A stretch of 64,000 nucleotides of DNA from Nannobrachium achirus. Taxonomy: Eukaryota > Chordata > Actinopteri > Myctophiformes > Myctophidae. Shown here piece after piece: positions 1 through 64,000 of the stretch. How positions within the stretch are numbered: the stretch's first letter is position 1; every line of letters starts with the position of its first letter. Location of the stretch: NCBI GenBank assembly GCA_963921795.1, contig OY997640.1:7265091-7329090 (forward strand), given 5' to 3'. The notes below the pieces were generated by a model. The model had not been told where the DNA came from. It saw only the letters and a program-made list of their open reading frames with translations, and did not search any database. Made by a program: the position numbers and the translations under genes.

Positions 1-1728
1 CAAGCCAACTATATAAGGGAGGCGGAGAGACAGTTGTTTGATACCAATTATTATTCGAAAACCCCAGGACCAAATTTTGATAAGGCAGCATCTGAAATCA
101 AAGATACCTTACACTCCCTCCACCAATCGGGCTTCCTGTCAGACAAACAACTGACCTATCTTCAAGGCACAGAACCCCCCAAGGCTCGAACAATCTATTT
201 CCTGCCAAAAATCCACAAGGATCCCTCCTCATGGCCTGTCCCACATATAATACCAGCTGGGAGACCTATTGTCTCGGATTGTGGCAGCGAGACCGACAAG
301 GTTTCGGAATATTTGGATAGTTTCCTGAATCCTTTGTCCACCCTACACCCTAGCCATATCAAAGATACATATGATTTCATTTCCAAAGTTAAAACAATTC
401 CCCTCAACGCCTCAGACTTCCTATTTACCATTGACGTAGACTCATTGTATACTAATATTGAATCCACCCTAGGTCTGGCGGCAGTCCAAAAAGCCTTCCA
501 GGCCCACCCCCAGCCCGACAGACATGATGCCCTGGTTTTGAACCTCCTAGCCACTGCCCTTAATACCAACGAATTCGAATTTGAGGGTCAAACATATCTG
601 CAGACCAAAGGTGTGGCCATGGGCAAAAAATTTGCTCCAGCCTTAGCAGATATTTTTATGGCGGAGTGGGAGGCTGAGGCGTTAAGGAAATGCCCCCTCC
701 AGCCGTCGGCCTATTTTAGGTATTTGGACGACATTTGGGGGATATGGCCCCACTCAAGAGAGGAGTTCACTCAATTCATGTCCATCCTCAATTCCAATTC
801 GGCATCCATTTCCCTCAAATACACCCTTGATCCCCATTCGGTCAATTTCCTGGACACCATCACCTTTAAAGGTCCAACTTTCCCAGCCATCCCACACCTT
901 GACATCAAGGTCTTTTTTAAGCCCACCGACACCCATGCCCTTCTCCACAAATCAAGCTACCACCCCCCGCACACCTTCAAGGGTCTGGTTAAATCTCAGT
1001 TATTGAGATTCAGCCGCATTTGCACCCGAGAGGCAGACTTTGAGGAGGCCACGGCCATCCTGTTTGAGGCACTCAGAACCAGGGGTTATTCCTGGACCTT
1101 ACTTAGGCAGGCCAAAGCCACATTCAGAGAGACAAGGCCCCCGCGTACGGAACCCCTCCTCCCCCTGATTTCCACCTTCAATAGCACGGCCATCCAGGCC
1201 AACAGGGCCATTAAGGAAAATTTCACACAGGCGAACCTTCCCCCACAGGTATTGGACAACCATAGAATCATCTCAGCCTTCCGTCGCAACCCCAATCTGA
1301 AAGACCTACTGGTCCACAGCAGGCTCCCAGCCGTAAATCCTCCTCGCCGTCCTGAACCCCACCCACACTTCCTCCAACAACATCCCCTCAAAAGTGGAGG
1401 AACCGTGATTAGGATCCCACGTCGAGCCTCCATCAGAGACTCTAACCTGGTTTACCTAATTAAATGCCGCCAATGCGGTATTCGTTATGTGGGTGAGACA
1501 AAAAACTCACTTCAGACACGCTTGGCCCAGCACCTTTATAACATTAACAACCACCTCAAGTCCGATACGGCCCTAGTTACCCACTTCCTGTCACATGGCC
1601 CCCACAACCTCCACATTCTGGTCCTACAGCATAATCCCCAGTGGTCCCCTGCACAAAGGAAGAGGCAGGAATATCTCTGGATCCAACGGCTCGGTTCTAG
1701 GACCCCTAAGGGGCTCAATGAGCGTTAG
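1..1728 (+). CDS. Penelope-like element ORF, 5' end outside window
   Basis: The frame is open from base 1, so the protein is cut by the window edge; the TTG at 34 is only the first possible start inside the window. Counting residues from 34: an RT domain with PLPKIH-like FLPKIHKDP (57-64), IDVDSLYTNI (133-142), GVAMGKKFAP (193-202) and the catalytic YLDD (230-233). The last ~95 residues form a GIY-YIG endonuclease: VYLIKC (473-478), a CxxC pair, RYVGET (484-489), conserved R and H, and a late E in QEYLW. This order, RT then C-terminal GIY-YIG, is that of canonical endonuclease-bearing Penelope-like elements, which copy RNA into DNA at a nicked target. The CxxC inside the GIY-YIG part fits the Neptune/Poseidon branches, but the branch is not resolved. 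No stop breaks the visible 576 codons, so the copy is probably young. Confidence 0.92.
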   Translation, partial: QANYIREAERQLFDTNYYSKTPGPNFDKAASEIKDTLHSLHQSGFLSDKQLTYLQGTEPPKARTIYFLPKIHKDPSSWPVPHIIPAGRPIVSDCGSETDKVSEYLDSFLNPLSTLHPSHIKDTYDFISKVKTIPLNASDFLFTIDVDSLYTNIESTLGLAAVQKAFQAHPQPDRHDALVLNLLATALNTNEFEFEGQTYLQTKGVAMGKKFAPALADIFMAEWEAEALRKCPLQPSAYFRYLDDIWGIWPHSREEFTQFMSILNSNSASISLKYTLDPHSVNFLDTITFKGPTFPAIPHLDIKVFFKPTDTHALLHKSSYHPPHTFKGLVKSQLLRFSRICTREADFEEATAILFEALRTRGYSWTLLRQAKATFRETRPPRTEPLLPLISTFNSTAIQANRAIKENFTQANLPPQVLDNHRIISAFRRNPNLKDLLVHSRLPAVNPPRRPEPHPHFLQQHPLKSGGTVIRIPRRASIRDSNLVYLIKCRQCGIRYVGETKNSLQTRLAQHLYNINNHLKSDTALVTHFLSHGPHNLHILVLQHNPQWSPAQRKRQEYLWIQRLGSRTPKGLNER

Positions 1729-2330
1729 CCCTATCCCATCACCGACCCTGGTCAATCTCGCCCTGCCTGGCACCCTATTCTTAACTTGATCTTGGACCTT
1801 GAACCCTTGGACGGTCACATGGAACTTTAACCCTTGCGTTTTGATGTTTGGGATCCCTAAGGAACCCCACCAGGATAGGGGTATCTAATTTCCAGATATG
1901 AATATGGACCTTGTCTGATCATCATACAGTTTCCAGTGGGCTGTTTTTGTGTATATATTGTAAATAACTAATATAATGACCAATTGTACCTTTTATTCTG
2001 ATATTATTCTTTATTGTCAAATTAAAATCCTTTTTGTGTTTTTTTTCCTTTACACACCCTTCCATAGAACCCTATATATAGTTATTATCATCTTTAATCC
2101 AATATTAATTTCCTTTTTATTGGTCGGGTGTTGTACATTAAGTGTTATTCTATATTGATGTTTTGATCCTCTGAATGGTTTAATAAACGTAGTTGTGACC
2201 CCAATTGGATTGGTTATTTCACATTTAAAAACCCGGGTTTTCTACACTAGGTACTATATGAGGTTGGTCACTCTTACGAACTTATCCAATACTTTAACCT
2301 TTACTTCTTACTGAGGTCCACTTTAGCTTA
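1729..2330 (+). other. 3' tail of the Penelope-like element and AT-rich flank
   Basis: No coding region. The first ~500 bases after the stop are likely the element's 3' untranslated part: T-rich, with a TTTAATAAACG motif near 2178 that could serve for polyadenylation. The short palindrome AAACCCGGGTTT lies at about 2229-2240. The exact 3' end of the element is not visible because no target duplication or pLTR could be matched inside the window. Confidence 0.4.
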
Positions 2331-2886
2331 TATCTCCACTTACCACTTACCTATACTTTAGCTTTAACCCTAATTCTAACTCTAAACCTGTTAATAGATT
2401 TTAACCCTAACTCCCATATAATTATCGGCTCAGGGCGTGTATCGTGCGCTTGCCCAGGCCACCACCACGGCTTCGGACCTGGCCCGCCCTTCGCGGGCAC
2501 TCGCGCCTGCGACGCTGGGGCGCGAAGGGACAGGGCCAAGGTCCGCTGGCCTTCGCGCCGCTTGTAATGTCGTGGACAATAACTTCTATACATAACTCCA
2601 ACCCTAACCCCAAAACCCTAGGTCCATAACCCTAACCTTAGACCCTTACCCTCTCCCTAATCCTAACCCTAACCCTAACCCAAACCCTAACCCTAACCCT
2701 AGCCCTAATCCTAACCCCAACCCCAACCCCAAACCCCAACCATAACCCCAAACCCTAACCCTAACCCTAACCCAAACCCTAACCCTAACCCTAACCCTCC
2801 CTTTCCCCCTTCCCTCCCCCTCTAACCATAAACCTAACCCTAACTCTACCCCCAACCCTAAACCTAACCTCAGTAAACCTTATCTC
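2330..2886. repeat. Degenerate telomere-type CCCTAA repeats, block 1
   Basis: Runs of CCCTAA and near variants (CCCCAA, CCATAA, CTCTAA), densest at 2640-2800. The vertebrate telomere repeat is TTAGGG, read here as its C-rich strand. The repeats are imperfect and interrupted by a GC-rich island, so this is an interstitial or subtelomeric block rather than a working chromosome end. Confidence 0.85.
2437..2584. repeat. GC-rich island, copy 1
   Basis: A GC-rich segment starting GTGTATCGTGCGCTTGCCC and ending GTCGTGGACAATAACTT sits inside the CCCTAA block. The same two ends bound a longer, diverged copy at 3209-3416. No coding sense was found. Confidence 0.7.
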
Positions 2887-3023
2887 AGTAACTAACCTGC
2901 CTTACGCTAAGTAACTAACCTGCCTTACGCTAAGTAACTAACCTGCCTTACGCTAAGTAACTAACATGCCTTACGCTAAGTAACTAACCTGCCTTACGCT
3001 AAGTAACTAACCTGCCGACGCTA
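2887..3023. repeat. 23-bp minisatellite, six units
   Basis: Units of 23 bp beginning AGTAACTAACCTGCC start at 2887, 2910, 2933, 2956, 2979 and 3002. The fourth has one base change and the last is shortened. It lies directly after telomere-type repeats. Confidence 0.95.
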
Positions 3024-3208
3024 GTCGGAACAGCGGATAGTCGGGATAGTGAGTGGACCCTGTACTTAACCCCAGGTTCTGACCCTATCCAACACCAATC
3101 TAACCCTAACCCTAACCCCTGATAAGGGACCTTAGACCTAGTACCTCCTGTTCCTGGGTAATCTCCAACTTAACTCATACTTCCCATATTCTACCTGACC
3201 GGCATGGC

Positions 3209-3416
3209 GTGTATCGTGCGCTTGCCCAGGCCTCACGGCCTGGACATAAATATAACGATTGCATCCACCACGGCTTCGTAACTCGCGCGGCACTCCGCCG
3301 GCCGCGCGGCCCTGGCCCGCTCTTCACGGCCACTCGCGCCTGCGGCGCTCGGGCGCTCAGAGCAGGACCAAGGTCCGCTGGCCTTCGTGCCGCTTGTAAT
3401 GTCGTGGACAATAACT
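3209..3416. repeat. GC-rich island, copy 2
   Basis: Second copy of the island at 2437-2584, sharing both ends and the CACCACGGCTTCG and AAGGTCCGCTGGCCTTCG stretches, with about 60 extra bases in the middle. It is again flanked by CCCTAA-type sequence. Confidence 0.7.
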
Positions 3417-3419
3417 TTG

Positions 3420-3815
3420 AAAAAATTCCCTAACCCTAAGACTTACCCTAATACTTACCCATATTCAACCCTATTTCTACCCCTAACCCTAAATCAGTAT
3501 CCTAACCTGAACTCTTACTTTAGTCCATAATCCATACCTAACCCTAGCTCTAACCCTAAACCTCTCCCCCTCCCCCTCCCCCTCCCACCTCTCCTTCCCC
3601 CCCCCCCCTCCCTTTCCCCTTTTCCTTCCCCCTCGAACCCTAACCCTAACCCTAACCCTAACCCTACACACTCGTTTGGAATATCGGATGTGACCGTTGG
3701 AATATCGGATGTGACCGTTGGAATATCGGATGTGACCGTTGGAATATCGGATGTGACCGTTAGAGTGTAAGGGTTGAAACCCCCTCCCTCCCCCTCCCCT
3801 CCCCCTAACCCTAAC
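3420..3815. repeat. Degenerate CCCTAA repeats, block 2, with a C-rich tract
   Basis: CCCTAA variants at 3430-3565, 3636-3665 and 3806-3818, around C/T-rich stretches (3565-3635 and 3780-3805). Continues the subtelomere-like composition of block 1. Weaker CCCTAA traces recur at 4130-4190. Confidence 0.8.
3677..3760. repeat. 21-bp minisatellite, four units
   Basis: Four apparently identical 21-bp units beginning TGGAATATCGGATGTG start at 3677, 3698, 3719 and 3740. Identical units point to recent spread or homogenisation. Confidence 0.95.
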
Positions 3816-4620
3816 CCTTGACACTGTGGGTTGACGGTGGCCTCCTGGCTTCCCCTCTGTCAGGGTTTAACTCTTACTCCTTCCCTCCACCTCTTCATCT
3901 CAATTTTAGTCTATCCTCTTTCCTCCGAACCTTCTGTTTGGGTCTACATGGAATTGGCGGGGTAAGTCCTGGTCTTTCACGTAGTCTTGAGTATATGGGC
4001 GTGCACTACATACCTCTGGCCTAGGGGACTGCAGGCAATAACTGATTATTGCATTGGACATGTTCAGAACATTTGCTTGTGGTCTGCCAATCACCGGTTT
4101 GTTCCCCAGGGGACGGCTCTGCCCTCAAAAAACCTAACCCTCAGTAAAACTATGCCTAAACCTAACCCTAATCCTAACCTCAGTAAAATTATTCCTAGTT
4201 CCCCGAAGGAGGCGGCGCCTGCTCCACCTTGTGCACAAAAACGAGCGCTCCTGTTCTCAATCTAACTGAATCTCAAACTAACTGTGACATATATAGATAT
4301 AGTGGTGTCTCGCTACGGAACACTGCCAGGTAAGCACGTCACCAGAGAGAGAGAGTGGCACGAAGGCAGAGCGAGCCCAAGAGGACCGCACCTACCGCTT
4401 GGAAGCGTCATCAACGGACGGTGTGTGTGCAGACGTGCGATCTGGCGGTAAGGCGAGCTCACCACTATTTCCCACTCAATGTTTCCCTGTATGAGACTGT
4501 GTTACTGACATTACCCTGTCCTCCTCCCATAGGCAACCATGGTGCACAAATAACCCCTGATCACGAGCGTACAGAGAAATGCATGGAACTGGCAAGGAAG
4601 AAGCCCTGTTTAAATTTAGG
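3816..4620. other. No gene recognised; splice-like motifs
   Basis: No long frame. GCCAGGTAAGC near 4326 looks like a splice donor, and a pyrimidine-rich stretch ending CATAGGCAACC near 4530 like an acceptor, but the sequence between is not a recognised gene. May be eroded transposon or gene sequence. Confidence 0.3.
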
Positions 4621-4639
4621 CCTGGGATTATTGAATGCT

Positions 4640-4900
4640 TTAACTATTGAAAAATAGCAGATATACAAGCTCACAGCGCGGCACCGAGTGCTGCGCTGCG
4701 AGCTTGTAGATCTGCTATTTTTGAAAAAGTCGTGAAAATGTGTCAAATGTTTGAATATTGTATTTTTAAAGCGAACATTTGTAACTCAGATTCTGCTTCT
4801 AGGTGGTTCCTGGAACTAAATATTTTGAGATAGGGGTCCGTGGCCAAATACATATACTTTTGGGGGTCCTTCACATGAAAAGGTTTGAGAACCACTGTCA
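4640..4900. mobile_element. hAT-type MITE remnant with internal palindrome
   Basis: Contains the palindrome at 4650-4722 and ends in TTTGAGAACCACTG at about 4888-4901, the typical right terminus of CAGTGGTTCTCAAA hAT MITEs. The left terminus is not seen. Related to the elements at 20415-20968, 34867-35334 and 59495-59933, which share the GCCGTGAAAATGTG and GGGGGTCC stretches. A further half palindrome lies at 5059-5098. Confidence 0.6.
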
Positions 4901-5265
4901 TAGTAGTCTCTCAAGAACAGACTGAGCTCCAGTTAAGTGACTCACTTTGCTTTGACGATGCTGATTGCTGACATAGAAACAGGTTTTTAAAAAAAACCTT
5001 TAAAGGATTCAAAAGACACTTATAGAATCAGGTCAAAATTGGGTCAAAATTCAAATTGCCGAGTGCCGCGCTGCGAGCTTGTATATCTGCTATTTTTTAA
5101 TAGTTAAAGCATGAAATAATAATACACAATATAGTGTACCCGTTCTGAATGGGTTAAATGGCCCATATACTCACCGTGCTGGCCCTAACCTAAGTACCTA
5201 CCTTTTGAACTTACCTTACCTGGCCCGGTCCAGGAAGAAGAAGACCTGATCCTGAAAAATAAAAT

Positions 5266-5562
5266 TGTTATTATTATTTAATCGTTAACCTTATTCTCTT
5301 TTTCCTCAGGGAGTATACCGAGGCGTTCCCAAGCCAGTTTGGAGATATAATCCTTCCATCTGGTCTTTGGTCTGCCACAGGGTCTACTCCCTGTGGGACG
5401 TGCATCGAGGACCTTCCTAGGAAGGCGCTCGGGGGGCATCCGTACTAGATGCCCGTACCACCTAAGCTGACTCCTTTCCAAGTGTAGGAGCAGCGGTTCT
5501 ACTCCAAGTCTCTCTCGGGTGACTGAACTTCTCACCCTATCTCTAAGTGAGATACCAGCCAC
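5266..5562 (-). mobile_element. LINE fragment (RT C-terminus), part 1
   Basis: Minus-strand reading frame with LHLERSQLRWYGHLVRMP and a GRPKTRW motif, the conserved end of the ORF2 product in a LINE group common in fish (Rex/RTE-like, group unresolved). The frame ends at 5278 next to an AAT-rich tail at 5264-5280, likely the LINE 3' end. It is interrupted at 5562 by the hAT at 5563-8998 and continues at 9007. Confidence 0.8.
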
Positions 5563-8500
5563 TAGAGCTTAAATCGGGCCTAAAAAAGTGGGCCCGGCCC
5601 AACCCAGCCCGACAGAATTTCAGCCCGGACCGAGCCCAAGCCCGATACATAATTGACAATTGGAGACCGGCCCAGCCCGAAGACCGACATTTTTCTAAAC
5701 AATTAGAAAATTAAATTTTAAATGAATTGCTGAGTGCATGCAGTGGCAGCCTTTTTTTGCATTACATTTTAAATATTGGTGAAGACAGAACGCTTTTCAA
5801 TCAACTGTCTTTATTAGACAAGCAGCTTGGAGCAAATGGGCATATAATTGTATAACAAATCACAAAAACATTCGAGTGGAGCCTCCCTCCGCTCCGGCCA
5901 GGCAGGCATATTATAGCAGTGAACTGTAGGCTACAATCATGAAACTGTTACTGTACCTTTTCTTATGCAAACTTCTAATAAACTCTTCAATACAGTACCT
6001 TTTCTTATGCAAACTTCTAATAAACTCTTCAATACAGTAAACAAACAAATAAAATCGCGATTCAATTGTAAAACAGAGGCCCCGACTCCCGCGGACAATT
6101 TAACAAGCAACAATCCTTTGAGTTTACGTTGTGCGACATTAATGTGTGCTACTAAAATAAACAATCTCAAGTAAAATATGACATGTGGCTGTGCACATGA
6201 AATTAGCCTATAGGAAAAAATAAATAAAAGCCAAGATTAACGATTAAACATTACAGGAAACAATAACCAAAATATTAGAATGAATAGCCTTAATCAGTCA
6301 CAAAACGAAACATTCCCTGGTTAAATTAAAATATATAAATAGGCTAAACAAATAAAATAACCAGCATTTGTTATTTTAGTCCGTAACACAACACTTTTCT
6401 TTGTATGAATCAACACTTATTTGTTGAGTTTAATAGTCCCAAAAATCCAGCGCAGGGCGCAAGGAGGCCGCGCCGCCGCGGGCCCCGCAGCCGCAGGTCG
6501 CTCGCTCCATCGGCGAATAATTCAATCAAACAGTAAGCAGCTGAAATTAAATAAAAGAAAAGTATACATAAATTATAAGATCACAAGAGACCAAGAAGAC
6601 TACATTCTACATTGGCCATTTATTACCAACAGTTAAAGGCTTGGCTACTACTCACCGATTTTATTTCTTCAAATTGTGATGAAGAAAAAGGATGGAATCC
6701 ACCGTCTCCGTGTTCAACGACGTCCTTCGCTCGGAGATGGTTCTCCCTGCGGCGCTGAACACCCGTTCACTGGAACTGCTGCTGGCCGGGATGCAAAGCA
6801 CAGATCTTGCCAATTGTGCAAGCTTTGGGTACACCTTCTTGTTGGCTCGCCACCAGGCAAGGACATCTTTTTCATCCTTCATGACAGGCGTCTGGGCGAC
6901 ATACAGAGACACCTCGTCAACCTCCTCTCCTTCTCCCTCGTAAGCTCTGTGCTCATTTTGCCACTCTGCAAATTCGTTGTCTTCATTTTGGGCAGGAGGA
7001 GCAGCGGCGGCGGCATCCTCATCCTCTCCATCTGGTCTTGCTGCAGGCATGTTGCGGAGAAGAGCGCGGATGTGCGCATAGACATTGTCCCTCTCTGCAA
7101 GTGACAGCATTCTCAACTGATTATATATAGGCCAGAGGAATGTGGCGATCTTGTGGCGGTCGTCTATTTTAACTTTTCGAACGAGCCACTCTTGGTGCCT
7201 TTTACGCACGGCGGCCTGCTGTGCTGAGTCAAGTGCGTGGGGTTGAACATGGCGAGTGAGTGACTGATTCTTAAGGAGCACAAGATTGAGTGTAGGATAC
7301 TTGTCTCCTTCGAGTACTTTCTGTGCATCGTAGAAAGGCTTCAAGAAGTCAACTAAAAAGCTCAGTGTGTCCGGCGCTATTCTTTCGACCCGTCCACTCT
7401 CTCCTCGCCTATCCAGTTTCTCATGCAGCTCATGGTAAATTGCCTGAACAGAGTCCAGACTGAGATAAACGGTACTGAAGCGGGTGTCCACCATTTGCAG
7501 CAGTGTTTTGGACAGTTGAGCTGCCAGCCCTGTCTGTTTCACATACTTCACCAATTCTTTGGCAGCAATAATTGTATCTGCTATGTCGGGAGCAACATCC
7601 TTCAGCTGTGCTACGTCAAGTCCATGGCGCAGCACTGTGTTAAGTACGTGATCAATGCAATCCAGTCGGTGGTATGGACGCAGAGCCAGTACAATGTTAG
7701 CTCCCTGGTCGGTAACCCACACAATTCTGGTCAGAGAAGCAGCATCAAGGCCAAACTGCATCAGTTTGTTGACAATCTCCCGTCGTATGTTCTCTCCAGT
7801 CTTGGCCTCATCTAAAGGGAACGCCGCAGTTGAAAGTGTTTTGGACACAAGCTCCATCTCCTCTGTTATGTAATGGCATGTGATCGTCAGGTAACTTATC
7901 TTGCGATAATCGTCCGTCCACAAATCTGTTGTCATGGCGATGGTTCCATCTTTCAACAAACTTTGCAGCAGCAGTGCCAAATCTCCCTTCTTCTCGTCTG
8001 CCATTTTACCACACCAATTTGAGATTGTAACGTTGCATGGCAGAACTGAGCTAACTGCAACTTTTCCATGTGCAGCCCCCACGTTAATGAGCTCTTGTGC
8101 GAGCTCTCCAAAGCCCTCTCCATTGACGATATTAAATGGCCTAATATCTTTACAGCACATGAGGACACATTTCTCTGTCACACCTTGTTTTACCTTTGCA
8201 GGCAATGACACGACTTTAGGGACAGTTGTGAAAAACGATGCCACACTTGGTTGATTTGCCTCGGGGGGCGGCAGTCCTGTGCCTTCACACCGATCTGTGT
8301 GCCTTCCTAGCGTGGAAGTCCCCGTCTTTTTGCTGCTGTGAACCAACACAGTTTTGCAGCTTTTGCATTGCACAAAATCCACCGGGTCACCGTTCTCGTC
8401 GTGCACTTTGTCAAAGTGATTCCACACCTCGGACTTTAGTCTTTTGCTTTCTTGCACAATTAATCCATAATCGCCACTTGCCAGCCTCCTTTTCACTTCA

Positions 8501-8998
8501 TCAGTCTCCATTTTTGCTGTTTTCCACCTTTACCGCGCAGTCGTTTCTTTGTTATTATTTGTTTTCCTGTTTCAAGGCATCTGACAAGTTATTGGTCAAG
8601 GCAGGTCATGAGGAAGAGAGGGGGTGGGCAGGGCGACAGGCCTCGCTCACACACACACGCAGTCAAAGGCAGCCGCGCGCAGAGCAGATTAGAGAGGAGA
8701 GAGAGACACACATCATTACGGCGTGCTGCGCTCGCCTGCAACCAATGTGACTACGACACAAGTTTTTTATTGTGAACACACACACAATACATACACACAC
8801 ATAGCTACAAATGAATTGAATATATATTAAATATATTAAAAATAAATATATTAATTTCTTTTCTTTTTTTTTCTTTTCTTTTCCCAAGCCCGACCCAGCC
8901 CGAAGCCCGACATTTGCGTGACAAATTGAGCCCGGCCCGGCCCGCGCCGCGCCGACCCGTCGGGTCCCGTCGGGCTCGGGCTGAACTTTTAAGCTCTA
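5563..8998 (-). mobile_element. Complete hAT DNA transposon (BED type)
   Basis: A 3436-bp element with imperfect inverted ends starting TAGAGCTTAAA, followed by CCCGGCC/GCCCGA-rich subterminal sequence on both sides. It is bounded by an exact 8-bp duplication, CCAGCCAC, at 5555-5562 and 8999-9006. Eight-base duplications, short inverted ends and a BED-finger transposase define the hAT superfamily. The only long gene is the minus-strand transposase at 6661-8511. The 3' non-coding half (5563-6660) is AT-rich with a 42-bp direct repeat at 5956-6039; the 5' part (8512-8998) holds (CA)n and AT-rich tracts. Ends and ORF both look sound, so the copy may be recent. Confidence 0.93.
6661..8511 (-). 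CDS. hAT transposase with BED zinc finger
   Basis: 616 codons, no internal stop. Residues ~26-78 form a BED finger (W30, C49, C52, H71, C75) that would bind the element's ends. The RNase H-like catalytic core shows TTDLWTDD (first Asp, D196) and VTDQGANI (second Asp, D268), followed by CIDHVLN (285-291), the usual CxxH region. An acidic, low-complexity stretch lies about residues 475-525. Residues 551-616 form the hAT dimerisation region, with SSSSSERVFSAAG (ERVFS 582-586) and a C-terminal FLHHNL. Length and domain order match ZBED-like hAT transposases (usually 600-700 residues). It would act in the nucleus to cut and rejoin element ends. The start ATG at 8511 lies about 490 bases inside the element end. 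Whether it is expressed cannot be told. Confidence 0.93.
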   Translation of the reverse strand: METDEVKRRLASGDYGLIVQESKRLKSEVWNHFDKVHDENGDPVDFVQCKSCKTVLVHSSKKTGTSTLGRHTDRCEGTGLPPPEANQPSVASFFTTVPKVVSLPAKVKQGVTEKCVLMCCKDIRPFNIVNGEGFGELAQELINVGAAHGKVAVSSVLPCNVTISNWCGKMADEKKGDLALLLQSLLKDGTIAMTTDLWTDDYRKISYLTITCHYITEEMELVSKTLSTAAFPLDEAKTGENIRREIVNKLMQFGLDAASLTRIVWVTDQGANIVLALRPYHRLDCIDHVLNTVLRHGLDVAQLKDVAPDIADTIIAAKELVKYVKQTGLAAQLSKTLLQMVDTRFSTVYLSLDSVQAIYHELHEKLDRRGESGRVERIAPDTLSFLVDFLKPFYDAQKVLEGDKYPTLNLVLLKNQSLTRHVQPHALDSAQQAAVRKRHQEWLVRKVKIDDRHKIATFLWPIYNQLRMLSLAERDNVYAHIRALLRNMPAARPDGEDEDAAAAAPPAQNEDNEFAEWQNEHRAYEGEGEEVDEVSLYVAQTPVMKDEKDVLAWWRANKKVYPKLAQLARSVLCIPASSSSSERVFSAAGRTISERRTSLNTETVDSILFLHHNLKK

Positions 8999-9006
8999 CC
9001 AGCCAC

Positions 9007-9075
9007 CCGTCTGAGGAAACTCATTTTGGCCGCTTGCACCCGTGAACTTATACTTTCGGTCATGACCTTTAGCTT
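9007..9075 (-). mobile_element. LINE fragment, part 2 (upstream side of hAT insertion)
   Basis: Continues the minus-strand LINE frame interrupted at 5562. Read from 9070 down it gives SSRVQAAKMSFLRRVAG, which joins the AGISLRDRVRSS of part 1 once the hAT and one copy of its 8-bp duplication are removed. Similarity further right fades. Confidence 0.75.
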
Positions 9076-9149
9076 TCACATTAAACCTCATAATCCAGTT
9101 ATTTTATTCATATTTCCTCCATCTCTGAATGATTAATCTGATTTTAGAT

Positions 9150-9755
9150 GGACACTTACTGTATACACATTTCCCTTCTGCAACCATTCATGAATCACTT
9201 TAAAACTGGCCTCCCTATTTTGAGCATACCATTATGAGTGACGTTTTATTTTTTTTTTGTTCTTTTTTCAAAAATATAGCTGAGTGATGCGATGTGTCAT
9301 GAGCTTGTAAATCGGCTATTTTGTTTGGCGTTCACTTTTTTGCCATTCTCTAGTTTTTTCTTTTTTTTAATGAAATGACGGCTCTGGCTTTGGTCCCCCA
9401 TAGCTATGCAGTATCTAACGATTGTCTGTCTGAGATTTATTTACTCTATGCATCGTGTTTATTTGTGCAAAATCCTGTGCACAGCATTTTCAGCTGACTT
9501 TCCCCACCAGACAGACAGAGAGTGTCTGCTGTACAGTTTGGTCTTGGCTTCTGTGGAGTTTTGACTTTCCATTGAAATTCATCACAGTAAAAACCAGCAG
9601 CCAAGAGCAAAGAGCAACACTCACAAAGTGAGAAAAACAACAACAGACAAACAAAAACTTTCCAGTGCTGCATTTCGAAATACTGCCGCCTGTGTCTGCA
9701 ATCCATTCTAATGGTGGAAATACACAGTATTTATTACTTAACCACTTAAACCCAT
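9150..9755. repeat. Cassette A, upstream module start
   Basis: First copy of a module that recurs at 28905-29470, 50391-50775 and 55475-55870, and in part at 36846-36946 and 43947-44040. It contains ATGAAATGACGGCTCTGGC at 9370. It lies upstream of each zinc-finger copy and is non-coding on the + strand. A minus-strand frame at 9446-9706 encodes a short peptide with a hydrophobic, Cys-rich start; see its own entry. Confidence 0.85.
9446..9706 (-). other. Minus-strand small ORF with signal-like start
   Basis: 86 codons. After about 12 residues comes a hydrophobic segment (WKVFVCLLLFFSLCECC then LLLAAGFYC), like a secretion signal, followed by a Cys-containing tail. Near-identical frames are at 29179-29430 and 50484-50738. 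The copy at 55568-55816 has a shifted N-terminal part, and the partial copy at 36846-36946 is interrupted by the Ngaro insertion. Conservation may reflect recent duplication only. I do not recognise a family. Confidence 0.2.
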
Positions 9756-10859
9756 TGTAAAATAGGGTTAAGCTTTCAGGGCTAATTTAGGTCGTTTGCA
9801 GGGCTGATTTAGGTTGTTTGCATCACCATGGAGCTTCGATTAGAAAGCGAGGACTGGTTGTTCCATGTGTTATGGTTTATTTCTATAAAATACAGATAAA
9901 TACAATTACATTTCATATACATTTCAACATCATTAACAATATTCTTTAAGGGTAATTCAACATCATTAACATTAGTCTTTAAGGGTAATTCAACATCATT
10001 AACAATAGTCTCTAAGGACAATTCAGGTAGATACTGTGGCATACAAACATTAGTTCAGTGATTACTGCATTGACATTTCTACATAATTCACTAAGGCATC
10101 AATACAAATCTACAATCACAATAATAAATACATCACAAACAACTCACGTCATTAACGCATAACATGCTCTCAGGCCAGGGCTCTCTCAAGTAGGTGCACA
10201 TGTTGCTTCTTCTGCTGCTCAGCTCAACTGAGAGTGAGTGCACAGGCAGTGTATACTGTATATAGAGGGACACTGATTGGGGTGAATGAAAACAGGTGAG
10301 GTTGAGTGGAGCAGGTGAGTGAGGGGTGGAGTCAATCAGGGGGAGGGCCGGTGACTTTTCTACAGCCACCCCAAATACGGAGTATTTTAAACACTGAAAA
10401 GTCACTGAAATTGGGAGGGGTCTCGCCGCCCCATGACAAGAATTGGTTGCGGGGGGTGGCTCAGGTGGTGGCAGCTGAGGAGGGGGCCCAGGCACCGAGG
10501 GGGGCTCAGGTGAAGGTGGCAACTGAAGGGGCCCAGGTGTAGGGGTCGAAGGTGAAGACTGGGGCACAGGTGGAGACAGGGGTGCCGGAGGCGGGGTTAA
10601 AGGCGGAGACCAGGGCACAGCTAGAGGAGACGGAGGTGGCGAAGAAGGCGGAGCCCTGGGTGCTGGAGGTGCAGGCATGGGAGGAGCCTGAGGAAGTGGC
10701 CCGGCCGCAGTAGGCGGAGACTGAGGTGAGGGAGTAGGAGCTGGCGGTGGGGCCCGAGGCGGAGTTGACGGTGGGGCCCGAGGCGAGGCTGACGGGGTCA
10801 AAGGCGAAGCCCGGGGAGGCATAGGTGGCGGGATCAGAGGCAAAGCCCGGGGCGCCACA

Positions 10860-11125
10860 GGCGAGGAGACAGGAGGCGGAGCCCGGGGCGCCGGAGGCGA
10901 GGAGACAGGAGGTGGAGCCCGGGGCGCTGTAGGCGAGGAGACAGGAGGTGGAGCCCGGGGCGCCGGAGAATGGAGGCGAGGAGACAGGAGGCGTAGCCCG
11001 GGGCGCCGGAGGCGAGGAGACAAGAGGCGGAGCCCGGGGCGCCGGAGGCGAGGAGACAGGAGGCGGAGCCCGGGGCGCCAGAGGCGAGGAGACAGGAGGC
11101 GGAGCCCGGGGCGCCGGAGGCAGGA
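10860..11125. repeat. ~36-bp GC-rich minisatellite inside the LTR element
   Basis: About seven tandem units of roughly 36 bp built on GAGGAGACAGGAGGCGGAGC then CCGGGGCGCCGGAGGC. On the minus strand it reads as proline-, alanine- and serine-rich repeats. It belongs to the element at 9756-12000. Confidence 0.85.
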
Positions 11126-11415
11126 GGAGGAGGAGACTGGGGAGGGAGCCCGGCTGCAGGAGGCGGAGCAGGAGGCTTGGCTGGTGAGGCCTTAGGAGTC
11201 CTGGACTGGAGAGAAGAAAGTAGATGCTGCATTCTGCTGTTGTTCTGCAGCATTCTACTGTTGTTCTGCAGGATCAAATCCAGTGTCTTCTGCGTGGTTG
11301 GCTTAGCCATGGCAATGCTCTACTTCTCGGGCTTCGAAGGACCATGTGTGGCGGAAAGAGTCGCAGCCCCAGCCTGAAGCCTCAAAAGTCTAGATCTGCT
11401 CTCGTTCCATAGGGA

Positions 11416-11490
11416 TATCCCTTTGGAGTGATGGTTAAGACATTGGACTTTCACGTGGGAGACCCGGGTTCGAAGCCGGGTTCGGATCAC
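11416..11490 (+). other. tRNA-like segment at the primer-binding region
   Basis: On the + strand the segment shows an A-box-like stretch (TGGAGTGATGG), CTTTCAC resembling an anticodon loop with TTC, and a perfect B box (GGTTCGAAGCC) followed by CGGATCA. The acceptor ends do not pair and the anticodon stem is poor, so it is not a working tRNA gene. It lies where the minus-strand LTR element should have its primer-binding site, and similarity to a tRNA extends far beyond the usual ~18 bases. Confidence 0.5.
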
Positions 11491-12005
11491 CTCCGTTACA
11501 CATTTAAAATAGGGTTAAGCTTTCAGGGCTGATTTAGTTTTCATCACCATGGAGCTTCGATTAGAAAGCGAGGACTGGTTGTTCCATGTGTTATGGTTTA
11601 TTTCTATAAAATACAGATAAATACGATTACATTTCATATACATTTCAACATCATTAATTCAGGTAGATACTGTGGCATACAAACATTAGTTCAGTGATTA
11701 CTGCATTGACATTTCTACATAATTCACTAAGGCATCAATACAAATCTACAATCACAATAATAAATACATCACAAACAACTCACGTCATTAACGCATAACA
11801 TGCTCTCAGGCCAGGGCTCTCTCAAGTAGGTGCACATGTTGCTTCTTCTGCTGCTCAGCTCAACTGAGAGTGAGTGGACAGGCAGTGTATACTGTATATA
11901 GAGGGACACTGATTGGGGAGAATGAAAACAGGTGAGGTTGAGTGGAGCAGGTGAGTGAGGGGTGGATTCAATCAGGTGGAGGGCTGGTGACTTTTCTACA
12001 GCCAT

Positions 12006-13248
12006 ACAGTAAAAGGGACCTGAGTTGCGGTGGTTTAATTGAACTAATAGTCCTTGGGCCAAGAGCCAAAATTTCTCACGGGTAACACCTGGGATGGCAA
12101 ATTCTAGTTGTGATTTTTTTTTATTCCAATACATCCCTAGATTACGTTTTGATATGATAGACCTTGCTGACTGGTAGCTAAATTGTTGTTATCAGCTGCT
12201 ATAGATACCGTCCCCCTTTGAAAAATGGCATTTTAGACAAGGGTGCATATCTTGATATTGGCTCATGTTCAGGACATATTGCAAAGTTTTATATTATGTG
12301 TTTGTTATCATTTTTAAGGGGATACTTTGAGCTTTCATTCAAGCCGGCCCTTTTGTGAATATGTATATTATGTACAGTGATCAACTGGAGCTCTTCAAAC
12401 CTTTAATAACAATCTTTTCCCCCACAATTTCCGCCTAAACTATATATTTTCTTTTAGTTCTGTGGCATCAAGAAACAACAACTGGAATACTGACATGACC
12501 CTAAGGATTCAAGAAATGTATAATTTACCCGCAGTATTTCATTCTGAGATGGTAATCTTCAGCCTCATCTTAAAGGAGCTATAGTCAACTTTTTCATTTT
12601 GGCCGTTGTCAGGCTGACTTTGTTTACATCCGTCTTCTATTCTTTTATAATATATAAAAGAATAGAAGAGGGATATAAACAAAGTCAGCCTGACAACGGC
12701 CAAAAATATTATTTTATCATTAGCTTAATTTTTTTCATAAAATATTTTCTAAACATTATTTTTATTTCAGCATCCATTTTTCAAGAAAAAGTTGACTACA
12801 TCTCCTTTAAACAAGCACGTTTTATGAGAAATATACGGGTCAATAGGCCTATATGAAATACCACTAAAACCTCCCTAAACATTGATACAAAAGGGTCTTC
12901 AATTGATTCTGGTACCTTTAGGCATGCTTGAGAACATCCCCAAAATCCAGGAAAATATACTTACCACATTTTCAAGATGGCTGCCGGGAGCTTTAAAATG
13001 GCTTGATTTGAACCAGAAATCAAAACTAACAATGCTGATAACGTGTTTGTCTGTCAGCCAACCAGAAACATGTTTTGAACTTTGGTGAAATGTATTTTGT
13101 CGTAGAGCCTGCCTACTCTATCTGTACATTTGTGCACACACTCATACACACACACACACAGGCATGGACAAATGCTATATCCGTATCCGCTTTATACCGG
13201 ATCTCCAACCTGCAAAGTGATCCCCACTTCATTTAAGCATGTGGACAT
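12006..13248. repeat. Cassette A, distal upstream module
   Basis: Non-coding sequence shared with 29480-31670 (B), 44050-44870 (C), 50800-53105 (D) and, shortened, 55870-56225 (E). Landmarks: AAATTCTAGTTGTGATTTTT, GGCTCATGTTCAGGACAT, TTCAAGATGGC, and a (CA)n tract at 13140-13161. Interrupted here by the TTAA MITE at 12574-12806. A promoter or early exon of the zinc-finger gene could lie here, but none can be assigned. Confidence 0.8.
12574..12806. mobile_element. TTAA-target palindromic MITE
   Basis: 233 bp with inverted ends (AGGAGCTATAGTCAACTTTTT against AAAAAGTTGACTACATCTCCT) and a strong inner palindrome at about 12598-12702. It is flanked by TTAA at 12570-12573 and 12807-12810. Cassettes C (near 44407) and D (near 52677) carry a single TTAA there. 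TTAA duplication points to the piggyBac or Kolobok superfamilies; no transposase is present. Confidence 0.92.
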
Positions 13249-14239
13249 GAATAATTGATTGATTGAAGACTTTATTAGAAGTTTGCATAGGAAAAAGTAC
13301 AGTTTCATGACGGTACAGTTCACTGGTACAAGGTCTACTAAAAGGAGATCCTAGAAAAGACTAAACTTATTTCCACATGAAACCATAAAAGTATCTCATA
13401 TAACATTGAATGACAGACAAATAGACAGTGATGGGCAGTAGCGAGCTACAAGTAGCGACGCTACATAGCTTAACTACATTTTTCAGTAGCGTCACGGTAG
13501 CGCCGCTCGTTTTGAACCAAATAGCTTTTAGCGTAGCGGAGCTATTTTTAGAGCCCAGTAGTGACGTAGCGTCCACCAAACGCTACACGTTACTAATAAA
13601 GGTTTTGCAGAAAAAAGAAAAGAAAAAATCCCCGGAGAAAAGCCATGGTACAGCCTGTGCACATGAATCACAGCTCGTTTTATACTTCTATAGTACAGCG
13701 GAGTCATTTGCCAAAAAGGACAGATCTACAAGCTATCAACGTGTCTCGGCTGAGTCGGCTCTGCAGGGTGTTCGCTCGAAGATCTACCCTTGCTTCCATC
13801 ATGGCTCCTCCCCAATAGCAAGAAGTCACTGCTCTCTGTCTGCACCTATAGAGCATCGCAGTTGAAGCCCCACCCCGTCCTCACTCTGGTGTCGGAAGTG
13901 TTTTCTCCATTCATTTCTTGCATAGACATTTCATAAAGTATTTATTTAAACGTTTTTAAGCCTTGGACAAAGCCACCTCGGCTGGAGAGGAATCATGACA
14001 ATATTCCATTTTTTTTGAATGCAAAGATTAATTCGAAAGCTGAAAAAAATGGCAGGGTACAAGACTGTGTACATCATTATTTTTAAAATTGCGGAAACTA
14101 CACTCCCAGAATGCTTTGCGAATGTTGTTGTTGTTTCATGAAATATAGCCGTTAAATCACGCTCAGTTTAGTTATCCAGGCCAGCATATGGCCTGAAATG
14201 TAGTGATTGTCATCTCTGTGGACTCTCTTATCGTCATCT

Positions 14240-14545
14240 TTAACTAGTGCATCATATTTGTAAAAGAACGTATTCGCTCACGGGAGTTCTGCTGACGTGC
14301 AATAATCTGCCGGGAAGACAGGGGGCAGTAAGCTACTTCCGCGGTAACCGCAAGATATGTGAAAGAAGAAGAAGCTAGACCAATCACAGACGTCGTTTTA
14401 TGTTTAGCAGTATGGGAAATGCAGTTCTTCTCCGTGCGATCTTGATTAAAACGTGTTTTTACTAAAACTAGAGTGATTGCATACATACTCGGGGGTTCTA
14501 CAGGAGCATATGGAACCATTTTACAACCACCAGCCTAGCGGTAAG
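14240..14545 (+). other. Promoter/first-exon-like sequence carried by the hAT
   Basis: GC-containing upstream sequence with CCAATCA (14379-14385), then ATGGAACCATTTTACAACC at 14511, reading MEPFYNHQPS, followed at once by a strong splice donor, AGCGGTAAGTG (~14535-14545). It could be the first exon of the lost transposase or a captured host exon. I do not recognise the peptide. Confidence 0.3.
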
Positions 14546-14646
14546 TGTACATTGAATTGCTACGACTTTGTGGCTGATAATGAAAAACCCTATGGTAAAT
14601 ATGAATGGCCAGCTTGCTTCCGACACCTCACTGCGATGCTCTATGG

Positions 14647-15638
14647 CAGTGATACTCAAACTCCGGCCCGCGGGCCACTTCCGGCCCGTGGCACAATTTT
14701 GACTGGCCCACCAGCTTAATGTCCTCAAAGTTGCGCATCCAACAAGCTTTAAACTGAGCAGATTGGACCTTGCGTTCCAGAGATAATGGCCAAAACATCT
14801 TGAAAACGGCCATAGAAATCGTCAATTTTCGCGGTTTTTTTTTCTCTCTTTTTTTTTACCAGTGGCTCTGCCTCTGCCCAACTTATTAGCATACCCAAAA
14901 TGTTATTGTAGGCCTAATGCAAATGAAGAGACGTACTGTAGCTCTACTTAACAGCTGCATCATTAGCCATTTGGTAGCTAAACAGTCTGGGTAATAATCT
15001 ATTTTAAGTAGATTCTTTGATTTTATTTTATTTTCCTTAACTATCAATTTTCACAAGTTTATTTTCTGTAAAAAGTCATTTGTGTTGAATGTGGCAACAT
15101 CATAAATAACACTGTGAAGCAATTGAAAGAGAGTTGTGCTCAGCTATCTTTAATGTTATCCAACTCGATAGCAGGCAGACAGATATCAACCCAGACAAAT
15201 AGCAGACAAACGTACAGACAAACGCACATTAGTTTGTTTTGGTGTTTTTGTGGAATATGCTAATTTCACAGAATTAATAAAAAGAGAGAAAATGTAGCAA
15301 ATTACTTTGATTACAAATGTTGTCATTGACAGAATTTAAATAGAATTCCAAGCCATAAAATAATGCACATTGCAATTGTCTTATGTGGAAATAAAGCAAA
15401 AAGTTATCAAGTAATGTCATTTTATCAACTGGCCCAACAGGGGATAGCTTCGCTGTTTCTACATGTCATCTTTTCGACACCCAACTCTAACCCTTATCCT
15501 AACCTTAACCTCCGTGGGGTGAGTCGCTAACCCTCCGGTCGAAATGATGGTCGTGCGAAAGAGTGAGATTTTACCGGTCCGCGGCCCCTTGTCATTTTTG
15601 TAATGTGGCCCACCGGTTCAGAAGTTTGAGTATCCCTG
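14647..15638. mobile_element. hAT MITE nested in the 4.1-kb hAT
   Basis: 992 bp with ends CAGTGATACTCAAACTCCGG and the complement of CAGGGATACTCAAACTTC. An exact 8-bp duplication CTCTATGG lies at 14639-14646 and 15639-15646. Both subterminal regions are rich in GGCCCG/GGCCCAC. No transposase. CCTAACC-type stretches occur at 15490-15515. Confidence 0.95.
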
Positions 15639-16041
15639 CTCTATGGTCTGCACCGGACGTGCACCCACTGCAGTGCACACAGAGAGTCAGAGACAGTCAG
15701 ACACGGAGAAGGAGAGACGGAGGGGATATGGTGGTCATATGGAACTAAACCTACACAGTGAAACTGTTATTTGCAACGTTTGCAATGTTAGAACTTCACT
15801 CTTATAACTTTAACCAAATGCGGGTGAAACAGTGAAGGGGACACCACACCGCATGATAGAGTGCACGGAACGACGGACTGGACATACCTCGCATATCGAT
15901 CAAAAACAACCATTCGCACCTCGTTTAAAAAGCGTGCCTCAACGACGTGAATTAACATAAGAATGAGCCATCGGCTGGATGCATATCTGATCCATTGTGT
16001 GACCTGCTAAATTAGTGCTAATGGTTCTGTTCTGTCTAAAG

Positions 16042-16509
16042 CAGAGATGGAAAAAGTACTCACAATTTGTACTTAGTAAAAGTATCAATACTTCGCTGTA
16101 GATGTCCCCATTACAAGCGAATGTCCAGAATTCAAAATGTACTTGAGTAAAAGTATGAAAGTATTGGCATCAAAATGTAGGTCTACTTAAAGTACCAAAA
16201 GTAAAAGTAGGCTACTAAATGTTTGAAAATAGCCAAGGAAGGTATAAAATAGGGCTAAAGTGGAATAATGTAGTGTATATTTTATAATATAATCTTTCAT
16301 AGCTGTAAAGTAGCCTAACTAGTAACTACATTTTTCAAATAATTGTAGTAGAGTAAAAGTACAATATTTGGATTTGAGATGTAGTGAGTAGAAGTAAAAG
16401 TACTGAAAACTGGAAATACTCTGGAAATACTCAAGTAAAGTACAGATACCTCAAAATTGTACTTAGTGTAAGTAGGCCTACAGTAAATCTACTTTACTTT
16501 ACACCACTG
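16042..16509. mobile_element. Second hAT MITE nested in the 4.1-kb hAT
   Basis: 468 bp with ends CAGAGATGGAAAAAGTACTC and the complement of CAGTGGTGTAAAGTAAAGTA, and repeated AAAGTAC/GTACTT motifs inside. Flanks GTCTAAAG (16034-16041) and GTCTGAAG (16510-16517) form an 8-bp duplication with one change. This end type is widespread in fish genomes. Confidence 0.9.
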
Positions 16510-16627
16510 GTCTGAAGTAGTCAAAGTAGAACGTTACACTCAACTCACCATTTATCTGCACTACAGTACAAAATGAATTGTAGGCCTATAACATGAATCA
16601 ATTCAAATGAGAATGTTACTATACTTA

Positions 16628-16676
16628 CTAACTGACTGACTGACTGACTGACTGACTGACTGACTGACTGACTGAC

Positions 16677-16721
<45 letters not shown>
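16628..16721. repeat. Compound (ACTG)n-(TGTC)n microsatellite
   Basis: About twelve ACTG units followed directly by about eleven TGTC units. Other simple repeats not listed separately: (TCTC)n near 23978, (GACA)n 24209-24255, (TGTC)n 54935-54977. Confidence 0.95.
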
Positions 16722-16724
<3 letters not shown>

Positions 16725-16967
16725 AGCATAAAGATTATCCATCCATCCACCCATCTTATCAGCTGTTTCGACAGCACACAGATCAGGGCACTCTTTTGTC
16801 CACAGCTAACTAATGACAGTGAAGTGGCAATTTAAGGACCTTTTAGACATTTTTAATACCTAAAAAATATAAATAAAATACCAAAACTGCATCAAAGTTA
16901 GCAACTATAAAAACTGGTCAAACATTGGCCAATTTGACAATATAGTAAAAGAGGCACAACTTGTGAA

Positions 16968-17036
16968 AATGGCAGATCTACAAGCTCGAAACGCATTGTG
17001 TTCCGAGGTGTTGTGAGCTTGTAGATCTGCTATTTT
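16968..17036. repeat. Palindrome, AGCAGATCTACAAGCTC family
   Basis: Arms GAAAATGGCAGATCTACAAG and CTTGTAGATCTGCTATTTTC around a ~30-base loop. The complementarity continues outward (TTGTG against CACAA). One of at least ten copies in the window; see the findings. Confidence 0.9.
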
Positions 17037-17714
17037 CACAATATTTATCGGTGGAACAGAGTGAAACTAAATGTAATGCCTCAACTCCTAATTCCAATTG
17101 CTTGTCAGGGTGGGGTCCCAAGTTCAAATAGGATTTTTTTTTTTTTTGGGGGGGGGGGGGGGTCACAGCCTGAAAAGGTACACATTTAATTTAAAAAGTA
17201 AATGAAAGGATGAAACAAAAAGCCAGACACGAGGGCTTTTTTCCAGTTTTATAATAATCAATTGAACTGAGCATTTTTTGCCTGACTATTTGTTTGGTGG
17301 AAAGTTGCACTTGATCATGAAGTTGATAAAAAAAAAAAAAAAAAAAAGTAGCTTTGTTGTAGTTAGCTACTTTTGTCGTGTAGCTTGTAGCTTGCTTTGC
17401 TACATTTTCTGTGGGTAGCTTCGTTGTAGCTTAAGCTATATTTCATCAAGAGTAGCTTGTAGCTTAGCTTACTACATTTTCCAAGTAGCTTGCCCATCAC
17501 TGCAAATAGAACACAGTACTATGCTGTAGATATAGTCAGTAAAAAATACAGTGAGTCAATACAAACAGTAAGTATATACAAAAAAGGGGCAGGGGAGGGT
17601 AGGGCTGGGCTAGGTTTGTTTGAAGGGGCAGGGGAGGGTAGGGCTGGGCTTGTTTTTACCAGTTGCGAACGGCTGCTGCCTGTAAGTAGTTTTTCAGGGT
17701 GATTTTGAAGACAT

Positions 17715-18195
17715 TGACGCGACTCATCTGATTTTGACAACTGCCTTCTCCTCCTCGTTCTGGTCCGTTCGGGCCCACTTTCACCCCTGCCTATATAGCA
17801 ACCACACTAATTACTGAATTAAAAAAATTATAAACTGGGTCTAATAAAGGTGTGGCATCTACCTGGATCTCTTCCATCATGGTAGTGACATCACTCTTGC
17901 CCAAATATGGAGGGGCGGCAGCCTGCGCACATCGGTGTTGTCAGGCATGCACGGCAACCGGTTGTGTTGTGACTGAGGTCAGACCAGAGCTCTGCTCAGC
18001 ATGTATAAGACTTGAAAATACTATTGAATTCCACTTCATTCCACAGAGGCCAGAGCGTTCTGTTTTCTTACTCAGTGTCGTGAGAGAAGGAGATAGATAA
18101 CTTAGGGAGTCAGAAAGAGGATAAATAAATTGTCCATTACCCAACGGAACCTAAAACTCTGTTCCTATAACAGTCCATCTATAGATTCAGATTTG
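17715..18195 (+). other. Cassette A, region just upstream of zinc-finger exon
   Basis: Shared by all five cassettes. Landmarks: the GGAGGGGCGGCAGCCTGCGC stretch, CACTTCATTCCACAG (18032-18046), which is a plausible splice acceptor, and TGTCGTGAGAGAAGGAG. Frames here are not preserved between copies, so it is probably intron and/or 5' leader. The first coding exon of the gene, if any lies upstream, was not identified. Confidence 0.55.
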
Positions 18196-19246
18196 ATGAT
18201 GAAACGCCACTTCAGGAAGGAGTCCTCCCAGACTAAGTTCTGATTGTACCTACTCCAGATCTAAGTCGAGCCATGGCAACCTCTATTGCCAAATTCCCAT
18301 AAATGGACAGATCCCCTCAGAATCGTGCCAGCAAATCACCAGAATTGTAACCAGCCAGGAACAAGGAGACACAGATGAACCAGAATCTTCCAGTCATCAC
18401 AGGTTTACCAAGACTTTAACTCAACCAGGAGAAGTGAAGACACATCAGCTGACTTGTACAGGGAAGAAAACTCACATCTGTAAACACTGTGACAAGAGTT
18501 TCAGTAAGTTGGTTCACCTGAAGAGTCATCAGTGTATCCACACTGGAGGAAGACCTTTTCACTGCAACGAGTGTTACAAGGCTTTTTGTCGGTCAGATGA
18601 ACTCAAGATTCACCAGCGTATCCACACTGGAGACAAACCTTTCCACTGTAAGCAGTGTGGCAAGAACTTTAGTGTGTTATGTAATCTGAAGGCACACCAG
18701 CGTATCCACACTGGAGAAAAACCTTTTCACTGTAAAGAGTGTGATAAGAGTTTCAGTGAGTTAGGTACCCTGAAGAGACACCTGCATATCCACACTGGAG
18801 AAAAACCTTTTCATTGTAAAGAGTGTGACAAGAGTTTCAGTCTGTTAGGTCTCCTGAAGAGACACCTGCGTATCCACACTGGAGAAAAACCTTTTCACTG
18901 TAAAGAGTGTGACAAGGCCTTTTGTCGGTTAGATGAACTTAAGAATCACCAACATATTCACACAGGAGAAAAACCTTTTCACTGTAAAGAGTGTGACAAG
19001 AGTTTCAGTGTGTTAGGACAACTGAAGATTCACCAGCGTATCCACACAGGAGAAAAACCTTTCTATTGTAAACAGTGTGACAAAGCTTTTTATCGGTTAA
19101 ATGAACTGAAGATTCACCAGCGTATCCACACAGGAGAAAAACCTTTCCACTGTAAACAGTGTGGCAAGAACTTTAGTGTGTTATGTAATCTGAAGGCACA
19201 CCAGCGTATCCACACTGGAGAAACACCTTTTCACTGTAAACAGTGA
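18196..19246 (+). pseudogene. C2H2 zinc-finger gene copy A, start and fingers out of frame
   Basis: Nine tandem Krueppel-type fingers (C-x2-C-x12-H-x3-H with TGEKPF-type linkers) at about 18475-19230, then a cut tenth finger ending HCKQ and a stop. Such proteins bind DNA in the nucleus. The ATG-ATG used by the paralogues (18196) is followed by an 11-base deletion near 18222, compared with the same place in copies B-E, so that frame stops after about 15 codons. The finger frame itself is open but has no ATG before finger 1. If an upstream exon were spliced at CCTCCCAG just after the deletion, the gene could still work, but nothing supports that. The finger array is closest to copy E. Linker 1 is TGGRPF, unlike TGEKPF elsewhere. 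Confidence 0.8.
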
Positions 19247-19679
19247 AAACCACCATCTGCAAGATGGAGGGAAAGAAAGAAATGTGGTCACAACGAAATA
19301 TGTCTGTAGACTGATAAATGCAGGTTGTGCACAGCCACCTGTTTTGTGCAGCCAGTGCTACCCAGTGTGAAGTGCGCGGTGCTCTTTATGAGTTAATTTC
19401 ATTAAGGACCATTATGTCACCCCCCCCCCCCCAAAAAAAAAGAAAAAAAGAAAAAGCCATATTGGTCCAATATGGCTCTTTCAACATTTTGGGTTGCCGA
19501 CCCCTGCCCTAAGTAATGGGGCCAGAAGAGCCATGCTCTGCCGCCTGCCTGTTGTGAGCTTGGAGTTCTGCTATTTTCTATATTTTCACCAAAAGTGCCC
19601 TTTTAGAAATGTCAGCCCCTGCCTCTCTAACGTTCTATGCACGTCCCTGGACCAAATACAACCATCGCATGTCACGGTT
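19247..19679 (+). other. Cassette A 3' module, with hAT MITE end
   Basis: Non-coding, shared by the cassettes. Includes AACCACCATCTGCAAGATGG, a C/A homopolymer tract (19416-19455), and 19456-19507 resembling the right end of a CAGGGGTCGGCAACCC hAT MITE (CCATATTGGTCCAATATGG is a short palindrome). A half palindrome lies near 19552-19575. Confidence 0.6.
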
Positions 19680-20062
19680 CGGTGTTGTGGTGGTGAGGAC
19701 CCAAATGCAGAACTCAACTCAAAAAGCCAGGAAACCACGGAGGACAGATTACAAGACTTTACTGAACTTAAAATATACTGTTAACACAAGCAAACATGTA
19801 TCAAACATAACAGAATCAAACATACAGGAAAACTTAGGAACGGACAGCAAACAATGAACCAGCACAGAGAGCAGATACAGGCAGGATTAAATAGTCTCTG
19901 ACCAGCTAGGCACTCTTTAGGCCAACAGCTCACAGCTGTGAAGCCGGGAGGAGCTCAGATTGTCAATCTCCAGGAGGGGAGGGGGCGAGCACGAAAAGGT
20001 GAAGTGGGGAAAATGCCGGGGTGAGGCCCTGGAAGTGCCACCGTGTGGCACAGATCATGACA
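19680..20062 (-). mobile_element. Solo LTR, copy in cassette A
   Basis: 383 bp, TGTCACGG to ATCATGACA, with an exact 5-bp duplication TCGCA at 19675-19679 and 20063-20067. On the minus strand it shows an AGTAAAG polyadenylation-like motif. An LTR-LTR recombination product of a retrovirus-like (probably Gypsy-type) element. The same insertion, with the same flanks, is present in cassettes B and E, so it predates those duplications. Confidence 0.9.
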
Positions 20063-20067
20063 TCGCA

Positions 20068-20414
20068 GATGTACTAGTTGTTTTGCATTACTCTGCCATT
20101 CAAATTGAATAAAAATTACATTCAATTCACTAATAAAGGTCCTGGATTGCTGCTTAAAGAAACACATTATATAAGGACACGTGCATAAAATGAATAGTTA
20201 TTAGAGCGTTAAGAGAATAGAAAATGAGAATAAACTTTAATAAGACAGATTAAAATATGAGAATAAAGTTTCAGTGCAGCGTATAAGTAATGGATCAGAA
20301 ACCTCGGTAAAAGACGACGGCACTTCAGAAACATCTTCAGCTTTGACATAAAAGAACAGAGAGCCGTAGTAGCAGACCTGCAGCACTTTGTTCCAGATGT
20401 GTGACGCATTCAGA
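20068..20414. other. Cassette 3' module, non-coding
   Basis: AT-rich sequence shared with 34522-34866 and 59151-59494. Nothing recognisable as a gene. It ends in a ~50-bp stretch (GTAGCAGACCTGCAG...) that is repeated just right of the next MITE at 20969. Confidence 0.5.
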
Positions 20415-20968
20415 CAGGGGCGTCACAATGGGGGGAAAAGTGGGACTGAGTTACCAGGGCCCAAGGTGGAGGGGCCTTCATTATTTTATGCTTTAGCTAT
20501 TGAAAAATAGCAGATTTACAAGCTCACAGCGCGGCACTCTGTGCCGCGCTGCGAGCTTGTAGATCTGTTATTTTTTAAAAGCCGTGAAAATGTGCGCAAA
20601 TCTTTGAATTTATGTATTTTTTTAAGCGAACATTTGTAACTTAAATATTGCTTCTGGAGGGGTCCCTGTAACTAAATATTTTGAGATGGGGGTCAGCGGC
20701 CGAATACATATCATTTTGGGGGTCCTTGATGTGAAAAAATTGAGCACCACTGACATAGAAACAAAGTTAAAAAAAAGAAGAAAAAAAACCTTAGAAGGAT
20801 TTGAAATATTCAAAGACTTGCACAAATGTTCACGATTTTTCAAAAAATAGAAGATCCACAAGCGCCCAGTCTAAATGGGTTAAAACCCCTCCCCCTATGA
20901 AGAACATTCATGGGGGGCCCACAGTGAGTCCTTGTACCCAGGGCCCAGGATTTGGTGCGACACCCCTG
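20415..20968. mobile_element. hAT MITE with palindrome (cassette A)
   Basis: Ends CAGGGGCGTCACA and the complement of CAGGGGTGTCGCACC. It contains the palindrome at 20503-20575 and a second MITE-like end (GAGCACCACTG near 20740). Instead of an 8-bp duplication it is flanked by a ~50-bp direct repeat (~20366-20414 and 20969-21015). Shorter copies: 34867-35334 and 59495-59933. Confidence 0.75.
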
Positions 20969-21235
20969 GCTGTAGCAGACCTGCAGCTCTTTGTTTCAGA
21001 CATGTGATGCATTCAGATGGAATGTATTGCTCCTCCACGTTTTAATTGTGATTCTAGGGACAGAAAGCAGAGCTGTCCCAGACGACCTGCAGAGCTCTGC
21101 TAGGTTCATCATTACGTAGCCGAAAGATCAGAAACACATCTTGGCCCCGAAACCATTCTGCAACCAGCAGACACCAAAGGAGCTGACCTCGGATCAGCTG
21201 TAGTCTTACTGTTTTCCTTTCAAACTGCTTCAACG

Positions 21236-21299
<64 letters not shown>

Positions 21300-21520
21300 C
21301 ACACGGGCGTGCGTGCATGCGTGTGTCTTTTTCAAATGGTGCACAGCTCTTTTTGGAATGCATTTCTCATAACAAGGTCAGTTAAACTGATATCACGTCT
21401 GACAAGGATTTAGGTTCTCCTGCAAAACTAGCTTTTGTTCTTACTTCGTAGTGTCAATCATTTAAGTATGTGGCTGTTTTGTTTTACTGCAGACATCTTA
21501 ATTCTGGAGGCAACTTGAAC
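20969..21520. other. Shared module with (GT)n and a small minus-strand ORF
   Basis: A (GT)n tract at 21239-21292. On the minus strand, 21054-21235 reads ALKQFERKTVRLQLIRG then an LLWCLLVAEWFRGQD stretch to a stop. The same reading is kept in cassettes B (35421-35600) and E (60020-60200). One in-frame 3-base difference separates A from B and E. I do not recognise it; it may be an exon remnant or chance. Confidence 0.35.
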
Positions 21521-21895
21521 CTCTGGTTCTCAACCTTTTCAGGCCACGAACTCCAAAAATAATATTTGAACTGACGAATACTAAGAGTTTGTATAACATG
21601 GTTCTAGTGTGAAAATAGCAGATCTACATGCTCCCAACGCCTCGCAGTGAGCATGTAGATTGGCTATTTTCACAATTTCTTTGTTTGTTTATTTGACAAT
21701 TTGGCCAATGTTTAATTTGTAATTTTAGAGGTATTAAAAAGTCCATAAATTGTAACTTTAGAAATGTGTAGGTACCCGGTTTGTTTACTGTTGTGTGAGA
21801 AAACAGTGTTGCACATTGAGTTAATCATCTGGGGACCCCCCAAAATAATCCGGGGACCCCCCTGGGGGTCCCAACCCATAGGTTGAGAACCACTG
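21521..21895. mobile_element. hAT MITE with palindrome, CTGGTTCTCAACC ends
   Basis: Left end CTCTGGTTCTCAACC and right end the complement of CAGTGGTTCTCAACC; paired GGGGGTCC/GGGGACCCCCC stretches inside. Palindrome at 21609-21672, with arms ATGCTC instead of AAGCTC. Flanking duplication not clear. Copies with an extra ~530-bp insertion: 35884-36797 and 60503-61438. Confidence 0.8.
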
Positions 21896-21951
21896 CTCTA
21901 GTCTATATTTTCGTTTTCCAACCTTTCCAGTAATTTTACCTCAATAGTTGT

Positions 21952-24209
21952 TGATAGCTATGAGAATTAAACCTTTATATTATAAACATTATCTAAAAAG
22001 GAAAGGACGCAAGGCCAGCTATAAGGAGGGTAAAATGTGTTCCTTCCATGGTTTATTCAAAGTCCGTTCTGAGGCCACCAGAGCCAGCATTCATTTTACA
22101 TAGTCAGTTTACAAGTCCCTCCCCAAGGGAGAAACACAAAGACAAAGGATTTCACATCAACATAACAGGTCCTGCACGTGGGGGTATTTATGACCCCCAC
22201 GTCATAAATACCTTAACTCTAACGAAGGATTTTGGACTTCATGTTAGGTTTAGGTTAGCTTATAGTTGCTTTATAAAACTCATCAACTTAATCAACATGC
22301 AAATGATTATAAGAGAAACACACTATAAAATCCATTTATCAACTCCCCCCTTTTTTTTTCTTTTTAAGCATTTGTATGTTGCTTACGTACATATGCAATT
22401 TGCAGAGAGGGAGTCCAACTCATCAGGTTGGTAGGTTATAAATACAGTTCATGTCTTCAAATTTTTCAAAAAGGACTGTATCTTCAAAGCTTTTGAGAAA
22501 ACATGACATCTCCAAGACCCCCATTCATGACAATAATCTGAAAGATAATGTTCTAATAATATTACAGTAGATTTGAATTCTTCCATGACAAAACATTATA
22601 TTTTCCTTTTACTAGTACTACAACAGCACCGAAGATGCTACAACAGCATACCTTTGATCCTTCGGTCAGCATAGATCTTTTCAGAGTTTTAGATCCGGTA
22701 CACACATACCCTTTTAGATTGGTAAATCAGTTTTACCAGTTCTTGACCAGTTTATTTCTGGCAGTTGAAGCGATAGCCTGTTGCTTGACAGGAGGGTTGA
22801 TGTATATTCTCCCCGGGGAGATGAGATGCCAACTGTTGTCTACTTTGTACCAGAATGAGCCAAAATATATAATATTTTAAGAGTTTTGTCGTGTCTAAAA
22901 TCAAATCTCTTGGAACTTAATAGTGGTTACATTTACGCTGGGAAAAATACTGGAGGTATCAATAAAGTCATTGAAAATGAATATGACAGGCGATGTCAAT
23001 GAAGTCATTGAAAATAAATGACAGGCAACGAGGTGTCAATAAAGTCATTGAAACTAAATATGACAGGCAACGAGGTGTCAATAAAGTCATTGAAACTAAA
23101 TATGACAGGCAACATAACACCCATTTTCCCCCCTTTTGACACATGGCTTGGTCCATGTGTCAGGAGAGCTATAGGCCGGGTATAACAATGATTCAAGAAG
23201 GGTGTATAACAGTTAATATAATAAAGTTGCACATCAGAACTAGGTTGGCTCAAGTTATCAAAAATAAAAGTAAAACAATAAAAATAATTAAATAGAATAA
23301 GTATCGACATTACGAACATGTGGACACTTTAACAACTCAGTGGTCTCTTTTCATGACTCTGGAGAAATGGGGGGAAGGAGATTGTTATTGCCCCAGAGCA
23401 TCTAAAACATTCGAAAAAGTCATATGAACAGAGGAAACTTTTTGTTTGGGAAACTGAATTAAATGTAGAGGTCCCAAACTACGTACATTATTGACATTTA
23501 TAAAAACCACACAACACATAACAATGGTCCAATAGCAACATTCAGTTTTCAAGGAGAAAATGTCAAATACTGGCCACATATTTTACTGTCAAAACTGAAA
23601 AGAATGCACAAACATCATTTGGACTTTAATCAATAAGTAACACAAAGATAATTCATTCTTAAAACTCCCAATATGAAAAAGATGTACCTGGAAGAACATA
23701 ATTATTTGCAAAGTAAAATTCTTTCCCCATTTTATCAAGTTCAGTTAGTAATTAGTAGTTAATCGTTAGTCATTAGTCACAACACAACACACATCATCAT
23801 GAAACTCAGGAGATAAGTGACACAAATTTAAATTTGTGGAAATAGTAAAAATAAAATAGTTCAAAATAAACAAAATGAAAATAATTCACCAATGGCCTGT
23901 AAACAGCTTGTAACGGGCGTCCCCGCCAAACCTGAAAATTTAGGCCCCTCAAATAGAACCCAACAAACATTAAGACTGTCTCTCTCTCTCTCTCGTTTCC
24001 ACATTCTGTGTCTCTCTTCACTGTCTCCCTTAACATTCTTTCTCACATGGACTCATTCAAACGTCTTGTTTTTAACATCTTGAATACATATAGCTTAGAC
24101 TATATATATTCTATTAATTTGCTTGCGTTATCAGTCTGCTCACACACTTTACATTCTTTGTCTTTTCACATTCTCACTTCCTCTCTTTCTTAATTTTTCT
24201 CTCTCTCTT

Positions 24210-24256
<47 letters not shown>

Positions 24257-27200
24257 CTTACACATGTATGTACACACAGACATTTAAACCAAGACAACAC
24301 ATGACAGACAGGACATTAAGGCCTACGTACAACAATAATCACAACAGTACTGTTGTACAATTAAAAAGATATACATACGCATACACTTAAGGTGCAACAC
24401 ATACGTGTTAGATAAAAAGAATAAGAATCAATAATAATCACAACAGTACTGTTGTGCAATTAAAAAGGTATACATACGCATACACTTAAGGTGTAATACA
24501 TATGTGTTAGATAAAAAGAATAATAATCAATATTGAAACATCAAATCAGGTAACAATCTTGTTTTTGGCATCTTTTATTAATAATTGGTTAATAATGGTA
24601 AATGGAGCATTTTCTATCGCACCTTCGTTTTATCCAAGACGCTTTATATTTGCCTTCCACTCACCCAATTATCTACCATATCAATAACGCCAATTTGCTT
24701 GCTTGTCATACTGAAATATGAAATCAATAAAAATAGTAATCAGCACACATCTGTGCAAAAGTTATATATGATATAACGCAAATAAGAATAATCATTGAGG
24801 CCTAACAGTAATCAGTCATCAGCATATAATAAAAAGAATAATCATTGAGGCCTACATCAGCACCATAGTGTGCGAAAGTTATATATAATATAACGCAAAT
24901 AAGAATAATCATTAAAATAATTGATCGATCAGTAATCAGCACCATAGTGTGCAAGAGTTATATATATGATATAACACAAATAAGAATAATCATTAAAAAG
25001 GGAATTTAGGCATTATAAAAAGAATTAGGCATTAAAAAGGGAATTAGGCCATACTAATCTAACAAAAGAAAAATAATAATAATTTACATCACATCATCCA
25101 TTTGTTTTCAATCAGTGGACAGAAACTCTCTCAATACCAAAATCTAAAAGAGAAATTAATTTCTGCATCGACACTGCAATATCACAATACCATATTGGGA
25201 TGAAGCTAAATAAAATAATCGATCAATGTTAGATCAAATAATAAGCACAATACTGTGCCAAAGATCCAACACAAATTAGCGTTTAGATAAAAAATTATAA
25301 TAATCATAATATTAAAACAAATTCAGGCATCTTGCACAACTGACGTCAAGCTTACAACGTACTGAAAAGTTGGCAAATAAACAAATAAAATACAATTGTG
25401 ACAATTTAAGTCTGTTCTAAACATATCCTAACATAATATAAGCATAAATGTGAAAATAAACCTTAGGTAAACGAATAATTCTTCCCATGAGACTAGTGTC
25501 TAATTTATATTGCAAAAGTGGTTTTCCTACATAGTGAACACATTACTTCTCCGAGTCAATCTAAATACTTTAAAGGGACTGTAGGGATTATCGAATATTT
25601 ATTGCAAACCTGAGTAGTCTTGTAAGAAGCGGGATTTCATAACCTCTGTTCCTTGGGTCGACTTCCAAGAACAAGAAGCTACTTCCTCTTCAGGGTGTCA
25701 CTAGCCTGGCATAGCATATCACAGGTAACTGCAAGAATATACTGTGTTAACATTGGTTGATGGTTTAGCTGTGCCAGGCTACGTTGTCACCTCCCGAGCC
25801 TCCAGCCATATGCCTACAGCAAACAGCTATCAATACATTGAATCTACAGGGGTTATTTCGGATACAAAGACTCAAGGTGTTATTAGAAAACAGGTGATGC
25901 TAATTACTTAGCCTCGTAAACCAGGCTCCTCTTACTAGGCAGAGTAGAAATACTCCATCCCCTCTTGGCAAATATTCATAATTGCCACACATAATCTCAA
26001 TTGAAGGCGTATTGAATAAAAAATAAGCAAAATAAATTAAAAAAACTAATAATGTTCAAAAAGAAATGTATAATAAAAGTTAAAGGCTATGGTGGAGGAG
26101 CCCTAAAAAAAACATTCGTTCAAGGGGCCCTCGCGGGGTTAATCCGTCCCTGCCTCTGAGCATTAGAAAAACTGCTAAATATTCTATGACCATAAAACAA
26201 GCTAAAGTACTGTATATAAAATAAGCAAAAGGACTGTATATTTAATAATAGTGAAACGAATAGCCAACCTATGATGTCATATATTTTTGAAAGTTTAGGG
26301 TTCCCTTATTTTGAAAATATCCTAGACAAATAATTGTTTAATTTGTTTCCTTTTAATTTGAATTGGTGCCTGTTCAGTGATGGAAAGTACGACATTCACT
26401 AATTGATTTGGGAACTTGAGTTACTAGTTAGATATATCATTATAAACATGCTTCAGAAGCATACTTATGCTCTTTGACAAGTGAGAAATGTAAGGTTGTA
26501 GATCTGCTATTTTCAAAACCATTTTCAAAACATTTTATATACTTTTTGAAACTTGTGGAATGGTGTGTTCACACATAGTGAGTACTTTTACTTCTTAGTT
26601 ACAAAATGTGAGTGCTTTTTCCAAGACAAAAGACTCCCACCCATATAGTAGGCCATGGGTTAAAAATAGCCATTTTGTCACCCCTCTCCCCACCGCTCCC
26701 CCCATGTAGGGGAGAGAAAGAGACAGAGGAGTTAATCCATTGAGAAAAAGTTTAAAATGGTAGGTTTTAATGGACATTGGCCGGTGATCTTTAGAATAAC
26801 CAGACAATTAAACATTTTAACGATCAATGGCCGGCAAATAGCGGCTCATGGAAACTCTTGATATAGATTAACAATGAAGATATTTTAGTGCGCTGGTGAA
26901 CAGACAGTCGAACGGACCGGCAGAACAATAAACGTATTGATGAAGAAAAACAAAGTTAAAACAATCGTCGATAAACCAACAGAGAGGCACAATTGAATCC
27001 TCTCATATTTACTCTGGTCAAATTCGAATTAACAAGATAAACTTCAGTTTCTAGATCAAACCATCTCTGCTCTGCCCGCCGATTAGGCCTATACTCAGAA
27101 GTGTAAAATAACTAGACAAGGCATATTGAAAACCTATTAACAGGTTTGGCTATCATTATTGTAATATTTTTGTGAATAAATTACAGAGCGGTTTAACAAA

Positions 27201-27811
27201 AACTCAGACAGACAGTGTCTGGAATAGAATATTATGTTTAACTTAACCAATATCGTGCAGATGTACCTATTTAATGTAATAAACCCTCAAAGTATACTGA
27301 CCGAAATGGAGCGTCGCTGGTTCGAACATCTGTCCCTCTGGTGCAGCTGGTAGTTTTTTCCAAAAAGCAATCCATCATCGACAAAGCCTCTACCGCTGGC
27401 ACCCAGAGTTCTGACGCCGTTTCGAAGGACCAATTTGATAGCTATGAGAATTAAACCTTTATATTATAAACATTATCTAAAAAGGAAAGGACGCAAGGCC
27501 AGCTATAAGGAGGGTAAAAAGTGTTCCTTCCATGGTTTATTCAAAGTCCGTTCTGAGGCCACCAGAGCCAGCATTCATTTTACATAGTCAGTTTACAAGT
27601 CCCTCCCCAAGGGAGAAACACAAAGACAAAGGATTTCACATCAACATAACAGGTCCTGAAACACCCCCACGTCATAAATACCTTAACTCTAACGAAGGAT
27701 TTTGGACTTCATGTTAGGTTTAGGTTAGCTTATAGTTGCTTTATAAAACTCATCAACTTAATCAACATGCAAATGATTATAAGAGAAACACACTATAAAA
27801 TCCATTTATCA
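21952..27811 (-). mobile_element. 5.9-kb LTR retrotransposon, minus strand, no visible coding genes
   Basis: Direct LTRs at 21952-22341 and 27436-27811, from TGATAGC to TTTATCA, with an exact 5-bp duplication GTTGT at 21947-21951 and 27812-27816. Orientation is minus: a purine tract (complement of ACTCCCCCCTTTTTTTTTC) adjoins the left LTR, and TTGGTCCTTCGAA, a primer-binding-like site, adjoins the right one. The LTRs are nearly identical apart from a small local rearrangement, so the insertion is young. The AT-rich 5.1-kb interior holds tandem repeats (about 42 bp at 22958-23115; 100-bp-scale repeats at 24330-24540 and 24750-25010) and no recognisable gag or pol. A large non-coding, non-autonomous LTR element. 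Confidence 0.9.
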
Positions 27812-27816
27812 GTTGT

Positions 27817-28640
27817 GAGTCATGTAGATCCACTATTTTTAGTCATTGTGCCGTAAAACGATTCAGTCAGGATCTAAATCTCGTCTCGTGAGACTGCTGA
27901 GACCTTCTGAGACCAATAGGAATAGGTTTCTGAAGTCTCGTCAGACGAGAGTAACTTCTGCATGTTAGCTCATCTTTATAAACAGCAGAGAAGTACCAAA
28001 AAACACTCAGGATTCTATGGGGTCCTCTCTATGTTCCCCAGGTTCTATGTTCCCCTCGCTATGTTCCCCACCTCATAGCATTAGTTTTTAGTGAGGTTAG
28101 GGTTAGGATTAGGGTTAGGGTTAGGGGTAGGTTAGGTGGTAAGAAAGTGTTGAACATAGAACCTGGGGAACATAAAACCTGGGGAACATAGAACCTGGGG
28201 AACATACCGGTAGGTACGGTCTCGATTCTATAATACAGCCCCTGAATGTAAATCACTGTGATTGAATGCTCCCCTCTCCCGCACTTCAAAGTTTTAACAG
28301 TAAAATAGTTTTTCTCATGAATATACATTACCCTTAGCACCCTCTGAGCCCCTGTGTCAACTCAGTGTATTCACAGACACAAGGCGGCATATACTAGTAT
28401 TCTTTTGCGTGCCAGAGTCACATCAACAGGATGTGCCTGGTAGAAAATACCAACTCTTACACTTACTACAAAAAAGATTATGTAGTCAATTGTATAGAAT
28501 GTCTTTAATAAAAAAAACATATTGTGCCAGTTCTCTGAAAAATAAATGAAGAAAAGCATGAAAGCAATGCAATGTCCTGAGTTTATGCTACAACCTTATC
28601 TTATCTGCACCCAGAATGTGAGTGCGTACATCACATATAG
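27817..28640. other. Spacer with telomere-like tract framed by inverted repeats
   Basis: No gene. A half palindrome at 27820-27840. At 28031-28205 GTTCCCCAGGTTCTATGTTC-type repeats and their complements (AACATAGAACCTGGGG) frame a short GGGTTA-rich tract (28094-28137), giving a fold-back structure. Confidence 0.6.
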
Positions 28641-28642
28641 AT

Positions 28643-28852
28643 CAGTGGTTCTCAAAGTGCAGTTCGGGGGACCCTCTGGGTTCCTTGAGTGGGTTCCAAA
28701 TGAACCTTTCCAGGTCCGTATGTCTGGGAGTGTACACAATGAAACCATTTGTACACTCTCAGAGTTTTGGGGGTCCTTGAAATGTATGCATAATAATGTG
28801 CAAAAGAACACATTTGAGGTTAAATGCAATCGCTAGGGGTTGGCAACCACTG
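28643..28852. mobile_element. Short hAT MITE
   Basis: 210 bp with ends CAGTGGTTCTCAAAGTGC and the complement of CAGTGGTTGCCAACCCC. The 8-bp flanks do not match, so the duplication has eroded or the ends are misjudged. Confidence 0.7.
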
Positions 28853-29719
28853 ACCGGCACACTTTCACGATTAAAATAAATAAATAAATACATAAAAAAA
28901 CACATTCTGTATACACATTTTCCTTCTGCAAACATTCATGAATCACTTTAAAAACTGGCCTCCCTATTTTGGGCATACCATTACGGGTGAAGTTTTCTTT
29001 TTTCAAAAATATAGCTGAGTAATGCGATGTGTCGTGAGCTTGTAGATCGGCTATTTTGTTTGGCGTTCAGTTTTTTTTATGAAATGGCGGCTCTGGCTTT
29101 CGCCACCCATAGCTATGCAGTATGTCTGTGTGTGTGTGTGTGTGTCTGTCTGTGGTTTATTTACTCTATGCATCGTGTTTATTTGTGCAAAATCACTGTG
29201 CACAGCATTTTCAGCTGACTTTCCCCACCAGACAGACAGAGAGTGTCTGCTGTACAGTTTGGTCTTGGCTTCTGTGGAGTTTTGACTTTCCATTGAAATT
29301 CATCACAGTAAAAACCAGCAGCCAAGAGCAAAGAGCAACACTCACAAAGTGAGAAAAACAACAACAGACAAACCAAAACTTTCCAGTGCTGCATTGTTTT
29401 GAAATACTGCCGCCTGTGTCTGCAATGCATTCTAATGGTGGAAATACACAGTATTTATTACTTAACCACAACCAAACCCATACTTAGTAAAACGGACCTG
29501 AGTTGAAGTGGTGTAATGTAACTAATAGTCCTTGGGCCAAGAGCCAAAATTTCTCATATGGGTACCACCTGGGATGGCAAATTCTAGTTGTGATTTTTTT
29601 TATTCCAGTACATCCCTAGATTACGTTTTGATATGATAGACCTTGCTGACTGGTAACTAAATTGTTGTTATCAGCTGCTATAGTTACCGTCACATTTTAG
29701 ACACGGGTGCATACCTTGG

Positions 29720-30701
29720 CATTCCCGAGGGAAGTAGGAGTGCTGGGGGGGCGGCCGCACCGTCTCCCCCAGGTCCCACCGCACCCCCCCCCCCCCCCCC
29801 CTCCCCTATTTCCAGTACAATTTCAAAATAAACATGTGTTGAATGATCGATTGTATAGACATTTGAAATGTGCTTCTGGGCACTGTTTAGAGAGGAAATG
29901 GCTTTCAAAGGACGCCCCTTTTAACTTGTCTGTGCGTCTATCTCCCCATGCGTACGGTGTGTCTTGGACTCGGTGAAATATAACAACACGGGCATAAAGG
30001 AATATAAAAAGAACACCAAGACAACACAACCTAGGCTATAAAGGCATTAAACATCGCCCTCAGCTCCTCTCGTCCTCACTGGTGAGTCGTGGCTATATAG
30101 ACTTAGAGTAATGATGAATGCTATGCTATGCTGCAGTGCTGGCTAACACTGTTTGGGCTAGTGGCTAATGGCCATGGTGAACCAGAACCAGCTGTTTCCT
30201 AACACTGGGGTCGGGACCGATGCGTGGGTCGTGTAGCGGACACATCGTATGGGTCTTTAAAATAGCCAATCTAGAAGTTCACAATGCAGTGCGAAGCGAC
30301 TCGTTGTGAGCTTGTAGATCTGTTATTTTCACTACTACTTGTTTGGGTACCCTAACGTTTAATTTCTCTTGGTTCACGGGCTAAAACGTTTGGGAACCAT
30401 CATGCTTGCTGTTGTAGACAGTGTTGTAAAGTAACTAAGTAGATTAACTGAAAAGCTCTGGGAACTGAATGATTATATGAAACTGGCACATGTTGTCTGT
30501 CTGTTGGTACCAAGAAATCCATCTAATATATAGACTATATCTTGCTGGCTGGTGCATGTGGAGAGGCAAAGGGAAAGCCGTTCCCGATTGTGTTACATTT
30601 AGCTAAAAAATAGACTGCGGAAACCCGAATAAAACACGATCAAAACCGCATGAGGAGCGCGTGACAGCCCCTCCTACTGTAAATTAGTTTCCGCAGCTAT
30701 G
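29720..30701. mobile_element. hAT-type element in cassette B
   Basis: 982 bp between exact 8-bp duplications TACCTTGG (29712-29719 and 30702-30709). Cassette E (56107-56116) shows the single-copy site. Ends CATTCCCGAGGGAAGTAGG and the complement of CATAGCTGCGGAAACTAA are only loosely alike. Contains a MITE-like segment with palindrome (30257-30335). A related copy with a different core sits at the same site in D (51023-52335). Confidence 0.8.
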
Positions 30702-31018
30702 TACCTTGGTATTGACTCATGTTCAGGACATAGGCCTATTGCAAAGTTTTATATTATGTGTTTGTTATCATTTTTAAGGGGATACTTTGAGCTTTCATTC
30801 AAGCCGGCCCTTTTGTGAATATGTATGTACAGAGGTCACTGGAGCTCTTCAAACCTTTAATAACATTTTTTTTTCTCCCACAATTTCCGTCTAAACCATA
30901 TATTTTCTTCTGTTCTGTGGCATCAAGAAACATCAGAGACACAAAAAACAACAACTGGAATACTGACATGACCCTAAGGAATGGATTCAAGAAATGTATA
31001 TCTTCAGCCTCATCTTAA

Positions 31019-31141
31019 CCCATTTAGGCCTAACCTATAGAATAGGGCTAAATCAGAAATTAGCCTACAAAACAAATATGTTGCTACATACTGTACATGT
31101 ACTGTAAGCCCCTCCCAAACAGCAAAATGTGTTCCCGGCCT
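31019..31141. mobile_element. Insertion at the same TTAA used in cassette A
   Basis: 123 bp, CCCATTTAGGCC to CCCGGCCT, follows TTAA (31015-31018) and precedes GTAAACAAGC, exactly where cassette A carries its TTAA MITE and C and D are empty. No clear inverted ends. Confidence 0.6.
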
Positions 31142-31490
31142 GTAAACAAGCACGTTTTAGGAGAAATAGACAGGTCAATAGGCCTATATGAAATACCACT
31201 AAAACCTCCCTAAACATTGATACAAAAGGGTTTTCAATCGATTCTGGTACCTTTAGGCATGCTTGGGGACATCCCCAAAATCCAGGAAAATATACTTACC
31301 ACATTTTCAAGATGGCACCCAAGATGACTGGGAGCTTTAAAATGGCTTGATTTGAACTAAAAATCAAAACTAACAATGCTGATAACGTGTCTGTCTGTCT
31401 GTCAGCCAACCAGAAACATGTTTTGAACGTTGGTGAAATGTATTTTGTCGTAGAGCCTGCCTACTCTATCTGTACATTTGTGCACGCACA

Positions 31491-31495
<5 letters not shown>

Positions 31496-31578
<83 letters not shown>
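31496..31578. repeat. (CA)n microsatellite, cassette B
   Basis: About 41 CA units. The homologous tracts in A (13140-13161), C (44748-44767) and D (53022-53047) are much shorter, so the locus is highly length-variable. Confidence 0.97.
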
Positions 31579-31580
<2 letters not shown>

Positions 31581-32165
31581 CATGGACAAATGCCATATCC
31601 GTATCCGCTCTATACCGGATCTCCAACCTGCAAAGTGAAATGATCCCCACTTCATTTAAGCATGTGGACATTGATGCGACTCATCGGATTTTGACAGCTG
31701 CCTTCTCCTCCGTTCCGGTCCGTTCCGGCCCACTTTCACCCCTACCTATATACCAACCACACTAATTACTGAATTAAAACAATTAATAAACTGGGTCTAA
31801 TAAAGGCGTGGCATCTACCTGGATCTCGTCCATCATGGTAGTGATGTCAAATTCATGACATCACTCTTGCCCAAATATGGAGGGGCAGCAGCCTGCGCAC
31901 ATTGGTGTTGTCAGGCATGCACGGCAACCGGTTGTGTTGTGACAGAGGTCAGACCAGAGCTCTGCTCAGCATGTATAAGATTTGAAAGTACTTTTGAATT
32001 CCACTTCATTCCACAGAGCCCAGAGCATTCAGTTATCTTGCTCAGTGTCGTGAGAGAAGGAGATAGATTAAGTTATCTATCAGAAAGGGGATAAATAAAT
32101 TGTCCATTACCCAACAGAACCTATAACTCTGTTCCTGTAACAGTCTATGTATAGATTCAGATTTG

Positions 32166-33311
32166 ATGATGAACCGCCACTTCAGGAAGGAGTGTGGTCA
32201 CAGTCCTCCCAGACTAAGTTCTGATTGTACCTACTCCAGATCTAAGTCGAGCCATGGCAACCTCTATTCCCAAATGCCCATAAATGGACAGATCCCCTCA
32301 GAATCGTGCCAGCAAATCACCAGAATTGTAACCAGCCAGGAACAAGGAGACACAGATGAACCAAAATCTTCCAGTCATCAAAGGTTTACCAAGACTTTAA
32401 CTCAACCAGGAGAAGTGAAGACACATCAGCTGACTTGTACAGGGAAGAAAACTCACATCTGTAAACACTGTGACAAGAGTTTCAGTAAGTTGGTTCACCT
32501 GAAGAGTCATCAGTGTATCCACACTGGAGAAAGACCTTTTCACTGCAACAAGTGTTACAAGGCTTTTTGTCGGTCAGATGAACTCAATATTCACCAGCGT
32601 ATCCACACTGGAGAAACACCTTTCCACTGTAAGCAGTGTGGCAAGAACTTTAGTGTGTTATGTAATCTGAAGGCACACCAGCGTATCCACACTGGAGAAA
32701 AACCTTTTCACTGTAAAGAGTGTGATAAGAGTTTCAGTGAGTTGGGTACCCTGAAGAGACACCTGCATATCCACACTGGAGAAAAACCTTTCCACTGTAA
32801 AGAGTGTGACAAGAGTTTCAGTGAGTTAGGACAACTGAAGATTCACCAGCGTATCCACACAGGAGAAAAACCTTTTCACTGTAAAGAGTGTGACAAGAGT
32901 TTCAGTGTGTTAGGTACCCTGAAGATTCACCAGCGTATCCACACTGGAGAAAAACCTTTCCACTGTAAAGAGTGTGACAAGAGTTTCAGTGTGTTAGGAC
33001 AACTGAAGATTCACCAGCGTATCCACACAGGAGAAAAACCTTTCTATTGTAAACAGTGTGACAAAGCTTTTTATCGGTTAAATGAACTGAAGATACACCA
33101 GCGTATCCACACAGGAGAAAAACCTTTCCACTGTAAGCAGTGTGGCAAGAACTTTAGTGTGTTAGGTAATCTGAAGGCACACCAGCGTATCCACACTGGA
33201 GACAAACCTTTTCACTGTAAAGAGTGTGACAAGGGTTTCAGTCAGTTAGGTAACCTGAAGAGACACCAGCGTATACACACTGGAGAAAAACCTATTCACT
33301 GTAAACAGTGA
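32166..33311 (+). CDS. C2H2 zinc-finger protein, copy B (10 fingers)
   Basis: 381 codons from the ATG-ATG at 32166; upstream the frame meets a stop in this copy, which favours this start. The N-terminal ~95 residues ([15 protein letters not shown]...) match no domain I recognise; no KRAB, BTB or SCAN is seen in this exon. Ten Krueppel-type fingers follow (from CKHCDKSF) with TGEKPF-type linkers, then a cut finger HCKQ and stop. Helix residues vary between fingers: KLVHL, RSDEL, VLCNL, ELGTL, ELGQL, VLGTL, VLGQL, RLNEL, VLGNL, QLGNL. Expected role: sequence-specific nuclear DNA binding, most likely in transcription control. Finger 2 has CNKCYKAF. No frame damage is seen. Confidence 0.88.
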   Translation: MMNRHFRKECGHSPPRLSSDCTYSRSKSSHGNLYSQMPINGQIPSESCQQITRIVTSQEQGDTDEPKSSSHQRFTKTLTQPGEVKTHQLTCTGKKTHICKHCDKSFSKLVHLKSHQCIHTGERPFHCNKCYKAFCRSDELNIHQRIHTGETPFHCKQCGKNFSVLCNLKAHQRIHTGEKPFHCKECDKSFSELGTLKRHLHIHTGEKPFHCKECDKSFSELGQLKIHQRIHTGEKPFHCKECDKSFSVLGTLKIHQRIHTGEKPFHCKECDKSFSVLGQLKIHQRIHTGEKPFYCKQCDKAFYRLNELKIHQRIHTGEKPFHCKQCGKNFSVLGNLKAHQRIHTGDKPFHCKECDKGFSQLGNLKRHQRIHTGEKPIHCKQ

Positions 33312-34122
33312 AAACCACCATCTGCAAGATGGAGGGAAATAAATAATGTGGTCACAACGAAATATGATAAATGCAGGTTGTGCAAGGCCACCTGTTTTGT
33401 GCAGCCAGTGCTACCAAGTGTGAAGTGAGCGGTGCTTATTATGAGTTAATTTCATTAAAGAGGTGGTGCCATGATTCCCCCCCCCCCCTCTAAAACATGA
33501 TTATCAGGTATTCTGATTATACTTTTTTCCAAAGAAAGTATACAAAAAGAGTTCAAATTGGGTTTTTATGTGGCCAGTTCATTAAGTATGCATGGATGGC
33601 ATGGTGGGTGGTGACCCAGCTGATATAGCCACACCCCACAGTGTTGGGTGAATGGCAATTGGGGAGGAGTTGATACTGTGACACACGTAGTATCTGTGTT
33701 TTTTAACTGACACTTTTGACCACAAGGGGCAGCCTCCAAGAGAAAACAAACAAATACTAAGAGAATAAATCATTTCTCAAAAAAAACACATCAGGGGGTC
33801 TAATGAAGTAATTTCAACCTCCTAGACACATGAAAAACAGAAAAAGTACAAAACTATGGCACCACCTCTTTAAGGACCATTATGTCATCCCCCCCCAAAA
33901 AATAAAAGCCATATTGGTCCAATATGGCTCTTTCAACATTTTGGGTTGCCGACCCCTGCCCTAAGTAATGGGGCCAGAAGAGCCATGCTCTGCCGCCTGC
34001 CTGTTGTGAGCTTGGAGGTCTGCTATTTTCTATTATTTTCACCAAAAGTGCCCTTTTAGAAATTTCAGCCCCTGCCTCTCTAACGTTCTCTGTACGTCCC
34101 TGGACCAAATACAACCATCGCA
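33312..34122. other. Cassette B 3' module
   Basis: As in A, with the TTAA MITE at 33459-33869 inserted. 33895-33955 is a hAT MITE end with the CCATATTGG palindrome; a half palindrome lies at 34006-34030. No gene. Confidence 0.6.
33459..33869. mobile_element. TTAA-target MITE in cassette B
   Basis: 411 bp with inverted ends AGAGGTGGTGCCAT and ATGGCACCACCTCT, flanked by TTAA at 33455-33458 and 33870-33873. Cassettes A (near 19400), C (near 47070) and E (near 58478) keep the single TTAA. piggyBac- or Kolobok-like by target; no transposase. Confidence 0.95.
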
Positions 34123-34516
34123 TGTCACGGTTCGGTGTTGTGGTGGTGAGGACCTAAATGCAGAACTCAACTCAAAAAGCCAGGAAACCACGGAGGACAG
34201 ATTACAAGACTTTACTGAACTTAAAATATACTGTTAACACAAGCACACACGTATCAAACATAACAGAATCAAACATACAGGAAAACTTAGGAACGGACAG
34301 CAAACAATGAACCAGCACAGAGAGCAGATACAGGCAGGATTAAATAGTCTCTGACCAGCTAGGCACTCGAGGCCAACAGCTCACAGCTGTGAAGCCGAGA
34401 GGAGCTCAGATTGTCAATCTCCAGGAGGGGAGGAGGGGGCGAGCACGAAAATGTGAAGTGGGGAAAATGCCGGGGTGAGGCCCTGGAGGTGCCACCGTGT
34501 AGCACAGATCATGACA
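34123..34516 (-). mobile_element. Solo LTR, copy in cassette B
   Basis: Same insertion as 19680-20062: TGTCACGG to ATCATGACA in TCGCA flanks (34118-34122 and 34517-34521). Inherited by segmental duplication. Confidence 0.9.
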
Positions 34517-34866
34517 TCGCAGATGTACTAGTTGTTTTGCATTACTCTGCCATTCAAATTGATCAAAATAACATTCAATTCACTAATAATGGTCCTGGAT
34601 TGCTGCTTAAAGAAACACATTATATACGGACACGTGAATAAAATGAATAGTTATTAGAGCGTTAAGAGAATAGAAAATGAGAATAAACTTTAATAAAACA
34701 GATTAAAATATGAGAATAAAGTTTCAGTGCAGCGTATAAGTAATGGATCAGAAACCTCGGTAAAAGACGGCGGCATTCAGAAACATCTTCAGCTTTGATA
34801 TAAAAGAACAGAGAGCTGTAGTAGCAGACCTGCAGCTCTTTGTTCCAGATATGTGACGCATTCAGA

Positions 34867-35334
34867 CAGGGGCGTCACAATGGGGGGAAAAGTGGGACTG
34901 AGTTACCAGGGCCCAAGGTGTAGGGGCCTTAATTATTTTATACTTAAACTATTGAAAAATAGCAGATCTACAAGCTCACAACGCGGCACCGAGTGCCGCG
35001 CTGCAAGCTTGTGGATCTGCTATTTTTTTTAAAGCCGTGAAAATGTGCGCAAATCTTTGAATTTATGTATTTTTTAAGCGAACATTTGTAACTCAAATAT
35101 TGCTTCTGGGGGGGGGGGGGGGGTGGTCCCTGTAACTAAATGTTTTGAGATGGGGTCCGCGGCCAAATACATATCATTTTGGGGGTCCTTGATGTGAAAA
35201 GAATTGAGCACCACTGACATAGAAACATAGTTAAAAAAAGAAGAAAAAAAAAACCTTAGAAGGATTTGAAATATTCAAAGACTTGCACAAATGTTCACGA
35301 TTTAAAAACAAATAGAAGATCCACAAGCGCCCTG
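34867..35334. mobile_element. hAT MITE with palindrome (cassette B)
   Basis: Shorter copy of 20415-20968, starting CAGGGGCGTCACA; its right end has lost about 85 bp compared with A. Palindrome at 34955-35025. A G homopolymer lies at 35108-35122. Confidence 0.75.
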
Positions 35335-35599
35335 GCTGTAGCAGACCTGCAGCTCTTTGTTCCAGATGATGTGATGCATTCAGATGGAATGTATTGCTCC
35401 TCCACGTTTTAATTGTGATTCTAGGGACAGAAAGCAGAGCTGTCCCAGATGACCTGCAGAGCTCTGCTAGGTTCATTACGTAGCCGAAAGATCAGAAACA
35501 TATCTTGGCCCCGAAACCATTCGGCAACCAGCAGACACCAAAGGAGCTGACCTCGGGTCAGCTGTAGTCTTACTGTTTTCCTTTCAAACTGCTTCAACG

Positions 35600-35602
<3 letters not shown>

Positions 35603-35662
<60 letters not shown>
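35603..35662. repeat. (GT)n microsatellite, cassette B
   Basis: About 30 GT units, homologous to 21239-21292 (A) and 60202-60267 (E). Confidence 0.97.
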
Positions 35663-35665
<3 letters not shown>

Positions 35666-35883
35666 GGCATGCGTGCATGCGTGTGTCTTTTTCAAATGGT
35701 GCACAGCTCTTTTTGGAATGCATTTCTCATAACAAGGTCAGTTAAACTGATATCACGTCTGACAAGGATTTAGGTTCTCCTGCAAAACTAGCTTTTGTTC
35801 TTACTTCGTAGTGTCAATCACATTTTAAGTATGTGGCTGTTTTGTTTTACTGCAGACATCTTAGTTCTGGAGGCAACTTGAAC

Positions 35884-36797
35884 CTCTGGTTCTCAACCTT
35901 TTCAGGCCACGAACTCCAAAAATAATATTTGAACTGACGAATACTAAGAGTTTGTATAACATGGTTCTAGTGTGAAAATAGCAGATCTACATGCTCCCAA
36001 CGCCTCGCAGTGAGCATGTAGATTGGCTATTTTCACAATTTCTTTGTTTGTTTATTTGACAATTTGGCCAATGTTTAATTTGTAATTTTAGAGGTATTAA
36101 AAAGTCCATAAATTGTAACTTTAGAAATGTGTAGGTACCCGGTTTGTTTACTGTTGTGTGAGAAAACAGTGTTGCACAATGCACATTGAGTTAATCATCA
36201 TAATGATTAACTAGAATATAAATATACAATAATATACAATATATATAATATATAATGGACCCAATGTGGAAGGGGGGTCCACGAATACCCCCCCCCCCCC
36301 CCCCATTAACCCCCCCCCCCCAATGTGGAAGGGGGGTCCACGAATACCCCCCCCCCCCCAATGTGGAAGGGGGGTCCACGAATACCCCCCCCCCCCCCCC
36401 CCCCCCATAAACCCCCCCCAGTGTGGAGAGGTCACAGATCACAGCCAATCACAGCTGGCTCAGTGCACATGCTCAGTGAAAATGCAGGTACAGGGAGGGG
36501 GAAAAAATCCCTCCCACCAGTGAGAAATCCTGGGACTAGAGAGGTGTGATTTCTGACAGCAGCCACAGCAGGGGTTCACGCATACTTAAGTAGTGGTACA
36601 AAACGGCTATATACCGAACTGAATACTCCTGAATATCTGGTTGATTACCTCTGATTATGCCGGTTTATTTACTGAATATACTGCCATAGAATGTAGTATA
36701 CTGGCCCGATAATCTATCTTTTCACCCAGTGTGGGGACGCCCCAAAATAATCCGGGGACCCCCCTGGGGGTCCCGACCCATAGGTTGAGAACCACTG
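35884..36797. mobile_element. hAT MITE (cassette B) carrying an extra ~530-bp insertion
   Basis: Same MITE as 21521-21895, with palindrome at 35976-36038, but between about 36197 and 36727 it holds sequence absent from A, including the C-rich minisatellite. The insertion is also in cassette E, so it predates the B-to-E duplication. Confidence 0.75.
36254..36421. repeat. C-rich minisatellite with poly(C) runs
   Basis: Three units built on AATGTGGAAGGGGGGTCCAC, GAATA and a long C run, alternating with CATTAACCCCC or CATAAACCCCC. C runs reach about 20 bases. On the other strand this is strongly G-rich, with quadruplex potential. Homologue at 60879-61064 with different run lengths. Confidence 0.93.
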
Positions 36798-36845
36798 CTC
36801 TAGTCTATATTTTCGTTTTCCAACCATTCCAGTAATTTTACCTCA

Positions 36846-36946
36846 AGTTTTGACTTTCCATTGAAATTCATCACAGTAAAAACCAGCAGCCAAGAGCAAA
36901 GAGCAACACTCACAAAGTGAGAAAAACAACAACAGACAAACCAAAA
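36846..36946. repeat. Start fragment of cassette C upstream module
   Basis: Matches the part of the module starting AGTTTTGACTTTCCATTG (9557 in A). It continues at 43947 after the Ngaro element. The earlier part of the module is missing here, so cassette C begins with a truncated module. Confidence 0.85.
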
Positions 36947-37432
36947 ATGTATGTTGGTTACAATATGGGTTCGGGAGTAGAGATCTCACACTGAATATCA
37001 CAGCTACCCCCTGCTCATTCATCTCATGAGTCCACACACCTATCACAGCCACTCCCCCTCTCTCAATCATCTTATCAAAGTTACCTGCCTCCTCTTATCA
37101 GCCAGCCAATCCCCGCTGTAGTCACCACAGTACAAATACACCCGCAAGCTATCACTTAGTCGTTCCTACTACTAACGTGGTCTCGAACTACTGACACCAC
37201 GCATGTGTTCTCAACCTTTCGCTTCATTCGCTTGCTAAAACTAGCTCATTTTCGTTCATTGTTTCTCTCATTCATTCGCTCATTTTCGTTCATCGTTTCT
37301 CTCATTCATTCGCTTAAAAGGTAAGGAAGGAAGCAGGCAGTTTAGCCATTTACTTTTCTATATTGTAAAGCACGCTGCTAGCAGCGCTGCTGCTACAACA
37401 GCTTAGCAGCACATTTCCTCTTACCTGCTGTC

Positions 37433-40077
37433 ATGGAGGGAGAGATCATCATTAATGCTTCGGACGAGGAGCTCTTCTCCTCCCCAGCTCAAAGCCACGT
37501 CTCGCGAACGCAGAGTCCGGCCGTCGCGCCGGATTCAAACAATACTCCACCATCAAGATCAGGTTCTATTCCGGCAGCTCAGCCGAGCCCGAGACCTAAC
37601 CAAATCCAACACGTCGCTCAGGTTCACAACAGCAGAACAGTCTCGCTTTCCAGCCGCTCCAATGCCTCTCGCCATGACGCAAACGCTTCCGCATCCGATT
37701 CCAACAGCGGCCATATTAGATCCAACACTATGTCCCAGCTGACAATGGCTGACTGGACAGTACGCGGCCTGAAGCGGGTGCTAGAACAGAGAGGCGTCCT
37801 GTTCCAGAACACCGACCGAAAAGAAGTACTTTTCCAGCTTTACAGAAGTGAATTTCCACGCTCCTCTTCTGTCAGATCCGGTGAGGCCCCGCCCACCCGG
37901 CCCACTCGTTCTAGTGTCGCCGCCCACCAGACACGCGCCCGGCCCACTTCCCTCCACCCCCCTCCCCCACACGCTCGCTGGCCGGCGCGCTCCTCATCAG
38001 CAACTAACCAACCTCCCCCCCCCCCCTCCCTCTCGAGCACGCTGGCAGGCGCAGAAATGCACCTGACCCTCTTCCAACTCACCCTCCCTCCTCCTCTCAC
38101 CCCCTCCCTCCTGAGCACGCTGGCAGGCGCAGAAATGCACCTGACCCTCTTCCAACCCCCTCCCCCCCTCCCCCCACCCCCTCTCTTCTGTACATGCTGG
38201 CAGGCGCAGAAATGCACCTGACCCTCTTCCAACCCCCCCCTCCTCCTCAAGACATCAGCAGGGGCTACGCCCCCCATCTTCCAACCCCCCCTCCCGCCCT
38301 CCTAATCAAAGCCGACGCCCACACCCTTCATCTCCATCTCCTCGTGGGTCGTCACATCAGCGCACGCCAACCGCTTCTCCGAACCATCATCAGGCTCGCC
38401 ACAGAGATGACACCCGTACACCTACTCGCGTGGCTCCGCCCCAGCAGAGAGTTCATCGCCCGGATCATGAGATCTCGCCTTCCCCCTCCCCTTCACCATC
38501 AGCTCGACGCGTAAATCCGCCATCACCAGCACGCAGCGTAAACCCTCCAGCACGCCGTGTTAATCCTCCATCACCAGCACGCCGTGTAAACCCTCCATCA
38601 CCAGCACGCCGTGTAAACCCTCCATCTCATTCACCAGCACGCCATGTAAACCCTCCATCTCATTCACCAGCACGCCGCGTAAACCCTCCATCTCATTCAC
38701 CAGCACGCCGTGTAAACCCTCCATCTCATTCACCAGCACGCCGCGTAAATTCCCCAGCACGCCGCGTAAATCCTCCTCCATCAGCACGCCGTGTTAATCC
38801 TCCAGCACGCCACGTAAATCCTCCAGCACCAGCACGCCGTCGCCGCCCAGTTGCATCACCATCTCCAGCCAGGTCGCCACGTCGGCGCACGCCGCCTCCT
38901 TCTCAGTCTCCTTCCCCCGTTAGCGCTTCACCGCCCCGGCGCCGCGCACGCCGCAGGGGCCGCCATAATTCTCCACCCCAACTTGCCCATGCAGCTCCTC
39001 CCCAGCGGAGAGCTCGCCACCACTCGCCTCAGTCTCCCCCGCCTCAAGCGCCTGTTCCATCAACCAGCTCCACCCCCGCCGCCCAGGCCCTTCTGCCCGC
39101 TGGTGCAACCGTCACCCAGGCTACGCCTCCACCAGACCCAAGCCAAGTGTTGGCGCTAGTTTCCTCACTATTCTCCCAACTCTCCCAAGCATCTGCTACC
39201 ACTCCTCAAGTCCAGAACCCGTTCAATCCTCTTCATCCAGCCCCCACCCATACACTCGCTTCAGCCGTTCCAGCAACCCCTCCACAGTCTGCCGCCGTCC
39301 GACCATCTCCAGTTCCAGCAAACCTCAGACAGCAGATCCTCAACGGTGCGTATGTTGATCTAGCAGAACTCATTCTACCATCCATCTCAGACCCTTCACG
39401 CAATAGGCAAATACAGACTCCATCCGGCTGCCTAGCACAACTCCGTCAGCCCCTCCCCTCCCGGTCCCGTGATCTGACGCCAACAGAATTTGCGTTTGCC
39501 TTCTCCCTATACAGGGACGTGATCTGTGCAGTTTACCCCGACCGCCGGGCCGAACTTGACCATTACCTCACCTTGGTCTTAGAGTTGGCGATTCGGTTAT
39601 AATTACCACATATTATTCGCCACCAAGGCCGCTGCCTGCCTTCAGCAGTTCAATCAAGCCACCTACTGGGGGGCCCTGGACCACGAACTCTATTGCAGGG
39701 TGTTTGCAGCCAGGGCCTCCCTGGCCTGCGAGATGTGTGGTGCTCCGTCCCACCCCGCCTCAGCCTGCACCACGGCCGTCCAAACGCCTCATACCAAACC
39801 AGCCTACACTCCCACAGCACGCCCTCCACCGCTATTTCCTCGGGTCCGTTCCGCTGCCCCTCCTCCCCCCATAGTTCCCAAGTCCGACCGGATCATCGCG
39901 CCTTCCAACACCACTGACAAACAAGGCAGACCAATCTTCTATCAGTCTGGGCGAATGATATGTAATAATTACAATCACTTGGGCTGCGCTCTGTCCTCCT
40001 GCAGACTCCTCCATGCCTGCTCCTTCTGTGGAGGAGCCCACTCCAAATGCACCTGTCCGCACAACCCTACCTCCTGA
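37433..40077 (+). other. Ngaro part: gag-like region
   Basis: Proline- and serine-rich, low-complexity coding region with a tandem VNPPS/SPARR-type repeat at about 38515-38830 and a Cys/His-rich segment near its end (CSFCGGAHSKCTC, about 40018-40056) resembling a nucleic-acid-binding knuckle. Present as several open stretches. Repeated in part at 62075-64000. Confidence 0.75.
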
Positions 40078-40200
40078 CTGATCCAGCATCTAAACACCCC
40101 CATCAAAATTCCAGCACTCGCCCACGCTCTCCGTAATCACCCTGACCGGCCATTTGTCCACTTCTTAATAAACGGTTTCACTAACGGATTCAACCCTGGC

Positions 40201-41697
40201 ATGCTAGCCACTCCCTCCATATCTCACACCTGTCACAACCTCCTGTCCGCAACAAATGACCCTGACACTGTCGACACACTTCTGGCAAAAGAAGTTAAGG
40301 AGGGGTTTATGATGGGGCCCTTCACTACACCACCCTTCCCTGTGTACCGCATCAGTCTGATCGGTATCGCCACTAGGAAATATTCTGGAAAAAAGCGACT
40401 CATCGTGGACCTCTCCTCCCCCCACAATTCATTCATCCCCAGTATAAACAGTCTAATCCCCAGTCATGATTTTTCTATGCACTACTCCACCATCAACCAC
40501 GCCATCAACCTCATCCACCTCACAGGCCGCGGATCCCTCTTATCCAAGGCCGACATCACAAACGCATTCAAAGTCCTCCCCATCCACCCCGACTACTGGC
40601 CATATTTTGGAGTCCTCTGGAAGGGCTCCTACTATTTCGCTGTCCGGCTCACTTTTGGGTGCAAGAGCAGCCCCAAAATTTTCAACTCCCTTTCCGAGGC
40701 GCTGTGCTGGATCCTCACCAACAACCACCCAATTCCCCACCTAGTTCACCTCCTGGACGACTTCCTAATAGTCGAGCCCCCCTCATCCCCCCCAGCACGC
40801 GGTCTCTCCACTCTCCGGACAGTTTTTGCAGAACTCGGAGTTCCCCTCTCAGCAGAGAAGACCATCGGCCCCGCTACATCCATCGAGTTCCTAGGGATCA
40901 CTCTGGACACTGTGGCATTTAAAGCTTCTCTCCCACAAGAGAAATTAAACAGAATCACACTGCTCATCCAAAACTACTTGTTAACGCCCAGCTGTACCAA
41001 ACGCCAACTACTCGCCCTCCTCGGCCACATCAATTTCGCCCTCCGCATCATACCACAAGGCCGCCCCTTCATATCCCACCTCCTCACAACCGCCTCCTCC
41101 GTCCAATCCCTTCATGACATCGTCATCATCGACGACTCATGTCGTACAGACCTCCGACTCTGGTACCACCTTCTGTCAAAATGGAATGGCATCACTTTCT
41201 TTTACGACACTCTGATCACCAAACCCGATGATATTCAGCTCTACACAGACGCCGCCCCCTCCATCGGCTATGGAGGTTACTATCAAGGCCGCTGGTTCGC
41301 CTCCGCATGGCCTCCCGAATTCGAAACACTCTCCCACTCTGCCCGTCACCCTTCCTCTGCCCTTCACGAGATCTATCCAATTATCATAGCCACGCTTCTT
41401 TGGGGGCACGAATGGTCGCAAAGGAGCATACTCATTCATTCAGACAACACCGCAACAGTAGACATCATCAATAAAGGTCGATCTAACTCACCAGACATCA
41501 TGCCCCTACTCCGCCGTCTCATCTGGTCTTCTGTTACTCACCGGTTCATCATCCGAGCAGCTCACATCCCCGGTCATCTTAACCTAATAGCAGATTCCCT
41601 TTCTCGTTTCTCATTTCAGAAATTTCGTCAATTAGCCCCGGAAGTGGATCAACACCCCACTCCAGTTCCTCAGTTTTCTGAGACGATATTCGCCTAA
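40201..41697 (+). other. Ngaro part: reverse transcriptase and RNase H
   Basis: 498-codon open stretch. RT signals: KRLIVDLSSPHN, LLSKADITNAFKVLP, RLTFGCKSSPKIF and the catalytic HLLDDFLIV. RNase H signals: LYTDAAPSIGYGGYY, ALHEIYPIIIA and LIHSDNTATVDIINKG. This RT style, with RNase H directly after, is that of DIRS/Ngaro elements. Confidence 0.92.
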
Positions 41698-41699
41698 GC

Positions 41700-43123
41700 C
41701 CACAGCTCCATCAACTCATCATTCAAGCCCGTCACCACATCTTCAACGGATACTCACCTGGAACCCTGTCAACTTACCTCACTGCCTGGAACGCCTTCAA
41801 GAGGTTTCACGCCATCTCCGGCACCCTCTTCCCTTCAACCCATCTCTCGGTCATTGTGGCCTTCGTCACCTACGCCCACTCCCATCTTCATCTTCGCACC
41901 TCCACCATTCACGTCTACCTGAGCGGGCTGCATTTTTTCCATAAAATAATTTATGGATGTCAATCCTCTACTATCACTCACCCCCACGTTTCCATGCTGC
42001 TCCGAGGACTCCAACACAGCGAGATCCCCCTAGCTCCTAGTCGCCACCCACTCACCGCCGACCTACTCAACCGCTGCCTGAACACCATCCGTTCTGGTTA
42101 CATATCCCCTAGTCTCGCGTAGCCAGACAACTATTCCACAATCTCCGAATGCTATATAGAGTCCGGAAGAGCAGCTCCCGAACGGCGAGTATCGGAAGTA
42201 GCCACTGCTGCACTGAACTGTAGTCCCATTGGAAACGTAACAGAAACACAATAGCTCAGACAAAGTCATTCGAGCTTCCTACTATTGTTATGAGTGTATA
42301 GTTTAAGAAAACGTTTGAAAACATCATGGAGGTAACACCAATAACACCAGAGAAAGACAAAATGAAGCCCCCAGAAATGTTGAAAGGAGACATAACGCTT
42401 CCAGTAGGACATGTTATTGTTACTGCACCAAGGGAGTGGTTGCGTCACATCCGCTTTATCTCGCACTCATCGTTTCTTCCCCGGTTTGCCAGACCGTATG
42501 CCGGGAGCATTTGCCAAAATCGCGGAGGCAACAGTCTGGCCACGCAAGACTACATATCCCCTCTGATTGACCTGACCTTGGAAAGCATGTTCTTGCTAGC
42601 TTTCTTTGGATTTCTTCGCTGCTCAGAGTTCACATCCTCAACCTCCAGATACAACCCTTCTCGTCACCCTAGCCTCTCCGACATCACTTTCTCCACCGAC
42701 TCTTTCATCTTCCGCCTCAAACGCAGCAAGACAGACCAGACCGGGCATTCAACACCCATCCACCTTTTCAAAACCGGTCCTCCTCTCAGCCCATATGCAA
42801 CTCTATTCAGATACGTCTCCATGAGAAGATCTCTCAATTCATCACCTCGAGACCCTCTATTCACCACAGAATCCGGCTCCATCGCCACCCGGTTCTGGTT
42901 TCATAATCACCTCCGCCAAATCCTATCTCTGACTGGTCTCTCACCTCAGCTATACTCCGGCCACTCATTCCGCATCGGCGCGGCTTCCACCGCCTCCAGG
43001 CAAGGCTTCTCGGACCACCTGATCCGTGTTCTTGGCCGTTGGACCTCCCAAGCCTACCATTCGTATATTAGAACCAACGTCCAAGACATACGAAACGCCC
43101 ATCTCCACCTGAGTCGTCCGTAA
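41700..43123 (+). other. Ngaro part: tyrosine recombinase region, interrupted by a MITE
   Basis: Recognised from FLRCSEFTS, KRSKTDQTG, GHSFRIGAAST and VLGRWTSQAYHSYIR, which carry the Arg, His-x-x-Arg and Tyr signature of tyrosine recombinases. These enzymes insert a circular DNA copy by strand exchange, without target duplication. The region is split by the MITE at 42110-42552. Confidence 0.9.
42110..42552. mobile_element. MITE inside the Ngaro element, 9-bp duplication
   Basis: 443 bp with inverted ends TAGTCTCGCGTAGCCAGAC and the complement TAGTCTTGCGTGGCCAGAC, flanked by CATATCCCC at 42101-42109 and 42553-42561. A 9-bp duplication points to the Mutator-like group; the family is not named. 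It holds a short open reading of unknown meaning starting ATGGAGGTAACACC at 42326. Confidence 0.9.
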
Positions 43124-43946
43124 TGGTCACACTCTTCCACTCACGCCCTTTCAGAAGTTCTTCCTCACCAGTCAGCCATTTATCTCCCAGCCAGCTCTTT
43201 TGGGGGCATTGTCGGAGGAGAGACGGCCTGTCCATTCAACCATCGATGGCCGTCTGCTCCAGAGACTACACCCCCACCCTGAGTCTCGCCCTACCTGGGT
43301 TCCTCATAGTACACAATCACATTCAAACTTTCCTCATAGTACACAATCACATCCGCCCCTTATCATTCAATATACCTATTAAACTTTATTCAGTTGTGAG
43401 GTCTCTTACTAGTGAAATGTATGTTGGTTACAATATGGGTTCGGGAGTAGAGATCTCACACTGAATATCACAGCTACCCCCTGCTCATTCATCTCATGAG
43501 TCCACACACCTATCACAGCCACTCCCCCTCTCTCAATCATCTTATCAAAGTTACCTGCCTCCTCTTATCAGCCAGCCAATCCCCGCTGTAGTCACCACAG
43601 TACAAATACACCCGCAAGCTATCACTTAGTCGTTCCTACTACTAACGTGGTCTCAAACAAACCCTCCATCCACCCCAACAAATTCCCCCCTTTTTCTTTT
43701 CTTTACTTTCTCTACTTCATCCAGGAACTCAGGGGGCATTGTCGGAGGAGAGACGGCCTGTCCATTCAACCATCGATGGCCGTCTGCTCCAGAGACTACA
43801 CCCCCACCCTGAGTCTCGCCCTACCTGGGTTCCTCATAGTACACAATCACATTCAAACTTTCCTCATAGTACACAATCACATCCGCCCCTTATCATTCAA
43901 TATACCTATTAAACTTTATTCAGTTGTGTGGTCTCTTACTAGTGAA

Positions 43947-45359
43947 CTTTCCAGTGCTGCATTGTTTTGAAATACTGCCGCCTGTGTCTGCAATGCATTC
44001 TAATGGTGGAAATACACAGTATTTATTACTTAACCACAACCAAACCCATACTTAGTAAAACGGACCTGAGTTGAAGTGGTGCAATGTAACTAATAGTCCT
44101 TGGGCCAAGAGCCAAAATTTCTCATAATGGGTACCACCTGGGATGGCAAATTCTAGTTGTGATTTTTTTTATTCCAATACTTTGAGCTTTCATTCAAGCC
44201 TGCCCTTTTGTGAATGTATGTACAGTGGTCACTGGAGCTCTTCAAACCTTTAATAAAAACCATATATTTTCTTCTGTTCTGTGGCATCAAGAAACCTCAG
44301 AGACACAAAAAACAACAACTGGAATACTGACATGATCCTAAGGAATGGATTCAAGAAATGTATAATTTACCCGTAGTTCATTCTGAGGTGGTAATCTTCA
44401 GCCTCATCTTAAACAAGCACGTTTTAGGAGAAATAGACAGGTCAATAGGCCTTTATGAAATACCACTAAAACCTCCCTAAACATTGATACAAAAGGGTTT
44501 TCAATCAATTCTGGTACCTTTAGGCATGCTTGGGAACATCCCCAAAATCCAGGAAAATATTATTACCACGTTTTCAAGATGGCACCCAAGATGGCTGCTG
44601 GGAGCTTTAAATGGTTTGATTTGAACCAGAAATCAGAACTAACGATGCTTATAACGTGTCTGTCTGTCAGCCAACCAGAAACATGTTTTGAACGTTGGTG
44701 AAAGGCATTTTGTCGTAGAGCCTGCCTACTCTATCTGTACATTTGTGCACGCACACACACACACACAGACAGGCATGGACAAATGCCATATTGGTATCCG
44801 CTCTATACCGGATCTCCAACCCGCAAAGTGAAATGATCCCCACTTCATTTAAGCATGTGGACATTGATGCGACTCATCGGATTTTGACAGCTACCTTCTC
44901 CTCCTCGTTCCGGTCCGTTCCGGCCCACTTTCACCCCTACCTATATAGCAACCACACTAATTACTGAATTAAAAAAATAAATAAACAGGGTCTAATAAAG
45001 GCGTGGCATCTACCTGGATCTCTTCCATCATGGTAGTGTGGTCAAATTCATGACATCACTCTTGCCCAAATATGGAGGGGCGGCAGCCTGCGCACATCGG
45101 TGTTGTCAGGCATACACGGCAACCGGTTGTGTTGTGACTGAGGTCAGACCAGAGCTCTGCTCAGCATGTATAAGACTTGAAAACACTATTGAATTACACT
45201 TCATTCCACAGAGGCGGAGCATTCTGTTATCTTTCTCAGTGTCGTGAGAGAAGGAGATAGATAACTTAGGGAGTCAGAAAGAGGCTAAATAGTTTGTCCA
45301 TTACCCAACAGAACCTAAAACTCTGTTCCTATAACAGTCTATGTATAGATTCAGATTTG
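43947..45359. repeat. Cassette C upstream modules
   Basis: Resumes the module after the Ngaro. A deletion joins TTATTCCAATA to CTTTGAGCTTTC near 44180, removing the hAT target site present in the other cassettes. The TTAA site is empty at 44409-44412. A short (CA)n lies at 44748-44767. CACTTCATTCCACAG, acceptor-like, precedes the zinc-finger exon. Confidence 0.85.
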
Positions 45360-46913
45360 ATGATGAACCGCCACTTCAGGAAGGAGTGTGGTCACAGTCC
45401 TCCCAGACTAAGTTCTGATTGTACATATTCCAGATCTAAGTCGAGCCATGGCAACCTCTATTCCCAAATGCCCATAAATGGACAGACCCCCTCAGAATCG
45501 TGCCAGCAAATCACCAGAATTGTAACCAGCCAGGAACAAGGAAACACAGATGAACCAAAATCTTCCAGTCATCAAAAGTTTACCAAGACTTTAACTCAAC
45601 CAGGAGAAGTGAAGACACATCAGCTGACTTGTACAGGGAAGAAAACTCACATCTGTAAACAGTGTGACAAGAGCTTCAGTAAGTTGGGTCACCTGAAGAG
45701 TCACCAGCATGTACACACTGGAGAAAAACCTTTTCACTGTAAAGAGTGTGACAAGAGTTTCAGTCTGTTAGGTCCCCTGAAGAGACACCTGCGTATCCAC
45801 ACTGGAGAAAAACCTTTTCACTGTAAAGAGTGTGGCAAGAGTTTCAGTCAGTTGGGTCACCTGAAGAGTCACCAGCCTATACACACTGGAGAAAAGCCTT
45901 TTCACTGTAAAGAGTGTGGCAAGAGTTTCAGTCAGTTGGGTCACCTGAAGAGTCACCAGCCTATACACACTGGAGAAAAACCTTTTCACTGTAAAGAGTG
46001 TGGCAAGAGTTTCAGTCAGTTGGGTCACCTGAAGAGTCACCAGCCTATACACACTGGAGAAAAACCTTTTCACTGTAAAGAGTGTGACAAGAGTTTCAGT
46101 CAGTTGGGTCACCTGAAGAGTCACCAGCGTATCCACACTGGAGAAAAACCTTTTCACTGTAAAGAGTGTGACAAGAGTTTCAATCAGTTGGGTCACCTGG
46201 AGAGTCACCAGCGTATACACGCCGGAGAAAAACCTTTCTATTGTAAACAGTGTGACAAAGCTTTTTTTCGCTTAAATGAACTGAAGATTCACCAGCGTAT
46301 CCACACAGGAGAAAAACCTTTCCACTGTAAGCAGTGTGGCAAGAACTTTAGTGTGTTAGGAAATCTGAAGGCACACCAGCGTATCCACACCGGAGAAAAA
46401 CCTTTTCACTGTAAAGAGTGTGGCAAGAGTTTCAGTCAGTTGGCTCACCTGGAGAGTCACCAGCTTATACACACTGGAGAAAAACCTTTTCATTGTAAAG
46501 AGTGTGACAAGAGTTTCAGTCTGTTAAGTCCCCTGAAGAGACACCTGCATATCCACACTGGAGAAAAACCTTTTCACTGTAAAGTGTGTGACAAGGATTT
46601 TGGACTTAAGAAGCACCAACGTATCCACACTGTAGAAAAACCTTTTCACTGTAAAGAGTGTGACAAGAGTTTCAGTGAGTTAGGAACTCTGAAGAGCCAC
46701 CAGCATATCCACACCGGAGAAAAACCTTTCCACTGTAAGCAGTGTGGCAAGAACTTTAGTGTGATAGCGAATCTGAAGGCACACCAGTGTATCCACACTG
46801 GAGAAAAACCTTTTCACTGTAAACAGTGTGACAAGGGTTTCAGTCAGTTAGGTAACCTGAAGAGACACCAGCGTATCCACACTGGAGAAAAACCTATTCA
46901 CTGTAAACAGTGA
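45360..46913 (+). CDS. C2H2 zinc-finger protein, copy C (15 fingers)
   Basis: 517 codons from ATG-ATG at 45360; the frame runs a little further upstream without an ATG. The N-terminal ~95 residues are as in B. Fifteen finger units follow. Fingers 3-5 ([18 protein letters not shown]) are near-identical 84-bp repeats, and 6-7 are close relatives, so the array grew recently by local duplication. Finger 12 (CKVCDKDFGLKKHQRIH) lacks four residues between its second Cys and first His, so it probably cannot fold as a normal finger, and its linker is TVEKPF. The order otherwise includes RLNEL, VLGNL, LLSPL, ELGTL, VIANL and QLGNL types and ends in the shared cut finger HCKQ. Expected to bind a longer DNA target than B or D. 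No stop or frame damage. Confidence 0.9.
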   Translation: MMNRHFRKECGHSPPRLSSDCTYSRSKSSHGNLYSQMPINGQTPSESCQQITRIVTSQEQGNTDEPKSSSHQKFTKTLTQPGEVKTHQLTCTGKKTHICKQCDKSFSKLGHLKSHQHVHTGEKPFHCKECDKSFSLLGPLKRHLRIHTGEKPFHCKECGKSFSQLGHLKSHQPIHTGEKPFHCKECGKSFSQLGHLKSHQPIHTGEKPFHCKECGKSFSQLGHLKSHQPIHTGEKPFHCKECDKSFSQLGHLKSHQRIHTGEKPFHCKECDKSFNQLGHLESHQRIHAGEKPFYCKQCDKAFFRLNELKIHQRIHTGEKPFHCKQCGKNFSVLGNLKAHQRIHTGEKPFHCKECGKSFSQLAHLESHQLIHTGEKPFHCKECDKSFSLLSPLKRHLHIHTGEKPFHCKVCDKDFGLKKHQRIHTVEKPFHCKECDKSFSELGTLKSHQHIHTGEKPFHCKQCGKNFSVIANLKAHQCIHTGEKPFHCKQCDKGFSQLGNLKRHQRIHTGEKPIHCKQ

Positions 46914-47152
46914 AAACCACCACCTGCACGATGGAGGAGAAAGATAATGTGGTCACACCGAAATATGTCTGTAGACTGATAAATGCAGGTTGTGCACGGC
47001 CACCTGTTTTGTTCAGCCAGTGCAGCCCATTGGGAACTAAGTGAGCGGTGATTTTTATGAGTTAATTTCATTAAGGACCATTATGTCACCCCCCTCCCCC
47101 AAAAAAAAGAAGTAAATCCAGCTATCCGGTTAGCTAATATGATTGATGATAG
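46914..47152. other. Cassette C 3' flank
   Basis: Shares the first ~190 bases of the cassette 3' module, then ends in a C/A homopolymer tract at 47089-47110. The solo LTR and later part of the A/B/E module are absent. Confidence 0.6.
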
Positions 47153-47397
47153 TTGTTGTGTTTTGTGTCTCTGACGTTTCTTCATTCCACAGAACTAAAA
47201 GAAAATATATGGTTTAGGAGGAAATTGTGGACAAAATTGAGTTATTAAAGTTTTTTACTTATCATTCATATTCACAAAAGGGTTTGAATTAAAGCTCAAA
47301 GTGTCCCCTTAAAAATAATTACAAACATATAAACATATAATATACAACTTTGCAATATGTCCTGAACATGAGCCAATACCATGATATGCATGCAAAT
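47153..47397 (-). repeat. Inverted, diverged fragment of the cassette upstream module
   Basis: Its reverse complement matches the module part from GGTATTGGCTCATGTTCAGG through GGGGACACTTTGAGC to TTAGTTCTGTGG (compare 12260-12475 in A). Divergence is clearly higher than among the direct copies. Confidence 0.8.
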
Positions 47398-47424
47398 CCG
47401 CCTATAGAAGAAAATAATTAAATG

Positions 47425-47427
<3 letters not shown>

Positions 47428-47464
<37 letters not shown>

Positions 47465-47471
47465 GTATATG

Positions 47472-47522
<51 letters not shown>
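47428..47522. repeat. (AT)n microsatellite
   Basis: Interrupted AT dinucleotide run with GTATATGTATAT in the middle. A related run lies at 54597-54650 downstream of copy D. Confidence 0.95.
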
Positions 47523-47524
<2 letters not shown>

Positions 47525-47728
47525 TATGTATATATTTCTTCAATCTTTTTTTTTTTTAACGTTCTCCACAAGATATCATATCCCTATGATACATTTCTGG
47601 GGTATAACATTCAGTTACACTTGGAAGCTTTAGTACAGTATTGCCTCGTATATCCCAACAGAGCACAGCACAGCACAGCCCACCAGAGCCCAATGCAACC
47701 CACCAGAGCCCAATAGAATCCAACACCT

Positions 47729-49553
47729 TACTTACTTTTACTTACTGCCCTTTATGCCGGCTGGCATGTAGGGCAGCAACAAAGGATCTCCACTCCTGTC
47801 GGTTGTGGGCCAGCGTCTTTATAGAGCCCCAGGTGTGATGCAGGGTCTTCAGCTCTCCCTCCACTGTCCTACGCCAGGTGATTTTGGGCCGGCCTCTCTT
47901 ACGTTTGCCGTCTGGTGTCCAGTGAAGGGCAGTTTGGGTGATGTTGTCCTGCTCTCTACGGATTACATGCCCAATCCATTTCCACCGCCTTCTCATGAGG
48001 ATGGTAGCCATGTTGTCCTGTTTGCACAGGCTAAGAAGGTGTTGATTGGAGATGGTTTGGGGCCAGAATATTCGTTGTATTTTCCGTAGGCTTTTGGTGT
48101 GGAACGTTGATAGTTTGTGAAGATCATTATCTGTTGTTCTCCAACATTCAGATGCATATAGCAGGGTAGACAGGACACAGCTCTGGTACAGTCTCAGCTT
48201 GGTGTTGGTGCTGTACTGTGCCGACTTCCAGACGTTGTTGAGCCTCTGTAAGGTGTTTCTTGCCTTGCTGAGTCTGCTTGTGATGTCACTGTCTGCACCT
48301 CCATCATGACTGACAACACTGCCTAAGTATGTGAAATGATCTGTTGTGGGTAGGTTTGTTCCGTCTATTTGTATTGGTGAGGGGTTTGGGATGTTCAGGG
48401 TCATCAGCTCTGTCTTCTTCTGGTTGATATTCAGACCAATTTGCTTTGCAAAGGTGTTTAGGCGACATGTTTTCTCTTGCAACTGCTGGTGTGTGTGCGA
48501 GAACAAGGCCAGGTCATCTGCAAAGTCGAGATCTTCCAATTGTGTGAAGAGAGTCCATCTGATGCCTCGCGGTTTGTCTTCGGTGGTTCTTCTCATCACC
48601 CAGTCTATGACTAAGTTAAAGAGTAGTGCAGACATAACACAACCTTGCCTCACCCCCGTTTTGACTGCGAAACTGTGTTGACTATTTCCAATTTGGCATA
48701 TGAAATTGTTATAGAAGCTGTTGATGAGAAGGACAAGTTGTTTTGGAATCCCATATGCACGTAGTATTTTCCATAAGCTGTCTCTATGAATACTATCGAA
48801 TGCCTTCTCAAAATCCACAAAGTTGATATACAGTTGTCTCTGCCACTCTGTGCACTGCTCTATGATGTTGCGTAACGTAAATATATGGTCAACGCATCCT
48901 CTACCTTTTCGGAACCCTGCTTGTTCCTCTCGAAGTTGTTTATCTACCGCATCCGAAATTCTTTGTACGATAATTTTGGCAAGGATTTTGCTGGGAATAG
49001 ACAAAAGGGTGATACCACGCCAGTTGTTACAGTTCCTGAGAGCACCTTTCTTTGGGATCTTCACAATTATGCCTTTTGTCCAGTCATCTGGGACCTTCTT
49101 CCCCTCCCATATGGCTGTGAAGAGTGGTTTTAGCGCTTTAGCTGCCACCTCTGGGTCTGCCTTGAACAACTCTGCATTTAGGTTGTCCTGCCCAGGAGAT
49201 TTCCCATTCTTGAGGGATTTGATGGAGGAGAGGATCTCTTCGATCTCTGGTGGTTCAATCTCAACATCTAGGTCAGCCTCTGCTTCTTGTATATCAGCCT
49301 CTAATGTTGGCGGTGGTCTGTTGAGGATTTCGCTGAAGTGTTCTGCCCATCGATTCTCTATTTCCGTTTCAGATGTAAGGAGTCGTCCGTGCTTGTCCAT
49401 GATTGGCACGTTGGTGTTTCGACGATACTTTCCACAGATTGTATTTGTGATCCTGTAAACAGTCCCCTGTTCCCCTCTCTTGGCTGCATCTTCTGCCTGT
49501 TTTACAAGGTCCTCCATGTAGGCCCTCTTGTCAGCTCTAATCATCCTCTAATC
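47729..49553 (-). mobile_element. 5'-truncated LINE with short tandem tail
   Basis: 1825 bp on the minus strand, ending in a TAAGTAAAAGTAAGTAAG-type tail (47729-47750). An 11-bp duplication ATCCAACACCT lies at 47718-47728 and 49554-49564. The matching site after copy D (near 54888) is empty, which confirms the limits. Only the reverse-transcriptase half of the LINE was copied. Confidence 0.92.
47742..49544 (-). CDS. LINE reverse transcriptase (endonuclease part missing)
   Basis: 600 codons without a stop. RT landmarks: SIKSLKNGKSPGQDNLNAEL (108-127), WRGITLLSIPSKILAK (175-190), EEQAGFRKGRGCVDHIF (206-222), NFVDFEKAFDS (241-251), the GVRQGC turn (297-302) and the catalytic FADD (341-344). The C-terminal part has RRWKWIGHVIRRE and KRKRGRPKITWRRT. 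The motif set fits RTE-like LINEs; the clade is not certain. The apurinic endonuclease that should precede the RT is absent because the insertion is 5'-truncated, so this copy could not move itself. The ATG at 49544 is simply the first in the inserted part. The intact frame implies a recent event and an active source elsewhere. Confidence 0.9.
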   Translation of the reverse strand: MIRADKRAYMEDLVKQAEDAAKRGEQGTVYRITNTICGKYRRNTNVPIMDKHGRLLTSETEIENRWAEHFSEILNRPPPTLEADIQEAEADLDVEIEPPEIEEILSSIKSLKNGKSPGQDNLNAELFKADPEVAAKALKPLFTAIWEGKKVPDDWTKGIIVKIPKKGALRNCNNWRGITLLSIPSKILAKIIVQRISDAVDKQLREEQAGFRKGRGCVDHIFTLRNIIEQCTEWQRQLYINFVDFEKAFDSIHRDSLWKILRAYGIPKQLVLLINSFYNNFICQIGNSQHSFAVKTGVRQGCVMSALLFNLVIDWVMRRTTEDKPRGIRWTLFTQLEDLDFADDLALFSHTHQQLQEKTCRLNTFAKQIGLNINQKKTELMTLNIPNPSPIQIDGTNLPTTDHFTYLGSVVSHDGGADSDITSRLSKARNTLQRLNNVWKSAQYSTNTKLRLYQSCVLSTLLYASECWRTTDNDLHKLSTFHTKSLRKIQRIFWPQTISNQHLLSLCKQDNMATILMRRRWKWIGHVIRREQDNITQTALHWTPDGKRKRGRPKITWRRTVEGELKTLHHTWGSIKTLAHNRQEWRSFVAALHASRHKGQ

Positions 49554-49582
49554 ATCCAACACCTAAGTCCAGCCTATTCATA

Positions 49583-50359
49583 CACTCGCCACAAAAAGTT
49601 CGGAAATCTAACTTTGGTCAATTATATCTCCCCTTTAATAAACCCAAATGGTATTGTGTTTTATATCATTTTCATTGCTGATTTGTCACCTTTACAACGA
49701 GAAACAGCTTGTAAGCATCGGGCATTCGAGGCATGAGCTACACAGCCAAACGTGTGGGTTGCGCTGACCAAAAATTTGCCAACATTCGGTCCATTATATC
49801 CCCCCTTTAATTGTGCCAAATGGTATTGTGTTTGATATCATTGTTATCGTTGATTTGTCACCTTTACAATCAGGTACAGTTTGTAAGGATCTGGCATTCG
49901 TGGCATGAGAAACACAGCCAAACGTGTGGGTAGCGCTCCTCCAAAAATTGTCAAAATGGCCTGGCAGGCCTGCAATACTGTTCTTTTGGTCTTCACCTTT
50001 GTTACTTGGGGCATTGAATGATTGCACTCTCTCACAGTAATAAGGAAAAGAAAAAACAACACATATTGGCAATTTTTACACTTTATTAATGTTAAGCTCA
50101 GTGTCAGGGAAGCCCAAAACGAGAGTAAATGCCAGCAGAACAGTATATTGCAAGCCATTTTGGCAAAATTCTGGTCGGCGCTACCCACACGTTTGGCTGT
50201 GTAGCTCATGCCTCGAATGCCCGATGCTTACAAGCTGTACTTCGTTGTAAAGGTGACAAATCAACGATAAAAATAATAAAAAACACAATACCATTTGGGT
50301 TTATTAAAAGGGAGATATAATCGACCAAAGTTAGATTTCCGAACTTTTTGTGGCAAGTT
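49583..50359. mobile_element. Fold-back MITE with long inverted arms, TA target
   Basis: 777 bp. Arms start CGCCACAAAAAGTTCGGAAA and mirror at the right end (CCGAACTTTTTGTGGC), with similarity extending about 180 bases on each side, including the GCCAAACGTGTGGG motif. Flanked by TA (49581-49582 and 50360-50361). TA target suggests Tc1/mariner. The left arm contains a second, tandem-like copy of the arm sequence (from about 49790). Confidence 0.8.
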
Positions 50360-51022
50360 TAGTTTATTTTTATTTATTTTATTTATTTTTATGAAATGAC
50401 GGCTCTGGCTTTGGCCACCCATAGCTATGCAGTATCTAACAATTCTCTGTCTGTCTGTGGTTTATTTACTCTATGCATTGTGTTTATTTGTGCAAAATCA
50501 CTGTGCACAGCATTTTCAGCTGACTTTCCCCACCAGGCAGACAGACAGTGTCTGCTGTACAGTTTGGTCTTGGCTTCTGTGGAGTTTTGACTTTCCATTG
50601 AAATTCATCACAGTAAAAAACAGCAGCCAAGAGCAAAGAGCAACACTCACAAAGTGAGAAAAACAACAACAACAGACAAACCAAAACTTTCCAGTGCTGC
50701 ATTGTTTCAAAATACTGCCGCATGTGTCTGCAATGCATTCTAATGGTGGAAATACACAGTATTTATTACTTAACCACTTAAACCCATACTTAGTAAAAGG
50801 GACCTGAGTTGCAGTGTAATGTAACTAAAAGTCCTTGGGCCAAGAGCCAAAATTTCTCATATGGGTACCACCTGGGATGGCAAATTCTAGTTGTGATTTA
50901 TTTTATTCCAATACATCCCTAGATTACGTTTTGATATGATAGACCTTGCTGACTGGTAACTAAATTGTTGTTATCAGCTGCTATAGTTACTGTCACATTT
51001 TAGACACGGGTGCATACCTTGG

Positions 51023-52335
51023 CATTCCCGAGGGAAGTAGGGGTGCTGGGGGGGCGGCCGCACCGTCTTCCCCAGGTCCCACCGCACCCCCCCCCCCCCC
51101 CCCTATTTCCAGTACAATTTCAAAATAAACATGTGTTGAATGATCGACTGTTGTTGCGACCGAAGGTCGCATATACCCTGAAAAACCGTGTCGCTTGAGT
51201 GACCTTCCTTCCTTCTGTAACCTTCCTTCTGTACGGGAGTGATGTCAGTGTGATGTCAGCGAGTTGTGACATCACTTCCTGTACGGGGCGGCTACACGAA
51301 ATGTGGATAACACTATATATGGAGATAGTCCAGTCCATCATGTCATATGGGACTACCGTCATAGACAGTAGCCAAAAGAGAAGGATACACAAGACTAAGA
51401 AAGACAAAAAAAGAGAAGAATAAAAAAGAAAAAAAAGGAGGAGGAGGATAAAGATACCAAAAGGAGAGAGAAGAAAGGGTGGATGAGGTACAATGTGTCT
51501 CAGAAAAGAAAATGTAACAAGGAGGGTGGCAACGGGGCGGCTAGATAAAGTTATTAGGCCTGGATCCAACTTTAAGTCGACGCACAGGATTCCAGAAGTG
51601 TAGCGCTTATTCGCTCTTGTATCAAACTGGTACTCGAAACGTTCTTAGAATTTAATATATATTTTCTAAAGTAAATATGGGGGCGGCTGTAAAAAAAAGA
51701 GAAGAATAAAAAAGAAAAAAAGGAGGAGGAGGATAAAGATACCAAAAGGAGAGAGAAGAAAGGGTGGATGAGGTATCCTCCTTGTCAAGCTCGACGTTGG
51801 GCATTTGGACCTATACATGGAGAAATGGAGCGAACCTGTTTGGCCTAAACATGGAGATGTGGTACAGAATGACTCATATATGGGCAAAAAATGTGTCATG
51901 TGACATCACTTCCTGTACAGACAGTCAGACAGACTCCGGCCTAACAATGGCTACTGTCTATGACGGTAGTCCCATATGACATGATGGACTGAACTATCTC
52001 CATATATATAGTTTTCTCCACATCTCCATGTTTAGGCCCTATCGCTCACACCCTAGGTGGGGTTGGCGATAGGGCCTTTCTGTGTGGAGTTTGCATGTTC
52101 TCCCCGTGTCTCCCAGGGTTGATACCCTCACAAAAACATGAACAAACTCCCCCCAGAATGACAACAACTAGAATCGTCAGAGAAACGCTGTGGTTGGCCA
52201 GCATGTCACGCTGAGGTCGCATTCCACCCTCAGGTGTCTTACTAGTATAGACAAAAAAAAAGAAAGACTCTTGTTTTGAAATGTGCTTCTGCGCGTGACA
52301 GCCCCTCCTACTGTAAATTAGTTCCCGCGGCTATG
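51023..52335. mobile_element. hAT-type element in cassette D with a foreign core
   Basis: Same ends and same TACCTTGG duplication (51015-51022 and 52336-52343) as the B element at 29720-30701. However, most of the B core is missing and about 1.1 kb of other sequence (~51154-52270) takes its place. Confidence 0.8.
51300..52030. repeat. Fold-back structure inside the cassette D insertion
   Basis: 51311-51372 (ATATATGGAGATAGTCCAGT to CATAGACAGTAGCC) is mirrored by 51949-52012. Between them an AAGAGAAGAATAAAAAAG-type stretch of about 80 bp is directly repeated (51411-51488 and 51698-51775). 52060-52125 includes TGTGTGGAGTTTGCATGTTC, a stretch common in fish interspersed repeats. Confidence 0.75.
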
Positions 52336-53593
52336 TACCTTGGTATTGACTCATGTTCAGGACATAGGCCTATTGCAAAGTTTTATATTATGTGTTTGTT
52401 ATCATTTTTAAGGGGATACTTTGAGCTTTCATTCAAGCCGGCCCTTTTGTGAATGTATGTACAGTGGTCACTGGAGCTCTTCAAACCTTTAATAAAAAAT
52501 AAAAAAATCTCCCACAATTTCCATCTAAACCATATATTTTCTTCTGTTCTGTGGCATCAAGAAACATCAGAGACACAAAAACAACAACTGGAATACTGAC
52601 ATGACCCTAAGGAATGGATTCAAGAAATGTATAATTTACCCGTAGTTCATTCTGGGGTGGTAATCTTCAGCCTCATCTTAAACAAGCACGTTTTAGGAGA
52701 AATAGACAGGTCAATAGGCCTTTATGAAATACCACTAAAACCTCCCTAAACATTGATACAAAAGGGTTTTCAATCGATTCTGGTACCTTTAGGCATGCTT
52801 GGGAACATCCCCAAAATCCAGGAAAATATTATTACCACATTTTCCAAGATGGCACCCAAGATGGCTGCTGGGAGCTTTAAATGGTTTGATTTGAACCAGA
52901 AATCAGAACTAACGATGCTTATAACGTGTCTGTCTGTCAGCCAACCAGAAACATGTTTTGAACGTTGGTGAAATGCATTTTGTCGTAGAGCCTGCCTACT
53001 CTATCTGTACATTTGTGCACGCACACACACACACACACACACACACAGGCATGGACAAATGCCATATCGGTATCCGCTCTATTTAAGCATGTGGACATTG
53101 ATGCGACTCATCGGATTTTGACAGCTGCCTTCTCCTCCTCGTTCCGATCCGTTCCGGCCCACTTTCACCCCTACCTATATAGCAACCACACTAATTACTG
53201 AATTAAAAAAATAAATAAACTGGGTCTAATAAAGGCGTGGCATCTACCTGGATCTCTTCCATTATGGTAGTGTGGTCAAATTCATGACATCACTCTTGCC
53301 CAAATATGGAGGGGCGGCAGCCTGCGCACATCGGTGTTGTCAGGCATACACGGCAACCGGTTGTGTTGTGACTGAGGTCAGACCAGAGCTCTGCTCAGCA
53401 TGTATAAGACTTGAAAACACTATTGAATTACACTTCATTCCACAGAGGCGGAGCATTCAGTTATCTTTATCAGTGTCGTGAGAGAAGGAGATAGATAACT
53501 TAGGGAGTCAGAAAGAGGCTAAATAATTTGTCCATTACCCAACAGAACCTAAAACTCTGTTCCTATAACAGTCTATGTATAGATTCAGATTTG

Positions 53594-54403
53594 ATGATGA
53601 ACCGCCACTTCAGGAAGGAGTGTGGTCACAGTCCTCCCAGACTAAGTTCTGATTGTACATATTCCAGATCTAAGTCGAGCCATGGCAACCTCTATTCCCA
53701 AATGCCCATAAATGGACAGATCCCCTCAGAATCGTGCCAGCAAATCACCAGAATTGTAACCAGCCAGGAACAAGGAGACACAGATGAACCAAAATCTTCC
53801 AGTCATCAAAAGTTTACCAAGACTTTAACTCAACCAGGAGAAGTGAAGACACATCAGCTGACTTGTACAGGGAAGAAAACTCACATCTGTAAACAGTGTG
53901 ACAAGAGTTTCTGTAAGTTGGGTCACCTGAAGAGTCACCAGCGTATACACACTGGAGGAAGACCTTTTCACTGTAAAGAGTGTGGCAAGAGTTTCAGTCT
54001 GTTAGGTCCCCTGAAGAGACACCTGCGTATCCACACTGGAGAAAAACCTTTTCACTGTAAAGAGTGTGGCAAGAGTTTCAGTCAGTTGGGTCACCTGGAG
54101 AGTCACCAGCGTATACACGCCGGAGAAAAACCTTTCTATTGTAAACAGTGTGACAAAGCTTTTTTTCGCTTAAATGAACTGAAGATTCACCAGCGTATCC
54201 ACACAGGAGAAAAACCTTTCCACTGTAAGCAGTGTGGCAAGAACTTTAATGTGTTAGGAAATCTGAAGGCACACCAGCGTATACACACCGGAGAAAAACC
54301 TTTTCACTGTAAACAGTGTGACAAGGGTTTCAGTCAGTTAGGTAACCTGAAGAGACACCAGCGTATCCACACTGGAGAAAAACCTTTTCACTGTAAACAG
54401 TGA
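53594..54403 (+). CDS. C2H2 zinc-finger protein, copy D (6 fingers)
   Basis: 269 codons from ATG-ATG at 53594, with the same N-terminal ~95 residues as B and C. Six Krueppel-type fingers: KLGHL, LLGPL, QLGHL, RLNEL, VLGNL and QLGNL types, then the cut finger HCKQ. Finger 3 ends [16 protein letters not shown], a junction otherwise found only after finger 7 of C. D therefore reads like C with fingers 3-7 collapsed to one and 10-14 missing, or C is an expanded D. Finger 1 has an extra Cys (SFCKLGHL), and the linker after it is TGGRPF. Frame intact. Role as for copy B, with a shorter expected DNA target. Confidence 0.9.
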
Positions 54404-54593
54404 AAACCACCATCTGCACGATGGAGGGAGAAAGATAATGTGGTCTCACCGAAATATGTCTGTAGACTGATAAATGCAGGTTGTGCACGGCCACCTGTTT
54501 TGTTCAGCCAGTGCAGCCCATTGGGAAGTGAGTGAGCGGTGATTTTTACGAGTTAATTTCATTAAGAACCATTAACCATTAAGAACCATTATG

Positions 54594-54653
<60 letters not shown>

Positions 54654-54937
54654 TATGTATATATTTCTTCAATCTTTTTTTTTTACCGTTCTCCACAAGA
54701 TATCATATCCCTATGATACCTTTCTGGGGTAAAACATTCAGTTAATTGTAAAAGAGTCAAGTTGTTACCTGTACACTGTTACACTTGGAAGCTTTAGTAC
54801 AGTATTGCCTCGTATATCCCAACAGAGCAGAGCACAGCACAGCCCACCAGAGCCCAATGCAACCCACCAGAGCCCAATAGAATCCAACACCTAAGTCCAG
54901 CCTATCAAACATATCATTTTCCAAATGTCTGAGTGAG

Positions 54938-54977
<40 letters not shown>

Positions 54978-55474
54978 ACAGCGTTTCTCCTCAGTGGCTG
55001 GAGCAATTGCTCTGAAATCGCATCACCATTAGCATATGAACACACCTAACATAACTGTGAAGCCCGTTTGTCACTTTCACAAATCATATACTGTATATTA
55101 GCATTTTTATGGTGTATCTACTATCCATTCTGCATCTAGCATGAGGCACCATGTTTAACCAGCAGGGGGGGGTGTCTGGCCCTGTTACAGATGTTGTCCA
55201 AAAATCATGCAGATTGGTACACAGTATCTCTGTAGCCATTAAACTGAACGGGTATTTTTTACATTGATGCTCCTACATATTATCATGCAAGCACCAGTTA
55301 AAGTTACTTTCCATCCCTCATATACTGTGTGCAGTGCACATCCCATAACCCACACACTGCACATCATGTCGGAGCACATATCTTTGAACGGGTAAGGGCT
55401 AGTTCATACTAGTTTGTCATACTCCCTAAATATGTTTGCACCGCTCACTTCGCACTGGTGAGATTTTTATTTTT
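54404..55474. other. Spacer between cassettes D and E
   Basis: Cassette 3' flank to about 54590, an (AT)n run, the empty LINE target (near 54888), (TGTC)n at 54935-54977, then about 490 bases with no gene or named repeat (GCGTTTCTCCTCAGTGGCTG at 54982 is typical of fish intergenic repeats). Confidence 0.6.
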
Positions 55475-57259
55475 ATGAAATGACGGCTCTGGCTTTGGCC
55501 ACCCATAGCTATGCAGTATCTAACGATTCTCTGTCTGTCTGTGGTTTATTTACTCTATGCATTGTGTTCATTTGTGCAAAATCACTGTGCACAGCATTTT
55601 CAGCTGACTTTCCCCACCAGACAGACAGACAGTGTCTGCTGTACAGTTTGGTCTTGGCTTCTGTGGAGTTTTCACTTTCCACTGAAATTCATCACAGTAA
55701 AAAACAGCAGCCAAGAGCAAAGAGCAACACTCACGAAGTGAGAAAACAACAACAACAGACAAACCAAAACTTTCCAGTGCTGCATTGTTTCGAAATACTG
55801 CCGCATGTGTCTGCAATGCATTCTAATGGTGGAAATACACAGTATTTATTACTTAACCACTTAAACCCATACTTAGTAAAGGGACCTCAGTTGCAGTGGT
55901 TTAATGTAACTAATAGTCCTTGGGCCAAGAGCCCAATATGGGTACCACCTGGGATGGCAAATTCTAGTTGTGATTTTTCTTATTCCAATACATCCCTAGA
56001 TTACGTTTTGATATGATAGACCTTGCTGACTGATAGCTAAATTGTTGTTATCAGCTGCTATAGTTACCGTCACCCATTGAAAAATGGCATTTTAGACACA
56101 GGTGCATACCTTGGTATTGGCTCATGTTCAGGACATATTGCAAAGTTTTATATTGTGTGTTTGTTATCATTTTTAAGGGGATTCTTTGAGCTTTCATTCA
56201 AGCCGGCCCTTTTGTGAATATTAGGGGTGTAACGATATAGTAACTGTATCGAAATATAATTTTTAACTTAAAATATCGAATTAGATTGAAATGAAAACAG
56301 CTCAAATTGAATCGTATCGTTTTATTTTGTATCGTATCGAATCGGCAGTGCAAAGAATCGATTGTATCGATACTACCTACTTGTGCATTGTATTTAGCAT
56401 TTTTAAGAAGAAAAAATGAAAAGGAGGGGTTTAATTACTTTTCCTTTCCTAGTCCCCCCAGGAATCCGCAGAGAAAAAAATCTTTATTCCGCGGAGAACA
56501 ATCCTGATTCTGCGGAATTCTGCGGAGAACATTTCTTGATTCCGTGGACATTAAAAAACAACCTAAAATGACCAGTTATCAAGCTAAAAATTATATAGTT
56601 CTAATAATCAAGTAAAACCCTTCATGAAATAGCTACAATTAATTGTAATTAGTGGTTAGAATAATCAAATAATCATTTTTGAGAATAAAAATCTAATATT
56701 AAATCTATTATTTTTTAATTGCTATTGTTTTTAATAATTACTTTTTGTTGCAAAGACTATATTGTCATCCAAACCATGCCCATAGTAACCACGCGACTCA
56801 GATTTTGACAGCTGCCTTCTCCTCGTTCCGGACCGTTCCGGCCCACTTTCACCCCTGCCTATATAGCAACCACACTAATAAAAAAAAAATAAAAAAAAAT
56901 AAAGGTGTGGCATCTACCTGGATCTCTTCCATCATGGTAGTGTGGTCAAATTCATTACATCACTCTTGCCCAAATATGGAGGGGCGGCAGCCTGCGCACA
57001 TCGGTGTTGTCAGGCATGCACGGCAACCGGTTGTGTTGTGACAGAGGTCAGACCAGAGCTCTGCTCAGCATGTTTAAGATTTGAAAGTACTATTGAATTC
57101 CACTTCATTCCACAGAGGCAGAGCATTCAGTTATCTTGCTCAGTGTCGTGAGAGAAGGAGAAAACTTAGGGAGTCAGAAAGAGGATAAATAAATTGTCCA
57201 TTACCCAACAGAAATTAAAACTCTGTTCCTATAACGGTCCATCTATAGATTCAGATTTG
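55475..57259. repeat. Cassette E upstream modules, with replaced middle
   Basis: Colinear with A to about 56220, including the empty hAT site TACCTTGG at 56107. Then 56222-56790 is unrelated AT-rich sequence starting AGGGGTGTAACGATATAG, a hAT-like terminus without a visible partner. The cassette resumes at GCGACTCAGATTTTGACAGC (56793). The TTAA site and (CA)n part are lost. Confidence 0.8.
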
Positions 57260-58324
<1,065 letters not shown>

Positions 58325-58749
58325 AAACCACCATCTGCAAGATGGAGGGAAAGAAAGAAATGTGGTCACAACGAAATATGTCTGTAGACTGATAAATGCA
58401 GGTTGTGCACAACCACCTGTTTTGTGCAGCCAGTGCTACCCAGTGTGAAGTGAGCGGTGCTCTTTATGAGTTAATTTCATTAAGGACCATTAGTGTCACC
58501 CCCCCCCCAAAAAAAAAGAAAAAAAAAGAAAAAGCCATATTGGTCCAATATGGCTCTTTCAACATTTTGGGTTGCCGACCCCTGCCCCTAAGTAATGGGG
58601 CCAGAAGAGCCATGCTCTGCCGCCTGCCTGTTGTGAGCTTGGAGGTCTGCTATTTTCTATATTTTCACCAAAAGTGCCCTTTTAGAAATGTCAGCCCCTG
58701 CCTCTCTAACGTTCTATGCACGTCCCTGGACCAAATACAAACCATCGCA
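58325..58749. other. Cassette E 3' module
   Basis: Closely matches A's 3' module, including the hAT MITE end with the CCATATTGG palindrome (58535-58580). No gene. Confidence 0.6.
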
Positions 58750-59145
58750 TGTCACGGTTCGGTGTTGTGGTGGTGGTGAGGACCCAAATGCAGAACTCAA
58801 CTCAAAAAGCCAGGAAACCACGGAGGACAGATTACCATACTTTACTGAACTTAAAATATACTGTTAACACAAGCACACATGTATCAAACATAACAGAATC
58901 AAACATACAGGTAAACTTAGGAACGGACAGCAAACCAATGAACCAGCACAGAGAGCAGATACAGGCAGGATTAAATAGTCTCTGACCAGCTAGGCACTCT
59001 TTAGGCCAACAGCTCACAGCTGTGAAGCCGGGGAGGAGCTCAGATTGTCAATCTCCAGGAGGGGAGGGGGCGAGCACGAAAAGGTGAAGTGGGGAAAATG
59101 CCGGGTGAGGCCCTGGAAGTGCACCGTGTGGCACAGATCATGACA
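58750..59145 (-). mobile_element. Solo LTR, copy in cassette E
   Basis: Same insertion as in A and B, TCGCA flanks at 58745-58749 and 59146-59150. Its sequence sides with A (for example CACTCTTTAGGCC), not B. Confidence 0.9.
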
Positions 59146-59494
59146 TCGCAGATGTACTAGTTGTTTTGCATTACTCTGCCATTCAAATTGATCAAAATAA
59201 CATTCAATTCACTAATAATGGTCCTGGATTGCTGCTTAAAGAAACACATTATATACGGACACGTGAATAAATTGAATAGTTATTAGAGCGTTAAGAGAAT
59301 AGAAAATGAGAATAACTTTAATAAAACAGATTAAAATATGAGAATAAAGTTTCAGTGCAGCGTATAAGTAATGGATCAGAAACCTCGGTAAAAGACGGCG
59401 GCATTCAGAAACATCTTCAGCTTTGATATAAAAGAACAGAGAGCTGTAGTAGCAGACCTGCAGCTCTTTGTTCCAGATATGTGACGCATTCAGA

Positions 59495-59933
59495 CAGGGG
59501 CGTCACAATGGGGGGAAAAGTGGGACTGAGTTACCAGGGCCCAAGGTGTAGGGGCCTTAATTATTTTATACTTAAACTATTGAAAAATAGCAGATCTACA
59601 AGCTTGTGGATCTGCTATTTTTTTTAAAGCCGTGAAAATGTGCGCAAATCTTTGAATTTATGTATTTTTTAAGCGAACATTTGTAACTCAAATATTGCTT
59701 CTGGGGGGGGGGGGGGGGGGGGGGGTCCCTGTAACTAAATGTTTTGAGATGGGGTCCGCGGCCAAATACATATCATTTTGGGGGTCCTTGATGTGAAAAA
59801 AATGGAGCACCACTGACATAGAAACATAGTTAAAAAAGAAGAAAAAAAAAAACCTTAGAAGGATTTGAAATATTCAAAGACTTGCACAAATGTTCACGAT
59901 TAAAAAAAAAATAGAAGATCCACAAGCGCCCTG
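59495..59933. mobile_element. hAT MITE (cassette E) with collapsed palindrome
   Basis: Homologous to 34867-35334. The palindrome at 59583-59622 has lost its ~36-base loop, leaving the arms back to back (CAGATCTACAAGCTTGTGG). A G homopolymer lies at 59704-59725. Confidence 0.8.
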
Positions 59934-60198
59934 GCTGTAGCAGACCTGCAGCTCTTTGTTCCAGATGATGTGATGCATTCAGATGGAATGTATTGCTCCT
60001 CCACGTTTTAATTGTGATTCTAGGGACAGAAAGCAGAGCTGTCCCAGATGACCTGTAGAGCTCTGCTAGGTTCATTACGTAGACGAAAGATCAGAAACAT
60101 ATCTTGGCCCCGAAACCATTCGGCAACCAGCAGACACCAAAGGAGCTGACCTCGGGTCAGCTGTAGTCTTACTGTTTTCCTTTCAAACTGCTTCAACG

Positions 60199-60201
<3 letters not shown>

Positions 60202-60275
<74 letters not shown>
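60202..60275. repeat. (GT)n microsatellite, cassette E
   Basis: GT run with one GG interruption near 60234, followed by GCGCGCGCACACAC. Confidence 0.95.
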
Positions 60276-60278
<3 letters not shown>

Positions 60279-60502
60279 ACACGGGCATGCGTGCATGCGT
60301 GTGTCTTTTTCAAATGGTTGCACAGCTCTTTTTGGAATGCATTTCTCATAACAAGGTCAGTTAAACTGATATCACGTCTGACAAGGATTTAGGTTCTCCT
60401 GCAAAACTAGCTTTTGTTCTTACTTCGTAGTGTCAATCACATTTTAAGTATGTGGCTGTTTTGTTTTACTGCAGACATCTTAGTTCTGGAGGCAACTTGA
60501 AC

Positions 60503-61438
60503 CTCTGGTTCTCAACCTTTTCAGGCCACGAACTCCAAAAATAATATTTGAACTGACGAATACTAAGAGTTTGTATAACATGGTTCTAGTGTGAAAATAG
60601 CAGATCTACATGCTCCCACGCCTCGCAGTGAGCATGTAGATTGGCTATTTTCACAATTTCTTTGTTTGTTTATTTGACAATTTGGCCAATGTTTAATTTG
60701 TAATTTTAGAGGTATTAAAAAGTCCATAAATTGTAACTTTAGAAATGTGTAGGTACCCGGTTTGTTTACTGTTGTGTGAGAAAACAGTGTTGCACAATGC
60801 ACATTGAGTTAATCATCATAATGATTAACTAGAATATAAATATACAATAATATACAATATATATAATATATAATGGACCCAATGTGGAAGGGGGGTCCAC
60901 GAATACCCCCCCCCCCCCATTAACCCCCCCCCCCCCCCCCAATGTGGAAGGGGGGTCCACGAATACCCCCCCCCCCACATTAACCCCCCCCCCCCCCCAA
61001 TGTGGAAGGGGGGTCCACGAATACCCCACCCCCCCCCCCCCCCCCCCATAAACCCCCCCCAGTGTGGAGAGGTCACAGATCACAGCCAATCACAGCTGGC
61101 TCAGTGCACATGCTCAGTGAAAATGCAGGTACAGGGAGGGGGAAAAAATCCCTCCCACCAGTGAGAAATCCTGGGACTAGAGAGGTGTGATTTCTGACAG
61201 CAGCCACAGCAGGGGTTCACGCATACTTAAGTAGTGGTACAAAACGGCTATATACCGAACTGAATACTCCTGAATATCTGGTTGATTACCTCTGATTATG
61301 CCGGTTTATTTACTGAATATACTGTCATAGAATGTAGTATACTGGCCCGATAATCTATCTTTTCACCCAGTGTGGGGACGCCCCAAAATAATCCGGGGAC
61401 CCCCCTGGGGGTCCCGACCCATAGGTTGAGAACCACTG
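60503..61438. mobile_element. hAT MITE (cassette E) with the ~530-bp insertion
   Basis: Homologous to 35884-36797, palindrome at 60595-60654, including the C-rich minisatellite at 60879-61064. Present in B and E only. Confidence 0.75.
60879..61064. repeat. C-rich minisatellite, cassette E
   Basis: Three AATGTGGAAGGGGGGTCCAC units with C runs. Run lengths and spacer wording differ from 36254-36421, as expected for slippage or for poor base calling in C runs. Confidence 0.93.
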
Positions 61439-61587
61439 CTCTAGTCTATATTTTCGTTTTCCAACCTTTCCAGTAATTTTACCTCAAGTTTTGACTTTCC
61501 ATTGAAATTCATCACAGTAAAAACCAGCAGCCAAGAGCAAAGAGCAACACTCACAAAGTGAGAAAAACAACAACAGACAAACCAAAA

Positions 61588-64000
61588 ATGTATGTTGGTT
61601 ACAATATGGGTTCGGGAGTAGAGATCTCACACTGAATATCACAGCTACCCCCTGCTCATTCATCTCATGAGTCCACACACCTATCACAGCCACTCCCCCT
61701 CTCTCAATCATCTTATCAAAGTTACCTGCCTCCTCTTATCAGCCAGCCAATCCCCGCTGTAGTCACCACAGTACAAATACACCCGCAAGCTATCACTTAG
61801 TCGTTCCTACTACTAACGTGGTCTCGAACTACTGACACCACGCATAGTGTTCTCAACCTTTCGCTTCATTCGCTTGCTAAAACTAGCTCATTTTCGTTCA
61901 TTGTTTCTCTCATTCATTCGCTCATTTTCGTTCATCGTTTCTCTCATTCATTCGCTTAAAAGGTAAGGAAGGAAGCAGGCAGTTTAGCCATTTACTTTTC
62001 TATATTGTAAAGCACGCTGCTAGCAGCGCTGCTGCTACAACAGCTTAGCAGCACATTTCCTCTTACCTGCTGTCATGGAGGGAGAGATCATCATTAATGC
62101 TTCGGACGAGGAGCTCTTCTCCTCCCCAGCTCAAAGCCACGTCTCGCGAACGCAGAGTCCGGCCGTCGCGCCGGATTCAAACAATACTCCACCATCAAGA
62201 TCAGGTTCTATTCCGGCAGCTCAGCCGAGCCCGAGACCTAACCAAATCCAACACGTCGCTCAGGTTCACAACAGCAGAACAGTCTCGCTTTCCAGCCGCT
62301 CCAATGCCTCTCGCCATGACGCAAACGCTTCCGCATCCGATTCCAACAGCGGCCATATTAGATCCAACACTATGTCCCAGCTGACAATGGCTGACTGGAC
62401 AGTACGTGGCCTGAAGCGGGTGCTAGAACAGAGAGGCGTCCTGTTCCAGAACACCGACCGAAAAGAAGTACTTTTCCAGCTTTACAGAAGTGAATTTCCA
62501 CGCTCCTCTTCTGTCAGATCCGGTGAGGCCCCGCCCACCCGGCCCACTCGTTCTAGTGTCGCCGCCCACCAGACACGCGCCCGGCCCACTTCCCTCCACC
62601 CCCCTCCCCCACACGCTCGCTGGCCGGCGCGCTCCTCATCAGCAACTAACCAACCTCCCCCCCCCCTCCCTCTCGAGCACGCTGGCAGGCGCAGAAATGC
62701 ACCTGACCCTCTTCCAACTCACCCTCCCTCCTCCTCTCACCCCCTCCCTCCTGAGCACGCTGGCAGGCGCAGAAATGCACCTGACCCTCTTCCAACCCCC
62801 TCCCCCCCTCCCCCCACCCCCTCTCTTCTGTACATGCTGGCAGGCGCAGAAATGCACCTGACCCTCTTCCAACCCCCCCCTCCTCCTCAAGACATCAGCA
62901 GGGGCTACGCCCCCCATCTTCCAACCCCCCCTCCCGCCCTCCTAATCAAAGCCGACGCCCACACCCTTCATCTCCATCTCCTCGTGGGTCGTCACATCAG
63001 CGCACGCCAACCGCTTCTCCGAACCATCATCAGGCTCGCCACAGAGATGACACCCGTACACCTACTCGCGTGGCTCCGCCCCAGCAGAGAGTTCATCGCC
63101 CGGATCATGAGATCTCGCCTTCCCCCTCCCCTTCACCATCAGCTCGACGCGTAAATCCGCCATCACCAGCACGCAGCGTAAACCCTCCAGCACGCCGTGT
63201 TAATCCTCCATCACCAGCACGCCGTGTAAACCCTCCATCACCAGCACGCCGTGTAAACCCTCCATCTCATTCACCAGCACGCCATGTAAACCCTCCATCT
63301 CATTCACCAGCACGCCGCGTAAACCCTCCATCTCATTCACCAGCACGCCGTGTAAACCCTCCATCTCATTCACCAGCACGCCGCGTAAATTCCCCAGCAC
63401 GCCGCGTAAATCCTCCTCCATCAGCACGCCGTGTTAATCCTCCAGCACGCCACGTAAATCCTCCAGCACCAGCACGCCGTCGCCGCCCAGTTGCATCACC
63501 ATCTCCAGCCAGGTCGCCACGTCGGCGCACGCCGCCTCCTTCTCAGTCTCCTTCCCCCGTTAGCGCTTCACCGCCCCGGCGCCACGCACGCCGCAGGGGC
63601 CGCCATAATTCTCCACCCCAACTTGCCCATGCAGCTCCTCCCCAGCGGAGAGCTCGCCACCACTCGCCTCAGTCTCCCCCGCCTCAAGCGCCTGTTCCAT
63701 CAACCAGCTCCACCCCCGCCGCCCAGGCCCTTCTGCCCGCTGGTGCAACCGTCACCCAGGCTACGCCTCCACCAGACCCAAGCCAAGTGTTGGCGCTAGT
63801 TTCCTCACTATTCTCCCAACTCTCCCAAGCATCTGCTACCACTCCTCAAGTCCAGAAACCGTTCAATCCTCTTCATCCAGCCCCCACCCATACACTCGCT
63901 TCAGCCGTTCCAGCAACCCCTCCACAGTCTGCCGCCGTCCGACCTTCTCCAGTTCCAGCAAACCTCAGACAGCAGATCCTCAACGGTGCGTATGTTGATC
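61588..64000 (+). mobile_element. Second Ngaro copy, 3' part outside window
   Basis: A1-type repeat from 61588 (to about 61825), then leader and gag-like region as at 36947-39360. Very similar throughout. It sits in the same CCAAAA flank after the same truncated module (61486-61587), so it is the duplicated copy of one insertion rather than a new one. RT, RNase H and recombinase parts would lie beyond the window. Fossil; copy state beyond 64000 unknown. Confidence 0.93.

Follow-up and report, generated by a model that had tools for sequence, protein, structure and literature searches.

The window analyzed here, a stretch of 64,000 nt from Nannobrachium achirus, contains five arrays of C2H2 zinc fingers, all on the + strand, and yielded 47 C2H2 motif matches compared to 0.3 expected by chance (mean of 20 Markov-1 random windows). 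The arrays belong to neighboring genes with at least five C2H2 fingers each, connected by HTGEKP-type linkers. An earlier sequence-only reading of this DNA had reported both the arrays and their finger numbers, and both were borne out: there are nine full-length fingers in copy A, ten in B, 14 plus a shortened one in C, six in D and eight plus a frame-broken one in E (Table 1). Copy A has no in-frame Met upstream of its fingers; its canonical ATG is gone, and it carries an additional 11-bp deletion. The frame of copy E is broken in finger 8 by three 1-base length changes in homopolymer runs, and finger 9 is back in the original frame.

Table 1 Features of the zinc-finger locus in window coordinates.
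Feature	Position	Strand	Details
Cassette A	9152–21944	+	Defined by collinear chains and by LTR junctions compared with the empty site in B
Cassette A, parts	9152–9755 and 12002–13248; 17710–19246; to 21944		5′ module (two pieces); leader/exon; 3′ module
Cassette A, interruptions	9756–12001; 13249–17709		LTR element; 4.46-kb insert
Copy A finger frame	18203–19246	+	9 fingers (18479–19213)
Cassette B	28900–36846	+	3′ module of the A/E type
Copy B ORF	32166–33311	+	From ATGATG: 98-aa N-terminus and 10 fingers
~24.6-kb unit	34500–59100	+	Direct repeat to the right, at ~59.1–83.7 kb
Cassette C 5′ module, truncated left piece	36850–36944	+	Joined to the end of the 3′ module of B; right piece restarts at 43945
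Ngaro-type tyrosine-recombinase retroelement in the 5′ module of C	36945–43946	+	RT ORF and weak recombinase match
Copy C ORF	45360–46913	+	N-terminus and 15 fingers; finger 12 is 12 bp shorter
LINE-type insertion in the 3′ flank of C	47729–49553	-	RT ORF 47742–49547
Cassette D	50377–54905	+	
Copy D ORF	53594–54403	+	N-terminus and 6 fingers
Cassette E	55466–61487	+	Recombinant
Copy E ORF	57260–58156	+	N-terminus and 7 fingers; frame break in finger 8
Crossover zone in E	58575–59168	+	Mismatch profile
Second Ngaro copy	61586–64000	+	Same junction; continues beyond the window edge

The description as a five-copy cassette did not hold. At least 18 such genes are located at C3:7.20–7.43 Mb, within ~222 kb, so that the number five is an edge effect of the slice taken from this larger cluster. 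The reading frame is intact in 14 of these 18, open over 6–15 fingers, while four copies, including A and E, are broken.

The same module order had been proposed for all five places, running from a common start sequence via an upstream module, a leader and an ATG-ATG finger exon to a 3′ module. This was confirmed for the arrays and for the acceptor-like leader, which contains CATTCCACAG in all five cassettes, but not for a shared ATGAAATGACGG start or for five complete sets of modules. We found ATGAAATGACGG exactly at 9370 in A, 50391 in D and 55475 in E, with one mismatch at 29079 in B, and nowhere in C; there the 5′ module is cut short at 36850 and interrupted by the Ngaro element. As the start of a shared coding exon this sequence was discarded: the longest frames from its ATGs comprise 40 (A), 68 (B), 64 (D) and 178 (E) codons, short and of unequal length with the exception of E, and the 12-mer occurs 85 times genome-wide (both strands summed) versus 138 times for its reversed control. 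The ATG-ATG finger exon exists in B–E, as ORFs including the N-terminus, but in A the start is lost. Instead of a single 3′ module there are two types, one in A, B and E and another in C and D. The 5′ module of C is nearest to B in 100% of bootstraps, whereas its leader, exon and 3′ UTR are nearest to D in 99–100%. The 5′ module of D groups with E in 97% of bootstraps when C is left out and in 77% in a shorter stretch with all five. Cassette E has an E′-like leader, N-terminus and array and a B-like 3′ part from ~59.2 kb, E′ being its counterpart to the right of the window. The cassettes are mosaics because recombination swaps 5′ modules, fingers and 3′ modules.

Several transposons reside within these modules. 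Ngaro retroelements encode an RT and a tyrosine recombinase, have split direct repeats and produce no target-site duplication. The element in C, which we take to be an Ngaro as did the sequence-only reading, shows this combination: an RT above the Pfam cut-off and a recombinase below it lie between split direct repeats (36945–37188 equals 43415–43658, and 43202–43416 equals 43732–43946), the corresponding site in B is empty and no target duplication is present at the junction. The LINE in the 3′ flank of C is bordered by the duplication ATCCAACACCT; the matching site in D is empty, and the LINE is present again in the next unit. The LTR element of A is not found in B–E, and its matching site in B is empty. 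As the LINE is missing from the matching site of D and the LTR element from B–E, some insertions postdate the divergence of the cassettes.

The ~24.6-kb unit contains the Ngaro, the LINE and cassettes C, D and E. Comparing 35001–58323 with 59596–82930, we obtained four matching segments, 97.7–99.3% identical; the longest spans 10,479 columns, of which 29 are mismatched. Both elements have the same junctions in the second unit as in the first. Gene blocks were here duplicated together with their resident elements. The proposed amplification of the cassettes with their transposon load is thus correct for the youngest step, in which Ngaro and LINE were copied along with C, D and E, but not for several other insertions, which are private. 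Within cassette E, the crossover zone separates a left part nearest to E′ from a right part nearest to B. Over leader and N-terminus, E differs from E′ at 4 of 761 positions, compared to 45 of 761 between B and E, and the fingers of E show 0–3 differences from those of E′ versus 0–12 from those of B. In the stretch from 58.58 to 59.17 kb, neither B nor E′ is closer to E (12/587 and 13/585). From 59.17 kb onward, B and E differ at 0–2 positions per bin, one bin excepted (7/149), compared to 1–23 for E and E′. This pattern, in which B, E and E′ match one another piecewise, places an unequal crossover just 3′ of the array. The exceptional bin, at 59,722 in E, lies to the right of this position and is at odds with one clean switch. 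We also considered whether the crossover behind the duplication took place in the Ngaro and rejected this, because the step in identity falls in the 3′ module.

The last growth step was accordingly an unequal crossover between a B-type and an E′-type cassette immediately 3′ of their arrays, by which ~24.6 kb with the embedded Ngaro and LINE were duplicated. Because several genes plus transposons were copied by one crossover in the 3′ flank of the genes themselves, transposon load and finger repertoire rise together without transposition. Overall, we read the region as a slice of a young tandem C2H2 cluster, within a large genome-wide family, that has grown with its transposons; this reading as a whole, including the functional roles outlined below, is considered probable (roughly 0.6). 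It provides a resolved case of zinc-finger cluster growth in addition to the mouse cluster compared below.

The N-terminus common to B–E, as previously claimed, comprises 98 residues, and its core forms a single open frame with the finger array. It had been reported to match no recognized domain. Searches of Pfam and PDB with the N-terminus indeed gave no match above chance, including any to an effector domain, but it is a real feature of the family, present at at least 150 places genome-wide. The family thus consists of many paralogs with a common N-terminus matched by none of the models searched. Relatives were looked for in viral contigs, and none were found there. A three-frame + strand Pfam scan of the stretches upstream of B, D and E gave no effector exon and no KRAB in any of nine translations, and the N-termini contained no KRAB either. 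A genome-wide search for KRAB gave no match and, as its control likewise matched nowhere, says nothing on the genome. Structure prediction was of low confidence for the N-terminus alone (pLDDT 48.6) and together with three fingers (mean pLDDT 61.1). The dN/dS of the N-terminal core was 0.49 in the C3 group, 0.47 in a further group and 0.42 in a distant group, and variable sites amounted to 12 of 293 in the N-terminus versus 31 of 149 immediately upstream. Judged by these substitutions, the N-terminal core is under purifying constraint.

The characterization as a fast-changing C2H2 cluster proved correct: the DNA-contact residues are strongly diversified on a conserved finger frame. Their positions have the highest entropy among all 20,475 four-position sets (p 4.9e-5), in the window and the cluster alike. 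For the contact positions we obtained a dN of 0.48 and a dS of 0.31 in the window fingers, and 0.49 and 0.37 in the 96 distinct fingers of the cluster, versus 0.08 and 0.32 at the other positions of the latter; since these values pool fingers that recombine, the contrast is no clean test of positive selection.

Two reading frames, with two start codons, are found for the first N-terminal residues. In B–E only the first ~17 residues are odd, as they lie in a switched frame; the switch is due to an 8-bp deletion in the window clade and to different indels in other members. The distant group has the canonical frame, one locus excepted. We tentatively suggest that the two start codons lie just upstream of the conserved core and that indels repeatedly switch which of them feeds it, so that the first ~17–27 residues are exchanged completely and core and fingers are retained. 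In the window clade, the frame leading into the core has moved to another start codon, with translation presumably starting at ATGATG. The overprinted codons have a dN/dS of 0.84 in the presumed coding frame versus 0.43 in the old one, but these values rest on few changes, and the use of ATGATG is therefore not supported by selection. If the suggestion is true, having two starts would protect the family from the effects of frameshifts or provide alternative N-terminal ends, exchangeable for one another, that interact with different partners. A persisting old ATG would then be a short ORF overlapping the new start that could tune translation, although part of the cluster has lost it. The two-frame start is also an experiment set up by nature, from which one may learn if these proteins depend on their N-terminal end in any way.

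Two other explanations of these first residues were weighed. They may be untranslated in both frames if the exon begins near residue 18–25 and is spliced to an upstream exon with the start and an effector domain. Acceptor-like sites close to the start would fit, as would the varying length and place of the indels upstream of the core, with nine spacings among 48 frame-0 loci. We nevertheless consider this unlikely, as all 12 loci taken from outside the frame-0 group retain the canonical frame and vary in spacing by multiples of 3 only, and the third frame occurs in just one of 61 placed loci, copy A (20 of the 61 were selected for frame 0). In addition, the three upstream stretches contain no domain, and 15 of 20 oriented matching loci have no homology upstream of the leader within the 1.0–1.5 kb examined. 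Still less likely appears a decay in which the C3 cluster lost a needed N-terminus by the frame switch and in which nothing but their young age accounts for the survival of the arrays. It would be consistent with the four broken copies among 18, the loss of the canonical ATG in 6 of 16 C3 copies checked and the overprinted codons, for which no constraint is evident in the new frame. The 14 copies intact across all their fingers, a core dN/dS in the C3 group close to that of the distant group and the sharp fall in variable sites where the N-terminus begins speak against it, each weakened by the young age.

The duplication itself might be an assembly artefact, with haplotypes set in tandem. To the left of the window, a near-identical block ends at a 200-N gap (7242783–7242982). 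This left copy of the 5′ part of A and its LTR element was rejected as a true duplication, as the gap at its end indicates that it may be a misplaced haplotype. Such a block, and the clustered homopolymer changes in finger 8 of copy E, which resemble long-read errors, would be expected from an artefact. However, no gap separates the two 24.6-kb units, E and E′ have unlike finger numbers (9 versus 10) and the mosaic profile of B, E and E′ is the expected trace of a crossover, making an artefact very unlikely. With regard to function, the proteins would bind different DNA sites through their 6–15 fingers, and the N-terminus may recruit a partner. The analogy to KRAB and FiNZ zinc-finger proteins suggests that the cluster could mainly serve to silence young transposons. 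It is possible, though on balance doubtful, that the proteins are fast-evolving DNA-binding factors that regulate host genes, such as in the germ line or the early embryo, with no special anti-transposon role and with transposons accumulating because the recombinogenic cluster duplicates them passively. Block duplication raises transposon copy numbers and requires no binding, and in mouse, segmental duplication yields TE-rich zinc-finger clusters, according to PMC12575710. Against it stand the diversified contacts in many paralogs, as described for a TE-repressing zinc-finger family in PMC10547256.

The cluster is closest to three known systems. The KRAB-like zinc-finger genes of ray-finned fish, proposed in PMC11603059 to repress elements through TRIM33, similarly combine a non-KRAB N-terminus with tandem fingers. 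The N-terminus described here did not match the Pfam KRAB model in the stretches searched, and the comparison with the KRAB-like genes is by description only. The cyprinid FiNZ genes, as presented in PMC10547256, resemble the present family in being a large C2H2 family with a conserved N-terminus without known domain, TE-rich clustering and fingers under diversifying selection. They differ in that FiNZ comprises 28 residues and has an upstream exon of its own, whereas the ~100-residue N-terminus shares the open frame with the fingers. A tblastn search of the window with an uncurated FiNZ consensus retrieved nothing better than chance-level matches (E 5.8 or worse). The young KRAB-zinc-finger cluster on mouse chromosome 4 is described in PMC12575710 as recombinogenic, containing coding genes and pseudogenes and having grown through segmental duplications in which blocks of several genes were copied along with their transposons. 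Tandem C2H2 genes and block duplication with passenger transposons are common to both clusters. In the fish cluster, however, a KRAB domain was not seen, the crossover took place in the 3′ flank of the gene itself rather than within an element, and the passengers seen are Ngaro and LINE elements, in contrast to the ERVs in mouse.

Matches to the finger motif C-x2-C-x12-H-x3-5-H without stops number 47 in the window, which contains no N; 20 random windows drawn from a Markov-1 model average 0.3. They lie in five cassettes (A to E), each with a 5′ module, leader, finger exon and 3′ module; cassettes and intervening stretches were delimited by collinear BLAST chains. The finger numbers of the sequence-only reading (9, 10, 15, 6 and 8–9) were confirmed, counting a shortened finger in C and a broken one in E. 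Its common module order holds for A, B, D and E but not for C, where the left part of the 5′ module is missing, and its single 3′ module for all five was not found, as the type in C and D differs from that in A, B and E. Directly left of cassette D lies a palindrome-like inverted repeat (49785–50329; 545 bp, 74%), perhaps a MITE at the cassette boundary. Chromosome-internal telomere-like CCCTAA/GGTTAG runs occur at 2627–2869, 3636–3666 and 28094–28141; such runs lie near the left edges of cassettes A and B.

Zinc-finger arrays of the five cassettes (positions in the window)
Array	Position	Strand	Fingers
A	18479–19213	+	9
B	32460–33278	+	10
C	45654–46880	+	14 and one shortened by 12 bp
D	53888–54370	+	6
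E	57554–58291	+	8 and one broken

Positions 35001–58323 recur to the right at 59596–82930 in four segments that are 97.7–99.3% identical; in the longest, 29 of 10,479 aligned columns are mismatched. The pair of cassettes D and E, which lie 5.08 kb from each other, is found again 24.6 kb rightward, and D differs from its right-hand copy at 21 of 4,005 sites. By its sequence, E combines a front like that of E′, its near copy in the second unit, with a back like that of B. Leader and N-terminus show 4 mismatches in 761 sites between E and E′ and 45 in 761 between E and B, and the eight readable fingers of E have 0–3 mismatches to an E′ finger and 0–12 to a B finger. In the two bins that directly follow the arrays the values are 11/262 (E–E′) and 25/250 (E–B), and at 58.58–59.17 kb they are 12/587 and 13/585. 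From 59.17 kb on, bins of up to 150 bp hold 1–23 mismatches between E and E′ and 0–2 between B and E, with one exception at 59,722 (9 and 7, respectively); across the Ngaro part, the downstream copies of B and E differ at 4 of 2,414 sites. This profile points to an unequal crossover between copies misaligned by about 24.6 kb, with the exchange immediately 3′ of the array. No assembly gap separates the two units in the 204 kb checked, the sole gap there being 200 N at C3:7242783–7242982 (C3 is the contig of the window, which spans C3:7265091–7329090). About 19 kb left of this scaffold gap match window positions −4804 to 14578 in pieces with 96.5–99.6% identity, and this block, rather than being a tandem copy, may represent a misplaced haplotype.

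Older exchange is suggested by nearest-neighbour and bootstrap comparisons, in which the closest relative of a cassette shifts along its length. The 5′ module of C is nearest B (1 mismatch in 262 sites versus 9 in 258 to D), and its leader, exon and 3′ UTR are nearest D (99–100% of bootstraps). The 5′ module of D is nearest E, with 97% in a longer stretch without C and 77% in a shorter one with all five cassettes. In A, the 3′ UTR is nearest E (2/176), finger 1 is nearest that of B (1 mismatch in 84), and fingers 2–7 and 9 are 0–1 mismatches from those of E, in comparisons that omit the broken finger 8 of E and the short finger 12 of C. The simplest reading is that fingers and flanks were swapped by recombination, which would cover gene conversion and crossover alike.

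The proposal that the cassettes were amplified with their transposon load fits the youngest unit, where the Ngaro and LINE junctions of C are repeated (three of four exact, one with a single mismatch), but fails as a general description. Copied by duplication are the Ngaro and LINE in C and its near copy C′ and an insert of ~530–555 bp that B and E carry in their 3′ modules; B and D share insert ends with unlike interiors. However, the sites matching the LTR element of A are empty in B–E, its 4.46-kb insert is missing at the matching sites of the other cassettes, and the LINE of C is missing at that of D. The LTR element is found again in the block ending at the 200-N gap. A hAT element (5563–8998; TIR TAGAGCTTAAA, 8-bp target duplication CCAGCCAC) contains a long transposase-like frame on the minus strand (6661–8529) with hAT dimerisation, Hermes DBD and BED matches. 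The near-identical block to the left of the window lacks this element at the matching site, and the insertion is therefore recent or polymorphic.

We searched the species' own genome (1.66 Gb, 564 contigs) and found more arrays in the 204 kb around the window, with all motif matches there on the plus strand. An 8-bp deletion marking the window clade, searched genome-wide with up to one mismatch, occurs at 28 places: 18 in C3:7.204–7.426 Mb, one at C3:8.445 Mb and nine on contigs C6 and C9. Reading the frames of these 18 (16 in a joined stretch, two in loci L028 and L029) showed 14 to be intact from the presumed start codon pair, ATGATG, to the usual end; the four broken ones are A and E of the window and those at 7217068 and 7255318. 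In the window, B, C and D each have an uninterrupted frame running from ATGATG (at 32166, 45360 and 53594) to the common end ...HCKQ*. Copy A has no in-frame Met upstream of its fingers, because its N-terminal part has an 11-bp deletion and the upstream ATG has been lost. Finger 8 of E is broken by three one-base length changes within ~70 bp, all in homopolymer runs, and the corresponding finger of E′ is in frame; a sequencing error is possible.

The 12-mer ATGAAATGACGG, proposed as a start common to the five cassettes, has only three exact copies in the window (9370, 50391 and 55475); the copy in B (29079) carries one mismatch, and C has none. A stop follows two codons after the first ATG in the exact copies, and the longest frames from either ATG are unequal (40 codons in A, 68 in B, 64 in D, 178 in E), with a common stop residue in B and D and an earlier end in A. 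Given these frames and 46 + 39 genome occurrences versus 69 + 69 for the reversed control, we rejected it as exon evidence.

The N-terminus ahead of the fingers had been said to match no recognised domain, and this stands: its 98 residues gave nothing above cut-off in Pfam and nothing below E 2.4 in PDB, and twelve aligned family members nothing better than E 0.069 in Pfam and nothing up to E 10 in PDB. The family is absent from the libraries searched and was not found in a limited search of open-access literature by words, not by sequence. In the genome, it exceeds 150 places. The 98 residues gave at least 150 scored matches (1,626 candidates) on 22 of the large contigs C1–C24, the 107-residue majority form at least 150 (2,460 candidates) and the 74-residue core, the later, conserved part, at least 150 (2,003 candidates); among the matches listed, one, none and one, respectively, contain a stop. 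Further dense groups at C10:15.467–15.583 Mb (spacing mostly 10–12 kb), C18:45.93–46.03 Mb, C20:53.49–53.55 Mb, C4:53.12–53.14 Mb and C13:46.28–46.30 Mb look like additional tandem clusters. Structure models of the N-terminus had low confidence. Its last 25 residues (residues 73–98, e.g., 45576–45653) resemble a finger and look like one that lost its cysteine pair.

The start of this N-terminus seems to be read in different frames. Twelve loci were chosen because their 98-residue matches begin within the window form, at residue 18 in ten loci and at residues 19 and 10 in one each; in all 12, one ATG opens the same 15-residue start, or a variant, into the core, with start-to-core spacings differing by multiples of 3 only. 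In the window clade, the 8-bp deletion lies ahead of the core and ATGATG opens the frame; as this pair is offset by one base from the old start, the first 17 residues are the same DNA in another frame. Locus L052 reaches the ATGATG frame through an 11-bp deletion, as do 20 more loci through different indels (19 shown open, L079 placed), which were chosen for matching from residue 1–2 and are hence biased to this frame. Altogether 61 of 62 loci were placed (not L070): 48 fall in the ATGATG frame, where nine different spacings occur, 12 are canonical and one, copy A, is in a third frame. Counted by hand, the 60 best among the listed core matches, looked up among the listed matches to the 98- and 107-residue forms, comprise 29 canonical, 23 shifted (eight on C3 at 7.2–8.4 Mb) and 8 unplaced loci. 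The dN/dS of the core (residues 18–98) is 0.49 for 15 C3 loci, 0.47 for another 13 shifted loci and 0.42 for 13 that are more distant (12 canonical and L052). Upstream of ATGATG in the exon, 31 of 149 sites are variable, and downstream of it 12 of 293. For the overprinted codons (12 distinct forms, 27 loci), dN/dS is 0.84 in the new frame and 0.43 in the old, with 5, 5 and 4 variable sites across codon positions; on these few changes, the rates count against the two-frame reading. The old ATG is kept in 12 of the 18 cluster copies and is ATC in A, E, E′, 7364099 and the other two broken copies. The frame-switched start deserves a test.

Canonical C2H2 fingers with intact linkers bind DNA, and from this fold and their intact linkers the fingers of the cluster are predicted to do so. 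Among all 20,475 sets of four finger positions, summed entropy is highest for −1, 2, 3 and 6 (p 4.9e-5). At these contacts, dN is 0.481 and dS 0.314 in 37 distinct window fingers (elsewhere 0.083 and 0.305), and 0.485 and 0.373 in 96 distinct fingers of the 204 kb (elsewhere 0.085 and 0.317). The excess of dN over dS, in rates pooled over recombining fingers, would fit diversifying selection. Transposon repression is described for the KRAB and FiNZ families in published accounts (PMC12575710, PMC10547256, PMC11603059), and by analogy these zinc-finger genes may act likewise. The locus is of a known kind, with a last growth step that is unusually well resolved.
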